Of a stretch of 64,000 nucleotides of DNA, positions 1 to 64,000 are shown piece by piece (position 1 is the stretch's first letter; each line of letters starts with the position of its first letter). A program made the position numbers and the translations under genes. The notes beneath the pieces were generated by a model, which saw only the letters and a list, made by a program, of their open reading frames with translations, was not told the origin of the DNA and did not search any database. The stretch comes from Porphyra umbilicalis (Eukaryota > Rhodophyta > Bangiophyceae > Bangiales > Bangiaceae): NCBI GenBank assembly GCA_002049455.2, contig KV918785.1:295868-359867 (forward strand), given 5' to 3'.

Positions 1-1153
1 GCATGCGGTCGAGGCGCGGCTGCGGCCGGTCGGTGACGGCCGTGTAGGCCACGTCCTTGGCCGGCGCCGACGGGAGCCCCATGTCCTTGCTCACCGCCGG
101 GTACGCCTCAATCGCGGCAATGACCTCTGCGGGGGTGGCCTTGGTGTCCAGCGTCAGCGACACGGCCTCGGTGTGGCCGTCGAGGACGTGCACCCGGTTG
201 CACATGGCCGACACGGCCAAGTCGGCAAACGCAAACGCGTCCTTGGCGGGGGAGAGGCCGCCGAGAATCTTGGTCGCCTCCTCCTCCATCTTTTCCTCCT
301 CCCCGCCAATGTGGGGCACCACATTGTCCAGGATGTCCATCCCCGACAGGCCCGGGTAGCCCGACCCCGAGATGGCCTGCATCGTCGCGACGGTCAGGGA
401 CTTGATGCCAAAGGCGCGGTGGATCGGCGCGAGCGCAATCGTCAGCGCGGTCGTCGAGCAGTTGGCGTTGGTGACGAGGCAGCCGGTTGTCCAGCCGCGC
501 GCCTTGCGTTGGGCGGCAAGGATGTCCACGTGCTCCGCATTGACCGGGGGGATGAGGATGGGCACGTCCGCGTCCATCCGGTGGTTTTTCGCGTTGGAGA
601 AGACCGCCGCACCAGCGGCGGCAAACGCGTCCTCCACCTCCCCAGCGACCGAAGCGTCGAGCCCCGAAAAGATAATCGCGCAGTCGGCCATGGCGCCCGC
701 CGTCGGGCTGCACTCAGAGACGGTCAAGCCGGCCATGGACGCGGGGATGGGCGTCGCCTGCTTCCAGTTGGCCGCCTCGGCATACGGCTTGCCCGCCGAC
801 CGGGGGGACGCCCCGAGGGCAGACACTTCAAACCAGGGGTGGCCCTCGAGGAGTGCCAAGAAGCGCTGCCCGACCGACCCCGTGCAGCCGAGCACGCCGA
901 CCTTGACGCGGTCGCCGGGGGCTACGGCCATGACCAGCGCCACGGCGGCCGTGCGGGAGGCGACCGCCGCCACCGGGCGGGCGGCCCCGCCGCCGCAAAA
1001 AGCCGACGCAGCCGCATCGATCGCCAAAGAGGCGCCGCCAAAGCGGGATGCGGGGAGGGCGGCGGCGGCGGGAGCGCGCCGCGACGTGTGCGCCGCCGAC
1101 CGGCCGCGGGCGGCGGTCGGGGCAGCCGCCGAAGCAGGCACAAAGGCTGCCAT
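1..1153 (-). CDS. asd: Aspartate-semialdehyde dehydrogenase, HOM2-like, 3' part cut by window edge
   Basis: Catalyses NADPH-dependent reduction of aspartyl-4-phosphate to aspartate semialdehyde, the branch point to lysine, threonine and methionine. Reading left from the ATG at 1153, the frame stays open to base 2. About 80 Ala/Arg/Ser-rich residues come first and look like an organelle transit peptide (inference). Then comes the Rossmann start VGVLGCTGSVGQRF, a GASPRSAGKPY stretch, the active-site segment VTNANCSTTALTIALAP with the catalytic Cys, SGSGYPGLSGMDILDNVVPHI, GGEEEKMEEE, and near the edge RPQPRLDR. These match the fungal/archaeal HOM2-type enzyme rather than the classic bacterial type. 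No intron is visible. The C-terminal residues lie outside the window. The ATG is preceded by only six C and three bases, unlike the C16 tracts of actin and cofilin. Confidence 0.93.
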   Translation of the reverse strand, partial: MAAFVPASAAAPTAARGRSAAHTSRRAPAAAALPASRFGGASLAIDAAASAFCGGGAARPVAAVASRTAAVALVMAVAPGDRVKVGVLGCTGSVGQRFLALLEGHPWFEVSALGASPRSAGKPYAEAANWKQATPIPASMAGLTVSECSPTAGAMADCAIIFSGLDASVAGEVEDAFAAAGAAVFSNAKNHRMDADVPILIPPVNAEHVDILAAQRKARGWTTGCLVTNANCSTTALTIALAPIHRAFGIKSLTVATMQAISGSGYPGLSGMDILDNVVPHIGGEEEKMEEEATKILGGLSPAKDAFAFADLAVSAMCNRVHVLDGHTEAVSLTLDTKATPAEVIAAIEAYPAVSKDMGLPSAPAKDVAYTAVTDRPQPRLDRM

Positions 1154-2275
1154 GATGGGGGGCACGTGCAGGTGGGGATGTGGAGAAACGAGTAGGGTGG
1201 AATTTCAGGAGAAAGAACAGAGGTGGGGGGGAGGGAGGGTGGGGGGGGAGGACGTTGCCCTGGCGACTCGCTCGGGTCAAGACGAGGCTCTCGACGTCGC
1301 AACAACCGAGGCAATGCGCGCCGCCGTGGTCCCATAGCCTGGCCATCTCCGATCAGCGATGGAGAATCTGCGGGATCACGCCTCGAGGCCCTTCCTGCGT
1401 CAGCCAGCGGGGCCTCGTTTGGACAGCTGGACCGCCCCAAATTTGCTCCGGATAGAAACGTAGCACTCGTGGTCAATGTAGAACCAGGGATGTGGGTTGA
1501 GAATTATCACGCGAAAATGATGGTCATATTTATCGAGAACCATCAAAATCATGCCTGCCCGCGCTGAAAATGATCGACATTGGGCCAAGTGATTGCATTT
1601 AACTGGAAGAAAGTACATGTCATGCAGCAAGTGGAACAAGCGGATCCTGGACTGGCTGACACCGCCTAAGTCGGTCTTAGCCTGCAGAGCTAGCCTGCTG
1701 AATGCTCCTGCTGCACCACCGGCACGTGCGCACCCGACCGCCGCCGTGCAGGTGGGCGGAGTACTGCTATATACCATGCTACCCTCCCGCCCGGCCGCAC
1801 GCCGCGTGGCGGCGGCCGCCGCTATCGCGGTCGTGATGGTTTGTGTCGGTTTGGCGGTCGTCGCCGCCGCCTTCCCGCCCACATGCGTGCCATCTCCTTA
1901 CAAGTTGGTCGCCATTTCTCCTCCCCCCGGCATTCCCGAGGGCGACGTCTCACACACCCCAACCCTGGTGAGGGTGGCCGTGTGGCGATCGCGGTCGGCC
2001 CACAACAACCCCCCCCTCCGACCCCCGCCCCGTCCGCCGCAGACGCGGCGGCGGGCGCCGCGCGAGCTGTCCCCCCCGTCGCCCCAATGACGGCGAGCAC
2101 GTGCCGCGCGGTGGAGGTGGCGGCTCACCTCCATAGGCATCGTGTGGAGGGGCGCGAGAGACGTACAGAAAGAGAACTAACAGGCTGTGAGACGAAACAT
2201 GAGTTAGGTCGACCATCAAGTACTTACAGATAAAGTCGGGCTATACCCCATGAACCATAATGTTTTATAATTAAT
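1154..2275. other. Upstream region of asd, no gene called
   Basis: This stretch holds pyrimidine-rich DNA (on the asd strand) just upstream of asd, then mixed sequence. Open frames exist on both strands but none shows a recognisable domain. It probably contains the asd promoter. Confidence 0.5.
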
Positions 2276-2335
2276 AAGAAAAGAAACCAACAATGATGAT
2301 TTCGTCAAAAAATCATCATTGTTGGTTTCTTTTCT
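2276..2335. repeat. Long perfect inverted repeat (hairpin)
   Basis: About 27-bp arms flank a loop of about 6 bases. The left arm reads AAGAAAAGAAACCAACAATG and onward; the right arm is its exact complement, ending in TTTCTTTTCTT. The hairpin sits in an AT-rich pocket inside very GC-rich DNA. It could be a small RNA precursor, a terminator-like structure or the remains of a MITE. Confidence 0.85.
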
Positions 2336-5300
2336 TCTTAAAGCGCAACGAACAGCCTCGGAGCATGCACCCCCACTACGCCTGGGCAAGGCAAGCGCCA
2401 CAGAGAAACAACAAGCGCTCGACACGCCGGGACCGCGGACGCCCGACCGCCCGCCGTCCGACGCGGCTGGTGCCGTGCCCCGCGCCACCGCCGCCGCAGT
2501 GCGGCGGTGCCGGCGGCCGCCACGGTGGCAGTGACGGCGGCAGCGACGGCGCCACCGCCGCCGCCGATGCAGCGCCACTCGCGGTGCGGGGGGGGGGGGG
2601 GGATTGAGGGGCGGGGGGGGGGGGGTACGGAATGCACCGCCCCCACAGACGGCGACGCGACGCCCGAGGGCGAGCGGCCGCGGCGCGCCGCGCCACCGGA
2701 CGACGCGCGCGGCGCCACCGCCGCGCACGTTGCCGCAGATGCGCTGTGCGTGTCCGACTCCGCCCCCTCCTGTGGCTCGGCCGTGGCCGCCCAGCTACAC
2801 ACGGGGGGGACACGCTGCGCGCTGCGTCGGCGGCGGCGTCGGCGGCGGCACCCCCAGCCGCGCCGTCGCCGGCCAGTGACCACCCACCGGCGGCCGCGGC
2901 GGCGGGGGCACCCGCCAACGGCGGCAGGTCGCGCGCGCCGTCGTCCGCGCGCCCGTGCCAGACGACGCGCCGCCGCCACGGGCAGATGCGCCGCTGCCGC
3001 CACGCGTAAGGGCTGGGGGGCGCCCCCCCCCCCCCGTCCCCCCCTCCCAGTGACCGCCTGCCGCGGCGCCTCACGCCGCCCTGTAATTGGCGCCGCCGAC
3101 GCTGGTGGGCGAGCGCCGCGCGCCAGTCGTCGCCACCAGCCGCAGCGGCGGGTGTGGCCGACGGCGGCCGCGTCGCCGCCGCCCGCCCCGCGCACCCGGT
3201 CCGCGTGCCACCCGACGCCGACCCGCGCGTGCGACGGCGACCGCAGCGGCCATCCCCCCGACCGTGACCTCACCGTCCCCGCCCACGATGGTCACATCAC
3301 CGCGGCTCCGTCGACCCTCAGAGCCGCCGCCGCCGCGGCGGCCGACGCGGCGAGACGCACCGCCACCGCTCGCCGCAGCCGCAGGGCGGGGGGGGGGGGG
3401 GGGGGGGGGTGCACCGCCGGCGGCAACGCCGACGCCACCCCCGTCGCCGGCGTGGGTGGAGGCGGCAGAGGCGCCGCCGCTCGCGACTCTTGAATCATCG
3501 ACGGCCGGTGGCGGTGGTGGTGGCGGGGGGGCGGTGGGCGGCGTCGGAGGTGGGGGCGGGGGGGGGGGGGGCGGCCGCGCCGCCGCGGCGGGCGTGGCGG
3601 GCGGTCCCCCCTCCACAAGGGTGAAGAACAAAGCGCCGCGGCATCCACGGCCGACTCGAACTTTCGTACGGGTCCGAAAGTAAACACACACACGCAGGTG
3701 CACACACAGTTTTGGCCATGCCTGCGGCGCGCACGCGGGCCAGAACGCCCTGAGCACGCCCCCAGTTTCCAACTTTGCTGCTGGCCCGACAAACCCAACA
3801 ACCATTGCTGTAAAAACAATGCGATCATGCCCACCGCCGGCGGTGGCCTGGCGCGCCAGGCCCGCGTCAAAGCCCTCGACCAAATCATCTGGCCATCGTG
3901 GCACTTTTCATGCTGGGAGCACCCAATGTAAGCGACACGTTCGCAATGATTTCTCGTCCGTCATACCAATGAAGACGCAAACCGCTTCATGCTCACCGGC
4001 CCCACGGCCCGCTCCACAAACAAGCTGCATACGGACTCTTCAGACGCCATATGAAAGCATTCTACAACAAAACGCACGACGGGGAACGCTCGAGAGACGC
4101 CTACGACCCGGGCAAAGACGGCTAGGCCTCGCAACCGAGATTCGTGCACGATCGCGGGGCGTTCGTTGACGTGGCATGGCTTCTGGGACCCTTCCGGGCA
4201 ACGTTGCGCAAGTGACCGTTCCCACAACCAATGGGATCACGTCCTTGGTTCGATTTGAAAATCTGCTGGCCGGCAGATTGAAATGCAACACATATTTTCC
4301 CGCGTGCGCACACATTTTAGTTTCGGCCATCCTGACAAGTACAGCCTTGTAACCTCGGCTGGATCATGAGGATGATGATCATCCCATTTGGTTGTCCATG
4401 GGCAGCCAATGAAAAACGAAGGATCTTATTCGTTCGCCCTTGGATACGAAGGCAGAGCGGTTTCCGTCAGCCTCGGTCCTCTTTATGATAGAAGTTTATT
4501 GTTTTGGTGCGTGAACTTTTCCCAGGTTACAACATTAGTTTTCTAGTTCAAATTGTCAGACCCGAGGGAGGGTGCACAAGCCGGCTATGAGCAGCCGAGA
4601 CCCCTCCCGTCGCTTAGGCCCCTACAGGCACCAGCTCCAGCTGGTGGCTGCTACGACACACTGCGGCGTCGTCGGCAGCTGCCGATTGCGCCGCCACGGC
4701 GGCCCCACTGCAGGTGCAGGTGGTGGGGGCGAGCGGGGGTGTCTGTCGGCAGCAGAGCGATCGCGCCCGTGGCCACCGACGCGGTCGATGCTGGCGTTAT
4801 TGACAGCTTGGTGGTCGGTGCCGACGAAGACGGCGACGCTGCACCCGCGGCTTCGTCCCTCACGGGCGCATCTTCCACCGCCTTGCTCGCGATGCCTGCT
4901 GCCTGCGCCGCGGCAGGCACCCCCGGCACTAGCCTCCAGGACACCTCTGCGCTGACCGTGGCGCTGCCCCCGCTGCTCCACGGCGGAGGGTGCCATGTAT
5001 TGGCGGTGCCCGTCCGACGCCACCCGGTGAAACCCGCACCTTCGTGATCCACCAACTCCCGCGTCGACCTCTCCCCCCCTCCCCTTCTCACCCTAAACGT
5101 CACCAATGTCTCCGTCTTCTTCCCTGCGACTGAACGGACGGCGGCATTGCTCGATGGCCGCCATAAGCGCTTGCCACTGTCTTCACCAGCTGCTTGTGCA
5201 CACTAGCGGTTCTCTACTCACCCGGTGAGCGCTTTGAAATCAGGAGCAGCGGCAGCACCATCGTCGACGTCTGGACGGTCGACGATATGCACAATGCAAT

Positions 5301-6073
5301 GTGGATTGAGCGGAAATGACACGGGGTCGCAGCCCCGCATGCTGCGAGAGTGTGAGTCCGTTGGTTGCAACGTTTCCCAACGATATATGTTGCGTACGGC
5401 AATAGCCATGTCCAGGATGCCGATATGGCGTGCACCGCTGAGTTTCCGGCGACCAGCCGCACCAACACGCGTGGCACCCTGTCCATGGCCGACCGTGGCG
5501 ACGCAGGCCGCCCTCCCGCACAGCACTTGCAGGCGATGAATCCCCTTCACAGCAAGTCGCTGGGAGATCCTGACGGACACGCCAGACCGACAAAGCGGGG
5601 ACAAGGCGGTCGAAAAAACAGAGAAAGAAGAGATCATGCAGATACATGGGGACGTCACACCACCCCACGCCCCACTCCTCTATGACGCCGTGCCCACCCA
5701 CACACCCGCACTCACGCAACCCAACAGCGGTGTCTGCACAGCGCCCCGCCCGTCCTGCCGGTTGCGTCTTGAGGCGGCGCCTCGCCACTGCGATGCGCCC
5801 CGCTTAGCGTCGGCGGCAATCCCGCCGCGCCCGAGTCTCCACCTGGGCATCCTCGCTGCGCTGTCGACCAATACCACGCGGTACAAAAACACACACACCA
5901 CCGGAAAACGCTGAAACGAGGGGCAACCACCGTCAGCAGCCACTCATAGACGTGCTCCGCGTCACCCCGCTCCACCCCACCGCCACGCTCCGCGTGCATC
6001 GCCCGTCTAGTCTCCCGCTACAACCCACAACTCCCCACCGCACCAACAAGCAGCGCAGACACACACGTACCGC
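2336..6073. other. Long region with no supported gene
   Basis: From about 2450 to 3620 the sequence is Ala/Pro/Arg-biased in all frames, with G runs at 2588-2602 and 3388-3409. From 3650 to 6073 composition is more balanced. Candidate frames such as 3071-3904 minus and 4651-5106 minus carry no recognisable motif. The part nearest 6073 is the 3' flank of actin. Confidence 0.5.
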
Positions 6074-7198
6074 TTAGAAGCACTTGCGGTGCACCACAGA
6101 AGGGCCCGCCTCCTCAAACTCAGCGCGGTCGATCCACATCGCCTGGAATGTGGAGAGCGACGACAGGATGGACCCGCCAATCCACACCGAGTACTGGCGC
6201 TCGGGCGGCGCAATGACCTTGACCTTGATGCTCTTGGGCGCGAGCGCCTCAATCTCGCGCTGCACGCGGTTGGCAATGCCCGCAAACATTGTCGAGCCGC
6301 CCGACATGACCGCGTTGCTGTACAGGTCCTTGCGGATGTCAATGTCCGTCTTCATGATGGACGAGTAGGCGGTGCGGTGCATGCCCGTCATCTCATTGCC
6401 GAGGAGCTCCGGCTTGAACAGCGCCTCGGGGCACTGGAAGCGCTCCGCCCCGACCGTAATCGTCTGCCCGTCGGGCAGTTCGTACTCCTTCTCCAGCGCC
6501 GAGTTGGACGACGAGTTCGCGAGCTCCTTGTCATAATCCTCCGCAACGTAGCACAGCTGCTGCTTGATGTCGCGCACAATCTCCAGCTCCGCCGACGTCG
6601 TGAAGCTGTACCCGCGCTGCTGGAGGAGCTTGGCCATGTGGGCGGTCAGGTCGCGGCCGGCAAGGTCAATCCGCAGCACCGCGTGCGGCAGCGAGTACCC
6701 CTCATAGATGGGCACCGTGTGCGTCACACCGTCGCCCGAGTCAATGACCACGCCCGACGTGCGGCCTGACGCGTACAGCGACAAGACGGCCTGGATGGCC
6801 ACGTAAAAGGCGGGCACCGAGAAAGACTCAAACATAATCTGCGTCATACGCTCGCGGTTGGCCTTGGGGTTGAGCGGCGCCTCAGTCAGGAGGACGGGAT
6901 GCTCGGCCGGGTCGACGCGGAGCTCCGAGTAGAACGCGTGGTGCCAGATCTTCTCCATGTCGTTCCAGTTGGTCACGATGCCGTGCTCCAGCGGGTACTT
7001 GATGAGGAGGACACCGCGGCGGGCCATGGCCGCGTCGCCAATGTACTCGTCCTTGGCGCCCGAACCGACCATGATGCCCTTCTGCTTGGGCGTGCCAATC
7101 ACCGCGGGGAAGACCGACTTGGGCGAGTCCTCCCCGGCAATGCCGGTCTTGCAACGGCCCGAGCCATTGTCAATGACGACAGCCGCCTTGCTGCTCAT
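6074..7198 (-). CDS. Actin, intronless
   Basis: Encodes a 374-residue actin, the usual length, with no intron. The ATP-binding start [18 protein letters not shown], the segment [72 protein letters not shown] and the C-terminus SVVHRKCF are all present. Several normally invariant places differ: Cys in [15 protein letters not shown] where most actins have a GMGQKDSYVG-like stretch, and MARRGVL where most have SKRGIL. It is therefore a rather divergent conventional actin, not clearly an actin-related protein. The open frame extends upstream to 7984, but the extra part is Pro/Arg low complexity and the actin N-terminus fixes the ATG at 7198. A C16 tract lies six bases before it. The gene ends in TAA. 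Cofilin, its filament-severing partner, lies 5 kb away. Confidence 0.97.
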
Positions 7199-7220
7199 GG
7201 TTGCGGGGGGGGGGGGGGGG
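7199..7220 (-). promoter_or_regulatory. C16-N6 leader directly before actin ATG
   Basis: On the coding strand there are sixteen C (7220 down to 7205), then GCAACC, then ATG. The same length and spacing occur before cofilin and before the ORF at 34191. The tract may be a 5'-UTR or initiator element; its function is inferred only from position. Confidence 0.6.
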
Positions 7221-8133
7221 CGTGGGCACAACGTCGGCGACGGCGGGGGGGGCGGGAGCGTGACGGCAGCGGCGGCGGCGGCGGTTGTGGCGGCGGAAGC
7301 GGCGGCGGGACCACAGCTGGGGTCGGGGGACGGGTGTTGCTCAAAAAGGCCCGCGGGTGTGAGGGAACAAGCGGTGGAAGCTGCGCGTCTGCGACGGCTC
7401 TTCTGTTCTACCCACCACTCACACGCCTTGTGGGGGGGGGGGCGGAGGGGGGAAGTGGAGGGGCGCCCGAGCAGACTTGGCTGCCGGCCCTCCAGGGGCG
7501 ACCCGCGGCGCCGCCGGCCGCTGCGCCACTGGCAGCAGGGCTGCGTGGGGTCTGCCGCTCCCCCTGCAGGCGCTCCCGGCCCCCCCCCACCAACGCGGCG
7601 CACGGGCGTACGTGGTGACTCGGACGCAGAGCGCGGCGGACACAGCCGCCGGGCCCCCGGCAGCGGCCGTGGCGTGGCGTGCGGGCATGGGGGCGCCGCC
7701 GCTCCCTCCCCCGCGGTTGTCGGCAGGCCACGCCCAGGCCGTGCTGCGCCGCGCTGCGCGCCCCTCCCCCGCCCCCTCTGGCACGGATGGAGCTGGCCGC
7801 GGGGCGACCGGTGCCAGCGGCCACAGCCTGAGCGATCGCCACGACGGCCAGGGGAGGGGTGGCGGGGGGGGGGGCGGGGGTTGGCCGCGACGGCCACGCC
7901 CGCCACCCCCCCGCTCGTGGGAGCCGGCGCGCACCCCAAACGCAAGCGCCCCGCCAGGCGCCGCGACGGCGCCCCCACCGCCACACCCCCCGCCGCGCCT
8001 CGCCGCTGCCGCCCCGCCCCCCGACACCTGACGCCGCCGGGGGGGGGTCGCCGCCGCCCTCAACCGCCCGCGGCGGTGCCGGGGGGGCTCGCCGCCCCTG
8101 CCCCCGCACCCATTCCCGCGCCGGCGTTGGCAA
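7221..8133. other. GC-rich upstream region of actin
   Basis: The sequence is dominated by G-rich runs and Pro/Ala/Arg-type low complexity in every frame. No protein family is visible. It probably contains the actin promoter. Confidence 0.5.
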
Positions 8134-9957
8134 CACAGCACGTTGTCAAATTGGGTCACGGAGAACTTAAAATATATATGCGAACCGTGAGAGGTCGTGA
8201 GAGAAATGTTTTTCCATGCAGCAAACCTCGTGACACCATCCTCGCAAATGTCGCTGTGTCGATCTCTAAAAGGCTCTGTCTGAGAAGGCTTTCTGACACC
8301 CCCAGAGACCTTCTTACCCCACCCACCTGGTCACCCCTACCCATGTGCGTACTCGTCTACTCCCAATAGCTGCGGGCACCGCCCAACCACGGACACTTGT
8401 GCTTGCCTCCTTTCCTGTCCTCTCCCACTCCTTTCTCCTGCTGGCAGGGGGGGGGGGGCGAGGGGGGCTGCACATACATGCCGAGGGGGTCGGGGAGGAT
8501 GGGGGCGCAAACGGTGTCGCTAGAGTGGGACGGCTGCTGGCATTGCCGTGCAGAGCTCTGGCAGGGTCATGGGGCAGGTCCTCCTTGCGCGATCAAACGG
8601 CAACCTTCACACCCAGTTCAAGGCAGACTTGGCGTACACAGTATGCATTCTTGCGGGCACATGGAGACCTCTGCTCGGACGCCTCACCGTCGTAGCTTGT
8701 GTCAGCCAGACTTTGTTCAGTACCTGTTGGCATGATAGTCTGCTACCAATGGGGACCCAGGATGCGCCCCCGGTCAACCGGGCAGCCAACCAGCGGGCTG
8801 GAAAACGTCAAGCCTTGTGCTTGGGGATAGCGGGGCGATTAATAATAATTCGAAGTGCTGGGCGGCGCCAATGCGCGCCCTCGGCATGTGTGCAGGTGAC
8901 TGCCATGCTGCCCCCAGCCCCGCTCCTGGCTGCCGCCCAAGTGCACAAGTGCTGCCAACATCCCCGCTCGCTCTCCTGGCCGACCGCTCGGCCCACCCTC
9001 CTGGCGGACCGCCCCGCCCACCCTCTGGTCGACCGCCCCACCCACCCTCCTGGCCGGAAGCCCCGGCCACCCTCTGTTCGATCGCCCCGCCCACCCTCCT
9101 GCCGACCGCCCTCGTTCCTGTCGTATTCTTATCTGCATCCCCTCCATCCCACGCATTCTCTCCAGCTCGCACGGGGGCGGGGGGGAGTCACTCTACGACG
9201 GGCCGGACGACGTTTGCAGTCGCTGGACTAGTGGTGGTGGCGATTGGGTGGGGATCCACACTGGCGCAGTGTGGATAGTGTGACGCGCGCGGTGGGTGGG
9301 TGGTGGAAGGGTTGGATGAACTGACCACGTACTTCTTTTTCGTGTTCGCTCGCCCGTCCCCCATGTATCCTTACCATGCATATGTGCGATGGCTTCCTCT
9401 TTCTTGGCTTCTGTTTCTTTGCAAACCAATGGGTGTTGCTGACATCGAAGTCGAGTAACTTGTGTCATACGCACATGCATGCGTGGTGTCCGCGAGTCGC
9501 TGACATGGTGAGCTTGCTGTTGTCCGGTGGCCTGTAGCTCTGTCAGAGTTTGCGGCTGTGTGCAGTTAGCTACATGTCTGCGTGACTCTGTAGCACACCG
9601 TGGCTTTCTTATCGATTTCGTGTCTGCTCTGCCACCCGTGCCCGCGCCGAGCAACAATAAAGCGACCGTGTCTTTCAATGCATCTTTGGCATGTATCCTC
9701 AATGCTGGCCGGTGTCACATCCTTTCCTCCGTCAGGGTCTTGCTCCACTTCTTCCCCGAGACCTCCGAGGGATCATTGCGGCGAGTCTCGCAACATATGT
9801 CTCGAAGGATGTGAACTTCTCCTTAAAGATTGGGCAAAGAGGAGTTATGTACTCATTTTCGATCTCTCTCTGAACGCAAAGGGGTCGAGCAGCAATACGG
9901 TTCGGCCTTGTTGCAGATACCTTGGAACCTGACACGAGATTTCATCAACGCGCTGTG
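8134..9957 (+). mobile_element. 1.82-kb non-autonomous DNA transposon, copy A
   Basis: Both ends begin with CACAGC on the outside: the left end reads CACAGCACGTTGTCAAAT and the right end, on the other strand, CACAGCGCGTTGATGAAAT. The flanks are AA on each side, which fits a 2-bp target duplication. The same unit occurs in inverted orientation at 32095-33916 with only a few substitutions and a 2-bp difference. No transposase is encoded. CACAG termini with a 2-bp duplication suggest an EnSpm/CACTA-type element, probably moved in trans. The interior holds a minisatellite and otherwise ordinary sequence. Confidence 0.8.
8974..9110 (+). repeat. Minisatellite inside copy A, unit about 24-26 bp
   Basis: About five units of the form CGACCGCCCCRCCCACCCTC followed by CTGG or CTGT occur in tandem. 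The array is present in mirror form in copy B. Confidence 0.8.
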
Positions 9958-12134
9958 AACGGCGCGGCAACGGCTGCGAGTGGCGGCCGCGCCGGGGGCC
10001 ATCCTAGGAAAAAAAATGCGGCGCCTGGGGGGTCCAGGGGCGCGCCGCCACCGACCGCCACACGCCTCGGCAGGCGAGAGGCGGTCACCGTTGAGCCCCA
10101 CGCCCCCTCCGTGCCGCCGCCGCGGCGTGCCGCGTCGGCCGCCGGCAGGCGACACTCGCGCCCCGTCGCCGTCGTGCCATGCCGGGGGAGGCGGGGGGAG
10201 GGGGGGGGGCACGCCACGCTCGGCGCGTGCCACGCCAAAATACTCGGCTGCTGCCCTTGATGAGTACATCCGAGGGCGGCGGTGGAAATGCAGGCGCGGG
10301 CGGCCGAGCGGCCAGGTGGCGGGCGCGGCCAGACCCCCCCTCCCGGTGTGGCAGGCGCGGCGCCCATCCCCCCACCGCCGAGTGGCGTGCGAGGCGCCGC
10401 GTAGGCGCGGGGGTGCAGCGCAGGCGGCCACGCACGCTGACACCGTGGCCCGACGGCCGCAGCATTCGGGAGCGAGACAAAGAGCCACCGGTCGGACGCT
10501 TCCCATTCGGCTGCGGCAGTCGTGATGAACTGTGTGAGGCTAGAGGGTGCGGCACGACTGGTTCTTGCGGTGGTTTTGGTGTGCCAGGCAACACTCGGAT
10601 CACGCGGATGGACCGCAGGGGCGAGCGAGACACTCGTCTCGGATGGCACTCAATTCGTCGCGGCCCGAGGTGGTGTCCCGCTGCCGCACAGGTCTGCTTG
10701 AGGGGCCCTGCTGGCCACCTCCCATGCAACACGAGAGAGAGCATCAGAAATAATTACGGATGCGTCCTTTTGTGAGCACCTGAGAGGGTCCACTTTATTT
10801 TCCCCATCGCGGCTTGCAAATCGCGCGACACAGTGGGACAAGGGAGCAATCCCAACGGTTGCGTCGTGGCGGCCCGGTTCGAGCAGTGTAGGGCAAGAGG
10901 GCACGCTGCTGACACCAGCACCAGTTGTGCTTCTCCAGCCCTCGCGGGCACCAGCCCTCCGCTTGCTCCTCGCCAGCCGCAGCCCCCCCCCCTCTGATGG
11001 TCCATTTTCTCAGGGAATGACAGTGTTAGTGGCCTCTGGCGGCGGGGCGGCGCTCCACGCCCCCAGGGACCGTGGGCGGCATCCCCGCGCCGCTTCCTGC
11101 AGGAGGCGGGACGCTCCAGGCCTGGAGCGTCCCGCCCCCGCGCCGCCTGCATGTCTGGAGGCGACAGCGCCTGTGGCTGTTGAACCGAGCATTGCCGGAG
11201 TCATTTTTGTCAGCGTCAGCAGCGGCCGGCGAGCCCCCCTCTCTCGCGGCGACAGCACACCAGAAGGGAGGGGCCGAGACTCGATGCGGCAGCGAATGCA
11301 GGCCTGTCTGTCGCTGGATTGGGGCTGTGTTCCTCCCCTGCCCTCCCCTCCCCACGCTCCCACCTCCTCTGGTTGGACGAACTCGGGACCTCCTGTCGTC
11401 TTCTGTTTCTTTTTGTCTCATGCTCCCTCCCCCCTCCCCGTGGGCGTTGGTGCGCCTCCGGGAACGCAAGCCCGCCCTTCCTAAATTATTGGGCGGCTGG
11501 GCTGCCGCGCCCCACACACCCGCTGCGGCCGACTAGTAGCCGACCCCCCCCGCCCGCTTCCCCCGCCGACTGTCCGTCCACCCCTCCGCCCCCAGAGAGG
11601 CGTGCGTCGGTGGTGGCGTTATGGGCTTGCCACGAAGTGGCCACTCCCGCAGCGGCGCCTGCCCACGCTGGCTGTGGGTTGGACACGCAGCACCGCTCTG
11701 CATCCGCCGCAGCCGAGCGACGCGGCGGGGGGGAGCAGGGTGTGGTGACGGGACGAGCGGGGGGGGGGGGTGCCTCGACCCGGAGCGGCTGCGGCGTGGT
11801 GCTGGTGGCTGCCCACCCGGCCTGCGCGCAGGTGGTCGGCGCACGGCCCCCCCCACTGGGTGCTTTCGCAGGGCACGAGGTTCTAGTTGTCTGTCACGCT
11901 CTCAGTGGGCAGGGCGTGCGTCGGCCACTCACCCGCGTGTCCCGACCCACCAGAGGATCGCCCCTTATTTGCCACCACCGCCACTGGGGGGTCGTTCCCA
12001 CGGGCTGCGGGTGTAGCCGGACATTGACGCCGACGTCGTCGACTCGCCGCTCCCCGTCACTACACACCCGCCTCACCCCCCCACCCATCCCACCCCCCCT
12101 CCCCCCACCCGCACCGCTCCGTCGTCTGCCGTCA
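9958..12134. other. Intergenic region, no gene supported
   Basis: Open frames run on both strands because of high GC, but none shows a recognisable domain. The last 60 bases are a C-rich stretch leading into the cofilin gene. Confidence 0.5.
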
Positions 12135-12156
12135 CCCCCCCCCCCCCCCCTCTACA
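12135..12156 (+). promoter_or_regulatory. C16-N6 leader directly before cofilin ATG
   Basis: Sixteen C (12135-12150) are followed by TCTACA and the ATG at 12157. Length and spacing match the actin leader exactly. Confidence 0.6.
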
Positions 12157-12600
12157 ATGGCGTCCGGCGTGGCAGTGAACCCGACGTGCGTGACTGCCAT
12201 GAACGACTTGGTGAAGGAGCGCAAGCACCGGGCAGTCGTCTTTGCCATCAACGACGACATGACGGAGATCAAGTTGGAGAAGACCTTCCCCCCCAACGCT
12301 TCCAGCGCCCAGGCCGGCTATGACGAGTTTACCAAGAGCCTCCCCGACGACTCGTGCCGCTACGCGGTGTACGACTTTGAGTACGAGCACCAGGGCGCCA
12401 AAAAGAACCGGATCATCTTCGTGCTGTGGTCGTCGGACTTGGCCAAGGTGCGCACCAAGCTCATTTACTCGTCCTCGGCAGAGGGGCTGGTGTCCAAGCT
12501 CGGCGCTGGCGTCCAGCGCCAGATCCAGGTGACGGACCGCGACGAGCTCAGCTTCAGTGAGGTGTCCAAGAAGCTGGTCCAGCACACTGCTGGCTACTAG
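12157..12600 (+). CDS. ADF/cofilin, actin-depolymerising factor
   Basis: A 147-residue single-exon protein of the actin-depolymerising factor family. It binds actin monomers and filaments and severs filaments in the cytoplasm. Family features are present in order: a short N-terminus ASGVAVNPTC with a possible regulatory Ser, then KERKHRAVVFAINDDMTEI, a central YAVYDFEYEH, the long-helix region SDLAKVRTKLIYSSS, and the C-terminal helix that follows DELSFSEVSKK. Length is typical. The gene ends in TAG. The frame happens to stay open after this stop, but the downstream part is Gly/Arg low complexity and is not cofilin. Confidence 0.96.
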   Translation: MASGVAVNPTCVTAMNDLVKERKHRAVVFAINDDMTEIKLEKTFPPNASSAQAGYDEFTKSLPDDSCRYAVYDFEYEHQGAKKNRIIFVLWSSDLAKVRTKLIYSSSAEGLVSKLGAGVQRQIQVTDRDELSFSEVSKKLVQHTAGY

Positions 12601-13882
12601 GGCGACCCGGCTATGGGCGGGGGGGGGGGGGTGCGGCGCGGAGCTGCTGGCCAGTCGGGCGGCGGGCGGGACGGTCGGGCTGGGGGGTGGTGGCGACGGC
12701 GGGCGCGGGCGCGGCTCGCAGTGTGGAGCTTCTCCCGGACGCTGCAGTTGCTGTTGCGGGGTTTGCAGCCAGGTCGGCTCGCTTGGCCACCGCGAGGGCC
12801 GTGTGTGGTGGTGCGGGGTGAGGAGCGCGTGCACGTGACGGGGGGGGAGCGGGGGCAGCTACGGTCGGGTGGCGCCCGTTTGCCTCGCCGCTCTGCCGAC
12901 GGCGTGTCGCAGCCGTTGAGCGGGGCAGGTGTGCGTGTGGGGGACCCGCTGCATTGTGGAAGAGGCGGCCGACGTGCCATGCCAGTGTGGTAGTGTATTG
13001 GACAAAGCCGTCCGTCTTGTATGTTTTGCTCTTTGGCATGGCTGTCGACGCGTTGTAAAGACAATAAGGAAAGCCCGACGAGCAACCACCCGGACGTGCT
13101 ATACAGGTGAGCAATGTGCATGTATTCTCAGTGAGCCCCGTTGCGCTAAGCGGCGACGCAGACCAAGCACCAAGGCCACTGCAAGTGGCAGGAACGCCAC
13201 AAGACGGCGCACCCGTTGCACGTTGATTGAAAGCACGGCACAACAAGAGCCAGCGATACAGAAAGACCCAACTAGAGGAGGCGTCGGTGGGGCTCGGCAC
13301 CGCGCGCAAACGCGAAACGGAGCTGCAATGCTACACCGCAACGGGCGGCAGAGTCAACACGGCGGCACTGGCGCTGCCACCCGCGCCATGACGCAATCAA
13401 ACGGCAGGGCCGCTGTTAGTGACTCGACCGAGCGCGCAAGACCCCCCCCCCCCCCACACCCCCAACTGGCCCCCCCTGGGCGCAGGCGCGAGCGGCGGCT
13501 GCCGGCGCGACGGGGAGGAAGAGGGAGACCAACGGCACAGGGTGGCCGTCCATGCAGCCACAAGGATGCACCCGCCATGGCAGATTCCCCCTTTTCCAAA
13601 CGGCAGTGGCGGGGGCGGGCGGCAAGGATGGCGGCGGCGCCGGCTCCCGCGTGGTTGGCTGGCCGTGGTCGGGCTCGGGCGCCCGAGGCCACCCGGGTGG
13701 GGGAGCAGGGCAAGCGGCTGCGGGGCTCTCTCGAGGGAAGAGGCGACGCAGCGACCTGCTCAAAATTCGGATCCCGAGACTTGGGCTCTGAGATTTCGAT
13801 GAAAAAGATCGACAAAGCCGTACGCTGCACCTTTCGCCACGTGTCCCACCACCAGGAGCATCACCAGCCACTCGCCAGTGAC
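12601..13882. other. 3' flank of cofilin, no gene supported
   Basis: The region starts with a G13 run, then continues GC-rich. Frames at 12929-13924 plus and 13354-13871 minus are open but lack recognisable motifs. Confidence 0.45.
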
Positions 13883-14716
13883 CAGGGTTGTAAGTTCATG
13901 TTGAATCTACAGATGGTTCGATAAATCAGGTTGATTTCAAGAAACGAACCAAACCAAACGAAAAACGACTTGGTTGTATTTATGATTAATTGCACAGACA
14001 GATAGGAACTTTCGTTGACCACTTCAGCCAGGTGGTTCGGTGCTGTGCGGCCGCTCTGACTGCCTCGTTGCCATACCCCCTGCAGGTCAGTCGCGCTGAG
14101 AGTTCTGCTCCCAGACCCTCCTTCATGTCAACTGTTGCCAATCGGCTGTGTAGCACCCTAGGCGCTGAGTACGTAGATCGATTCATCTGCTGTCAACGTG
14201 TGCGTGAATCATAGCCTTCTTGGCTGGAGGATGGATGGGTCGTGGTCGCACTCAGGATTGCGTGAAGTGCAGCAAGCTGCTTCTCGGACAACGGGGCATC
14301 CACTCGCCCTCAACGCCCCGTCTACACGTATCGGTGTTTGGTCCTTTCTGTTTAGTCCCCCCGTCTCCGTTACTACGCAGAGGCCCAGGCGGTTGTCAAC
14401 GTCGTCACCCCGGCGTCGGCTCGTACCAGTCGTTTGGATTGTGTCGCGGTGGTGGGGCAGGAAAGCAGGGCTCTGTCGCAGGGACTGCAGCAGGCCTGCT
14501 ATGCACACGTTACATCGGCTTGGCGTCTCAAGCTCGATGGAGCTCGAGTCAGACAACCCGACTTCCCCAAGCACAATCTCAACTACACACTAAGTCTTAC
14601 GCCGAACAAGTACGCCCTTTGACATGTTGCATTCAACCTGAACGCTCCAGCGTTCAAGTGAATTAGGTTGAATTCCGTTCATGTTTGGCAAACCAAACCA
14701 AACGCTGACAACCCTG
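13883..14716. mobile_element. hAT-type non-autonomous element with near-perfect 8-bp TSD
   Basis: The ends are CAGGGTTGT and ACAACCCTG. The flanks are CCAGTGAC (13875-13882) and CTAGTGAC (14717-14724), which match in 7 of 8 bases and fit the 8-bp duplication made by hAT transposases. Subterminal AACCAAACCAAACG motifs occur near both ends. No transposase frame is visible in its 834 bp. The TSD mismatch suggests an older insertion than the element at 30581. Confidence 0.75.
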
Positions 14717-16965
14717 CTAGTGACAGAGACAAGACGGCGCTGTGCTGCTTAAGTGCGGTAGAACCACAATGGCTGTTTTTGGTGTTGTGGACCCCGCATT
14801 TTTTTGCGGAACCCTCCTGATGAGCCATCAGATGATGGTTTTCCCAGCAATATTTCGTGCAGAGGTTTCCGGCGGCCGTTAGCGAGAGCCTTTTATACCG
14901 TTGTGACCGCCATCACATCACGAGTATGGATACGGTGTGTCTAGATGCCAACGAGTGCCCCAAGTGCGCTTCACAAAGCGTTGCGCCATAGCCGCATTGC
15001 GGGTCTGGCGGGAGACGCAAGAGCTCTAACCTTTTGTGGCGTACACGGCCAGGGCCTGGGGAAAATCTCCCGCAGTAAGCAGCATCGCCTGGGTACCCCC
15101 CCCCCCGTGCCGGCCCCGGCTTTCAAGGAAGATGTCTCCAGCATGGAGGATTGTACCATTCAACCTCAAAGAGAGCTTTCATTGGCCTGCTATTGCTAAC
15201 CTCCAAAAATTGGCGGTTGCAGAGATAAGGGAGGCAGAGCCGCCGACGACACAGCATAGAAGCGAAGTAGGATTGGCTGTTCGACAAGCCACGATCAAAC
15301 TATTGGCTGGGAGTTACCGCCAGTAATCTTGCAAGCCAACCAACGTGTCTTGCTGGAGTCACGCAGAGCCATTGCAACCCACAATGAGATTTCCTGAGAT
15401 GTGTGGTCCGCTTGCTTGGGCACACCTAAAGGTATATCTCATGCACTAAAACCCGTCCCAAAAACGATGTGGGAGCGTCGGAACTGGTCCTCCAGGAGCC
15501 AAAGTCCCTCAGATGACAGATATGGGAGTTCCGGCGGTACCCTGAAAAAATGGGGCTGTGAGTGCGAGAAGCGCCGGAATGCGCGTGGGTCGCGCGACAC
15601 TGGTGAAGCCCTGTGTCCGGTTTCCAGCTCAGCAAAAGCCGTTGCAACAATGATCCAGCTGATAAATACAGTCCACTCAAACTGATAGGGCGGATCAAGC
15701 CGACTGGCTTGCATGAGACGAAAAAAAAACATGCAATCAAATAGTAGCCCCCGCTTCATAATATGTGCGACCAGATACGGCCGAGTCCAAGGGCCGGCGC
15801 TTCACTTTCGGTCCCGACCGCCAGCGCTTCCGCAATGCTCAGTTTCGACTTGTGATAAGCTGTAAGGCTCTTCATGTACATGCTTACAACTTTCCCTGGT
15901 CGAGCACGCCTCACATGCCCATCATGTAAGCATGGCGTCAATGAGAGCGCAAAAAGTACCGCAATACCGGCACCCTACTTTTTCTGCACGCACGCCAAAG
16001 CTCCAAAATACAGTCCACACATCGGAACGGCGCACATCGACTGAAAGCTTGCGAGTTGGTGGTTCTTTCTATAGCGAAACAATCGGCATTGGGTGCGATG
16101 ATGTCCGTCTCTGGTGGGCTTGAACATGCGTCGCCGCCAGAGGTTTTAATGCGTGGGATCCACCTTTAGTTAAGAGTGCGATTCTGCGGTCTTGCGGCTA
16201 TCTCGCCTTTATCTGGCATATCATTGGTCGCCAGGCCACTCACGCCTGCATTTTCGTCAGTGTCAGGCAGCCGAAAGGTGACCGGCGCTCGAAAGTGGCG
16301 CACCAGATCTGATGGGTCCTTGGGCACCTGTGGAGCGGTCAGCTTTCCAAAAATTCAGACTCGCTTCGCCAACGTTCCTTCCTGTCCGTACGTTGTCCCA
16401 CGAGGCTGCCGTGAGTGCCGTGCTCTGCGCACCCCCTTTCTTCTGACCCCCGTTTTGGGTGTGTGAGAGGCTGTGTGGGGGGCGGCGGCTGTTTGCTGGG
16501 TGTGTCGGGTGCTGTGTGTCTGCATTCCTAGTGTGTTGGGAGGGGGTGGGGGCTGGCGAAGTGTTTGCTGGCTGTGGGAAGTCGGTGGGTTGGGGTTGTG
16601 TGGGAACAAGTGGCCGCGACCGCGTCTATGTCTCCTTGGCCCGCAGCGACCACATGGCCCCGACTGGCTTCCCACCGACCCGAGGCGGCAGCACACCCTT
16701 CCACTCTGTTGGCCCGATTTGGTTGCCTGGCCGCCATGGGACCCCACCCCTTCCCGGGCATGCTTTCTTGCCGTTTTACTGCCTTGTCCTCGGCACCACT
16801 GCCGACCCGTTTGCTCGCGCCCCTGTTTCCGCTTTGCCCGTTTCGAACCGTTTGCATTGGCCGCGCAGCTCACCGGACCCGGTTTTTCTGGCCGCATCCT
16901 TTCTCAATGCTCATGTTGCCTCCCCAACGTTCTCGCTCCCTAGAATACATCGGCGCTGTTTTCCT
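14717..16965. other. Intergenic region, no gene supported
   Basis: GC content is lower here than around the host genes. Open frames are short and lack domains. The last 500 bases are the 3' flank of the transposase-like gene. Confidence 0.5.
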
Positions 16966-19540
16966 TCACCTCCCGGTTCCTGTTGCATTGACCCGTAGTC
17001 TGTCTTCCCCGTTCCTCAGGCTCTGCTCCGCGAGCGGTTGCCGCTCCACCGCAGCGCGCTGAACGAGCTGCGCGCAAGACCCCAAAAAGGAGTCTGCCGT
17101 GCATTGCGCACGCGCGTGGTTAAAAAAGGCGTGCCAGGACTCCAACGCCTGCTCGGCGTAGGATCCGAGTGAGCCAAAGCGCCGAAGGAAGGCAGGGGCG
17201 TGGTGTGTAAGAGCCTGCAGCTTTGGGGAAATACTCAACCAGGGAAAAGCAACAAGTAGGGCGGGTGAGAAACGTTGCGCGCTGGTGCAAAAGTCCGTGA
17301 TGCCCTCGGCAGGAATTTCCTGCGCCCGGTTGAGAGTACGTACCATGCCAGCCCTCTCCACCCACGCCGTCCGAAGCGCGGCGAGTTGTGTAGCAGGGAT
17401 GTGCCCGTCCAATCCGTTGCACACGACAGCGCCGCGCTGAGTAATGCGATGGCACTCGTGCCCAGCAAAACCACCGCCATGGTAGGGCACTGGCCTGACG
17501 CGCACATCCTCGAGGAGAGCGGCTGCAACGGTGGCAGCCGCCCGCGCGGCGGCCGCACGACCACCATGCAAAGCGGCTGCCTTAACGCCTAGGCGCAGCA
17601 GGACCGTGACAACGCCCAGCGTCAAATGCAGCGAGGCCACGACGATCTGGCACGGCTCCACGTCAAATAGCGGGGGATACTCGATAGTGAGGTGCTCAGC
17701 GGGGGTAAGGGGTATGGGCAAGTCGTCGGTGTGCTCCTCCTGCAGCGCATAAATCATGCGTTGCAGATGGAGCCTCGTGCGCAGCGCCTTAGGAGCATCC
17801 TGGATGGCCTGGATATGGCCGTGGGCTTCGGCTGCAGCCGCATTAGCCTCACCCGACCGACCAATGACAAGGCACCACACGCATGGCCGGCGACAAGATG
17901 CCCCTTTGTGTCCGAGGAAGCTGCTTAGGAAAGCAAGGTCACCCGTCAAAAACAGGCGGACCGCGCGCAGTTTGCCGTCAACAGTCACCCCGTTGTCCAG
18001 CAATGCTTGGACGTCACCCATCCACGGCCCAATCATCTCGTGCAAATCTGCGTTGTTGTCTGAGTCGCACGGCATCGTGGAGAGAAGGATGGAGTTGGAG
18101 CGCGACATAGGGTGGGCCTGATTGGGCGTCGTGGCCACCAGCTTGGCCGTCGAGGTTCCGCCTCCGCCCTTGTCCAAACCCAAGCAGAGATGTATGTCAG
18201 CCACGTCATCAGCGTGCTGCTCGTACGGTAGCTCAGGCGCCGGTCGAAAGATAGTTGTGTGGGGCACAGGTTGCCCGTCCGGACCTCGCACGAGTCGCTC
18301 TCTGAATTTCCCTGAGGCAACCAGCTCAGCCAATAGACACTCAAGCGCGTCCCGCAAACTGACAAGGTGAGCCCCGCGCTTGTCCGTCCACACCTGCCGC
18401 CCCGCCTCGGCGGCAATCGAGCGCAATGCGGCACGTATGACCTCCCGTGACGCAAGCCCGCTCTCCTTGCCAAGCGCTTTCCGCAGCTCGCTCCACTTAG
18501 ATTGGCTTAGTTGGTGCTTGGTCAAAAACAACGCCTGCTCCCGCGGGGTTAGGCGCCGCTGACCGCTTGTCGGGACGACGGACACCCCCTCTCGGCGTTG
18601 TGCGGCACTTAAGCGCTCGGCGACAAGCGGGCGTGTCCGACTGCGTGGCGTTGCCTGCCGCCCGCGCGACCGCGCTTGCGCGCCGCCGCATCTGCCGCGT
18701 CTTGACCACTTTTTTGCGGTTGCGCGTGCTCACGAGCTCGTATCGACGGTTGACCCCGTTCCGAAACGAGAAGGATATATGCGGCGGCCGCACAGCTCGT
18801 AGATGCGTCTCCATCAGCGCCTCAAAGAGCTGCAGCTCGGAGGGGCTGAGCGTGTCGTAACGCGCCATCAGTGTTTCTAGCGCGATGGTTGGCGAGGGGG
18901 GACGCGGGTCAGGAGCAGCCGCCTGCTCAGCGGCCATCGAGGAAAGCAGGTCCAGACCGCCAGATGGGGCCTCGGGCGAGGGCACTGAGCGAGGCGTGCC
19001 GGACGCCCACCGACGCCTGTCAGCTTTCAAACGACAGGCGGCACACACCTTGCGCCGCTCGTTGGGCTTTGCGGCGGCCTCAGCGGCGGCCTCAGCGGTC
19101 GGCCATAGCCACGGCATGGCCGCCGGGCTGGGCACGTAGTTGGACAGCCCCGCAGTTCCCTCCTTGTGCAGAATCGACTTGCAGTTCTCAGCTACTCGGG
19201 CAGCCGTCGACTTGCGGATGAATGATACAGAGCAGCCACAGCACTTCCCCAAAAGAACTCCGCTTGGGTGTACTACGAAGGGCTGCTTGCGTGTGCTCTT
19301 GCATAGCGTGGAAGCAACGCCATGGGCGGCTAGCTCGCGGGGGTGGTGGGATATGCTCGCGAGAAAGTTCTCGGTAGCATTGCAGGGGGTAAGGAAGCCG
19401 TGGGTGCAGCCGGTGCACACAAAGGCAAGAGACTTGCCAGTGGAAGGGGAGAGGATGTCTTTTACTGATGCAATCACTTTATCCAAAGCACTGCACGGAC
19501 AGGCGAAAGACACAGCAGCAAGCAGCAGGGCGGCCCGCAC
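16966..19540 (-). pseudogene. Cys-rich transposase-like protein, two overlapping frames
   Basis: Two minus-strand frames overlap by about 90 bp: 19540-18497 (347 codons) and 18585-16966 (539 codons). Together they read as one protein broken by a frameshift or unrecognised intron. The first frame has Cys pairs (CTGC, CCGC, CAAC) that look zinc-binding, and a basic stretch near its end. The second has LCLGLDKGGGGT, then FLTGDLAFLSSFLGHKG followed by CRRPCVWC, and SLHLTLGVVT. An Asp in a GD motif followed by a CxxC is reminiscent of RNase-H-fold DDE transposases of the RAG1/Transib sort, but this is only a resemblance and I cannot assign the family. The first frame opens with GTG and no upstream ATG, so the true 5' end is unknown. 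No terminal repeats were found. Confidence 0.5.
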
Positions 19541-20710
19541 AGGTTAGACATGGTCCATGGGCGGTTGTTCTTCTGACGGAGGCGGGACAAGGAAAAAACA
19601 AAATGGACCCCCGGGGTCCACCTGACCGCCGACACGCGCCGGTCACGCTCATGCGCTCAGATCTCATACACCCTTCTCGCCTCACGCTACCTCATGCGGA
19701 TGAACGCGGACCATACCTCATCATGACAATCTCAGGCAGTTCCGTGTCGCCCATTTTCGGCTGGAAGAACAAAGGGACCGCGGCGGACGTACAGTAAGGG
19801 CAGGGGGAAGATGCATGAAGCCATTGTGCACCTGGAGAGGGCTCCAGGAAGTTTTAGCAAGAAGGGGGATGGCAGGATGCGTGTGGACGGCGACCACAGA
19901 CACGCTCGAACGCCGGTGGATCGAAAATGTGAAGCGCTTCCAGATCGTGCCATTCGACGGGGGTCGCTGTAATGTCTTCCACAAAACCTTTGAATTATTT
20001 CGTTCCAGACGACCGCCCTTAACTGGGTGTGTGGGCCTGCACAGGGCATCGTCTCGATTACGTACCACACTACTGGGGTGCGCAAAGGGTGTACTGAGGC
20101 GTACTGCGGCCTGGAATTTGTACGCAGATAGTGAAATCAATGCTGGGGTGGGCTCCACTGGCCTCTCACCAGCCCGTGGAAACGCAGGCTACAAGTGGGC
20201 GCCCTCAGTCCTGGTGTTGTCCCCGCCGACGGCGGTGGGATTCGGCGGGATTCCCCATCATGTAGCCTCGCCGGATCGCTAATGTAGCCTCACCGGGTCG
20301 AGAGGGAACTTTCGTGCGTGAGACGATTCAATGCCTCGATGCAAGGCCTGGACGAGAGTGGTCACGGATCAACTCCGGCGGTTCATCGCTGGATTTCTGG
20401 AACGCTGCGCTGCGCCCTACGTGGCCCTCACTGAACCCCCAGTGATACCCCAGGTCAGATCTCACCGTGACGACGACACCGGCTTGCCAGCCCGGTGCCA
20501 AGCGGACGCCTCCTCCGTCAAGTCGATGCGCCCCCCCCGCCCCCGCCTCCCCCCCGCCCTACCTCAGTGCCCTTGCCCATTTTTTTTGCCCCCGCCCCGC
20601 CCCCGTCCCCCCCGCCCCGCCCCAGCTCATGCGGAAAAGCCGCTCAGCGCCCTTGCCCCTTTGTCGCGGTCCTGTAAATGCCCAAAAGCAACCGTTCTCA
20701 CAGAAGCACT
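19541..20710. other. Spacer between two transposase-like genes
   Basis: No gene is supported. A 17-bp palindrome TGGACCCCCGGGGTCCA lies at 19604-19620. Near 20250-20300 an approximately 19-bp segment (ATGTAGCCTCRCCGGRTCG) occurs twice. Confidence 0.5.
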
Positions 20711-23700
20711 CTACACGCCCTCCTCCTCGTCCTCACTCTCCCCCTCGTCCTCCTGTGCCCACATACACTCTCTTCTAACAAACGCATTCACAAAGAAGCG
20801 CGTCGCCCTCAGCTCCTCCTCCGTGCTCGGCACAGTAGTGGGCATCACCAACACACCGTGGCGCTCGCTGTGGTTCTCCCAGTCATACTCCACGGCTAAC
20901 CATCCCACGAAGTCCTCTGCCTTGATCACGTCGAGGCACACCGCGCCACCCTCTGCGACGTCCCACTGCAGCCGCTCGCACCCGTACTTGGTCAGTACAC
21001 ACTCGGGCAGAGAGACGGCCTTGCCGGCTCGTTTCACGACCAGCCGCAGCCAGCCGCGTGCCCTGGTGTTCAGCACCACGACTGCCTGCCCAACCCGCAG
21101 TACACCGTCTTATCCCCGGTACCTCAGCCAGTCATACCACGGCGTCCCGTGAAAGGACGGCGCGCACCGGATCGTGTACTGCACGGACCCGCGCCTGGGG
21201 GAGGAGGGGTCGCCGTAGTACAGGTTGTTACTGCTGCTGAAGGACGTCGTCTCGTCACATTGCAGCGCCTCTTCCAGCACGTACAGGCCATGCATCTGGT
21301 CAAGTTTTGGGCTGCGACGCAGCGCGGTCGCCAATCAGGTGATCCCGCGGCTCGCGGCCAGGTTTGCCAAAGACAGCTTCTTGGAGTACCTCCGCCTCCT
21401 CTGCAGCCGCCTTCTTCGGCGGTTTGGTCGTGGTGCCGTCGAGCTGTATTGGTCCTCGTCGGTCCCCCCGCCCTCCCCCGCCCCCTCCCTGTCGTCCTCC
21501 TTCTCAGTCTCGTCGTCGGCCAGTAGACGGGCAACAGCCTCGTTAATGATGAGCTGCTCCACAAACTGGCCCCTTTTGCGGTTGGTCAGCCTGTAGGCGG
21601 CTTTGAAGTGCTTGTGCAGCGCTTCATTGTACGCGCTGTTGCCGTCGTGGAGGTTTCCTCGCAGGCGAAACTCGTCCAGCAGATGCACGGAGAAGCGGTG
21701 CAGCTTGGTTGTATGGCAGAGTCCAAGTAAGGGCTGGAACACGTCGACGACCCATGCGTGCGCCTTCTCGGCCAAGACGACTGCTTCGGAGTAAATAATC
21801 CCCCCCCCTGTGCACTGCGCACAAAAAAAGAGAGTCGGTAACAGCCACCAGCTCACAGACAGCCCCCGTCAACGCCCGGTGCTCCTCCTCGTTACCTGGA
21901 GCCCCTGCCACGCCGACAACACCAAACGGCAAAAAAGGCAGGGCACGTCGGTGTTCGCTGCCCGTAAGGGTGGCTTGGCGCGTTGCTTCAGTAACAAAAT
22001 AGCTGTGGTAACAAACTGGCAGTACAAAAAAAGTGACAGTACAGAGAGAGAGAAGGTACGCACTGGCGAGTAAGCAACTGTATAAGTCACATTGGGAGCG
22101 CCACGCATGCCTCCTTCCCGCAGACACTCGCCCCTCACGTCCAGGATACCACTCCGAGGTCGTCACGTACCCAGGGTGGATGTGGCACACGAAAGCGGTG
22201 CGACGCGTGCTTGAACCGCAGGTTCATGCCGCGCTCCGTGTTGGTGACCGTGTCTAACCGCGCCTGGTTGCCGTTGTTGGCGGCACTGCGGAGGTAGACG
22301 GGCGCCTGGTTGGCAAATTTCCTATTGATGCCAGTATCCATGAACTGTGGCTCACAGTATACGCAGCGACACGATGCCAGCCAGACATCAAGCCACGCAC
22401 CCACCAGTGCCATACGATGTGATAAGTTAATGAACGGTCGCAACGAACAAAACTCCCACGATGCTCTCTCTCTGGTGTAGCAAGCAAGCCAGCAAGCCAA
22501 AAAGAATTACGTACGTGGAGGCGGTCAAAGCCAGGCAATCGATAGAGCATCCGGGGACCACTGCCGAGTCCAGCCCAGGCGGCCATCGCCGGAACCACGC
22601 TGTTCAAGCTGTGCTCCAGTTCCACCTCAGTCCGTCTCGCGGCCGCACCCCGAAAGTCACCCATGGTGGCATTGTCCAGTTGTGCCCCTACGGTCTCGTC
22701 CATATCCCTGCTGGGGGCCTTTCCACCTTCCGCGGAGCACGAGTCGGCCCGTCCAGCCATACAGGGAGTACATGGGAAGAGGCAGCCTGTAGCCTTGAGG
22801 CACATGACGGCCCTCTCCCCTGGTTGATCGCACACGTACAGAAGAGGACGCGGTGACACGCGCATCTGTCCCCCGCCAGGAAGATCCAACCACACACCCC
22901 GGTGACTGGCCAGCATAGACCGTCGGAACACGACGTGCAGGATGCGCTGCAGGAGCTCAGAGCGGACCTCGCTGCCCTTCCACGTCTCCAGGAACGTGGC
23001 CTCCACCTGGGGTATGAACGCCAGCGTGACCCACCGCAACTGCTCAGTGTTGATATTGACAACCCGCATGCGCAGCGGGTACGCCGATACGGCGCCGCTG
23101 CTGCTGAGTACGGTGGCATCCGAGTAGAGATACATCCCCAGTACGCGCGTGCCCCGCTGAATCGTGCCCTCAACGTGGGCGCGCTGCTCCCGGTACATCT
23201 CACCGTCCCAGGCCCCCCGGAGTAGAATCGATTGGGGGGTTCCGTCCGTACTTGCGGTGTCCATCCCAGACGACGGCGATGGCGGGTTCACCGCGGGGTT
23301 CTCCTCATCCTCTCCCCAGCACAGGTCCCCCAGCTTCACCCCCATAACCTCCTCCTGCACAACATCAATCGCGTCGCGAAAAAACACCGGGTACTGGCGA
23401 CCGTCAATGTTCATGACGACCTTCTTCCAATCGGGGGGGCGATGAGGGCACGCTTAAAGCGCCGCACTGCGGCCACGAACCGGTTGGCGCTCTTGAACGT
23501 GTCGGTGAACGGCTTCTGACTTGCGCCAGTACCCGCCTCGAGCGTCTTGGTGTACCCGTAGAGCCGCCGCTGCTCTTTTTGGGACATGGCGCCGCCTGCA
23601 CGAGAGGTGCAAGCAAACGTGAAGACAGGCCACAGGTCGTCCTGCAACCACGGAGAGCTCCTGTCCCCCGTGCCCTTACCCTCACGTGGTGGCTCTCCTG

Positions 23701-24350
23701 GCGTCCCCAAAACGCTCATAAAAGTCAGACACATCCTCGCACAATTCTCTGTCTGGGTGACCACCCGTCGGACTCCCTCCTGGACCGGGTTCCCCCGCAG
23801 CCGCCCCACCGCCAGTCGCCCCCCCGCCACGCCTTGGCGCACTATCGGACCCCGACTCCTCGTCGTCCCCGACAGATCCATCCGGCTGGCTCGGTCCTCC
23901 GCGGCCCCGCCGAGAGCGTCGGTGCCTCCGTTGCTGATGGTTCTGCGCAACAGCACGGCGGGACCTCCTGGCGCTCTCCGACGGCGCCCCTCGCCGGGCG
24001 CGGCCCCTACGAGCCTGCGATGGCGGGGGGGCTGTCATCGTCCGGGCAAGCTCTAAAAAAAACTGTGACTCGAGCCCTAGCACATGCCGAACACCAGCAT
24101 CTCTAGGGACAGGGTTACTGCCAGCGACCTCCCCAGTACCAGGCACCTCCCCAGTACTGTCAATGGAGTCATCGGACTCAATGCAAACGGTGCAGACGTG
24201 CCGGGCGGCGGGCTGCTCTGTAGGCTCCTGGGCTCCATGCATGCGACTCGCGTGGGAACGCTCGCCCAAAACCGAAGCGAGTGTACGACCGCAGCCGCGA
24301 CAGCACGGAGTACCCATCGCTACGCTACCCCGCAAGCGAACGCCGGCCAC
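20711..24350 (-). pseudogene. Degraded or intron-split transposase of CACTA/Plavaka-like appearance
   Basis: Several minus-strand blocks read in order as one large protein. 24350-23682 has a CRGCGRTL...SHASRMHG zinc-finger-like start and an acidic linker. 23700-23450 contains SPWLQDDLWPVFTFA. 23414-22254 has YPVFFRDAIDVV, GMYLYSDATVLSSSG, SAYPLRMRVVNI and CLFPCTPC. 21856-21335 has KLHRFSVHLLDEF, SAYNEALHKHFKAAYRLTN. 21079-20711 closes with FFVNAFVRRE. The patterns YSDaT..sSG..aYPl and H..NE..HK..K..YR.TN are typical of large CACTA/KDZ-related DDE transposases; the precise family is uncertain. A G7 run at 23442-23448 shifts frame between two blocks. Some breaks may be introns. Whether it mobilised the 1.82-kb CACAG elements is speculation. 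Confidence 0.5.
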
Positions 24351-25160
24351 AAGGGAGGAGCACCGTGAGCAGGGGAACGGAGGAGTGCAGGCTCCCGGCT
24401 AGAGGATCAATGCGGACGGTGGACGGGGGGCACGGTCACGGGGATCAGTCCATACCAACAGACGCGGAAGCGGGCACGAACGAATTCAATGTACAATATT
24501 TGAAGTAACACCCCGAACTGAGATAGCCCCCCCAGTCTTGTACGGAAACTCGTATCAGTCTGTGACCGGAGATACCACATCTCAAGATTTGTGGTCCTGA
24601 GCCGTCCGTTGCGGGCCTGGCTGGACCTTCACTTTTTCGCACCGTGAGGGCTGGTGGCCGGTCAGTAGTCTTTCTCCGTACTTGCGTTGCATTGGGAATA
24701 GCTCCCAGCGATCCTACACTGCCCGAGTGCTGACCAGCGACTGACAATCAGCTTCCAGTGGCGAGTACTGATTGGTGCTGCGACTGTGTTGGGCGTGCGG
24801 CGTCTCGCGGACGGGCCAAGTGGCCAAGTGGGTGTGGCGACGTTGGCGTGGCTAAGACGGCGGGCCAAGGTCGGCCTTCACACGAAGGCCTTCCCACCAC
24901 CCAGCCCCCCGCCCGGCCCCCCATCCCCCCCCCCCTGCGCCCCTTTAACAACCGCTCAGGTGAGGGCGTGGCGAGGTCCTGTCGACGGTACCGCGATTTT
25001 TTGAGGCCCACCCCCACGACCCCATCGGCGCGCGACGGTCGACATCGTCGGTCGGTACCGCCTTGGTGGTGTGGCTGGCCTCTCCCTCTCTGCCCTCTCC
25101 CCTTCCTCCCTCTGTCCCTGGCCGTGCGTTACCATGCAGCGTGGTTAGTCTCTGGGCCGC
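24351..25160. other. Intergenic region upstream of the 25-kb gene
   Basis: No gene is supported. The promoter and first exon of the following gene probably lie here, since no ATG precedes its open frame. Confidence 0.4.
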
Positions 25161-27907
25161 TTGCTCGTTTCTATCGGCAACGTAATCGAAGGAGAGGCCT
25201 TCGCTGCTGCTGCCGCCGCCGCCGCCGCCTCGCCTTCGGAGGGGCGTGCGGTGGGGACGCCCCACACGCTGCGCAACGGCTCACAGGACGCTGCCGCAAC
25301 CATCATCTCGGTTGCGGCTGAAGCGCTGGGCTTGGTGTCTCGCCCCCCTCCCCCCCCTCCCCCCCCCCATCCCCCGTCTGCTGCCCCGGATGCCCCCCTG
25401 GCTGCCCCATCGCCGCTTCCCGCCCTGCCGCTCACCGCTGCCACAACCAGGGGCGGTGACACCGCCACCGCCGCCAAGACCAACGTGCCGCCCAAGACGC
25501 CGTCAACGACGCCGCCGCCCGCCACCACCGTCGACGGGGGCGGTGACACCGCCACCGCCGCCAACACCAACGTGCCGCCCAAGACGCCGTCAACGACGCC
25601 GCCGCCCGCCACCACCGTCGGCGGGGGCGGTGACACCGCCACCGCCGTCGGCGGCGACGCCGCCGTCGAGACGAACGCGCATGCCAAGACGCCAGCCTCG
25701 ATTGTGTCGGCCTCGGAACCGGCCATGCCGACGCCAAAGAAGGCCAGAACCGGCAACAAGGGCGGTACATCTGTCGGGGAGCCTAGCAAGTACGTTTCTT
25801 GCTCGTGGCGTTCTGTTACTGTGCGTGTGCTGTGGGCAGAGTGTGATGTGAGGAGAGAGTGCGGTTCGTGTCCCACGAGTATGCTTTCTGACGTGTCTGG
25901 CGCCTGTTTCTTTGTGCTGCGTCATCGTGCTTGTATTGCCCTTTTCTGTCTTGGACGTCCCATACTGCCTTTGGTCGCTTTTTACTGGCTTACTGCTTCT
26001 TACTGCCTTTGGTTGTTTCTTACTGCCCTTCGTGTCCAACTCGACAGACAATCCAAGCTCTCTTGCTTCTGGAAGAACCGAAAGTGGCCGGAGCCTGCCG
26101 GGGCGGCGTCGGACGATGACGCAGGGGACGACGCCAACGCGACCAAGAGAAAGTCTCGGAAGCGGCTGAGTGAGCGGGTGGTCGATGCGGCAGCGGCCAA
26201 GGCCGTGGAGGCCTTGGTGTGGAAGGTGGACGGCGTCGCCGTCGCGGTTGAGCCCCCGCCTTGGGGGGTCAGTCAAGACCCCCTCCTTGTGGCACACATC
26301 ACTGCGCACCACTCTTTCGTGACGGCGCATGCCTCACAAAAGGGTGCCGTGGCCATGGGGACGCTCACCCGATCCCTGGCGGGTACGACTTCCCCCCCGC
26401 CAAAGCGCCGGCGCCTGGCCAAGTCGCCTCTTTTGGCAGCCACCCCTGTGACCCCCGCACCCGGAGCTCGTCGGGCGGTCGGTGCAGGCGATCGTACTGG
26501 GGCTCCTCGGGTGGACGCTACTGGCGCTTCTGGCGTTGGTACTGGGGACGAGGATGGGTCTGGCCTTGACGGCGAGCCGTCTCCCATACTGGCCCAACTT
26601 CCAACTCCAGGAGACGGGGCACCACCGGGGGACGGGGACGGGGACGGGAAAGATGGGGATGCGGGGGGGGTGGTGGTCGTGGGGCCGAAGGTGGAGCTGG
26701 CGGAGGCGGCGGCGGTAGCGCGGGCCGCGCTCAAGAAGCCCCGCATCCAGGCGCTCCGGGTGGCTCTCACCCGCCGCATGCACCGCGGCATCATGTTTCC
26801 GGCTACCAATGACGACGTCTTCCATTCGAAGGCCTCCCTCGGCGCCTTCCTGACTACTGTGGTCAAGGAGGTCGCTGAGGTGAACGCGGCGGACGCGGAG
26901 CGGCTGATAGGGAAGGTGAACTGGGACGTGCCGCGCGTTACTGGGGACAAGTCCCCTACCAAGAAGCTTCTCCGGTCTTGGCTCGGCAAGACGAGAAACA
27001 ACATTCACTTCAACCTTAAGACGGTCATCTTCCGAGCGTGGGCCGTCGGTAGTGGCTACTCTGAGTTGGGGACGCCGCCCCCGCCGAACAGCATCAAGAA
27101 CTATCTTACCGGGCGCAGATACCTGCGCGGGGAAGCGGGGCGGCGCGGGGTCGTGGCGGCCGTCCTGGCCGCGATGGGACACTGCAACGTGGACCCGGAC
27201 GAGAAGACCTTCCCCGAAGGCAAGACGGGCGACACCCTTATCTCTACCTGGCTGTCCACCTTGGCGTTTGTTCTCAGCAAAGTACGTTACTGGGACTGTG
27301 TTTGTTGTACTGTGGCTCGTGATCGTGTGTGCATACTCCGTGACGGGGACGGTGATTCAGTACGAGAGAGCAGGGGGACTGTGGGTGTGCCTGCCAAGGA
27401 GTGCCTACTGACCAGTACTGCCTTGGTTTCATTTGTGTCGTTGTCCTGGTTCGTGTTGTGTTGTGTTGGTGGCCGCTGTCTTGGCGTCGCTGTCTTGGTG
27501 CGGAATGTGTGTACTGGCTGGCTGGTCTTTGCTGCTGTTTCTCCTTCCCCAGATTCGGGTATCACTCGAGGTCGACTACCTAGAGGCCATTGGTGAGTGG
27601 CAAGAATTGTATCGCGCTACACGGCGGCAGGGCCAAGTCTGGGCGCAACGTGTCGGCCAAGGAGCTGCGGTACCTGAACGTCTGCATCGACGAGGCCGGA
27701 AACTACTGGGCAAGGCTGTTCCAAACGAACCAAGACGAGGACAACCGCGCGACAATCCCGCAGCCCCCGCCGTACCCCACCAACGACGTCGCCCAGCTGG
27801 CCGGCGTCTTCGTTGACGACGCCAGGCTCCCCGAGGACAAGGACGTGACGGACGAGGAAATTACGACCCTGCGGGAGATGGTCGACTCTTGGATCGCTAA
27901 GCGCTAG
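25161..27907 (+). CDS. Unknown nuclear-type protein with at least two GT-AG introns
   Basis: I do not recognise the family. The frame begins before the first ATG (a TTG at 25161), so the 5' end is open. The N-terminal third is Ala/Pro/Thr low complexity with a 29-residue tandem repeat. Intron 1 runs 25790-26047 (GTACGT...ACAG) and intron 2 runs 27282-27552 (GTACGT...CCAG). Exon 2 encodes basic clusters (KRKSRKRLSERV, PPKRRRLAKS) that fit nuclear localisation, a long Asp/Gly linker, and a more structured part with RIQALRVALTRRMHRG, KKLLRSWLGKTRNNIHF and NYLTGRRYLRGE. Exon 3 contains AKELRYLNVCIDEAGNYWAR and ends IAKR, TAG. A one-base shift near 27620-27640 is needed to join exon 3 to its 5' part. 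After the TAG an acidic/Gly-rich frame stays open to 28523 and ends with RSDEEDDVVRRPRKRLW, possibly an alternative C-terminus. Confidence 0.6.
25454..25640 (+). repeat. 87-bp coding minisatellite
   Basis: Units start with CGGTGACACCGCCACCGCCG at 25454, 25541 and 25628, exactly 87 bp apart. They encode a 29-residue repeat containing TNVPPKTPSTTPPPATTV. Confidence 0.9.
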
Positions 27908-28523
27908 GAGGAGGCGGCGGCAGTGGTCGACCTGGATGCTGATGATGATGGAGAAGAGGGACTGGCGGGAGGAGACGGGGGCGGCGGAGGCGGAGCCGGG
28001 GGAGGTGGCGATGGGGGTGGGGATGGGGATGGGGGGGGCGGAGGCGAGGGAGGCGGGGGAGGCGGAGATGGGGACGGTGGGGGTGGGGGTGGGGGTGCGC
28101 GCGGCGGACGGCCATCGCAAGCGCGGCAGCGGTACTGGCACCGGCGGAGACGCGGCGGCTGGCGGCGGCACGGCGGCTGGCGGCGGCACGGCGGCTGGCG
28201 ACGGCACGGCGGCACAACCCTGCCGTGTCCAGCACCCCGGCGGTGGTGCAGCAGGCGGCGGGGGGGGGGGTGTGGGGGAGGCTGCAGCGAGCGGCGACGC
28301 TGCCAGCGGCAGCGACGCATTGTCGTTGAAGACGGGGCGCCTGCCGTCGTGGCAGCGTCACCCGTTTGACCGCTCGGACGAGGAGGACGACGTCGTCCGG
28401 CGGCCACGCAAGCGGTTGTGGTCCCGGCGGCGCATTTCGGGGGCTCGGGGGGTGAACAACAGCATGGGGTCAGACCCTGAGTTTGCGCCCGATGACGTCG
28501 CGACGCCGAGCAACTCGTCTTAG
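27908..28523 (+). other. Gly/Asp-rich open frames downstream of the 25-kb gene
   Basis: Tandem GGGGAT and GGCGGC-type repeats fill most of this stretch. Two plus-strand frames are open; the one ending at 28523 finishes with a plausible acidic/basic tail. It may be a further exon, a readthrough extension or 3' UTR. Confidence 0.35.
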
Positions 28524-30580
28524 TCGTATGCTTGTGTCTTGTGTGTACTTGGTTTGGTTTGGTGTGCTCATTTTCTCTCTTCTCTGTTTTGCTTGGTGGT
28601 GGGCGGGTGGGGGGGGGGAGCGGAGGGCGTGGGAGGAGGAGCGCACTGGACTAGGAGCGCACTGTCCCGGTTGGGGGGAGCGGGGCGGGCACGGGGGGTG
28701 TGGGGAAGAAACGTACTGCCCCCCTCCCCCCCCCCCCCCCCCCCCCCCCAGGAGGCGCTGGAGCACCCTGTAAAATGCATCTTTCCGCCTGTAACGTATG
28801 CCGCCAGCGTGGAACTACGTGGCGCCGCAGAGGCCCCATACGACAGCTCTCGACAGTGTGATGCGTATAACGGTCGTTATAGACAACGTAGCGACCTGCT
28901 GATGGAATACGAATCCAACCCAGGCACGCTCGAAATCGTGGCACCAAGGGGGGCCACGTGACTTGTCTCACTAAAGTCTGTCTCACTCTATTAGTCCTTT
29001 GAGAACCGCACTTATTTTGGAGAAACCAGAACTCCGCCGCTACGACCGCAAATGACAAGCAGTCTTCACACAAGGGATAGAGACCCCCCAAACCTTTTTA
29101 CTGCAAGAAATGGTACGCATTCTTCTGTAGGAAGCCCTTCAACGGCACACCCATGTCGAACAGATAAGGCTCAGACGCATCGTTTTCAGGCCTTCCGGCA
29201 CACTGGGCTAGCCGCACGAGGTCACAGCACCGTTTCTCGCATTTGTCCCATGTTCACATACTTCGTGCATTCGAGTGCACTATTCTGCGCAGCCCTCCAA
29301 TCCCACTGGCCGAAGGTAGACGTCCGTAAAGAGTATGTCGAGAAGAAGCGTAAGTGTTTTGTTGCAGCGATCCCTTAACATTGGGAGGCTACTTAAAAGT
29401 TCGCTCATCCAGAAGTGCGATCTCCTGCGCGACTTTTGAGATTCGATCTCACGAGATCCGGCAGTCCATCGAGTCGCGCGCTTCGTCAGTAGCCAATGAG
29501 CGCCTGTGCATGGGCACTCCCAAAATAAATCCAGAAATGCCCTCGAAAGCCTCTCTGAGTGGCTCCAGCGCCATCGCACACCTACCCCCCCACCCTTCCC
29601 CCGCCGTCGCTGTCGTGCCTCCCGCGGTCGCCGTCGTGGGGCAGCGTGTGTGTGCCACTGCACCGGTGGCCGAAGCGGACTATTCGCTCCAGAAAAGCAA
29701 CGGCGGCGCCGGGGAGCGCTTTGTGGGGGGGGGGCGGGGGGGGGGGTGGGGGGGAGGTTGGGGGAACAGCTGCTCCGCAACTACAGTTGCTTTGCGTCGG
29801 CGGAGACGAGCGTCGCGCCGGCAGCGACGAGCGCCGCACTGCACTTCAGCGCGGCGGCTGACGCCGCCGGCGACGGGCGTGCTCCAACCGCCGACGTGGT
29901 CGCGTGCGCCGCACCCGCTGTGGCAAGCGGCGTCAGCGCTACGGCTGCACCCGCCGCTGCCGGCGGTGGCGCTGCGATCGCAACCGTATCCGCCACCGCG
30001 CCTACATGCACCTCCCCGTTGCCGACCCCACAGCCCGCACGGGCCAACCGCGCCGGCCCACCATCAGAAGGGCCCGAGTGTGCGCGGGTGGGGGGGGGGG
30101 GGGGGCAGGGGACGGAGGCGGCACTGCGCTCAGACGGCGCGCGGGCGGGGGCGGTGGCAGCCGGCGCCGACAGCCAGGGCAGCATGCCGCCGACGCCGGT
30201 GGGCGTCCAGCTGTGCACATCAGTCGGAGGCCGCCTCCAGTAAGTTGATATGGCTGACGCTTCTCAGATACTTGTTCACCATAATTTCTTTTCCTTTGGT
30301 CAGCTGTCACCGTCCTTGCTTCTTCTCCGTGCGGCATGACGAGATCCCGACCACGAGGCTGAAAACGTAGCCTCCCTGTCCTTGCGATCCTCCCGATTTG
30401 GTCAGTCATAAATCGGGTGCTGTCGAGAATCGGGCGGATCGGATGCCCCTGATCGATACGAATGCGGAAGTGGGCATCAACGGGTGGGATGTGCTGCGCT
30501 TCGTGCTCCGTTTTTTCTTCTAAGGACCCGAGGGCCACCCTCTGATACGTCTACGGAGTTTGGGGTCGATTGATGTACAT
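28524..30580. other. Intergenic region, no gene supported
   Basis: Contains a C24 run at 28726-28749 and lower-GC sequence to about 29540. A GC-rich Ala-biased stretch follows, resembling that at 2500-3200, with a frame ending at 30243 that has no recognisable domain. Confidence 0.45.
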
Positions 30581-30822
30581 CAGGGGTTGTCAGGATAAAT
30601 ATCCGATATCTGGGGCTACTGTAATTGCAAACAAAACAACTACATCCGACATCATATTGCCCGAGCAGCTCGGGATATTGACATTGTGGCGTCCAGGGCA
30701 TCTCATAGGTGGTCTTTTTTTCTTCAATGGACAATCATGGACGAATATTCTGCCACATATTCTGGATTATATCCGTATTTTGGCCGGGATACGGTCAAAA
30801 ACCCGTATTCTGACAACCCCTG
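30581..30822. mobile_element. hAT-type MITE with perfect 8-bp TSD
   Basis: This 242-bp element has terminal inverted repeats CAGGGGTTGTCAGGATA and TATTCTGACAACCCCTG. It is flanked on both sides by ATGTACAT (30573-30580 and 30823-30830). Size, terminal sequence and target duplication all fit a hAT MITE. It carries no coding capacity. Confidence 0.92.
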
Positions 30823-32094
30823 ATGTACATGCGCCGAAACCAGAGCCGTTTTTCCATAGGACTAATAAGATGAGATAGACTTTAGGTGCGGTGATGCCCC
30901 CAATTGGAGCTGTGAGGGGGGGGGGGGTGGCTCCCTGACATGTCGTTGAACAGTGTCAGAACCGTGCTGGCCGCGTACTGTTGCTCTAAAATGCGAATAT
31001 GCCATCTATACTGATAGTGTAGACACTGAGGAAAAGCGGGGTCGAATATGGCCCAGTACAGCCATTTCAGACGTACTGGCATCAATCTGAAAACCGCCCG
31101 GGTAAGTCCCCAAGTAGCGTGGTACGGAATCGCGACGATGGAGAGGGTTCTGGGCCAGACCTGTAATTTCTCATGAGATCAATAAATATCTTCAGATTTC
31201 TTGAGATCCTGATGTGCGTTTCCAGTGCGCAGAGCTGCATCAGGAGACTGTGTAAGGAACTCACATGATTCCTATCCTTTCCATTGGTCCACGTACGCTG
31301 TTGAATGATTGCAACCACTCTGCAACCGCCATTTTTTGGAGTTCAGCAATAGTCACCTACATCTGCTCTTCCATTGGCTTGTTTACGGCTGTCAGAGAGT
31401 TCCCGTTTTGGAGATATCTCCCACTTACATGCGTTTGCTCTGCCCACAGGCATTGTAAAAGACTTCTGTGGTCGAAATCCACAATGTGGACGACAATTCT
31501 TTGGCGGCCGTGCCTCGTAGCAGCCGCCGCCCGCCACGGCGGTGGCGGCCGCTGCTGACCCGCTGGTGGGTGCGGTAGGAGTCCCCTCGCGGCGATCACC
31601 TACCCCCCGTCGGACGAAGACAAAGCGCTGGTCTGCGAGGAGCGTGTGGGCGGCCGCTACCCACCAGTGGGCGGGTACCCCCCCGACGGCAGCGGCTGCC
31701 GCTCGTGCGGGCCGCGGTCGACGCCGCGGCGGCGGCGGGCGGAGCGCCCCCTACGGCAGACGCGGTGCTCACGTCGGCGACCGCCACCACCGCCGCCATG
31801 GCCGCCTTCCTCGTCTCATTTTTTTGTGATCTCCCGCTCGTACGTGCGCTCCCAAGCGGCGCCGGTCGGGAGGCGGTGCTCGACTTGCCCCACGTATCTG
31901 TCGTCGTGTGAAAACAGTTTTATCATTTTTGCAAGTCCAGGGTGTTTCCGCGAACGCGCTTTCAGTCCCACCATGTGGGAACGCCCCACAACGCCTTTTC
32001 ACAGGACAAACTGGGTTTGCGGTTAAGGAGCACAGCGCGGGCACCATGGCCGTGGCTCAGCGGCGCTGAACGGCCAGACGCCCCCACACACCCA
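30823..32094. other. Intergenic region, no gene supported
   Basis: Moderate GC to about 31500, then a GC-rich patch to 31900 with open frames on both strands but no domain. It ends at the 1.82-kb element. Confidence 0.45.
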
Positions 32095-33916
32095 CACAGC
32101 GCGTTGATGAAATCTCGTGTCAGGTTCCAAGGTATCTGCAACAAGGCCGAACCGTATTGCTGCTCGACCCCTTTGCGTTCAGAGAGAGATCGAAAATGAG
32201 TACATAACTCCTCTTTGCCCAATCTTTAAGGAGAAGTTCACATCCTTCGAGACATATGTTGCGAGACTCGCCGCAATGATCCCTCGGAGGTCTCGGGGAA
32301 GAAGTGGAGCAAGACCCTGACGGAGGAAAGGATGTGACACCGGCCAGCATTGAGGATACATGCCAAAGATGCATTGAAAGACACGGTCGCTTTATTGTTG
32401 CTCGGCGCGGGCACGGGTGGCAGAGCAGACACGAAATCGATAAGAAAGCCACGGTGTGCTACAGAGTCACGCAGACATGTAGCTAACTGCACACAGCCGC
32501 AAACTCTGACAGAGCTACAGGCCACCGGACAACAGCAAGCTCACCATGTCAGCGACTCGCGGACACCACGCATGCATGTGCGTATGACACAAGTTACTCG
32601 ACTTCGATGTCAGCAACACCCATTGGTTTGCAAAGAAACAGAAGCCAAGAAAGAGGAAGCCATCGCACATATGCATGGTAAGGATACATGGGGGACGGGC
32701 GAGCGAACACGAAAAAGAAGTACGTGGTCAGTTCATCCAACCCATCCACCACCCACCCACCGCGCGCGTCACACTATCCACACTGCGCCAGTGTGGATCC
32801 CCACCCAATCGCCACCACCACTAGTCCAGCGACTGCAAACGTCGTCCGGCCCGTCGTAGAGTGACTCCCCCCCGCCCCCGTGCGAGCTGGAGAGAATGCG
32901 TGGGATGGAGGGGATGCAGATAAGAATACGACAGGAACGAGGGCGGTCGGCAGGAGGGTGGGCGGGGCGATCGAACAGAGGGTGGCCGGGGCTTCCGGCC
33001 AGGAGGGTGGGTGGGGCGGTCGACCAGAGGGTGGGCGGGGCGGTCCGCCAGGAGGGTGGGCCGAGCGGTCGGCCAGGAGAGCGAGCGGGGATGTTGGCAG
33101 CACTTGTGCACTTGGGCGGCAGCCAGGAGCGGGGCTGGGGGCAGCATGGCAGTCACCTGCACACATGCCGAGGGCGCGCATTGGCGCCGCCCAGCACTTC
33201 GAATTATTATTAATCGCCCCGCTATCCCCAAGCACAAGGCTTGACGTTTTCCAGCCCGCTGGTTGGCTGCCCGGTTGACCGGGGGCGCATCCTGGGTCCC
33301 CATTGGTAGCAGACTATCATGCCAACAGGTACTGAACAAAGTCTGGCTGACACAAGCTACGACGGTGAGGCGTCCGAGCAGAGGTCTCCATGTGCCCGCA
33401 AGAATGCATACTGTGTACGCCAAGTCTGCCTTGAACTGGGTGTGAAGGGTGCCGTTTGATCGCGCAAGGAGGACCTGCCCCATGACCCTGCCAGAGCTCT
33501 GCACGGCAATGCCAGCAGCCGTCCCACTCTAGCGACACCGTTTGCGCCCCCATCCTCCCCGACCCCCTCGGCATGTATGTGCAGCCCCCCTCGCCCCCCC
33601 CCCCCTGCCAGCAGGAGAAAGGAGTGGGAGAGGACAGGAAAGGAGGCAAGCACAAGTGTCCGTGGTTGGGCGGTGCCCGCAGCTATTGGGAGTAGACGAG
33701 TACGCACATGGGTAGGGGTGACCAGGTGGGTGGGGTAAGAAGGTCTCTGGGGGTGTCAGAAAGCCTTCTCAGACAGAGCCTTTTAGAGATCGACACAGCG
33801 ACATTTGCGAGGATGGTGTCACGAGGTTTGCTGCATGGAAAAACATTTCTCTCACGACCTCTCACGGTTCGCATATATTTTAAGTTCTCCGTGACCCAAT
33901 TTGACAACGTGCTGTG
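32095..33916 (-). mobile_element. 1.82-kb non-autonomous DNA transposon, copy B (inverted)
   Basis: This is the reverse complement of 8134-9957 with only a few substitutions and a 2-bp shorter AT stretch near the right end. Termini are CACAGC and GCTGTG, flanked by CA on both sides, which again fits a 2-bp target duplication. The mirror minisatellite lies at about 32942-33078. The near identity implies recent movement or gene conversion. Together the copies form a large inverted repeat around 22 kb. Confidence 0.82.
32942..33078 (-). repeat. Minisatellite inside copy B
   Basis: Mirror image of the 24-26-bp tandem array at 8974-9110. Confidence 0.75.
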
Positions 33917-34168
33917 CACCTGCAGTGTTGCAGCAGTGTCGCCCCGCCCCCGTCCCGTCCGCGCTCCCCAGCCCCCGTCTTTGCCCGCGTCTTCAGCCCG
34001 TACGCGCTCTCCCGCCCCCGCCTTTGCCCGCGTCTTGACCCCGTCCGCGTTTTGCCCTTTTGCCTGTCCAACCCCCCCCTTTTTTTTCTTCGTCCTCTGC
34101 GCCCGCCCAGTCCCGGCACACGGCACCCACCCCCCCCCCCCCGTCGGCGCTCTCCGCTCTCCCGCCCT

Positions 34169-34190
34169 CCCCCCCCCCCCCCCCGCCACG
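34169..34190 (+). promoter_or_regulatory. C16-N6 leader before the ATG at 34191
   Basis: Sixteen C (34169-34184) are followed by GCCACG and ATG. Tract length and spacing equal those at actin and cofilin, which supports a real host gene starting at 34191. Confidence 0.55.
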
Positions 34191-34479
34191 ATGCACCCCC
34201 CCCCGGTCCTCATCAGCAACGACGATGAGCTGCTCGCCGCCCTCGGCATGGCCCCCGTCGCGGGCCCGTCCCCCCCCCCACCGCCACCGCCACCGCCATT
34301 GTCGCGGCGGCGGGCACCCCCCCCCTGCCGCCGCCACCGTCGCCATTGCCACGGCGCTGGCCGCGGCGGTCGCGGCGCTGGCGCTTCTCGCCCTCGCGTG
34401 GCGCGTCTACGGCGCGGACGTGGCGGCCGTCATGGGCGGCCGCGTCAGCGTCGGCGGCGGCGGCGGCAGCGTCGGCGGC

Positions 34480-34516
<37 letters not shown>

Positions 34517-34980
34517 GCGGTGGCGGCGGCGGCGGCGGCAGCAGCGGCGGTGGCGGTGGTGGCTCCCCGCCCCGCCGCCGGCGGTCGGCGGCCGACACGG
34601 ACGCGGCGGGGGGTGGCGCGCCGGCCGCCGCGCCGCCGCCGGCGACCGCGCCGTCGGCGGAGCGGCGGTGGCGGCCCGACGGCGGCGGCGGTGGCGGCGG
34701 CGGCGGCGGCGGCGGCCGCCGCGAGGTGCCGCCGAGCCCCCGCCGCCGGCACTCTGAGACGGCCGCGGGGGGGGGTTTGGGGTGGGGAGCGTCGGCTGAC
34801 GCGCCGCCGCGGGTGGGGGCGCGGGGCGGCGGGTGGGGTGGGGCGCACCCCGGCGGTCGGCGGACGTGGGCGGCCGACGGACGGCGCCGCCGCCGACCGG
34901 TCAGCGGCGGCGGGGGGTCGGCGCGACGCGGCGGCGGCAGCCGCGGTGGCGTCGCGGCGCGGGCGCCGCCGCGTGGGCGC
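34191..34980 (+). CDS. Possible small membrane protein, frame broken at a C run
   Basis: The start is supported by the C16-N6 leader and by the non-repetitive N-terminus MHPPPVLISNDDELLAALG. After a Pro-rich stretch the frame must shift by one base at the C run near 34320-34325. It then enters a clear hydrophobic segment, VAIATALAAAVAALALLALA, followed by WRVYGADVAAVMGG and a long Gly/Ser repeat. Beyond about 34600 the sequence is Arg/Ala/Gly low complexity and the end cannot be fixed. I read it tentatively as a single-pass membrane protein with a short acidic N-terminus; no family is recognised. Confidence 0.35.
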
Positions 34981-35499
34981 TTTTCTTTTCTTCTTGTTAT
35001 TTTTTTTTTTTGGTGGCTCGGGTGCCGTGCGCGCGCCCCCGCGCGGCGCAGCGGCGCGACCGGCGCGGCGCCGCCGCGCGGCGACGCGGTCGTTGCGGCG
35101 CGGGGGCGCGCACCGGGCGGCCGCCGCGGGGCGGCGCCGGCCCCGCCGGCGGCCGCGGCGGCGGGCCGCGACGCTGCCGCGTGGCCGCCGGTCGGCCGCG
35201 CGGCAGCGGCGCGCGCCGTCGGCGGCGGCGGCGGCGCCATCGTCCCCGCGCGCGGCCGCGCGGCTCGCAGTCGGCGGCCGCCACGGCGGCCGCCGCCGGC
35301 CCCCCACCGCCGCCACGGGCGGGTGCCGCCGCCGCCGCCGTCCCCCCCGCCCCGGCCGCGCCCGCGCGCCGCGTCGGCGCGGCAGGGGCGGGCGCATTCC
35401 TCATCCCTCCCCCCCCCCCGCCCCCGTCGGCAACGGTCCGCCCCCCGCGGCGCGTCGGTCGCGGGCACACGCCGCCGCCGGCGGGCGGCGCGCGGTGCG
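34981..35499. other. Extremely GC-rich spacer
   Basis: Contains a T-rich patch near 35000-35020 and otherwise all-frame-open GC repeats. No gene can be supported. Confidence 0.4.
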
Positions 35500-36427
35500 C
35501 TACAGGTCAGGCACCCCCCCCCCCCCCCCGTCACCCCCCCCGGTCACCCCCCCCCCCCCCCCCCCGCCCACAAACAGCCCCAGCCGCCACGCCTCAAACC
35601 GGTGGTTGAGCCGCCGCTCGTCAAACAGCCCGAGCGCCTCGAGGCCCGCGTCGGCCCCCCCCCCGGGCGCCCCGTACACGACCCGCCGGATGCGGGAGTG
35701 CACGCACGCCATGGCGCAGAGGGCACACGGCTCCCGCGTCGTGTACACGTCGAGGCCGGTGAGCATGTAGCGCGGGCGCGTTGTGGGGGGGGGCGGGGGC
35801 ATCGGCAGGGGGGGGGTGCCGACCGCGCCCCGCGGCCGCCGCCGACTGCGTGACGCGCCGCCGCCGCCGTCGCCGCCGCCGCCGCCGCCGCTGCCGCTGC
35901 CGCTGCCGTCGGTGGCTGGGGCGTCGGCGGCACCGCCCAGCGGGTGCCCGTGCCCGCCGTCCACCGCGTCGGCGGCGGCGCCGTCGGGCGGCGGCGACGG
36001 CGTGGCCGCCCGGTCGCCGCCGCCGCCACTGCCGCCACCACCACCGCCGCCACCGTCGCCCCCCCCCTCCCCCCGCTCCGACCGGCCCCGCCGCCCGAGC
36101 AGCGCCGCGCACGCGGCGTCAATCGCGACCATCACCGCGTGGTCGAGCCGGTGCGCCGGGGGCACCCGCCCCCCCCCCCGCCCCCCGCACGCGTCAAACG
36201 GGGGGTAGGCCTCGCCGCCGGCGCCGGCGCCGGCGCCCGGGCCCGACCCCGCCCCCGCCCCCGCCCCCGCCCCCGTCGGCACCCGCCCCGACGCGTCGAC
36301 GCCGAGGGCCACGACGCCGCCGCCTTCGGGGTCGACGACGAGGGCGGCGACGCGGGGGGCGCCCCCCCCCCCGCGTGGGTGGCGGCGGCGACGGGGGGCA
36401 CGTCCCCCCGGGTGCCACCCTGCAGCC

Positions 36428-36459
<32 letters not shown>

Positions 36460-37554
36460 GCCGCCGCCGCCGCCGCCGCCGCAAGGGCCATCCACTCGCC
36501 CATGGCGCGGCGCTCCGCCGGCGGCGGCGGCGCCACAACCGCCCGCGCCTCTGCCGACCGGTCGCGGCGCACGACGGCGGGCCACCAGCGGGCCCACGCG
36601 GCCGCCGCGCCGCGCGTCGGCGGCGGCGTGGCGGGCACCGCCACGAGGCGCGGCGCGAGGGCGGGAAAGGCGGCGGCGAGGGGCGTGAGCGCCCCCGCCG
36701 CCGCCGCCGCCGCGTAGGCGGCGGCGGTGGCGAGGAGCACGTCCCGGTGGGTGGCGGGGTCCCCGTCGTCGGCGGGGGGCGGGGGGGGGGGGGGGGCGCC
36801 CCCGCCGCGGACGCCCCCCCACCCCCGTTGCGGGGAGGCGGGGGGGCGCCCCCGGGGGGACGCGCCACTGGCGGCAGCGGCGGCGGCGGCGGCAGCGGCA
36901 GCGGGGGCCAGCGCAGCCACTCCCCCCCCCCCCCCCCCCGGGGGCACCCCCCCCCCCCCCACCACCCCCCCCCCCCACGGGCCCCCCTCCCACATCCGCA
37001 GACCCGTCCCCCCCCTCGCCAACGTGGCGCACGCGCTTGGCGTGCCCGAGCGTCGGCTCTGGGGGCAGCGCCCCCCCGAGCGCCGCGAGCAGCTCCGCCA
37101 CCCGCCCGCGGGGCACCGCCGCCGCGACGGCGGGGATGAGGGGCGGCGCCTCTGCAGCCGCCGCCGCAGCGGCGGCGGCGGCGGCGGTGGCGCCCGCGCC
37201 CGCGCCGCCGGCGGGGACGGCCACGACGCCCCGGTCGCCGCCGGGTGTCGCCACCCGCCGGTGCCGCACGAGGCGGGAGAGGGTGGACCCGACGGCGGCG
37301 GCGAGCGCGTCGCCGTCGGGGGGGCCGCCGCCGTCGTCTGGGGGGGGGGGGCGCCGGGGGGGGGGGGGGGGGCGCCCCCGCAGCGGCAGTGGCGGCGGCG
37401 GCGGGGGCGGGCACCCCGGGCGGCGGCGGCGGTGGCGGCGGACGCGCGTAGGGTGCCAACAGGGCGGCGGCGGCGGCGGCGAGCGGCGGCGGGATGGGCG
37501 CCGGCAAGGGGATGAGCGGGGGGGGGGGGGGGGCAGTGGCGGGGAGTCGCCCAT
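35500..37554 (-). CDS. TAD3: tRNA-specific adenosine deaminase subunit Tad3/ADAT3
   Basis: Non-catalytic partner of Tad2/ADAT2; together they convert A34 to inosine in tRNA anticodons. Family features on the minus strand in order: LGHAKRVRHV, a WARWWPAVVRRDRS stretch, AALVVDPEGGGVVALGVD, the zinc/active-site motif DHAVMVAID with Val where catalytic deaminases have Glu, then YMLTGLDVYTTREPCALCAM, VHSRIRRVVYGAP and NHRFEAWRLG near the end. HAV instead of HAE is the hallmark of Tad3. The core is interrupted by long Gly/Ala/Arg-coding insertions. The conserved pieces fall in two frames that meet at C/G runs, for example C39 at 36431-36469. The ATG at 37554 is a guess; the frame is open further 5' without another ATG. 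Confidence 0.82.
36431..36469. repeat. C39 homopolymer inside Tad3
   Basis: Thirty-nine consecutive C on the plus strand coincide with the point where Tad3-like sequence switches frame. It could be a real Gly tract or an assembly-length error. Confidence 0.85.
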
Positions 37555-37573
37555 GGCGCCGCGCGGCGGCCGC

Positions 37574-37616
<43 letters not shown>

Positions 37617-38391
37617 GCCGCGGGCGCGGGCGCAGCGGGCGACACCGGCGTGACGCCGCGACCGTCACTGCCGGCGGCGGTTGGGTGGGGGCGAGATCCG
37701 CCAAATGCCACACGCCGGGCCGCGGGGCGGACGCGGCGACAGTGGCGGGCAAGGGGGGCGGGGGGGGGGGAGGCGGGCCCGGTTTTCCGGTGGTGCGCGC
37801 GGCGGGCCCCCGCGGCGATGGTGCCGCGCGCGCGCCGCGCCGCGCCGCGGCACGGCCACGGATCCAACGTCGGACCCCGTCGTGGACCCCCGCGTTTGCG
37901 GGCGTGTTTTGGGCGCCGTTAGTGAGCGCTCACACATGCGAACGACGAATGGAGCCCTTCCATGTTGCTCGATTCCGAGCACACGAACTTCGACGAGGTC
38001 GCGTATCAAATAAAAAACTATTTCCTATGAACTGTGCTTTTCTCTTCTCAAACATGAGCGAACACTCCAGAGTGGAGAAGCACTCCCAGCCCAGAAACCC
38101 TTCTGCGCGGTTCTGCGTCGAAGACGTACCCATCTTCCCGAAAAAACATATGTGTGTAACTTTCGAATTGTACATCGAGTGTCAACGCAGCCACTTGCGG
38201 ACCACGTTATGGGGTGAGATGACCGGCCACGTTTGTGTCCAGAAAAGGCTGAACCCGATTGCCAGAAACGGGCCCCTACACCTGTTGACCCGACATGAGA
38301 ATAAGCTCAACAGGTGGACCATAAATGTGTTTGCAGTCCACATTCCCCGTTCTCTCGGCGCTTGTGGTGCGTTCTTCGGCCCGGTTATATC
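37555..38391. other. Upstream region of Tad3, then lower-GC spacer
   Basis: GC-rich to about 37870, then a sharp drop in GC. No gene is supported in the spacer. Confidence 0.45.
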
Positions 38392-38902
38392 CAGGCCTCA
38401 CCAAGGGTATCAGTTTTGGCCACGAGTACGGTATTCGGCTCGGATCCAGCCCCTGAGTATTGGCTGACAGTGCGACTGACTTTCAGACGTCCGAGTATGA
38501 GTATCTCCCAAACCGGGTATCAAGGGTACATACCCTTGAAATTCTGGGCTGTCGGTATATTTGTTTGTTCTCCGCGCGGGTGCGCGTATACTTTTTTGCT
38601 GGAGTTACAATCCGGATTGTGTAGTTACCTTGTGTTTTCGGGACGTATTTAGTTGTCAGACGGCTCACGTGGTCACGGCGCCGCACTGCCGGATGTTGTC
38701 AAGGGTATCGGCTTCGCCAGACTCGAGAATATGGGTAGTACTCATGGATACCCTTGGTGATCCGATGTCGCGAGTATCTGAGGACGTCCCATTCGCCGAG
38801 TATGAGTATGGGCGACGCGTCGAAATATCCCGCGGGTACGAGTATATACCCGAAAAATATACTCGGGCGATACCTTTGCCGAAATACTCTTGGTGAGGCC
38901 TG
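38392..38902. mobile_element. hAT-type element with perfect 8-bp TSD
   Basis: Termini are CAGGCCTCACCAAGGGTAT and the complement of CAGGCCTCACCAAGAGTAT. Both flanks are GTTATATC (38384-38391 and 38903-38910). The 511-bp interior contains many GAGTAT/GGGTAT motifs, probably subterminal binding repeats. There is no transposase. Confidence 0.92.
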
Positions 38903-38963
38903 GTTATATCCACTGTGGATATAACCGGGACGGATTTAACCGAATAATGACTGTACCTCAGTC

Positions 38964-39851
38964 TAGGGTTGTGCAACACGCCCAAGGCGTGTTCACAGAT
39001 ACGCCCAGGGCGTCTTTTATCGCGTGTTTAGGGCGTGTCACGCCAGAACGCCTGCCCAAACATGGGGCGTGTTTTAGGCGTGTTTAATTACAGGTTCATG
39101 TGCACTTATGAGGCTGGTTGCAGTGAGGTGGTCGTGTAAGGATTGCAACCGACTCGACCCCCCCCGATTGACCGACATGACCAAGGTGGTGCTGCAAATG
39201 CGAGCTGCGCTGGCCAAAGAGGCGGCGCCGCGCCAGACGGTGTCATCGGGGTCCCGCATGGGCGATTTTGGTCAAGATGCCGGCGGAATGGTGGGCCCCG
39301 ATGATGACTACGAGGACGAGTGAAGCCCCCCCCCCGCTGCCGACAACGAGAACGACGCTGACGCGGGTGCGGTCCCAGGCCTGGCATCTGACGCCAGAAG
39401 CATACCGCAAGAGTTGGAACAGGTGTCCCAGGCATGCCGCGAGCGGGGAGAGGCGACAGCGAACGACGAAGCATCGGGAGTCAACGGCGCCAGCCAGCCG
39501 CCTCGCCTCCGAGAGTCTGATCTTGAGAGCATTTTTCGAGGCTTACGTGGCGCGGAGCGTCGGCACGGAGGGTGTCGCTGCTGCGGTGGGTGGGGCGTCG
39601 AGCGCGGCAGGCAGCGGCCGCGGTTCTGATCAGACCAACGTGCTGCTCAAGGATGTGTTTGACACGACGTGGTAAGATTGTGTATCGTATGTAGCGGTTT
39701 CGGCAGAGCATTGGTAGGTGCTACTTGGAGTTTTTATGTGTGTTGCTTTAGGGCATGTTGGGCGTGTTTAGTGTTTAAGGGCGTGTTTAGGGCGTGTCTT
39801 AATGTGTCACGACCGCACGCCCTTTAAAAAGGGGCGTGTTGCACAACCCTA
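38964..39851. mobile_element. hAT-type element with perfect 8-bp TSD
   Basis: Termini are TAGGGTTGTGCAACACGCC and its complement; flanks are CCTCAGTC on both sides (38956-38963 and 39852-39859). The motif CGTGTTTAGGGCGTGT recurs near both ends. The 888-bp interior has short plus-strand frames but no complete transposase. It lies 61 bp from the previous element and about 300 bp from the Fanzor gene. Confidence 0.92.
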
Positions 39852-40161
39852 CCTCAGTCCGTTGCCGCCATATCAAGTCCAGAAGCCCTGCACCACCTTC
39901 TTCGTCAGAATTGCGCTTGTTGAACCAGTAGTCACCTCTGGAAGAGGTGAGGAGCGAAGCTCCCAATTCACACCCCACGAGATGAACCTGGTGAACAGTC
40001 TACGATTACCCGCTCGAGGCGGCTCGAAGACGAGTGGCTGTGCCCCACGGCTGGCGCGGGGCTGGCAGCAGCCATCTGGCCGACGTTACTCGTCGCCAGG
40101 TCACCGCTTGCCGACGCAGCAGCTGCGTCGTGCGCCCCGTCTGCCACCACACCCAGCGCCT
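39852..40161. other. 3' flank of the Fanzor gene
   Basis: A second minus-strand frame stays open to 39968 and could be the true C-terminal tail of the Fanzor protein if another frame change exists. If a guide RNA is made from this locus, this flank is one place to look; no structure was proven by eye. Confidence 0.3.
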
Positions 40162-43100
40162 CTACCCGCACCGTTGGCGCCGCCACTGGCACGGCCGTGG
40201 GGGCCGTCCCGGCCTCCGCGACCCCGGGGTCGTCCCCGCCTCTGCGACCGGCGCGTCGGCGACGACAGGTCGGCGCCAACGCTCCCACGACGTGGGTGAA
40301 CAGCGCATCCACCCGTAGCCGGCCTCGTAGGTACCCGCCTCGATCGCAGCCGCGTGCCGCGTCGCCTGGACTGGGTCTTCCTGGGGTGGCGCGCGTGACA
40401 CGGTGTACCCCCGGATGTGGGGGTAGATGCTTCGACCCTGCATGCTCTTGATGGCAATCTTGGACATGTTGCGCGCCGCGTTGGTGTCTCGCCCGACGTA
40501 CGTCGCGGGACAAGCGACGTTGGTGCACAGCTTGACCCCCCACAGCGCCAGCGGGTCGGTCCCAAACGCCCACTTGCCGTGAGCCGCAATCGCCTGCAGC
40601 ACCTTTGTCCGCACCGCCTCTGCGTGCTCCTTGGCGCGCTGGGCAGCCGCACCGTCCCGTGGACCCGACCGACTGCCGGTCGTCACACCCCGTCGCGCGC
40701 GCCGGCCGCCGCGGAGGGGCGAGGCGCGCTTGGCCGCCGACACCGACGCGCGATGCGCGTAGCTGCTTGCCGCCTTGAGGGGCGTCAGGTCGACCGGCGA
40801 GTCGGGCGACACGTACGTGTTGCACAAGCCGTGACCACACTCTGCACACGTCTGGCTCGTATTGTGCTCGTCCACGTACACGAGGTGCACGTGTTTGGCC
40901 ATGTGCCGCACGAGGTCGACGCTGCCGGCGCGCGGCCGACACCGCCCAATCGCCAGCACCGCCTTGGTGCCGTCCACCGTGCGCCGCAGGAGTCCACCCG
41001 TCAAGCGGCGCGCCAGCACCGCCGCGTACCGCGTGCGCTGGATGAGGGCGTGTAGCCGCGCCTTGCGTTGATCGTACGTCGCGGCCGCCCCGTACGCCGC
41101 CTGATAGGCGTCTGTGTAGGTGCGGGCGATGCGCGTAGTGGCCGCAACCAGCCACGCGCCCCACAAAGCGACTTTGAGGGAGCACCCGGCCGTCAGTGAC
41201 TCGCGCGACACGTCGGGGTTGGTCGCCGCCCACGCCGCCGCCGCTGCCGCCTCGGCGCGCCTGGTCATACAGGCGCCCGTCGCCTCGCGGTACGCCCCCT
41301 TGGAGACGACCAACGTCGCCCCCGCCGGCGGGGCGCGCGCGCGCGGTCTCGTGGTCGTGGCCGCACGCCGAAGGGCGGCACACAGCACCCGTAGGCGGTC
41401 TGCCGACGGAAGCGGCGTGCCAGGCACACCAGGCTGCGGGGACTCTGTCGGCGCACCGGCGGCGGCCGCAGCCGCCGCGCGTTTTGCGTTGCGCGCTGCC
41501 GCCGCCGCCTGTTTCGAGGTGCGCGCCGCGCTGTGCCACACGCGCGCAGCGTGTCGGTGATCCCCGACCGACAGGGCGTGCCACGCCGTCTCTGCGTTCG
41601 CTGCCGCCTCAGCCTTGGCGCCTGCGTTGGCGGCCGCGTCGGTCGACGCCTTGAACAAGGCCGCCTCGCCCATCCACATACACACGTGGTTGGGGAGGCG
41701 CCACGGTTGGACGCCGCCGTCGTTGACCGCGGCGTGTGCGAGCGCGCGCAGGCGCGTCAGCAGCGGCCGCCGGCCGTCGGGGCCGCTTGTCCCCCGCTTG
41801 CGGGCGATCTCTTTCCGCTGCGCGGGCGTCAGCCACTCGTCGCCGTACTGTGGCTGCGTGTACCGCGGCCGCTTGGCCGGGTCGGGGGGGGGGGGGGGGG
41901 CAGCGCAGCAGCCGGCTGCGTCGGTGCGTCCTCCAAAGGCGGCACAGACGCCTGTGCCGCCGGTGTGGCCGCCGGCGGGCCCCCCACCAGAGCTGTACGA
42001 CTCTGCTTTGGGGGAGATCCCTCCGCCCCGGTCGACGCGCCGAGCGCGCCACGGCCGCGCTTTTTGGTCGTCTCGCACACCGCGTCACCGCCGCCGACGG
42101 GTAGGCCCGCCGTGGTGGTCTTGGCCGCACGAACAATCTGGGCCACCGTTGCACGCAGCGTGTCGACGGTCGGCTGTAACCGACCGCTGCGCCACCCGTG
42201 GCACTCTGCAGCTGCGGTCGCGGCCATAGCCGCCCGCGCGAGCGCGTCGGCTGCAATCCGCAGCGCCCGGTACGCCCGGTACACGTGCAGGTGCGGTGCC
42301 GTTGAGAGCGCAAACGGCACTGCGCCGGGGCAGTAGGCAGCGACAATGGACGCGACGCCCGGGTCCCACCCGACAAAGACGAGCGACTTGACAGCGTCGG
42401 GCGAAAACGCCATTCGGTCGAGCTGCGTCCGCACGCTCGCCGTCTCGGTCGGACCCCCCCCCCCGCGACCGCCACTGGCCGCCCTGCGGCGCGCCCGCCG
42501 AGCGGCCGCCGTCGACGCGGCACTGGCGGGGTGTCGTATCGTAAAGTGCACGCCGACGCCGTCCGACATGATGGAGGGGCCAACGTACGTCGAGGCGCGG
42601 ATGATGCCCGCGCGGCGGAGCAGCGCCTTCACGACCAAACCGTCGGCCGTCTTTGGTGGGATTGAACCCCCGTGGACCGCCAGGCGCCGGCGGAGAAGCG
42701 CGCCGCTGATACGCGCGAACGCGGTGCACGTAGCGACTCGGCCAGGTGACGTGTCGGCCGCCTCGATGCCGGCGCCGACGCACAGGGCCTGGGCATAGTG
42801 CAGCAACGGGTAGACGTGCAGCGGCCGCTGTCGCCGGGCCAATGTGTCTAGGTGCAGCAGCGAGCGCCGCCGACCGCCGCCATCCGTGTACACGAGGACG
42901 GTGTCGCAGGCCAGCGCCGCGGCGGCCGTCATGGCAGCCCCATGCGCCGCAGACACTTTGCCCGCCGGCCACTTGAACGACGGCGGGCGCGTGCCGTCGG
43001 CGGCTTGCAGGCCGGCAACGAGGACCGCAATCAGTGCCGTGCGGCGCTGTCCTTCGAGACCGCCGGGGGCCTGCGGGTAGACCGCGAGGAGGATGCACTT

Positions 43101-45464
43101 TGCAATGGCCTTGACCGCCGACGTGACATGCGTCACATGGTGGATTTCAAACGACGTTGCGACGGTCGCCCAGCCGCCCGTGTCGGGCGGACTCGGCAGC
43201 AGTGTGCTGCACGGCAGCTGCTCTGGCTCGGTTACGGCCGCCGCCACTGCCGCAGACGCGGCAACAAAGGCGGTGTAATCGCCGTCGCCGGTTGCCGCCT
43301 TGATGTCTGCACGCGGCGTGGCGTGCGCGCGCCGCCCCGAGCAAGAGACACACGCCCGCCGGGGGGCGCCGTCAAACGCGTGGACACCGCGACACGAGAC
43401 GGTCGAGGCGACCTGCTTCCACGCAAGCCCGTGGCTGCCCGTCAGCGACGCCGGCACGGCCGCCATAAACTCGTCGAGCGTGCGTCGGCCGCCGACACCA
43501 CCACCCGCACCCAGCCCGCCGCCACCACCGTCGACGCCCTCGAGCAGGCACCGCATCGTGCCGTCCACGACAATGGAGACGAGGCGCAGATGCTGCGTCT
43601 GCGCCGTTGCCAACTCTGTCAGCGCAGCCGCGCCCGCCACCGCATTGGTGACGGCCTCGACAGACGCCTTGGTCTTGCGATGAGCCGAGGTTGTCGGCGG
43701 GCGTCCCGCTGGCGGCGCGCAGTCTGTGGGCGGCCGCGGGAGCCTCCGCCGCCAGACGCCAAAAAACCGGTCGACCGACACGGCCACCGTCGTCGTCACC
43801 TCCCCCGTCATGCGGTACTGGTCGGCGCACGCCAAGTCGCGGCCGCGGTCCTCATTGTGGTCTGACCAGCCGTGGGTGACGGCACGCAGCGGACACGCTG
43901 CGCTGGCGCGCGTGTGGCCCCGCGCGTGACACGCACCGCACCTGGTCCGGCCGCTGCCGGCACTGGCGCCCTTGGCCGCCCGGGCGGCCGCCACGCGCGC
44001 CGCGTGCGCAGCCTTGGCGGCTGCGTCGGCTGGACACGTCCGCACATAGTGCCCCGTCGCCCCGCAGCCACCACAGCGGCGTCGACCAGAGCGCTTGCCG
44101 CCGCCGCTCGCCGGCGCGCCCCCTGCGCCGGCACCCGCGTCGTCGCCCGGGTGGTCCCCCGCGTCGGGGGTTGCCATGGGTATCAAGCCCTTGGCCGAGG
44201 ACAAGACGCTGCTTGCGGCGTGCAGGGCGCGCGCGCGCAGGCGCCGACAGGCGACCACCGCGGCATTGTCGGCGGCTGTCACAGCGCCGGCGGCAGCGTC
44301 TGCCGCGCCGCCGTCCCCAGGGACGGCAGCGGGTGGTCGGTGCGGCGGCACGGTCACCGCGTCGACGGCTCGTAGCACTGCGGTCGAGGCCGCCTCAGCG
44401 TCGCCCAGCGCTGTCGACGCGTACGACGTGGTGCCCCGCGCGTGCACGGGGTTTGCTGCGAGCAGCTTGCCCAGCAGGGTGCTCGCGTCTCGCAAGGGGC
44501 CCACCGGCCCCACGTCGCCGGCCGCCTCGCACGCGGCGGCGGCGGCGGCGACTTCGACCGTCGTTGACCGCACGGCAGATGCGGCACATTGTCGCGCGGC
44601 GTCTACGTGGCCGCCGGCCTTGATGGCCGCGTCCCCGCCGGTCGCACCCAGACGCGTGACGGCGTCGTCACGGTCGAGGTCCTTGTCGACGGGTCCGTTG
44701 ACGGGGCCGTCCCCGCCCCCACCGTCCCCACCACCACTCCCACCAGCTGTCTGTGGGGCGGGGTCGGTCACTGGTGCTGACGGGGGGGGCACCCCGCCGG
44801 GCACACGGGGGCCGCTTGAGACACTCGCCGACGGTGCGAGGCGCGCGGGGACGCGCCCCGTTGCTTGTGGGCGGCTGTCGGGGGCACCCTTCCCCACCCG
44901 AGGGAGCAGACCGCCGTGGTCGCAGCCATTCGCCGAGGCGCGAGTGTCGTCGCCGGGACCGCCCACGGCACCGACTCTGGTAGTCACGGCCACGGCCCGT
45001 GCGCCGCCGCCAGCGGCGCCCCCACCCGCGGGCCCGTTGCCTTCTGCCACACCCGCCTGTGCGCCATTGCCGCTGCCGGCACCACCGCCCGCCATCATGG
45101 CCGACCGCCGCGTCGCGGTGCGGCCGCGACGCGCTCGCAGCGCCGTTGACGTGCCGGGCGCGTCCTCCTCGTCTGTGGACGACAAGTCGTCTGCGTCGCC
45201 GCCGGGTGTCGCCCCAATGCCCCCCAGCGGGACGGTGCCGCACGCACCGGCGCCGGTACCAGCCGCGCGACGCGAGTGTTCGCTGCTGGCGACGGACGGG
45301 GGTGCGTCCACCCGCATGGCGTCGTTCAGGCGAGCACGGGCGTGCCCGCCGACACCCGCCGCATCAGGGACGCGGGGAGTGGGGTCCTGTCGAACAAACC
45401 CCCACACACCAGGGTGTGTCGCCTGCCTCAGAGGCGTACGGGCACTGTCACCCGGGTCGGCCAT
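40162..45464 (-). CDS. Very large Fanzor/TnpB-like RuvC nuclease with zinc knuckles, frame broken at G17
   Basis: Fanzors are eukaryotic relatives of TnpB/Cas12 and use a guide RNA to cut DNA. The ATG at 45464 lies 237 bp after a TATA box; the frame is open further upstream to 45995, but that part includes the TATA box itself. The first 450 residues are low complexity. Two zinc knuckles follow (CGGCGATGHYVRTC at about 464-477; CGACHARGH at about 507-523). RuvC-I is FVGWDPGVASIVAAY with Asp near 1034. The frame then breaks in a run of 17 G at 41884-41900, and the next frame continues: VDEHNTSQTCAECGHG supplies a Glu and the first zinc pair, CTNVAC the second, and GRDTNAARNM the RuvC-III Asp (codon 40488-40486). 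Total length would be about 1760 residues. Spacing and motif order fit the family well; whether the break is real or an assembly error is open. Confidence 0.85.
41884..41900. repeat. G17 homopolymer at the Fanzor frame break
   Basis: Upstream the coding strand reads DAPTQPAAALPPP, and downstream, in a different frame, DPAKRPRYTQPQYGDEW. A one-base change of the run length would join them. Confidence 0.9.
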
Positions 45465-45700
45465 ACCCCAACGTACCGCGCGCCGTACAGGCGGGGGGCA
45501 CCACGGCGGGTGACACCGTCTACCGGCCGGGTGGGGGAGGGGGGCAGGCGGGTGCGTGCGGCTGCAGCCGCGCTCAACAAGGGGGGGGCGGCGCGCACGA
45601 GACGCCCCGCGCCGCCGGCACGCGCGGCGGCGGGGGGGCGTCGGCCCAGTGTGCGCTGTTGCGCCTGCTGGTGCCGCCCATCGGTCCCGGTCGGTGGCGC

Positions 45701-45707
45701 TTTTATA
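45701..45707 (-). promoter_or_regulatory. TATA box of the Fanzor gene
   Basis: On the minus strand GTGCCTATAAAAGCGCC, 237 bp before the ATG. The same GCCTATAA form precedes other island genes. Confidence 0.6.
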
Positions 45708-46942
45708 GGCACGCGTACGGGTGCCGGCGGCACGAGCGACATGGTAGACGCTGCGACACGACACGGTACGGACCGTCACGGTGTGACCGACGGGGGCGCG
45801 GCACCCATTGCGCTGCTGCGCAGCGGTGTGCCGAGATCGGCGCGGTGCGCCACCAGCCGCGCGCACGCACGTGGTCTTTGCGCGGCGCTGGGGCGGCTGC
45901 AGGCCCCACACGGCACGCCTATGCGGGGTGCCCGATGCGGCGCGTCGCCCAAACAGAGGCAGCGGCGGCCGACCGGCGTGCGTGACAGCGTGCACGCGAC
46001 AGGGGCGCCACGGGCGCGTTGGGTGTGGCTACAAACGAGTACATTGTGTCACACATGGGACCGACAGTCCGCGGTCACGGCGCTCGCGAATGGTCGGAAG
46101 TTGTGGAAAGCGCCTTGTATGTCTGTAAGCGCGCGTCTATCGGTGCGCCACCAGAGATCGTCATATCGCCATATATATTGTCTATTACCCCTCGCAAAAC
46201 TTGACCCTCACAGGCCTCCAACTCACATGGCAGGACAGTGCGGCCGTTCCATCAGCCGGATGCATCGGCCGTGCCAGACAACACCCACCACGCCCGTTGT
46301 TGCAGGGTGGCGCTGCAGCCACCACCTCCCACCGCTGCGTTCAGTGACTGGTACTGCACGGCACTTGGCCCTGGGTAGGCGCGCCCGCGGGGGGTTGGTG
46401 AGCAGGACATGGCATGCTGGTTAGGTGGGGGGGGGGGGTGGTAGGAAGTATGGGCTGGCGCCGGGAGGCTCTGGGATGCTCGTGCGCGTGTGGTGGGGCC
46501 GTTCGCACCGTGCGGTAGGATCGACGGCTGCGCCCGTCCCGTGCCCGTGCTGTGGTGGTACCGTCATTCCCCGTTGATCAGACACCCCTGCGGGGTTGCT
46601 GCCACACCCGTTTGAGACGGCTACTTTTTCCCAGGTCGTCGCCGGAAGGGCCCTGCCTGGTACAACCAATGGCGGTTGGGGTTGTGCAGCAGTCACCAGA
46701 CCGCCTGGCATGGAGCGAGAAAGTGCCTCGATCGCCAGTCTGTGGGCCTCCGTCGGCCGCCTCGCTTGAGTGGTATGTGTCTGTCGGCGACGAGGCACGC
46801 GGCGGGTACTGGCTACTGTGGTGCACCGAAAAAGGGGGGTGGGGGGTGCGTGCACTGCACAAAGCGCGCCCCCACCGGCAAGGGCCCAAACAGCGCCGTC
46901 GCGTCGTCCGGGCAGACGGTGTCCGCCACGTGGGCCCATGGG
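45708..46942. other. Region between Fanzor promoter and TATA array
   Basis: Frames are open on both strands (for example 46552-46992 plus) but show no recognisable motif. Confidence 0.4.
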
Positions 46943-47429
46943 CCGCGCGCCCCGCGCGCACGGGCCCGACGTGCGCCCGCGAGCGCCTATAAAAGGGGTG
47001 CGTCGCGGCCCGCCGCTGCGTCGCGTGGGTGCCGGGCAGTCGCGTCGCCGGGTGGCTGCACCGCGCCGCGCGCCCCGCGGGCGGGGGCCCGACGTGCGCC
47101 CGCGCGCGCCTATAAAAGGGGTGCGTCGCGACCCGCAGCTGCGTCGCGTGGGTGCCGGGCAGTCGCGTCGCCGGGTGGCTGCACGGCGCCGCGCGCCCTG
47201 CGGGCGGGGGCCCGACGTGCGCCCGCGCGCGCCTATAAAAGGGGTGCGTCGCGGCCCGCAGCGCATCGCGTGGTTGCCGGTCGGACGCGTCGCCGGGGGT
47301 GGCTGCACGGCGCCGCGCGCCCCGCGGGCGGGGGCCCGACGTGCGCCCGCGCGCGCCTATAAAAGGGGTGCGTCGCGACCCGCCGCTGCGTCGCGTGGGT
47401 GCCGGGCAGTCGCGTCGCCGGGTGGCTGC
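46943..47429 (+). repeat. Four tandem copies of a TATA-promoter unit, period 123-124 bp
   Basis: TATAAAAGGGGTGCGTCGCG starts at 46988, 47111, 47234 and 47358. Each is preceded by CGACGTGCGCCCGCG and followed by GTCGCGTCGCCGGG and GGTGGCTGCAC. Unit spacing is 123, 123 and 124 bp with few substitutions. All TATA boxes point right. No conserved ORF starts within a unit, so the array looks like a multiplied promoter or a set of very short non-coding transcription units. Confidence 0.9.
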
Positions 47430-48251
47430 ACCTGCGGCGCACCGGCTCCTGCTGCCCCTGCGGCGCACCAGCTCCTGGCCCCGTGTCTGGGGCCGGATCG
47501 TCCCTGTCCCTGCGCCCGTGGTGCGGCGGTTGGCCGCGGGGCGACCGGTGCGTGGCCTGATGTTTTTTCTAAAGTACCGTTGTTATCGGATTTCGTTTTT
47601 CACATTCTGGGTGGCACCCCCCTGACTTGCTCGTACACGCAAGTGTCTGCCAGGGTCGTGCGTCACAACGACGACATTCGTGATTGACATGGTGCACCCT
47701 CGTTGGGGGTATCTCCCAGTTATATATCACCCTGATATAAAACTGGAGCGTATCGAACCGGATATTGACTGTCCACTGTAGCGCTCATCGAAATATTTGC
47801 GTATTCCGACCTTCGGAAATCGGTGACAGGCTATGAAACAGAGTGTGCGGTCGAGATTTCGATACATCAAGAAACGGTTGGATCTGTGTACGGTATCGCG
47901 GCGCGACGAACCGTGACCGCGGCGTACGCGTACGACTGGCATTGACGCGAGTGGGTGTCTGCTGCTGCTCTCTCTTCGGTGCCCAACGAGGACTGTGTCA
48001 CACCTGCCCGGCGCACTGTCGTACCCCCCCGCAAAAGGCCACATACCGGGTGGCACCGCGGTTCCAGACGGAACGGTCATGTCGATCGGAAATCTTTTCG
48101 CATTCCGTGATTCCATTGGTCCACGTTTGCTACATGGTTATTGCCACCACTCTACAACTGCCGCCTTTGGCGGGTCAGCGTGTAATGAATTTTGTCTCTC
48201 CAACCAACCGCCCCTCACTCTGACGGGGTTCAAGGGCAAGCACACGTTGTC
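47430..48251. other. Downstream of the TATA array, no gene supported
   Basis: Composition drops to moderate GC. Short frames exist on both strands but none is recognisable. Transcripts started in the array would run through here. Confidence 0.4.
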
Positions 48252-48398
48252 ATGGAGCAAAAGCCGAGCGACCTTTTCGAGTACATCCCAGTGCAACGCA
48301 AACCGCCAAACTACTCTAATGGTACTTGGTCCCAAGTGTACTTCAAGGGACTGCTACGCACAATGGTGGAGCGGGCCGACTTGCCGTCCGCCGCCTAG
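48252..48398 (+). CDS. Small ORF, 48 codons, unknown
   Basis: MEQKPSDLFEYIPVQRK begins a short protein whose composition is not GC-biased, unlike its surroundings. It ends in TAG inside a CTAG that is also the stop of the LRR gene on the other strand. It lies about 900 bp downstream of the TATA array, in the same orientation. No family is recognised, and a spurious frame is possible. Confidence 0.25.
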   Translation: MEQKPSDLFEYIPVQRKPPNYSNGTWSQVYFKGLLRTMVERADLPSAA

Positions 48399-49198
48399 TG
48401 CGCGTCGGGCGCCGCACCGTTTGCGCTCGCGGCGTCGCGCGCGCGCGTCGCGTTCTTTGCACCGCCCGCGTCGGCTGCCGCTACCGTCGCGTCGTCAGCG
48501 GGCGACGCCTGGTCCGCATCTATCCGACGAGGCACCGGCGGCAGGTCCTGGAGCGACTGCAGGGGCGGCGGTGGCGGTGTCGGTCGACGCGTCGGACCAG
48601 TGTGCCAACGGCGTGCAGTGGCCGCAGCCGCCCAGGCGGGGTCCTCGCAAGCCGGGTTGTGGCGCACGTCGACGGCCTGAACGGTCGACGGCACAGCCGA
48701 AACGGTGGCAACGGTGGTGAGCACGTTGTTGGACAGATCCAACACTACCAGGCTCGGCACGCCCCTGCGTGTCAGAGCCGCGGGCCACCCTTGCAGCCGG
48801 TTGTTGGACAGGTTGAGGACAGCCAGTTGCTTCATGGGCGCTGTCGGCATAGTCGCGACCGTCAGCCCACAGTGGCTCAGCCGCGCGTGCTCGAGCGTGG
48901 GCGCGAGCGCAGCCAGCACGGCCGTGGGGAAGTCGTCCAATGGGTTGTGGGAAACGTCCAAGACGCGCACACGCCACTGCGCTTCCATTGCCAGCCAGCC
49001 GACATCTCGGATGCCGTTGTGGTGCGCAAAGACGCCCCACACGGGCGCGCCCGTCGACTGCAACAGCTGCTTGATGGCCTCCACCACCTCGGCCCGCACG
49101 TCAGACGCCTCCTTAATCCCCATGTGGGAGATGATCCACTTGCCCTTGTGCTCACGAATCTGTTGGACCACCGTGCCGGCGACATCGTCGGTATCCAT
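48395..49198 (-). CDS. Leucine-rich-repeat protein
   Basis: A 267-residue protein from the ATG at 49198, chosen because the TATA-like box at 49361-49369 lies about 160 bp upstream as in neighbouring genes; the frame is open to 49396. The N-terminal part (KGKWIISHMGIKEASDVRAEVVEAI) is unassigned. Four to five leucine-rich repeats follow: VRVLDVSHNPLDDFP, LEHARLSHCGLTV, LAVLNLSNNRLQGWP, LVVLDLSNNVLTTV and VQAVDVRHNP. The tail is Pro-rich then Ala/Asp-rich. Such repeats usually mediate protein binding; the partner is unknown. The protein has no signal peptide or membrane segment, so it is likely intracellular. Confidence 0.75.
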   Translation of the reverse strand: MDTDDVAGTVVQQIREHKGKWIISHMGIKEASDVRAEVVEAIKQLLQSTGAPVWGVFAHHNGIRDVGWLAMEAQWRVRVLDVSHNPLDDFPTAVLAALAPTLEHARLSHCGLTVATMPTAPMKQLAVLNLSNNRLQGWPAALTRRGVPSLVVLDLSNNVLTTVATVSAVPSTVQAVDVRHNPACEDPAWAAAATARRWHTGPTRRPTPPPPPLQSLQDLPPVPRRIDADQASPADDATVAAADAGGAKNATRARDAASANGAAPDAH

Positions 49199-49360
49199 CG
49201 CACGGGCAGAGGCGTCGGCCGTGACCGCGTCCGCACGATCTGGGGGGCGCGCGACGCCAGACGGGTCGGCCGCGAGCAGCACACACACGCCGAGTGCGGC
49301 CGACGCGCGACCACACGCGCAACGGGTGGCGGGCGACCCCCGACAGGACGTGCCGACGCC

Positions 49361-49369
49361 GTTTAAGTA
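49361..49369 (-). promoter_or_regulatory. TATA-like box of the LRR gene
   Basis: GGCTACTTAAACGG on the minus strand. A related GGCTACTTGAGCG lies about 90 bp further upstream (about 49450-49462), which suggests a duplicated promoter. Confidence 0.4.
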
Positions 49370-49585
49370 GCCGCGCGGGGGCGCACAGGCCGCCACCGGT
49401 CAGACGCAGTGGCAGCGCGCGCGCACACGCGCCCGTCCAGACGCGTGCGTGTCGCTCAAGTAGCCGTGCAGGTGGGCGGCCGCCGGCGGCACCGCTCCCA
49501 CCAGAGCACACGTGGGCTGTCCCAAGTGCGACACCGTCGTGCATCCAACAGCGCGGGTGCTGGGGTCGACTTTTGGAGACGTCGC

Positions 49586-50180
49586 CTGGGGCGCGACCTT
49601 TTCAAAAGGCGACCCCATTCCCCAGACGAGGGTTTCCACAAGAAAAACGACCCCCCCCACCTCGGACGGCCACTCTGGGGCGTCTGCCGCGCACCCACGG
49701 ACAGTGGGGCCCTGCACCACAATCCAATGGAAAACCTGCCAGAGTTGACTCTGGCAATCTCTGAGGTTTTACGGTAGCCTGGGGGGCGACGTTTCAAAAG
49801 GCGACCCCATTCCCCAGACGAGGGTTTCCACAAGAAAAACGACCCCCCCACCTCGGACGGCCACTCTGGGGCGTCTGCCGCGCACCCACGGACAGTGGGG
49901 CCCTGCACCACAATCCAATGGAAAACCTGCCAGAGTTGACTCTGGCAATCTCTGAGGTTTTACGGTAGCCTGGGGGGCGACGTTTCAAAAGCGACCCCAT
50001 TCCCCAGACGAGGTTTCCCAAGAAAAACGACCCCCCCCACCTCGGACGGCCACTCTGGGGCGTCTGCCGCGCACCCACGGACAGTGGGGCCCTGCACCAC
50101 AATCCAATGGAAAACCTGCCAGAGTTGACTCTGGCAATCTCTGAGGTTTACGGTAGCCTGGGGGGCGACGTTTTCAAAAC
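49586..50180 (+). repeat. Tandem array of about 190-bp repeats, three copies plus a partial
   Basis: Each unit has GGCGACGTTTCAAAAG, CCCCATTCCCCAGACGAGG, CGGACGGCCACTCTGGGGCG and the core ACCACAATCCAATGGAAAAC followed by CTGCCAGAGTTGACTCTGGC. Core starts are 49716, 49907 and 50096. Units differ by single-base indels. The core contains the inverted repeat GCCAGAGT-TG-ACTCTGGC. It recurs in the array at 56914-57520 and once inverted at 58461-58507. Confidence 0.92.
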
Positions 50181-50466
50181 TCAACCAAACCTGCGCACCA
50201 TGGGCACAGCTACGCGCCGCAGGGCTGTGCAGACGCAGCGGAAAGGACTGAGTCGGGTGACGAAAAACATTGAAAAGCCCGTCAGAGAACCAGGCCCACT
50301 CGACGGTCAGAGACAGACGCTGTCCCCACGGTGTTGCTTCCCCCACGCGACACAACCCGCCGAGGCGCTGGTGAGGCGCGACTCCCCCACCGAAAAAGAC
50401 ACCTCGGCAAGTGATCGTGTGGTCCACACCGGCGTGCTTGCAAGGTCGCGGCCAACACGGTCGCAA

Positions 50467-50937
50467 CTATCGAGTCCCCGGAGACGCAGGCGGCGATGGA
50501 CGATTCCGACCGACCGTCTTGAGGGAGGCGGTCTTGGTCGCCTCCTCGGCGTCGGCAACGGGTGCGCGGCGATTGCGCTTGGTCGCAGAGCCCGCAGCAC
50601 CGACTGATGCCGCGGGCGGCGCGCCAGCCGCGAAGGCAGCACGTGTGCGCTTGTTGCCGGCGCCGGCAACGGATGCGCGGCGGTGGCGCTTGGTCGCAGA
50701 GTCGGCAGCACCGTCTGATGCGCCAGCACCGTCTGGTGCACGTGGGCGCTTGCGGCCGACACCAGTCGCGGATGCGTCGGATCGCAGTGCGTGTGCAGGG
50801 GCATCGGCAGACGCCGAGCGTTCCGCACCGTCAACCACACCCGGGTCGTCGTCCAGGGTGCCACCGAGTTCACGCGGGGTCACGGCCAGGAGGGAGAGCA
50901 TCACCAGCGCTTGCGCCTCCACCGCCTCGCGGGTCAT
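50467..50937 (-). CDS. Small basic Ala-rich protein, likely nuclear
   Basis: A 156-residue protein from the ATG at 50937. The longer frame of which it is part (50467-52401) was divided because a TATA box (51094-51099) lies inside it, 157 bp before this ATG, and the upstream part belongs to the Ulp1-like gene. It starts with a hydrophobic helix (AQALVMLSLLAVTP), then has an acidic stretch and repeated basic clusters, GRKRPRAPDG, ATKRHRRASV, GNKRTRAAF and ATKRNRRAPV, which look like nuclear localisation or DNA-binding tails. No family is recognised. Confidence 0.5.
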   Translation of the reverse strand: MTREAVEAQALVMLSLLAVTPRELGGTLDDDPGVVDGAERSASADAPAHALRSDASATGVGRKRPRAPDGAGASDGAADSATKRHRRASVAGAGNKRTRAAFAAGAPPAASVGAAGSATKRNRRAPVADAEEATKTASLKTVGRNRPSPPASPGTR

Positions 50938-51093
50938 TGGTGGGGTGGGAACGACGCACGCGCGCGTCGCCCCGGGGTGTTGTTGGTGGGTGCACGCGGT
51001 CCCGCAGGCCGGTCGGGCCACCGACGAGCGCTGAGCAGACGAAACGCGCACACGTCGCCGGGGGGGTGGTCTGCAGACTGGGCAGCGGACCCT

Positions 51094-51099
51094 CTTATA
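51094..51099 (-). promoter_or_regulatory. TATA box of the small basic gene
   Basis: Minus strand GGTGTTTATAAGAGGG, 157 bp before the ATG at 50937. Confidence 0.5.
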
Positions 51100-51304
51100 A
51101 ACACCGCCAGGAGGCGTCGAGACAAGAAAAAAAAGGGGGCCGCCGCGCACGGCCGCCGTCCGGTCGTGCGCGGCGGTGATCAAATCTACAAAACCCGTCG
51201 CAATTGGCCAACAAACACTCGCGCCACGTGCCACCACACGCCCTGTCTGTCGGTTGCACTCGGGGCCCCCTGCCTGGACGGCACGCACGCGCGTCACGCA
51301 CGGG

Positions 51305-52221
51305 TCACCCAACTTGGGACTTGGCCATAGACTCATCCCAGTCGAGAATGCCATTGCGCCACGAGCGGAGGAACTGTTGCCACGAGTCACCGGAAGTGGG
51401 ACCGACCCAATACTGCTCCTCTTGGTCCGGCCCCAACGTTCGAGCCACAACCGAGACCGGCCGACGTCCGACTCTCGGAGGTACGCGTCCGCAGCGGCCA
51501 GTAGAAAGGCACCGCACAAGTTGCCGTGGGTTTGCGGCCCGACGGTGATGCGGTGCACGGGCGTGGCACTGACAAGCGTCTCGACCAGGTGCTGTCGATC
51601 GCCAGCGGCGACCGCCTTGTGCACGCGAAACATGTCGAGAATCCAGGAGCGCACAACGGCAACGACGTAGCGCTCGTGGTCCCACAGCGAGCGAAACGAG
51701 TTGAAGACGAGGAAGTGACACGGTGCGTCGGGAACGGGCGGGGACGTCGGTGGCGGCGCCCACGCTGCCTCGCGGCCACTGTCGTGGGTGCTCTCCGCCA
51801 CCGCCGTGTGAAGCACAGGGAGCAGCGCAGGTGGGTTGACGACGACCAAAAGGAACCAGTGATCCTCCATGACGACTGGCAGTAGAATGTGTGATTGGTC
51901 GAAAATGTCGCGGCGCAGGAACTGGTGGAAGTTGGTGCAAAACGGGTGCCACGGATCTGCGGCCCACTGGCCCACGGACGGGGCACGCGAGCCCGTCTGT
52001 CGCTCGCCGCTCTCTCCGCCGAGCATGCGCCCGACGACGGCGCTGTCCACAATCCACGTCGCGGACGAGGTGGCCATGTCGGCGGAGAGGGTCAGGAGCG
52101 CGGTGAGTAGTGCATTGACAATGTCGTCGGTAAAGTCGCGGCCGAGGAGGACACCGTTGATGATAGAGCGCGGCACGGAGTGACGTGGCCAAAGAACGAT
52201 CTTATCAGGAGCGCGCGGCAT
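51305..52221 (-). CDS. Ulp1-like (C48-type) cysteine protease, frame shifted near 3' end
   Basis: Proteases of this fold process SUMO/ubiquitin-like proteins or viral polyproteins. From the ATG at 52221 the frame shows EDHWFLLVVV (candidate His121), HFLVFNSFRS (Asn174 at the place of the usual Asp), and GPQTHGNLCGAFLLAAAD (Gln230, Cys236), the typical His-Asp/Asn-Gln-Cys order. After WLERWG, near 51430, sense continues in another frame as PDQEEQYWVGPTSGDSW and ends MAKSQVG at 51305, so one base is missing or extra there. A TATA box lies 170 bp upstream. Length (about 305 residues) fits a bare catalytic domain. Asn in the triad occurs in some members, so activity is possible. Substrate unknown. 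Confidence 0.72.
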
Positions 52222-52390
52222 GGCGGCAACCAACGGCAACGACGGGCCGGCACGTGCACTCGACGCTCGGGCACCAACGTGCTGCGGCGGGCGTCTCCTC
52301 TGCACCACGCGTCGCGGGAGTGCACCGCCCGCGGGTGTCGGCGACAACGGAACGTGCACGGCCACCACCGCCGTGCTTTGTCGAGCCTTT

Positions 52391-52396
52391 CTTATA
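52391..52396 (-). promoter_or_regulatory. TATA box of the Ulp1-like gene
   Basis: Minus strand GGTGCCTATAAGAAAGGC, 170 bp before the ATG at 52221; short arms GCCT and AGGC flank it. Confidence 0.55.
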
Positions 52397-52515
52397 GGCA
52401 CCGCCGGCGACCGACCGCGCCACGTGCCGGATTCACAGGCAGGACGGAAGGGACGGGGGCTGCAATTGTGAAAAGCATATTGGCAGGGCCAACGGTGGCC
52501 GGTGTTCTACCCACC

Positions 52516-54075
52516 CTAAAATCGACAGTCTTTTGGCACCACACGCAAAGCGCAAACAGGGGAGCACCACTGACATTCGAGCAGCAACGGTGGGGTGGGG
52601 TCACAAAAAAACAGCCCACGAACACACAAGCGCACACTGCCGATATTGTATGCGTCAGGCCGTCGACGTGGTGGTGAAACTGCCCTCTGAGCTCGACCCA
52701 GATAAGGAGCCCTCCGAGTCGTCGCTGAGGAGGTGCTGGAGGAGGATCCCGAGGGGGAGCCACCGGCCTCGCACTCCACATCCTTGGCGCTCGCCGCACG
52801 TTGCCCGTCCGAGTCGGACGACGGCTGCGCTTCGGATGGGAGTAGCCGGACCATCCTCGACAATGTCGCGTCGCGGGGCGGTGCGGTCATCCCAGCCAAC
52901 GCCGTGTGGGCACGCAGCGTCGGCCTCGCCGGCTTGGGGGAGGGCACGACGCGGGCGGTGGTCGCTTCCAACTCCCCAGGGTCAAACGCCCGCAGGCTGA
53001 CGTGCGCCTGGGCCGCCGCTGTCAGCGCCTCCATGGCAGTCGTCATGCCCGGGGCACGCTGCGAGCCGCTGCCCCCGTCCACAACCCGATGGCCACGAAT
53101 GCCTCCCTGTGCCAGGTGCAGCTCGTACACAGCGCAGGCTCCGCCTCGCAGCGGAGGCGCGTCTGGTAGGTTGGGATGCGTGCGCCGCAAGACCATGGTG
53201 ACCACGTCGTCGGCTTCGACCCCCGAGTACATGACCGCGACGCGCGCCACGACCTCCCGACTGGCGTACGCGTAGTGGAGGTCCTGGCGGATGAACGTGA
53301 CGGAGAAGGGGGGCAGGACCGCAAGTGTAGACGACGCCCCCCACTCAATGACATGCGCGTTGGTCGCCGTGACGAGCGCCACAAAGTTGCCGTCTGCTCG
53401 TACGGTCGAAAACTCTGGCGCCACGATCGGGTCCGGCTCCCCATAGTAGAAGAACGGACTGCGAACCGCGTCAGAGGCCGTCACTCGCACGTGACCACCC
53501 CCGGCCTCGACGCGGCGTTCTTCGACCACGGGTCGGGCGTCCTCCTGCTCGTGTGCGGCACGGAACGCCGCCGTCAAGTGGTGAAAGATGCACGCAATCA
53601 GGAGGTCCACCTTGGCGGCGGCAGGCCGGTCCTTGTCTGCCACACGGCGGCTGTAGTGTATGGTGACAAAGGCGTCCGACGCCGATCGAGAAGCGGCGGT
53701 CAACACCTTGACGTCCCCCTCCGACTTGGCCGTCGCGCCAGCCAGCAACGTCCACAGAGCAGCCGCGACGTCGTGACCGACGGCCCCCATGGTCGTCATG
53801 TCTGCGAGGTGGTCCAGCGTGACCCACCCTCGACTGAACAGCAGGGTCGCCCTCGCACTGAAAAAAGCGGCCGCCGCGACCCCGCCCTCAACGCGTTCGT
53901 GTGTGAGCTCCGCCGGGCGCTCGCCAACGGCAGTCAGCGGTCGCATCCGCTGCAGCAGGCCCCACGTCCGGACGCGCCCGTCGACGGCCAGCCAAAACGG
54001 GCGACGGACCGCCAGCCTCGCACGGTGGTTCGTCGGCACGAGCACACTGAAAGCGGGAGTTGTCAGCACACCCAT
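52516..54075 (-). CDS. Unknown protein overlapping the ParB/DGQHR-like gene
   Basis: 519 residues from the ATG at 54075. Nothing clearly recognisable; the region LVTATNAHVIEWG through TFIRQDLHYAYAS and VARVAVMYSGVE has the look of a cupin or 2-oxoglutarate-oxygenase-like beta-barrel strand pair, but the iron-ligand pattern is not convincing. The C-terminal 120 residues are low complexity (Ser/Pro/Arg). No TATA box lies in the preceding 250 bp. The first 13 bases overlap the end of the upstream gene in another frame. The frame stays open upstream without an ATG for about 200 bp and reads as a plausible Cys-rich segment (CERCPCARVRAPHGEPEDAN), so this may be the C-terminal half of one larger protein reached by frameshift. 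Confidence 0.5.
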   Translation of the reverse strand: MGVLTTPAFSVLVPTNHRARLAVRRPFWLAVDGRVRTWGLLQRMRPLTAVGERPAELTHERVEGGVAAAAFFSARATLLFSRGWVTLDHLADMTTMGAVGHDVAAALWTLLAGATAKSEGDVKVLTAASRSASDAFVTIHYSRRVADKDRPAAAKVDLLIACIFHHLTAAFRAAHEQEDARPVVEERRVEAGGGHVRVTASDAVRSPFFYYGEPDPIVAPEFSTVRADGNFVALVTATNAHVIEWGASSTLAVLPPFSVTFIRQDLHYAYASREVVARVAVMYSGVEADDVVTMVLRRTHPNLPDAPPLRGGACAVYELHLAQGGIRGHRVVDGGSGSQRAPGMTTAMEALTAAAQAHVSLRAFDPGELEATTARVVPSPKPARPTLRAHTALAGMTAPPRDATLSRMVRLLPSEAQPSSDSDGQRAASAKDVECEAGGSPSGSSSSTSSATTRRAPYLGRAQRAVSPPRRRPDAYNIGSVRLCVRGLFFCDPTPPLLLECQWCSPVCALRVVPKDCRF

Positions 54076-56456
54076 GAGCGACGGACCATCGCGCTCGGCA
54101 GCGGACGCAACCGCGCTGGCACCACAGGCCCACTCGCGGCGAAACCAGTTGGCGTCCTCTGGCTCGCCGTGGGGTGCGCGTACACGTGCACAGGGACACC
54201 GCTCGCACGTCGAGGGCGACGGTGCCGCACACTCCCCGTGCGTGTCGTCGGGAGAGTGGCATCCGTCGCTCGCCTGCCACGGGTCGAGCGGGTCACACGC
54301 GCCGCTTGTTCGTTTCGAAGAGGGGAACGCGCCCGGCCGGGTGTGACTTCGACAACCTCGGGAGACCGCCCGCGCCGCGTCGCACCTTTGCCAGACATTG
54401 GTGGACGCCTCTTTCGCTGAGCAGCACCAGGCGTGGTGCGAGCAGAGGCACGTCGAGAACCGCGTGACGGCGGCGACGCGCCATCCGGCGACACAGTCGC
54501 CCGCCCCGCGGCCGACGTGGCAAGCGCCGTCGCGGGTGTCGTGGGAGGCTCGCCACCTTTCGCACCGTCACCTGCCCGGGCACGTCCGCCTCGGTCGTCC
54601 ACGTGAGAGTTCCCGGTGGGGTCCAGGCCGTGTGCGTCCATCCGGCCATGGGTGCCGTCCCCATCACCGTCGCCAGAGGTGGCACCGTCAGACACGCGGG
54701 GGGTACCGGGCGGGCCGTCGCCACCAGAGCCTTCACCGTCCCCACCACCGTCGCCAGAGGCCGCACAGTCAGCCGCACGGGGTCCGGTGCCGGCGGGCCC
54801 GTCCCAATCACCGTCGCCAGAGGTGGCGCCGTCAGACACGCGGGGGGTACCGGGCGGGCCGTCGCCACCAGAGCCCCCACCATCCCCACCACCGTCGCCA
54901 GAGGCCGCACCGTCAGCCGCACGGGGTCCGGTGCCGGCGGGCCCGTCCCCGTCACCGTCGCCAGAGGCGCCACCGTGAGACACGCGGGGGGTACCGCGCG
55001 GGCCGTCGCCACCAGCGGCATCCGCCAACCCCCACTGGCCGGCACCCTCGAAAGCACGACACGCAAGCTCGTCCCCGGTTGGTACACGAACCACAGGTAG
55101 TGGCCCTGACGACGTCTTTTGAAAAAGGTCGGCAAAGCTCTCCGAGTCCTCGCCGTCAAGGTGCGCAAGAGCCTGGTCAACGTCCGGGCCGAGCGCGGGC
55201 GCATTGGCATCCTCTTCGTCGGCCGCGTCTGCGTCGGAGGCGCATGGCAGACCAGGGACGACCCACGGAACAATGGGCGGGGGCTCGGAATCCTGCCGGA
55301 GCGCGTCCACAAGGTCGGCGCGCAAGGCATTCCCTCGGGCCTGAAACAGCCCGTCACTGTCCTCCTCAACAGATGACGGCGGGGGAGCGAGGTGGCGAAA
55401 CGTGCACACCAAACGGTCCTCAACCGACGGGTACAGCACATCGGCAGCAGGCCCCGGATGGAGCGCCAACACCTCCTCCAGCGATCTCCCGGCAATCACC
55501 GCAGCTTCCGTCATGCCCCGCACAAAGGGAACAAAGGAGTCTCCAATACGCTTGGCTAGGGCGACCGTCAGGGTGGGGTGATCGACCCCCTCCCAGGGTC
55601 GAGGCGTGTCGCCATCAATACCCATGTGCACGTCGTACCACGCCTCAAACACACGCAGCAGCACGCAGCGAACTTGGTCCCGCTCTTCGGCCGACGACTC
55701 CAGGGCGAGAGGCTTGCGCAGGCTTGGGGCGCCCAACACCGTCAGACTGTAGCGGTAGTGAGGGTAGGTGGGTGGCTCAAAGCGGCCCTCCTCCAGAGTC
55801 TTCCCCAGAAACTGTAGCGCCCTGGGGCTCTCCAGAAAGGTAAAGACAGCCTTGACCAGCGTCTCAACGGCCTTACGTCGAGCAGCAAATGTCCTCGGCG
55901 CCTCCCTGCAAGAGACGTACAGCTGCTTGGTGGTGTACCCAGCGGCATACTCGGCTGCACTGCTAATGCTGAGCGCAATGGCAGTCTCCGCCGACCAGGC
56001 TCGGAAGAACATGAGGTTGGTGGTGATGCTGTCGTACGCCGTCGTGCGTGCGATGTTGTGGCCTTGATCGTTGTACTCCATCGCCAGAAGGGCGCGCATG
56101 GAGTCACAGAGCGAAACGCTCTGCTCATCTTGGTCGACAATGACGAGGGCGCGAATGATGTCCTCTGCACCCAAGATACCCTCCCGCAGCGCTTGAAGGA
56201 TCGCGCTCACACGATGACCGCCGTCGCATGGAATGAAGATGGACGGGTCCTCACGGTCGAGGCACAAGATCGGTGCATGCGCCTCTTGCAATGTGCGATA
56301 TCGCCGAATGGTTGCCAGGATGTCACGAACCAATGAGCTGGACTGACGGCGGGGCATCAGATCCGGAATGCGCAGGCTTCCGACCTTCACATCGCGCAAG
56401 ACAGTGGGGGGCAGGGGCACCGACCTGTCGGCCGCGCCAGCCAGAGACGCCGCCAT
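54063..56456 (-). CDS. ParB/DGQHR-like domain protein with long repetitive tail
   Basis: 797 residues from the ATG at 56456, which lies about 133 bp after the TATA box (the frame is open to 56708). The N-terminal 400 residues are ordered: PILCLDREDPSIFIPCDGGHRVSAI has the (D/G)GHR signature of ParB/sulfiredoxin and DGQHR-type folds, followed by YNDQGHNIARTTAYDSITTN. ParB-like domains bind DNA and CTP, or act as nucleases or adaptors for DNA modification; no specific role can be claimed. The second half is acidic, then carries a 48-residue tandem repeat, then Arg/Thr-rich sequence. A related GHHR and ART motif pair is found in the ParB-like gene at 58805. Confidence 0.6.
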   Translation of the reverse strand: MAASLAGAADRSVPLPPTVLRDVKVGSLRIPDLMPRRQSSSLVRDILATIRRYRTLQEAHAPILCLDREDPSIFIPCDGGHRVSAILQALREGILGAEDIIRALVIVDQDEQSVSLCDSMRALLAMEYNDQGHNIARTTAYDSITTNLMFFRAWSAETAIALSISSAAEYAAGYTTKQLYVSCREAPRTFAARRKAVETLVKAVFTFLESPRALQFLGKTLEEGRFEPPTYPHYRYSLTVLGAPSLRKPLALESSAEERDQVRCVLLRVFEAWYDVHMGIDGDTPRPWEGVDHPTLTVALAKRIGDSFVPFVRGMTEAAVIAGRSLEEVLALHPGPAADVLYPSVEDRLVCTFRHLAPPPSSVEEDSDGLFQARGNALRADLVDALRQDSEPPPIVPWVVPGLPCASDADAADEEDANAPALGPDVDQALAHLDGEDSESFADLFQKTSSGPLPVVRVPTGDELACRAFEGAGQWGLADAAGGDGPRGTPRVSHGGASGDGDGDGPAGTGPRAADGAASGDGGGDGGGSGGDGPPGTPRVSDGATSGDGDWDGPAGTGPRAADCAASGDGGGDGEGSGGDGPPGTPRVSDGATSGDGDGDGTHGRMDAHGLDPTGNSHVDDRGGRARAGDGAKGGEPPTTPATALATSAAGRATVSPDGASPPSRGSRRASARTTPGAAQRKRRPPMSGKGATRRGRSPEVVEVTPGRARSPLRNEQAARVTRSTRGRRATDATLPTTRTGSVRHRRPRRASGVPVHVYAHPTASQRTPTGFAASGPVVPARLRPLPSAMVRRSWVC
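54655..55015 (-). repeat. 144-bp coding minisatellite in the ParB/DGQHR-like gene
   Basis: Two and a half units of 144 bp encode a 48-residue repeat beginning GGDGPPGTPRVSDGATSGDG. Equivalent positions at 54831 and 54975 are exactly 144 bp apart. Confidence 0.9.
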
Positions 56457-56528
56457 GACACTCTCAGCGTCGCACGGTTGAGGGGGGGGGGAGGTTGAGA
56501 AGCACGACGCCGTCTCGGGGTGTGACAG

Positions 56529-56844
56529 GTGCGGCACCAGGGGGTCAGGTCCGTAACCCGACTGAGCGGACACGCACAGGGTCCAGGTCTTATATAGGCC
56601 TGTGGCACACCAGTGGTTGGTCGGCACACCACGCTCAAGCAGTGTCCGCACCCCCCCCACGTCCCGACCCTCCCCCACGCGGCCACCACGGGTGCGGCCT
56701 GGGGACACCCCTGCGCGTCACCAGCGGGTCCGGTCCGTAACCCGACTGAGCGGGCACGCACAGGGTCCAGGTCTTTTATAGACCTGTGGCACACCAGTGG
56801 TCGGTCGGCACACCGAGCTCAAGCAGTGTACGCAACCCCCCCAC
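56529..56844 (-). promoter_or_regulatory. Duplicated TATA promoter of the ParB/DGQHR-like gene
   Basis: Two copies about 185 bp apart share CCGTAACCCGACTGAGCGG, ACGCACAGGGTCCAGGTCTT and GTGGCACACCAGTGG (plus-strand reading). The minus-strand TATA boxes are TATATAAG (56596-56589) and TATAAAAG (56780-56773). In the upstream copy the box is the centre of a perfect palindrome, CAGGTCT-ATAAA-AGACCTG; in the near copy one arm base differs. Confidence 0.75.
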
Positions 56845-56913
56845 GACGCGACTTTCCCCCAGAGGGCGGCCTCGGAGCACCCCCGCGCGTCGGTGGTGAC
56901 CCCAGCCCCCCCA

Positions 56914-57520
56914 AGGACGCCGGTGGGGCCCCCTCAGAGCACCCCCCCCCAGATGGGTCGCAGTACCACAATCCTATGGAAAACCTGCCAGAGTTGACTC
57001 TAGCAATACCGTTGGTTTTATGGTAGCCTGGTGGGCTACCAAAATGATAACCTGCAGAATCAACCACCCCGACGTGGCTACCGGGGGGCTGCCTCCCCAG
57101 CCCCCTCAAGGACGCCGGTGGAGCCCCCTCAGGACGCCGGTGGGGCCCCCTCAGAGCACCCCCCCCCAGATGGGTCGCAGTACCACAATCCTATGGAAAA
57201 CCTGCCAGAGTTGACTCTAGCAATACCGTTTGGTTTATGGTAGCCTGGTGGGCTACCAAAATGATAACCTGCAGAATCAACCACCCCGACGTGGCTACCG
57301 GGGGGCTGCCTCCCCAGCCTTCCCAAGGACGCCGGTGGGGCCCCCCCAGGACGCCGGTGGGGCCCCCTCAGAGCACCCCCCCCCAGATGGGTCGCAGTAC
57401 CACAATCCTATGGAAAACCTGCCAGAGTTGACTCTAGCAATACCGTTGGTTTTATGGTAGCCTGGTGGGCTACCAAAATGATAACCTGCAGAATCAACCA
57501 CCCCGACGTGGCTATAGGGC
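56914..57520 (+). repeat. Tandem array of 217-bp repeats, three copies
   Basis: Units start with AGGACGCCGGTGGGGCCCCC at 56914, 57131 and 57348, exactly 217 bp apart. Each contains ACCACAATCCTATGGAAAAC then CTGCCAGAGTTGACTCTAGC, and shortly after GGTAGCCTGGTGGGCTACC, a hairpin with 7-bp arms. The core is shared with the array at 49586-50180. Confidence 0.93.
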
Positions 57521-57891
57521 GTGCGTCCTGGGGGGACCCTTGTGTGTCGGCGTGTCTTGGAATGCCCTGCATGTGTGTCCTGGGCGTGCCCTGGGCACGC
57601 CTAGAGCACCCTCCAAGAGATAGGCTGCCACTGTGAAACCATATTGCCTGCCTCGGCTGCTCAAGGAGTGATGTAGTCTCAGCGCAATCCACTTACCAAT
57701 GCACGAACTGGGCGACTCTGTGAGATGAAACCTTGCAGGGGGTGCCCCAGACACCCAGTAAAATTGCGTTTCCAGGCCATATGAGAGAGAGCCTTATTTG
57801 AGCTTCATCAGAGCCTGATTTTGGCGTGGGCAGAATGGACACCAGGCAGTGACCACCTTGCCAGAAGAATGCGTCCTTGATAAGACTAAAT
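57521..57891. other. Spacer, no gene
   Basis: Moderate-GC sequence between the repeat array and the MITE. Nothing recognisable. Confidence 0.5.
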
Positions 57892-58218
57892 GTGGCGGCT
57901 GATTTTACAGTCCGCGATCTATGGGGCTGTCAACATTTCTGACCTATTCAGACCTCAAGAATCGTCGCGTCACGAACTGTCGAACGCCGCCTTCGCCATC
58001 TCCACTGAATCAAATCCCAGAGCAGGGATGTAATTTTCTCGATCCACGACGTTCTGCTGACTTTAGCAGAACGAGGAAAGGACTGGCCATATCACCTATG
58101 AAGAGGGAATCGCGACTCAGGATTGACCCGTGTGACTTGAGATCGAACAATCTTTAACGTGCCGTATCTGCGTTCGATGAACCTCACCTAGATCGCGGAT
58201 TCTAAAATCAGCCGCCAC
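57892..58218. mobile_element. MITE with long terminal inverted repeats
   Basis: The 327-bp element starts GTGGCGGCTGATTTTACAG and ends with the near complement ending AAAATCAGCCGCCAC; the inverted similarity extends about 30 bp to GATCTA. AAAT flanks both ends, a possible 4-bp target duplication. No coding capacity. It is inserted between the two arms of the island. Confidence 0.75.
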
Positions 58219-58695
58219 AAATAGAACTGTCCGTCACTTGTGCCATGCTCCGCTTTCAGACTTTCCAGAGAGGGTCTTGAGACATGAGAACATGGGGGTT
58301 GTTGTGAGGGGTTTGTCATATGACAGCAAAGACACTGAACAACAACTGCCCATCAGTTCAACAGGTAGGGGCCGAGGAAGCCCCCCACTGTGTCGACAAT
58401 GTGTGGCTTTATGGTCCAAAATATTTCTTTGTGGCCCCCCGGGCTACCCCAAAACCGTCCCTATTGCCTGAGTCAACTCTTGTAGGTTTTCCATTGGATT
58501 GTGGTGCACAAGCACCTTCAGGGGGGGGTCGTCCAGACGGCGCCTTGCGCTCCCGGGAGGGGCGGTCAGCCGCCCACACCCACATACCGCCGGCGTCAGA
58601 CCCTCTGTGGGCGTGCTCGCTGCGGTGCGCAACTGGTACGCCTGGCGCACCAGCACTGCTCGTCATTGCGCACGCAGTGCACCCTGCGATACGCC
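58219..58695. other. Promoter-proximal spacer with one inverted core repeat
   Basis: Minus-strand bases 58507-58461 carry the island core ACCACAATCCAATGGAAAAC followed by a diverged GAGTTGACTC palindrome and GGTTTTGGGGTAGCCCGGG. The rest is unassigned 5' flank of the ParB-like gene. Confidence 0.6.
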
Positions 58696-58703
58696 TATAA
58701 ATA
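58696..58703 (+). promoter_or_regulatory. TATA box of the ParB-methyltransferase-SET unit
   Basis: ACGCCTATAAATACGAGG, 109 bp before the ATG at 58805. No further TATA box is seen before the methyltransferase or SET frames. Confidence 0.6.
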
Positions 58704-58804
58704 CGAGGTGTATGTCTGGCTGCGTGGGGTGTGCCCGTTGACGGGTGCCGACGTGCGTCGGGCTCGGACCGGACGCGGTGTGTGTGTGCGTCGCGGCAGT
58801 GACG

Positions 58805-59851
58805 ATGGGGACAACGCCAGCAGCCGGGGGTCCGACCACCAACGCGCCAGAGGCGGGACGCGGGGGTGCGCAAGCACATCGACGTGGTGACGGCGTGGCG
58901 GCGGTCCAACCGCTGCCGGTGGGGGTGGTCCAGCCGCTGCCACCTGCCGCGGCAACCTCCCAGCCGTTGATGACCGACGTGACGGGCAGCCCCCTTGACG
59001 TTGAACCAGACTCCCTCCCAGTGGGCACAACAGTGTGGGTTGAAGTCGGCTTCTTCCGGTACGGGACGCGCTGTCGGTCCGTGGTGCTGGATCACGTCGA
59101 CGAGATCGAGCCGGACTCGCTCAAGGACTTGGCCGCCCACCCGATCCAAGGTCTCGCCATTCGCGGCGAGCGCCACGGCGTCATCGTCGAGGGCCACCAC
59201 CGTCTGCTTGCGACTGAGCGGCAGCTGGCGGGAGAGGGCTACCCCGATGGCTGGACGCGGGTACCCTGGTTGGTCCTCAGGTCCCCCACGACCGAGGCAA
59301 AGGCGGCCAACCCGATCGACGCGACGCGCGTGGTCATGGCGTCAAACAAGAACACGACCACGGCACGGACCCTGCGTATGGCGTCTGTCGACTTCTTCAT
59401 GTCAATGACCTTTGTGCGGGACGACCTGGTTAGGGAAGACGACATCCCCGTCCGCAAAGTGACTCTCAAGGAGGTTCTGCGCAGCGCGGGCAGAGCTGAC
59501 GGGGCCTCGACGGAGAAGGGGCTCGTCAAGTGGATATCGGAGAACCGCACGTACACGTGGTACCGCCTCCTGCAGGCGATCAAGCCGTGGACTTCTGACC
59601 ACCTGACTGCGGCGCGGCAAGCGCGCGCTGCGCCTGTCGACACGCGGTGCTGGGAGCTGTTCCTGTTCCTGGGCCGCCGCGTCGATGATCTGGCCGACGT
59701 GCTCGTCGACGCAGACGGGCCCGCCAAAACGGATGGGGCACCGGCCACGGCTGGCACACGTGCCAGTAGTGGCGGTGGCGCCAGTGCAGGGGGGCGCTCC
59801 CGGGTCGGGTTTACGGACCGCCCGGCGGACTGCCTGCCCCGGGTTGCATGA
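58805..59851 (+). CDS. ParB-like domain protein
   Basis: 348 residues from the ATG at 58805. The core reads VEVGFFRYGTRCRSVVLDHV, LKDLAAHPIQGLAI, HGVIVEGHHRLLATERQL, then WLVLRSPTTEAKAA and VVMASNKNTTTARTLRMASV. EGHHR corresponds to the (D/G)GHR signature of ParB-like domains. ParB-like domains fused to, or next to, N4/N6 DNA methyltransferases are common in phages and plasmids. Here the methyltransferase frame starts 4 bp after this stop, in the same frame. The C-terminus is a low-complexity linker (AGTRASSGGGASAGG). The protein is probably a DNA-binding or targeting module for the methyltransferase; that role is inferred from context. Confidence 0.7.
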   Translation: MGTTPAAGGPTTNAPEAGRGGAQAHRRGDGVAAVQPLPVGVVQPLPPAAATSQPLMTDVTGSPLDVEPDSLPVGTTVWVEVGFFRYGTRCRSVVLDHVDEIEPDSLKDLAAHPIQGLAIRGERHGVIVEGHHRLLATERQLAGEGYPDGWTRVPWLVLRSPTTEAKAANPIDATRVVMASNKNTTTARTLRMASVDFFMSMTFVRDDLVREDDIPVRKVTLKEVLRSAGRADGASTEKGLVKWISENRTYTWYRLLQAIKPWTSDHLTAARQARAAPVDTRCWELFLFLGRRVDDLADVLVDADGPAKTDGAPATAGTRASSGGGASAGGRSRVGFTDRPADCLPRVA

Positions 59852-59854
59852 AGC

Positions 59855-62119
59855 ATGCTCCGCTGCCCTGTGCTGGTGTCCCATCAGTGGCGCAACTTTG
59901 GGGGCCCCTCTCTCCCAAAGCTCGCGAAAGGACCACCCAAGCGCACCAAACGAGGGCGGCGCTCGGGTGCGGGGCCATCCCCATCCCCGTCCGACGAGGA
60001 GGAGGACGCAGACGCCGCCGAGGGCAGCTCTGACGCGCTCATGGACGTCGACCGAGACGGGGTGCCGTCGGTCGCCGTGGACGGTGCGCCCGACGGTGGC
60101 GAAGGCGCGCCGCCAACAAAGGCGCGCCGCGTCAGTCGCGGTGCCGCGGCCGCGCGCGGTGTCGACAGCGTTGCCACGGGTACGGACAAGGCGGCCGCCG
60201 GCGCGGCATCGAGTGCGCCCCGAGACGTTGCAGACGAGGGACGAGCTGCATCGGCCGGCGCCGCGGCGATGACCGCTCCAGCTGCGGGTGCCCCGTCAAA
60301 GCTCTCCGCTGCTGTTGTCGCTGCGGCGGTGGATCGCTCCCAGGCGCTGTGCGAGACTGCTGCGTATTGTGTGATCGACAAGACCACCACGGCGCGCCCT
60401 GTGGCACCGTCTGGTCCCTACGCGACCCCGTGGGAGCGGCTCTGGTGGTTTACCCAGCTCGCGCGCGACTTGACGGCGGCGCACCCGTTTCTCGAAGACG
60501 TCAACGACACGAGGCCCTCACTGCCGACGCCCAAGCGTGCGGGCAAGGCCCCGTCGAAGCGCGCGGGTGCGGCGGACGGGGCGCCGGCGGCGCGCAACAC
60601 CCCCGGTCGTGCTTTCCGCGTCGCTCGACAGGGGGGCACCCTAAAGACCAGGGCGGCCAAGGCGATCGTCGCCGGTGCGACACCGCGTCCGGGACGGACG
60701 CCCGACCCGGTCGGCACCGTCGACCGCGAGCTGCGGGGCTTTCGCGTCAAGGCGCAGATCATGGCGTGCGTGCGATCGTGGGACGTGCTTGCCATCTTGT
60801 GTGGCTTCCCCGACAGTGAAACCATGCTGTCGCCCTACCTGTTGTGGTCCGCCACGAATGTGTGTTTTGAGCCGATCACCGACGCCCGGTTGGGGTTCGC
60901 CCCCCTGGCGAGTCGCCATCGCCTGTGGCATGGGCAACGGCCCTCGGTTGACCCTGCCGTGGTCGACGCCGCTGCGTTGCGGCGGCTGGACGCTTTGCCG
61001 CTGGCGGATCGGGCGTTGCGGACAGCGGCCGTTCGCTTTGTCGAGCACGTCGTTGCCGTTTCCAACGGCAAGGACGTTTGGTCAAACACCTACAACCCGC
61101 TGTCCATGCGCGCTGACATTGGGAGTTTGAGCGGCGCGTCCTTCCTTCGACCCCGGCGCACGCTGGTGGATGGGCTGGCGCCCGTCTTGTCGAGCTACCT
61201 GAAGCAGCTGCGTTTGCCGGTCGAGGCGGACCCCGCCGACGCTGTGCGTGCCCCCGTCGCGCCGGAAGGGGCCCTACCGACAGACACCTCTGTCGGGCTG
61301 GTGGCCGGCTTGACCGACGCGGAGCGTGACGCCTTCCAGGTGGTCGACCGCGCTCTGGCAGAGGAGTGCCGCACGTACGAGCTCGACTTTTGGAAGTTCC
61401 CCGTATCCCGCCTCCAGCTGCGCGTCCAGCTGCTGCTGACGGACATTCCGTGGCATACGCGGCGTGTCGCTGGCAATGACAACTCTGACCACGACGTCTT
61501 TACCGACGCGGACCGGGGGGTGCTGTGTGACTTTGCGACGTCCAGCGTTCGGCAGGGGGGCCACGCCATCATCATGTGTTCCTTCTCCCAGTTTTCGGAC
61601 CTGTCCAAGACGCTCGAATCGTACAAGGCCCCGACGACGAACGAGTCGCTGTGGGCGGTGGACGCGGGCCCCATGGCCTTTATTTGTTCGACGCCGACGG
61701 GCGCGCCGCAAAGCACCACCACCCTCGCCAACCACATGTTTGTGGCCGTACACGCGACGTGGCGCGGCGCGGGGTTGGCCGGCCACCGCATGGTCAACTA
61801 CCGCGTGTTTGACAGTGACGTGTCGAGTATGCCCGGCAACAGCAACGTGTACAACCATGTGACGCAGCCGACGGGTCGCGAGGTCGTCTATGCGGGCGAC
61901 GGCATCCTGCGCCCCGAGCAGAAGCCGGTCAGCCTCTTGCGCGAGCTCATTCGACGCTTCACCAAACCGAGCGACGTCGTGTTGGACCTGTTTGCGGGCT
62001 CCTTTTCAACGGCGGACGCGTGCATCCAGACGCGGCGCCACAGTTGGAGCTGTGACAAGGACCCCGTGGCGGTGCGGTTTGGCAAGCGACGCGTCTTTTC
62101 GTCTTTTGTCCGCTTTTAG
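59855..62119 (+). CDS. Beta-class DNA methyltransferase (N6-adenine or N4-cytosine type)
   Basis: Transfers methyl groups from S-adenosylmethionine to an exocyclic amino group in DNA. 754 codons from the ATG at 59855. The first 150 residues are acidic/Ala-rich linker and a basic KRTKRGRR patch. The catalytic motif IV is LLLTDIPWHTRR near residue 527 (DPPY-type, with TDIPW), followed by GGHAIIMCSFSQFSDL. The SAM-binding motif I is near 708, VVLDLFAGSFSTADACI, then SCDKDPVAVRFGKRR. Catalytic motif before SAM motif is the beta-class order. It has no TATA box of its own, and its frame is the same as ParB-like upstream (TGA at 59849) and SET downstream (TAG at 62117). The conserved motifs look intact, so the enzyme may be active. 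Confidence 0.83.
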   Translation: MLRCPVLVSHQWRNFGGPSLPKLAKGPPKRTKRGRRSGAGPSPSPSDEEEDADAAEGSSDALMDVDRDGVPSVAVDGAPDGGEGAPPTKARRVSRGAAAARGVDSVATGTDKAAAGAASSAPRDVADEGRAASAGAAAMTAPAAGAPSKLSAAVVAAAVDRSQALCETAAYCVIDKTTTARPVAPSGPYATPWERLWWFTQLARDLTAAHPFLEDVNDTRPSLPTPKRAGKAPSKRAGAADGAPAARNTPGRAFRVARQGGTLKTRAAKAIVAGATPRPGRTPDPVGTVDRELRGFRVKAQIMACVRSWDVLAILCGFPDSETMLSPYLLWSATNVCFEPITDARLGFAPLASRHRLWHGQRPSVDPAVVDAAALRRLDALPLADRALRTAAVRFVEHVVAVSNGKDVWSNTYNPLSMRADIGSLSGASFLRPRRTLVDGLAPVLSSYLKQLRLPVEADPADAVRAPVAPEGALPTDTSVGLVAGLTDAERDAFQVVDRALAEECRTYELDFWKFPVSRLQLRVQLLLTDIPWHTRRVAGNDNSDHDVFTDADRGVLCDFATSSVRQGGHAIIMCSFSQFSDLSKTLESYKAPTTNESLWAVDAGPMAFICSTPTGAPQSTTTLANHMFVAVHATWRGAGLAGHRMVNYRVFDSDVSSMPGNSNVYNHVTQPTGREVVYAGDGILRPEQKPVSLLRELIRRFTKPSDVVLDLFAGSFSTADACIQTRRHSWSCDKDPVAVRFGKRRVFSSFVRF

Positions 62120-62236
62120 TCCTCGACGCACGACGGTCGAGCCATTTGCGAGCGAGATGCGGAGCTGGCATCGGCTGTCACGACCACCGTCGGTGCGCTC
62201 GACCGCAACGTGCTCTCTGACGATCGCCCGCCGGCG

Positions 62237-62836
62237 ATGCGGCCTGCGCGGCGCAGCATTTTGCAGCCACCCGCGACGGAGATGGTGCCACACACGGTGC
62301 TGTCGAGGCACATTGTGGACCACGTCGTGGCCGCGTACGTCCCGCTTGCTGCCGCGGACGTGGTGACACCCGTGGAGATTGGGGCGATATACGCCACGCA
62401 TCCGCGAAAGTGGCGGCGTGCCCTTCGGTTTCTTTTTGAGGATTTTCCGCTCGCGTCTCTCCGCGCCGCCGACGCGTCTGCCTGTGGCGTCCGCCTTGGC
62501 GTCTCGACCGTGCCGGATGCGGGCCTCGGCTGCTTTGTCAGCCGGCCGGATGGCTTTGGCGCCCAACACACGGTCGGGTCCTTGTGGGGTCCGGTCGTGT
62601 GGCACAACTGTCAGATGGCGTAGTACGAGCAAGTCAAGAACAGCTTCTATGGGCCGATGCGCGGAAACGCGCGTGTGACGCCCCAGCTCTGCCGCTTGAA
62701 CGGGCACAAGATGTCTCACTGGGCCAAGCCGTTTTGGGTTGTGCCCCTCGGCGGGTCGGCGCTCGGGTTTGTCAACCACTGGGGACCGGTCATCGGCGCG
62801 GCGCGTGTCGCCGCCGACGCGGCGGCCGGCGCGTGT

Positions 62837-62916
<80 letters not shown>

Positions 62917-63227
62917 CGGTCGCGCCAGCGCATGATGCGCGTTATGCGAGTGCTGCGGGTGCTCTGGCACCGGTCGCGCCCGCGCCGGGTCCCACGCGGT
63001 CCCCATCGCCCGCGGCCGAGGGGCCCAACGCGGTGTTGAAGTGGTACACGGACATCCGTGCGGTGGAGGACCTGTCCCGGGACGACACCCTCACCCTCGT
63101 GACGACGCGGGCGGTTGCGTTTGGGGAGGAGCTGCTGGTCGACTATGGGGCCGACTTTGAGTGGAAGTTTGTGCAAAAGGCGCGCGCCGGCACGGGACGG
63201 AGCTCCCCGCAGGCGTTTGACCGATAG
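62237..63227 (+). pseudogene. SET-domain lysine methyltransferase, interrupted by a TAG and an 80-G run
   Basis: SET enzymes methylate lysines, usually on histones. The N-terminal SET half (GVRLGVSTVPDAGLGCFVS, GSLWGPVVWHN) is followed by an in-frame TAG at 62621. The same frame then continues sensibly (YEQVKNSFYGP, LCRLNGHKMSHWAKPFW, GSALGFVNHWGPV) into a run of 80 G. The C-terminal half resumes in a different frame: GPNAVLKWYTDIRAV, TTRAVAFGEELLVDYGADFEW, the classic GEELxxDYG end. Both halves are well conserved, so the gene was recently functional or is only apparently broken. The frame is open upstream to the methyltransferase stop, so the two may once have been fused. The start at 62237 is the first ATG after that stop. 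Confidence 0.78.
62837..62916 (+). repeat. 80-base G homopolymer inside the SET gene
   Basis: Eighty consecutive G, the longest homopolymer in the window. It would encode polyglycine and sits exactly where the SET reading frame changes. Confidence 0.9.
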
Positions 63228-64000
63228 GTCGGGCGGTCCCGGCGCGGTCCCACCTCGGTCGACCGGTCGTGCGTTTTGGGTGGGCGAGGGGTAGGAACGA
63301 TCGACACGCGAGATGCATCTTCTTTTTTGTAGGACAGTCAGCAGAGGTTTGGTACATTGTATCAATACGATGTGTGCCCAATCCCAATGAGTCGACCACA
63401 GGCGACACGCCAGCGCGCCACGGTGCGACTCGGAGCGCGTCGCCATTAACAGACGCCGTCACAGGTGTGGGTGAGCCATCGTGCTACGCGAGGACCACAA
63501 CACTGGCGCGCCTGTTGCAACGGCGAGCGTGCGGCGCTTGGGGGCTCGCGATGTGCTGACCTGGAAACGTGTGCGCGCAATTGCGAATTTGTCCTCTCGA
63601 CAACCTCCAAAAACCATCCAAGGTCGCCCTGAACAGCCGATGTGGACCAGTGGAATGGGTAGGCAGCGTCTGACATGCTTACACATTCGCCCGATGCAAC
63701 TCTACATCATCCTGGAACCGCACGCCTGGGTGTCAAGGAGTCTGCAAAAGTGGGCCAATCTCACGACAAAGCACCGGTCTGTTCCTTGAGGTCGTGTCCA
63801 AGCCCGAGTCAACAGCCCACAAGCGTGAGAAAAACGCTGATTGGTGATGCACTGACGCCACCCAACCGATTCTATTTTTTACGGACTAGCAATAAATACA
63901 GTGGCAGATCGTCCATCCCCACCGTCGCGGCACCGGTGGTCACGTGACGCCCAGCGCGTACGGTATGGGGGGTACAACACCGACTGCGACAGTGCACTGG
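63228..64000. other. Right flank, no gene supported
   Basis: Moderate-GC sequence with short frames only. It may contain the right border of the island, but no terminal repeat or target duplication could be matched to the left side. Confidence 0.45.

What the first reader, a model, noticed from the sequence alone, without database searches (positions are those of the whole stretch)
40162..63227. Compact gene island that may be a new type of large mobile element or integrated DNA virus
Seen: about 23 kb with 9-10 tightly spaced genes, TATA boxes at near-constant distance before most transcription units, two related repeat arrays, and a gene set (Fanzor-like nuclease, two ParB-like proteins, DNA methyltransferase, SET methyltransferase, Ulp1-like protease, LRR protein) unlike the flanking host genes. 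Known: such combinations occur in giant viruses, phages and large eukaryotic transposons. Inference: the island is foreign and modifies DNA and chromatin. No capsid, polymerase, ATPase or integrase is visible, so it matches no named class.
Basis: partly seen in the sequence, partly recalled or inferred. Interest (0 to 1): 0.87.

Follow-up and report, generated by a model that had tools for sequence, protein, structure and literature searches.

The report
Giant Fanzor-tipped mobile element family
The gene island is one copy of a very large jumping DNA element scattered through the genome of a red seaweed; it carries a Fanzor-type nuclease gene at one end, its ends resemble those of small bacterial jumping genes, and no known transposase was recognised in it.

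Summary
The island is real and mobile, but its limits are wrong. It is one copy of a dispersed DNA element family in an 84-Mb genome (Porphyra umbilicalis, inferred). The left end is window 39924; the right end lies outside the window, at contig position 400805 (window-equivalent 104938). Thirteen contigs carry both ends in one orientation, 14-65 kb apart in twelve. Thirty-four left and 34 right junctions share the same ends with different flanks, without terminal inverted repeats or target duplication, but with a strong one-sided motif (TNAW) beside the right end. A Fanzor ORF reads towards the left end. This polarity matches bacterial IS200/IS605 elements with TnpB. A lineage with ~30%-identical proteins keeps the order Fanzor-LRR-Ulp1-unknown-ParB-like. 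Arrays inside share an 18-bp dyad. In one fully read copy, the transposase, integrase and reverse-transcriptase matches trace to a nested copia retrotransposon; no capsid or DNA polymerase family matched. One weak PHROG 'endonuclease' match remains untraced. Not a recognisable virus. Most likely: a giant IS605-like transposon retained by RNA-guided cutting and moved by an enzyme not yet recognised.

The parts
39924..64000 (.). Part of the mobile element that lies in the window; it continues through an assembly gap to contig position 400805 (window-equivalent 104938)
   Evidence: blastn against other copies; right terminus located by search and junctions
39924..40161 (-). Element terminus (3' end on the Fanzor strand): two hairpin-forming stretches, candidate omega-RNA 3' part; the left flank would be the guide
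   Evidence: 34 fetched junctions with this end; RNA fold z = -1.93; 93-100% identity in the four 60-bp bins for six copies
40165..42084 (-). C-terminal part of Fanzor: TNB zinc ribbon and last RuvC motif
   Evidence: PF07282 3.4e-6; substitutions by codon position 177/138/304
41832..46028 (-). N-terminal part of Fanzor with CCHC zinc knuckle and first RuvC motif; in another frame than the C-terminal part in this copy
   Evidence: PF15288 1.6e-4; three motifs in one 1,458-codon open frame in a C5 copy
46942..47440 (.). Tandem array of ~123-bp units, each with TATAAAAG
48398..49399 (-). LRR protein ORF
   Evidence: PF12799 2.7e-9; relative in same order on C5
49584..50179 (.). Tandem array, ~191-bp units, with the 18-bp dyad
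50470..52506 (-). Ulp1-like (C48) protease ORF
   Evidence: PF02902 5.3e-4; 31% identical relative on C5, 1e-15, itself PF02902 0.013
52519..54567 (-). ORF of unknown function (ATG at 54075), conserved in diverged elements
   Evidence: 50 matching places, the most diverged at 29-34% identity; no family match in Pfam, PHROGs or NCBIfam
54066..56717 (-). ParB-like ORF 1 (weak assignment), with 144-bp coding tandem repeat
   Evidence: phrog_1033 0.024; relative on C5 1e-14 over residues 294-490
56904..57514 (.). Tandem array, 217-bp units, with the 18-bp dyad (one mismatch)
58417..58580 (.). Single unit of the ~220-bp satellite that forms long arrays further right in this and the C88 copy
58742..59848 (+). 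ParB-like ORF 2 (motif only)
   Evidence: GHHR-like motif read by eye in the translation; no library match
59852..62116 (+). N6/N4 DNA methyltransferase ORF
   Evidence: PF01555 1.1e-12, phrog_67 3.3e-19
62350..63227 (+). SET-domain remnant, pieces in two frames in this copy
   Evidence: PF00856 0.041

Best explanation
The island is the left part of a giant DNA transposon family of Porphyra umbilicalis. Shown: exact ends, many copies at different sites, no terminal inverted repeats, no target-site duplication in the pairs tested, a target motif (TNAW) only beside the end opposite the Fanzor, and a conserved gene order in a diverged lineage. Inferred: the element moves like an IS200/IS605 element, by insertion next to a short motif without duplicating the target. 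Fanzor, with an omega-RNA made from the element's terminus and a guide read from the neighbouring DNA, would cut empty sites that carry the motif, so that the element is copied back by repair and kept. Ulp1, AAA, methyltransferase, SET and ParB-like proteins would serve the element's chromatin and copy control, the ParB-like ones perhaps by binding the 18-bp dyads. The enzyme that starts transposition was not recognised; it is either one of the orphan ORFs (the unknown ORF at 52519-54567 is the first candidate) or acts from elsewhere.
For: Copies: the 45000-46000 query has 41 matches in the genome. The left-end query has 40 matches, 40 scored of 112 first-look candidates; the right end 40 scored of 200. 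Junctions: of those hits 37 of 40 (left) and 36 of 40 (right) reach the terminus; 34 of each were read. After dropping one duplicate flank on each side (33 each), right-flank position +3 is A in 31 of 33 and +1 is T in 25 of 33. Positions +1 to +4 are each at p <= 3e-4. Left-flank positions are weak, the best being -6 at p = 5e-4. TSD test on 11 paired ends: longest repeat 4, sum 7 against 8.5 in shuffled pairs. Polarity: the Fanzor stop lies ~240 bp from the left end, as in Fanzor omega-RNA loci (PMC10432273, passages read). One open frame with three Fanzor motifs exists in a C5 copy. Synteny: Fanzor, LRR, Ulp1, unknown, ParB-like in the same order on C5 at 29-33% identity for the last four, E 8e-8 to 1e-15. 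Similar copies: C88 and C232 are 97-100% identical to the window in the 1-kb bins from 45.9 to 52.9 kb, 100% in some.
Against: No HUH (PF01797) or serine (PF00239) recombinase in the genome by Pfam model. No RepHel or tyrosine-recombinase hit inside the 13 paired element intervals. So the engine of the proposed mechanism is missing. The omega-RNA rests on position, a modest fold score and conservation; no RNA data. Among the named ORFs, codon-position counts show a clear third-position excess only for the Fanzor C-terminal ORF; the others look near neutral in the up to six copies compared, and LRR runs the other way, 39/28/18, so most sampled copies may be decaying. ParB-like ORF 2, methyltransferase, SET and AAA were not found in the 40 kb of C5 searched; their expected place lies beyond that stretch. 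Pairing of left and right ends rests on contig and orientation; only C31 was read from end to end. The right-flank motif could be the target choice of an unknown transposase and not a Fanzor TAM. No empty site was seen.
Confidence: 0.62

Rival explanations
1. A giant non-autonomous element mobilised in trans, for example by the Helitrons of the same genome; Fanzor and the other genes are passengers.
For: Helitron Rep domains are present (28 matches), and Fanzor elements that appear to be moved by Helitrons in trans are reported in Chlamydomonas (PMC3627910, passages and sections read). The right end reads CTAA followed by T in 25 of 33 distinct flanks, like the CTRR-T of Helitrons (recalled).
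Against: The left end is ACCAGT, not TC or T, and the base before it is A in only 15 of 33, so a Helitron A/T target is not met. A conserved gene order across ~30% protein identity suggests more than passengers.
Confidence: 0.17
2. A homing-type element: Fanzor cutting plus host repair is the only engine, and no transposase exists.
For: In the complete C31 copy, Fanzor is the only named nuclease family outside the nested retrotransposon in Pfam, and of the named ORFs the only one with clear third-position excess.
Against: Homing would return to matching sites, whereas the copies sit at unrelated sites with only a ~4-bp motif in common. One PHROG 'endonuclease' match (phrog_27406, 1.9e-4) was not traced to its frame; it is in none of the ten frames rescanned.
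Confidence: 0.1
3. An integrated DNA virus or a virus remnant.
For: Methyltransferase, Ulp1-like protease, SET and AAA genes also occur in large DNA viruses (established knowledge, recalled).
Against: No capsid or DNA polymerase match among 122 frames of 150 codons or more; no close relatives in four viral-contig scans; transposon-like copy number and exact ends.
Confidence: 0.06
4. Host segmental duplications or assembly artefacts that look like an element.
For: The window copy lies beside an assembly gap, the C232 pair is head to tail with an N near the junction, and the sequence right of the gap repeats part of the island before a long array.
Against: The same two ends at 33 distinct flanks each are hard to get from duplication or misassembly.
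Confidence: 0.03

Closest known systems
IS200/IS605 elements with TnpB (bacteria; anatomy recalled)
   Same: No terminal inverted repeats, no target duplication, terminal hairpins, nuclease gene reading to one end, short conserved motif beside the other end
   Different: Tens of kb, not 1-2 kb; eukaryotic; no Y1 (HUH) transposase in the genome by Pfam; about ten further genes
CMe-1A Fanzor1 elements of the red alga Cyanidioschyzon merolae (PMC3627910, section 12 read)
   Same: Red alga, Fanzor, no terminal inverted repeats, no determinable target duplication, no class assigned
   Different: About 3 kb, against tens of kb and a conserved multigene module here; sequence kinship not tested
Spu-1 Fanzor elements (PMC10432273 and PMC3627910, passages read)
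   Same: Omega-RNA at the end behind the Fanzor stop codon, conserved bases at the other end, no transposase inside
   Different: 2.1 kb, ~30-nt inverted repeats, putative TA target duplications
Helitron2 (PMC3627910, section 9 read)
   Same: Hairpins at both ends as a class feature; here a short inverted match AGCGAAGCT placed asymmetrically near the ends
   Different: No RepHel inside; left end does not begin with T; no A/T target; the right-end fold is weak (z -0.84)
Starships and other giant eukaryotic transposons (search listing and starts of abstracts)
   Same: Size, cargo, exact ends
   Different: Starships are classed by a tyrosine recombinase; none lies in the 13 paired intervals

Membership tests
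IS200/IS605 | No terminal inverted repeat, no target duplication | tested here: met
   34 junctions each side, 11 pairs
IS200/IS605 | Target motif on the 5' side only, relative to the nuclease strand | tested here: met
   TNAW at the right flank, weak left flank
IS200/IS605 | Y1 HUH transposase | tested here: not met
   no PF01797 match in the whole genome, six frames
IS607 | Serine recombinase | tested here: not met
   no PF00239 match in the genome
Fanzor (OMEGA) system | TnpB/Fanzor RuvC and zinc-ribbon motifs | tested here: met
   PF07282 over cut-off in the window and C31 copies, under it in C5; motifs in one frame in a C5 copy; motif names recalled; the NCBIfam TnpB model only 0.076
Fanzor (OMEGA) system | Omega-RNA ending at the element end | tested here: inconclusive
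   position, fold z -1.93, conservation; no RNA data
Helitron / Helitron2 | RepHel protein | tested here: not met
   28 matches, none in the 13 paired intervals
Helitron / Helitron2 | 5' TC or T, A/T target | tested here: not met
Starship / Crypton | Tyrosine recombinase | tested here: not met
   17 matches, none in the 13 paired intervals
Polinton / nucleocytoplasmic virus | Capsid, DNA polymerase, packaging ATPase | tested here: not met
   122 frames of a complete copy; frames under 150 codons, split genes and genes across fetch borders not covered; the AAA protein tested is CDC48/AFG2-like
Bona fide ParB proteins | ParB N-terminal domain | tested here: inconclusive
   E 0.024 for one, none for the other; structure prediction of ORF 2 failed

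The most novel reading that the evidence does not exclude
A new class of giant eukaryotic transposon that works like a scaled-up IS605 element: an unrecognised, element-encoded enzyme inserts it beside WTNA without target duplication, and a terminal Fanzor with a guide taken from each new site cuts empty alleles to keep it there. The ParB-like proteins and the dyad arrays would form a partition-like or silencing system of the element.
Probability: 0.35. Interest if true: 0.9.

Novelty: new variant of a known kind. Interest (0 to 1): 0.74.

Why it matters
What Fanzors do for their carriers in eukaryotes is open; the 2023 Fanzor paper discusses it as an unanswered question and found no transposase within the Spu-1 repeats (PMC10432273, passages read). 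Here is a family with dozens of base-exact insertions, a candidate TAM that can be read from the insertions themselves, a candidate guide for each copy, and very similar copies. That makes the 'cut the empty site and copy back' model directly testable. It may also point to a transposition enzyme that the family models used here do not recognise, and to element-borne methyltransferase, SET, Ulp1, AAA and ParB-like genes, part of them kept in order over deep divergence.

Tried and rejected
Virus: disfavoured. Host gene cluster: rejected by copies and junctions. Target duplication: none beyond chance in 11 pairs. Known recombinases: no Y1 or serine recombinase in the genome, no Helitron Rep or tyrosine recombinase in the 13 paired intervals. 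The transposase-type PHROG matches (phrog_8463, 956, 157) were traced to the copia polyprotein frame inside the C31 insertion. Structure prediction of ParB-like ORF 2 and the unknown ORF failed (mean pLDDT 34.1 and 31.0), so no fold search was made. Relatives: the methyltransferase has one database relative, from P. umbilicalis on a contig as long as C25 and so probably this locus; the unknown ORF one unnamed relative at 97%; ParB-like ORF 1 none. Scan of prokaryote genomes with the methyltransferase: none. PDB search with Fanzor: nothing meaningful. An early reading that C31 carries the long satellite was my error: the file held two loci; the array is in C25 and C88. Gene content of the short 14-kb copy on C56, which might have shown the core genes, could not be read. 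Untraced: one Ntox3 Pfam match (3.4e-6), phrog_27406 'endonuclease' (1.9e-4) and phrog_4276 (3.5e-4); none is in the ten frames rescanned.
Full report
1. Where the window lies. The window is G000:C25:295868-359867 of an 84-Mb genome in 665 contigs. The only database relative of the island's methyltransferase is BU14_0070s0059 of Porphyra umbilicalis, 91% identical over 60% of the query, on a contig of 448,974 bases, the length of C25. I therefore take the host to be P. umbilicalis; this is an inference.

2. It is a dispersed repeat with exact ends. Window 45000-46000 has 41 matches in the genome, ten of them over the whole query at 94% or more, the window itself included. Comparison with copies on C31, C363, C5, C88 and C232 shows homology starting at window 39923 or 39924 in most copies (25 bases later in one C5 copy) and unrelated sequence outside. 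The junctions put the first invariant base at 39924; the A at 39923 is flank. The window ends just before a 2,959-base assembly gap. Walking through C272 and C31 gave the right end: homology stops at C272:75813 / C31:85699, and further copies move it to the CTAA that ends at C272:75806. In the window copy that is C25:400805. Within the two capped hit lists, thirteen contigs carry a left and a right end in the same orientation, 14.2 to 84.5 kb apart. The 84.5-kb interval on C5 contains two left ends and is composite, and the C55 left end is truncated. The pairing is by contig and orientation; only C31 was read from end to end. Length differences come partly from long satellite arrays (C25, C88) and from insertions such as a 5.9-kb stretch in C31, in which the frames of a copia retrotransposon lie. 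Copy numbers are lower bounds: 40 scored of 112 candidates for the left end, 40 of 200 for the right.

3. The ends. In the capped lists 37 of 40 left-end hits and 36 of 40 right-end hits reach the terminus; the others stop short. I read 34 of these 37 and 34 of these 36 (and earlier loci; listed). So the sameness of the ends is partly by choice; the change to unrelated flank at that base is not. One further locus, C55 left, lacks the terminus. Left is ACCAGTAGTCACC in 33 of 34 and differs by one base in C141; right is ...GCTTCGCTAA with at most one mismatch. One duplicate flank on each side was removed (C48/C625 right, C141/C274 left), leaving 33 each. On the right the flank reads T (25 of 33), A/G/C (32 of 33), A (31 of 33), T or A (28 of 33); positions +5 to +11 are unremarkable and +12 has p = 0.03. 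On the left only weak preferences appear, the best at -6 (p = 5e-4). Among 11 paired ends the longest match between left and right flank is 4 bases, no better than shuffled pairs. There is no terminal inverted repeat; both ends contain AGCGAAGCT in inverted orientation, 2 bases from the right end and 29 from the left (read). The right end folds weakly as single-stranded DNA (z -0.84).

4. Fanzor and the candidate guide RNA. Two minus-strand frames carry a CCHC knuckle and a RuvC-like motif (41832-46028) and the TNB zinc ribbon (40165-42084; PF07282). In this copy the two frames are shifted against each other; in a C5 copy one open frame of 1,458 codons holds all three motifs. The stop codon lies ~240 bases from the left end. 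The minus strand of that end folds with z = -1.93 (8 of 200 shuffles as good), and the four 60-bp bins of the first 240 bp are 93-100% identical to the window in six copies, while the 1-kb bin from 40923, in the coding part, is 87-95%. In Fanzor loci the omega-RNA comes from the transposon end and the guide from its 3' flank, and TAMs are short (CATA, TTAAN; PMC10432273, passages read). On the Fanzor strand the conserved right-flank motif reads WTNA directly 5' of the element. So guide side and motif side are arranged as in IS200/IS605 with TnpB (recalled for the bacterial elements).

5. Other genes. In order from the left: LRR, Ulp1-like protease, unknown ORF, ParB-like ORF 1 (all minus strand), ParB-like ORF 2, methyltransferase, SET remnant (plus strand), then outside the window two AAA proteins (PF00004: 1.4e-41 on C272; two frames on C31), the one tested being closest to AFG2/CDC48. 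ParB assignments are weak (the observation check). On C5 a second lineage has the same order Fanzor-LRR-Ulp1-unknown-ParB-like; the last four are 29-33% identical with E-values from 8e-8 to 1e-15, while its Fanzor region is 75-94% identical. The left ends on C5 are 94% and 96% identical to the window, and a right end 98% identical to the query lies on the same contig; that it belongs to the same element is assumed. The other genes were not found in the 40 kb of C5 that I held. Diverged relatives of the unknown ORF also lie in the C33 interval, twice in the C5 interval, and on C62 and C274. The end module thus looks shared or exchanged between lineages whose other genes are old.

6. Arrays. Arrays at 49584-50179 and 56904-57514, a unit at 58417-58580 and the long satellites share the dyad GCCAGAGTYRACTCTGGC: 7 hits in the window with up to 3 mismatches against 0.10 expected, all in the element, and 39 matches of a slightly looser 17-base form in each of the satellite stretches L024 and L031. 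A fourth array, 46942-47440, repeats a TATAAAAG unit four times. A binding-site role for the dyad is inference.

7. No engine found. All 122 stop-to-stop frames of 150 codons or more of the C31 copy, taken per 10-kb fetched stretch, were scanned. Pfam finds AAA, LRR, methyltransferase, TNB, zinc knuckles, one untraced Ntox3 match and copia retrotransposon domains; PHROGs finds ATPase, methyltransferase, three transposase-type and one endonuclease-type family, and others of unknown function. Rescanning ten frames put the reverse transcriptase, integrase core and all three transposase-type matches in the frames of the C31 insertion. The endonuclease-type match (1.9e-4) and the Ntox3 match are in none of the ten. 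Genome-wide Pfam searches gave no Y1 or serine recombinase and no Helitron Rep or tyrosine recombinase inside the 13 paired intervals. Genes under 150 codons, split genes and families absent from these libraries remain possible.

8. Activity and decay. The C88 and C232 copies are 97-100% identical to the window in the 1-kb bins from 45.9 to 52.9 kb, which suggests fairly recent movement or conversion. But among the named ORFs a clear third-position excess appears only in the Fanzor C-terminal ORF (some short or antisense frames also exceed 0.45 with fewer changes), and several genes here are broken (SET, Fanzor frame). Most sampled copies are probably not autonomous now.

9. Literature. Searches for Fanzor with Porphyra umbilicalis (0 papers), Fanzor with red alga and transposon (6 papers, 5 listed), Fanzor with Cyanidioschyzon (3 papers, 2 listed) and two or more of Fanzor/Porphyra/Pyropia/Rhodophyta from 2023 (609 papers, the 8 listed hold no Fanzor) showed no description of this family in the listings. 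The nearest report I read is the unclassified CMe-1A of C. merolae (PMC3627910, sections 9 and 12 and passages). The P. umbilicalis genome paper was not among the 10 listed, so its repeat annotation was not checked.

10. Verdict. A giant, Fanzor-tipped, IS605-like mobile element family without a recognised transposase. Family status and ends are shown; the mechanism is inferred.

Noticed in passing
window 8134-9957 and 32095-33916: A 1.82-kb sequence occurs twice in inverted orientation at 99.8% identity, each copy beginning CACAGC and ending GCTGTG: probably two very recent insertions of one short DNA element.
   Followed up: partly
window 22254-23414 (-): Plavaka-type transposase ORF (PF18759, 2.5e-9) between those two inverted copies.
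   Followed up: no
window 38964-39851: hAT-like non-autonomous element: 20-bp perfect inverted repeats and an 8-bp flanking duplication CCTCAGTC, next to the left end of the giant element.
   Followed up: partly
window 34000-38000: Four kilobases of 84-86% GC with long homopolymers.
   Followed up: no
window 6074-7984 (-): Actin-family gene (PF00022, 2.8e-132).
   Followed up: no
G000:C232:86995-120000: Two element copies head to tail, 20.7 kb between left ends, the first cut short at window-equivalent 57852, with an N near the junction; real tandem or assembly join.
   Followed up: no
G000:C141 and C274 left flanks: Two copies share an identical 40-base left flank but have different right flanks; the flank may be a repeat, or one copy is recombinant.
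   Followed up: no
G000:C274, C8, C334, C3, C141: Several copies match only about 45000-45741 of the query and then leave the window sequence: perhaps subfamilies with the same end and different interiors.
   Followed up: partly
C31 element frames (A2 set): One frame matches Ntox3 (3.4e-6) and one a PHROG endonuclease family (1.9e-4); neither was traced to its frame.
   Followed up: partly
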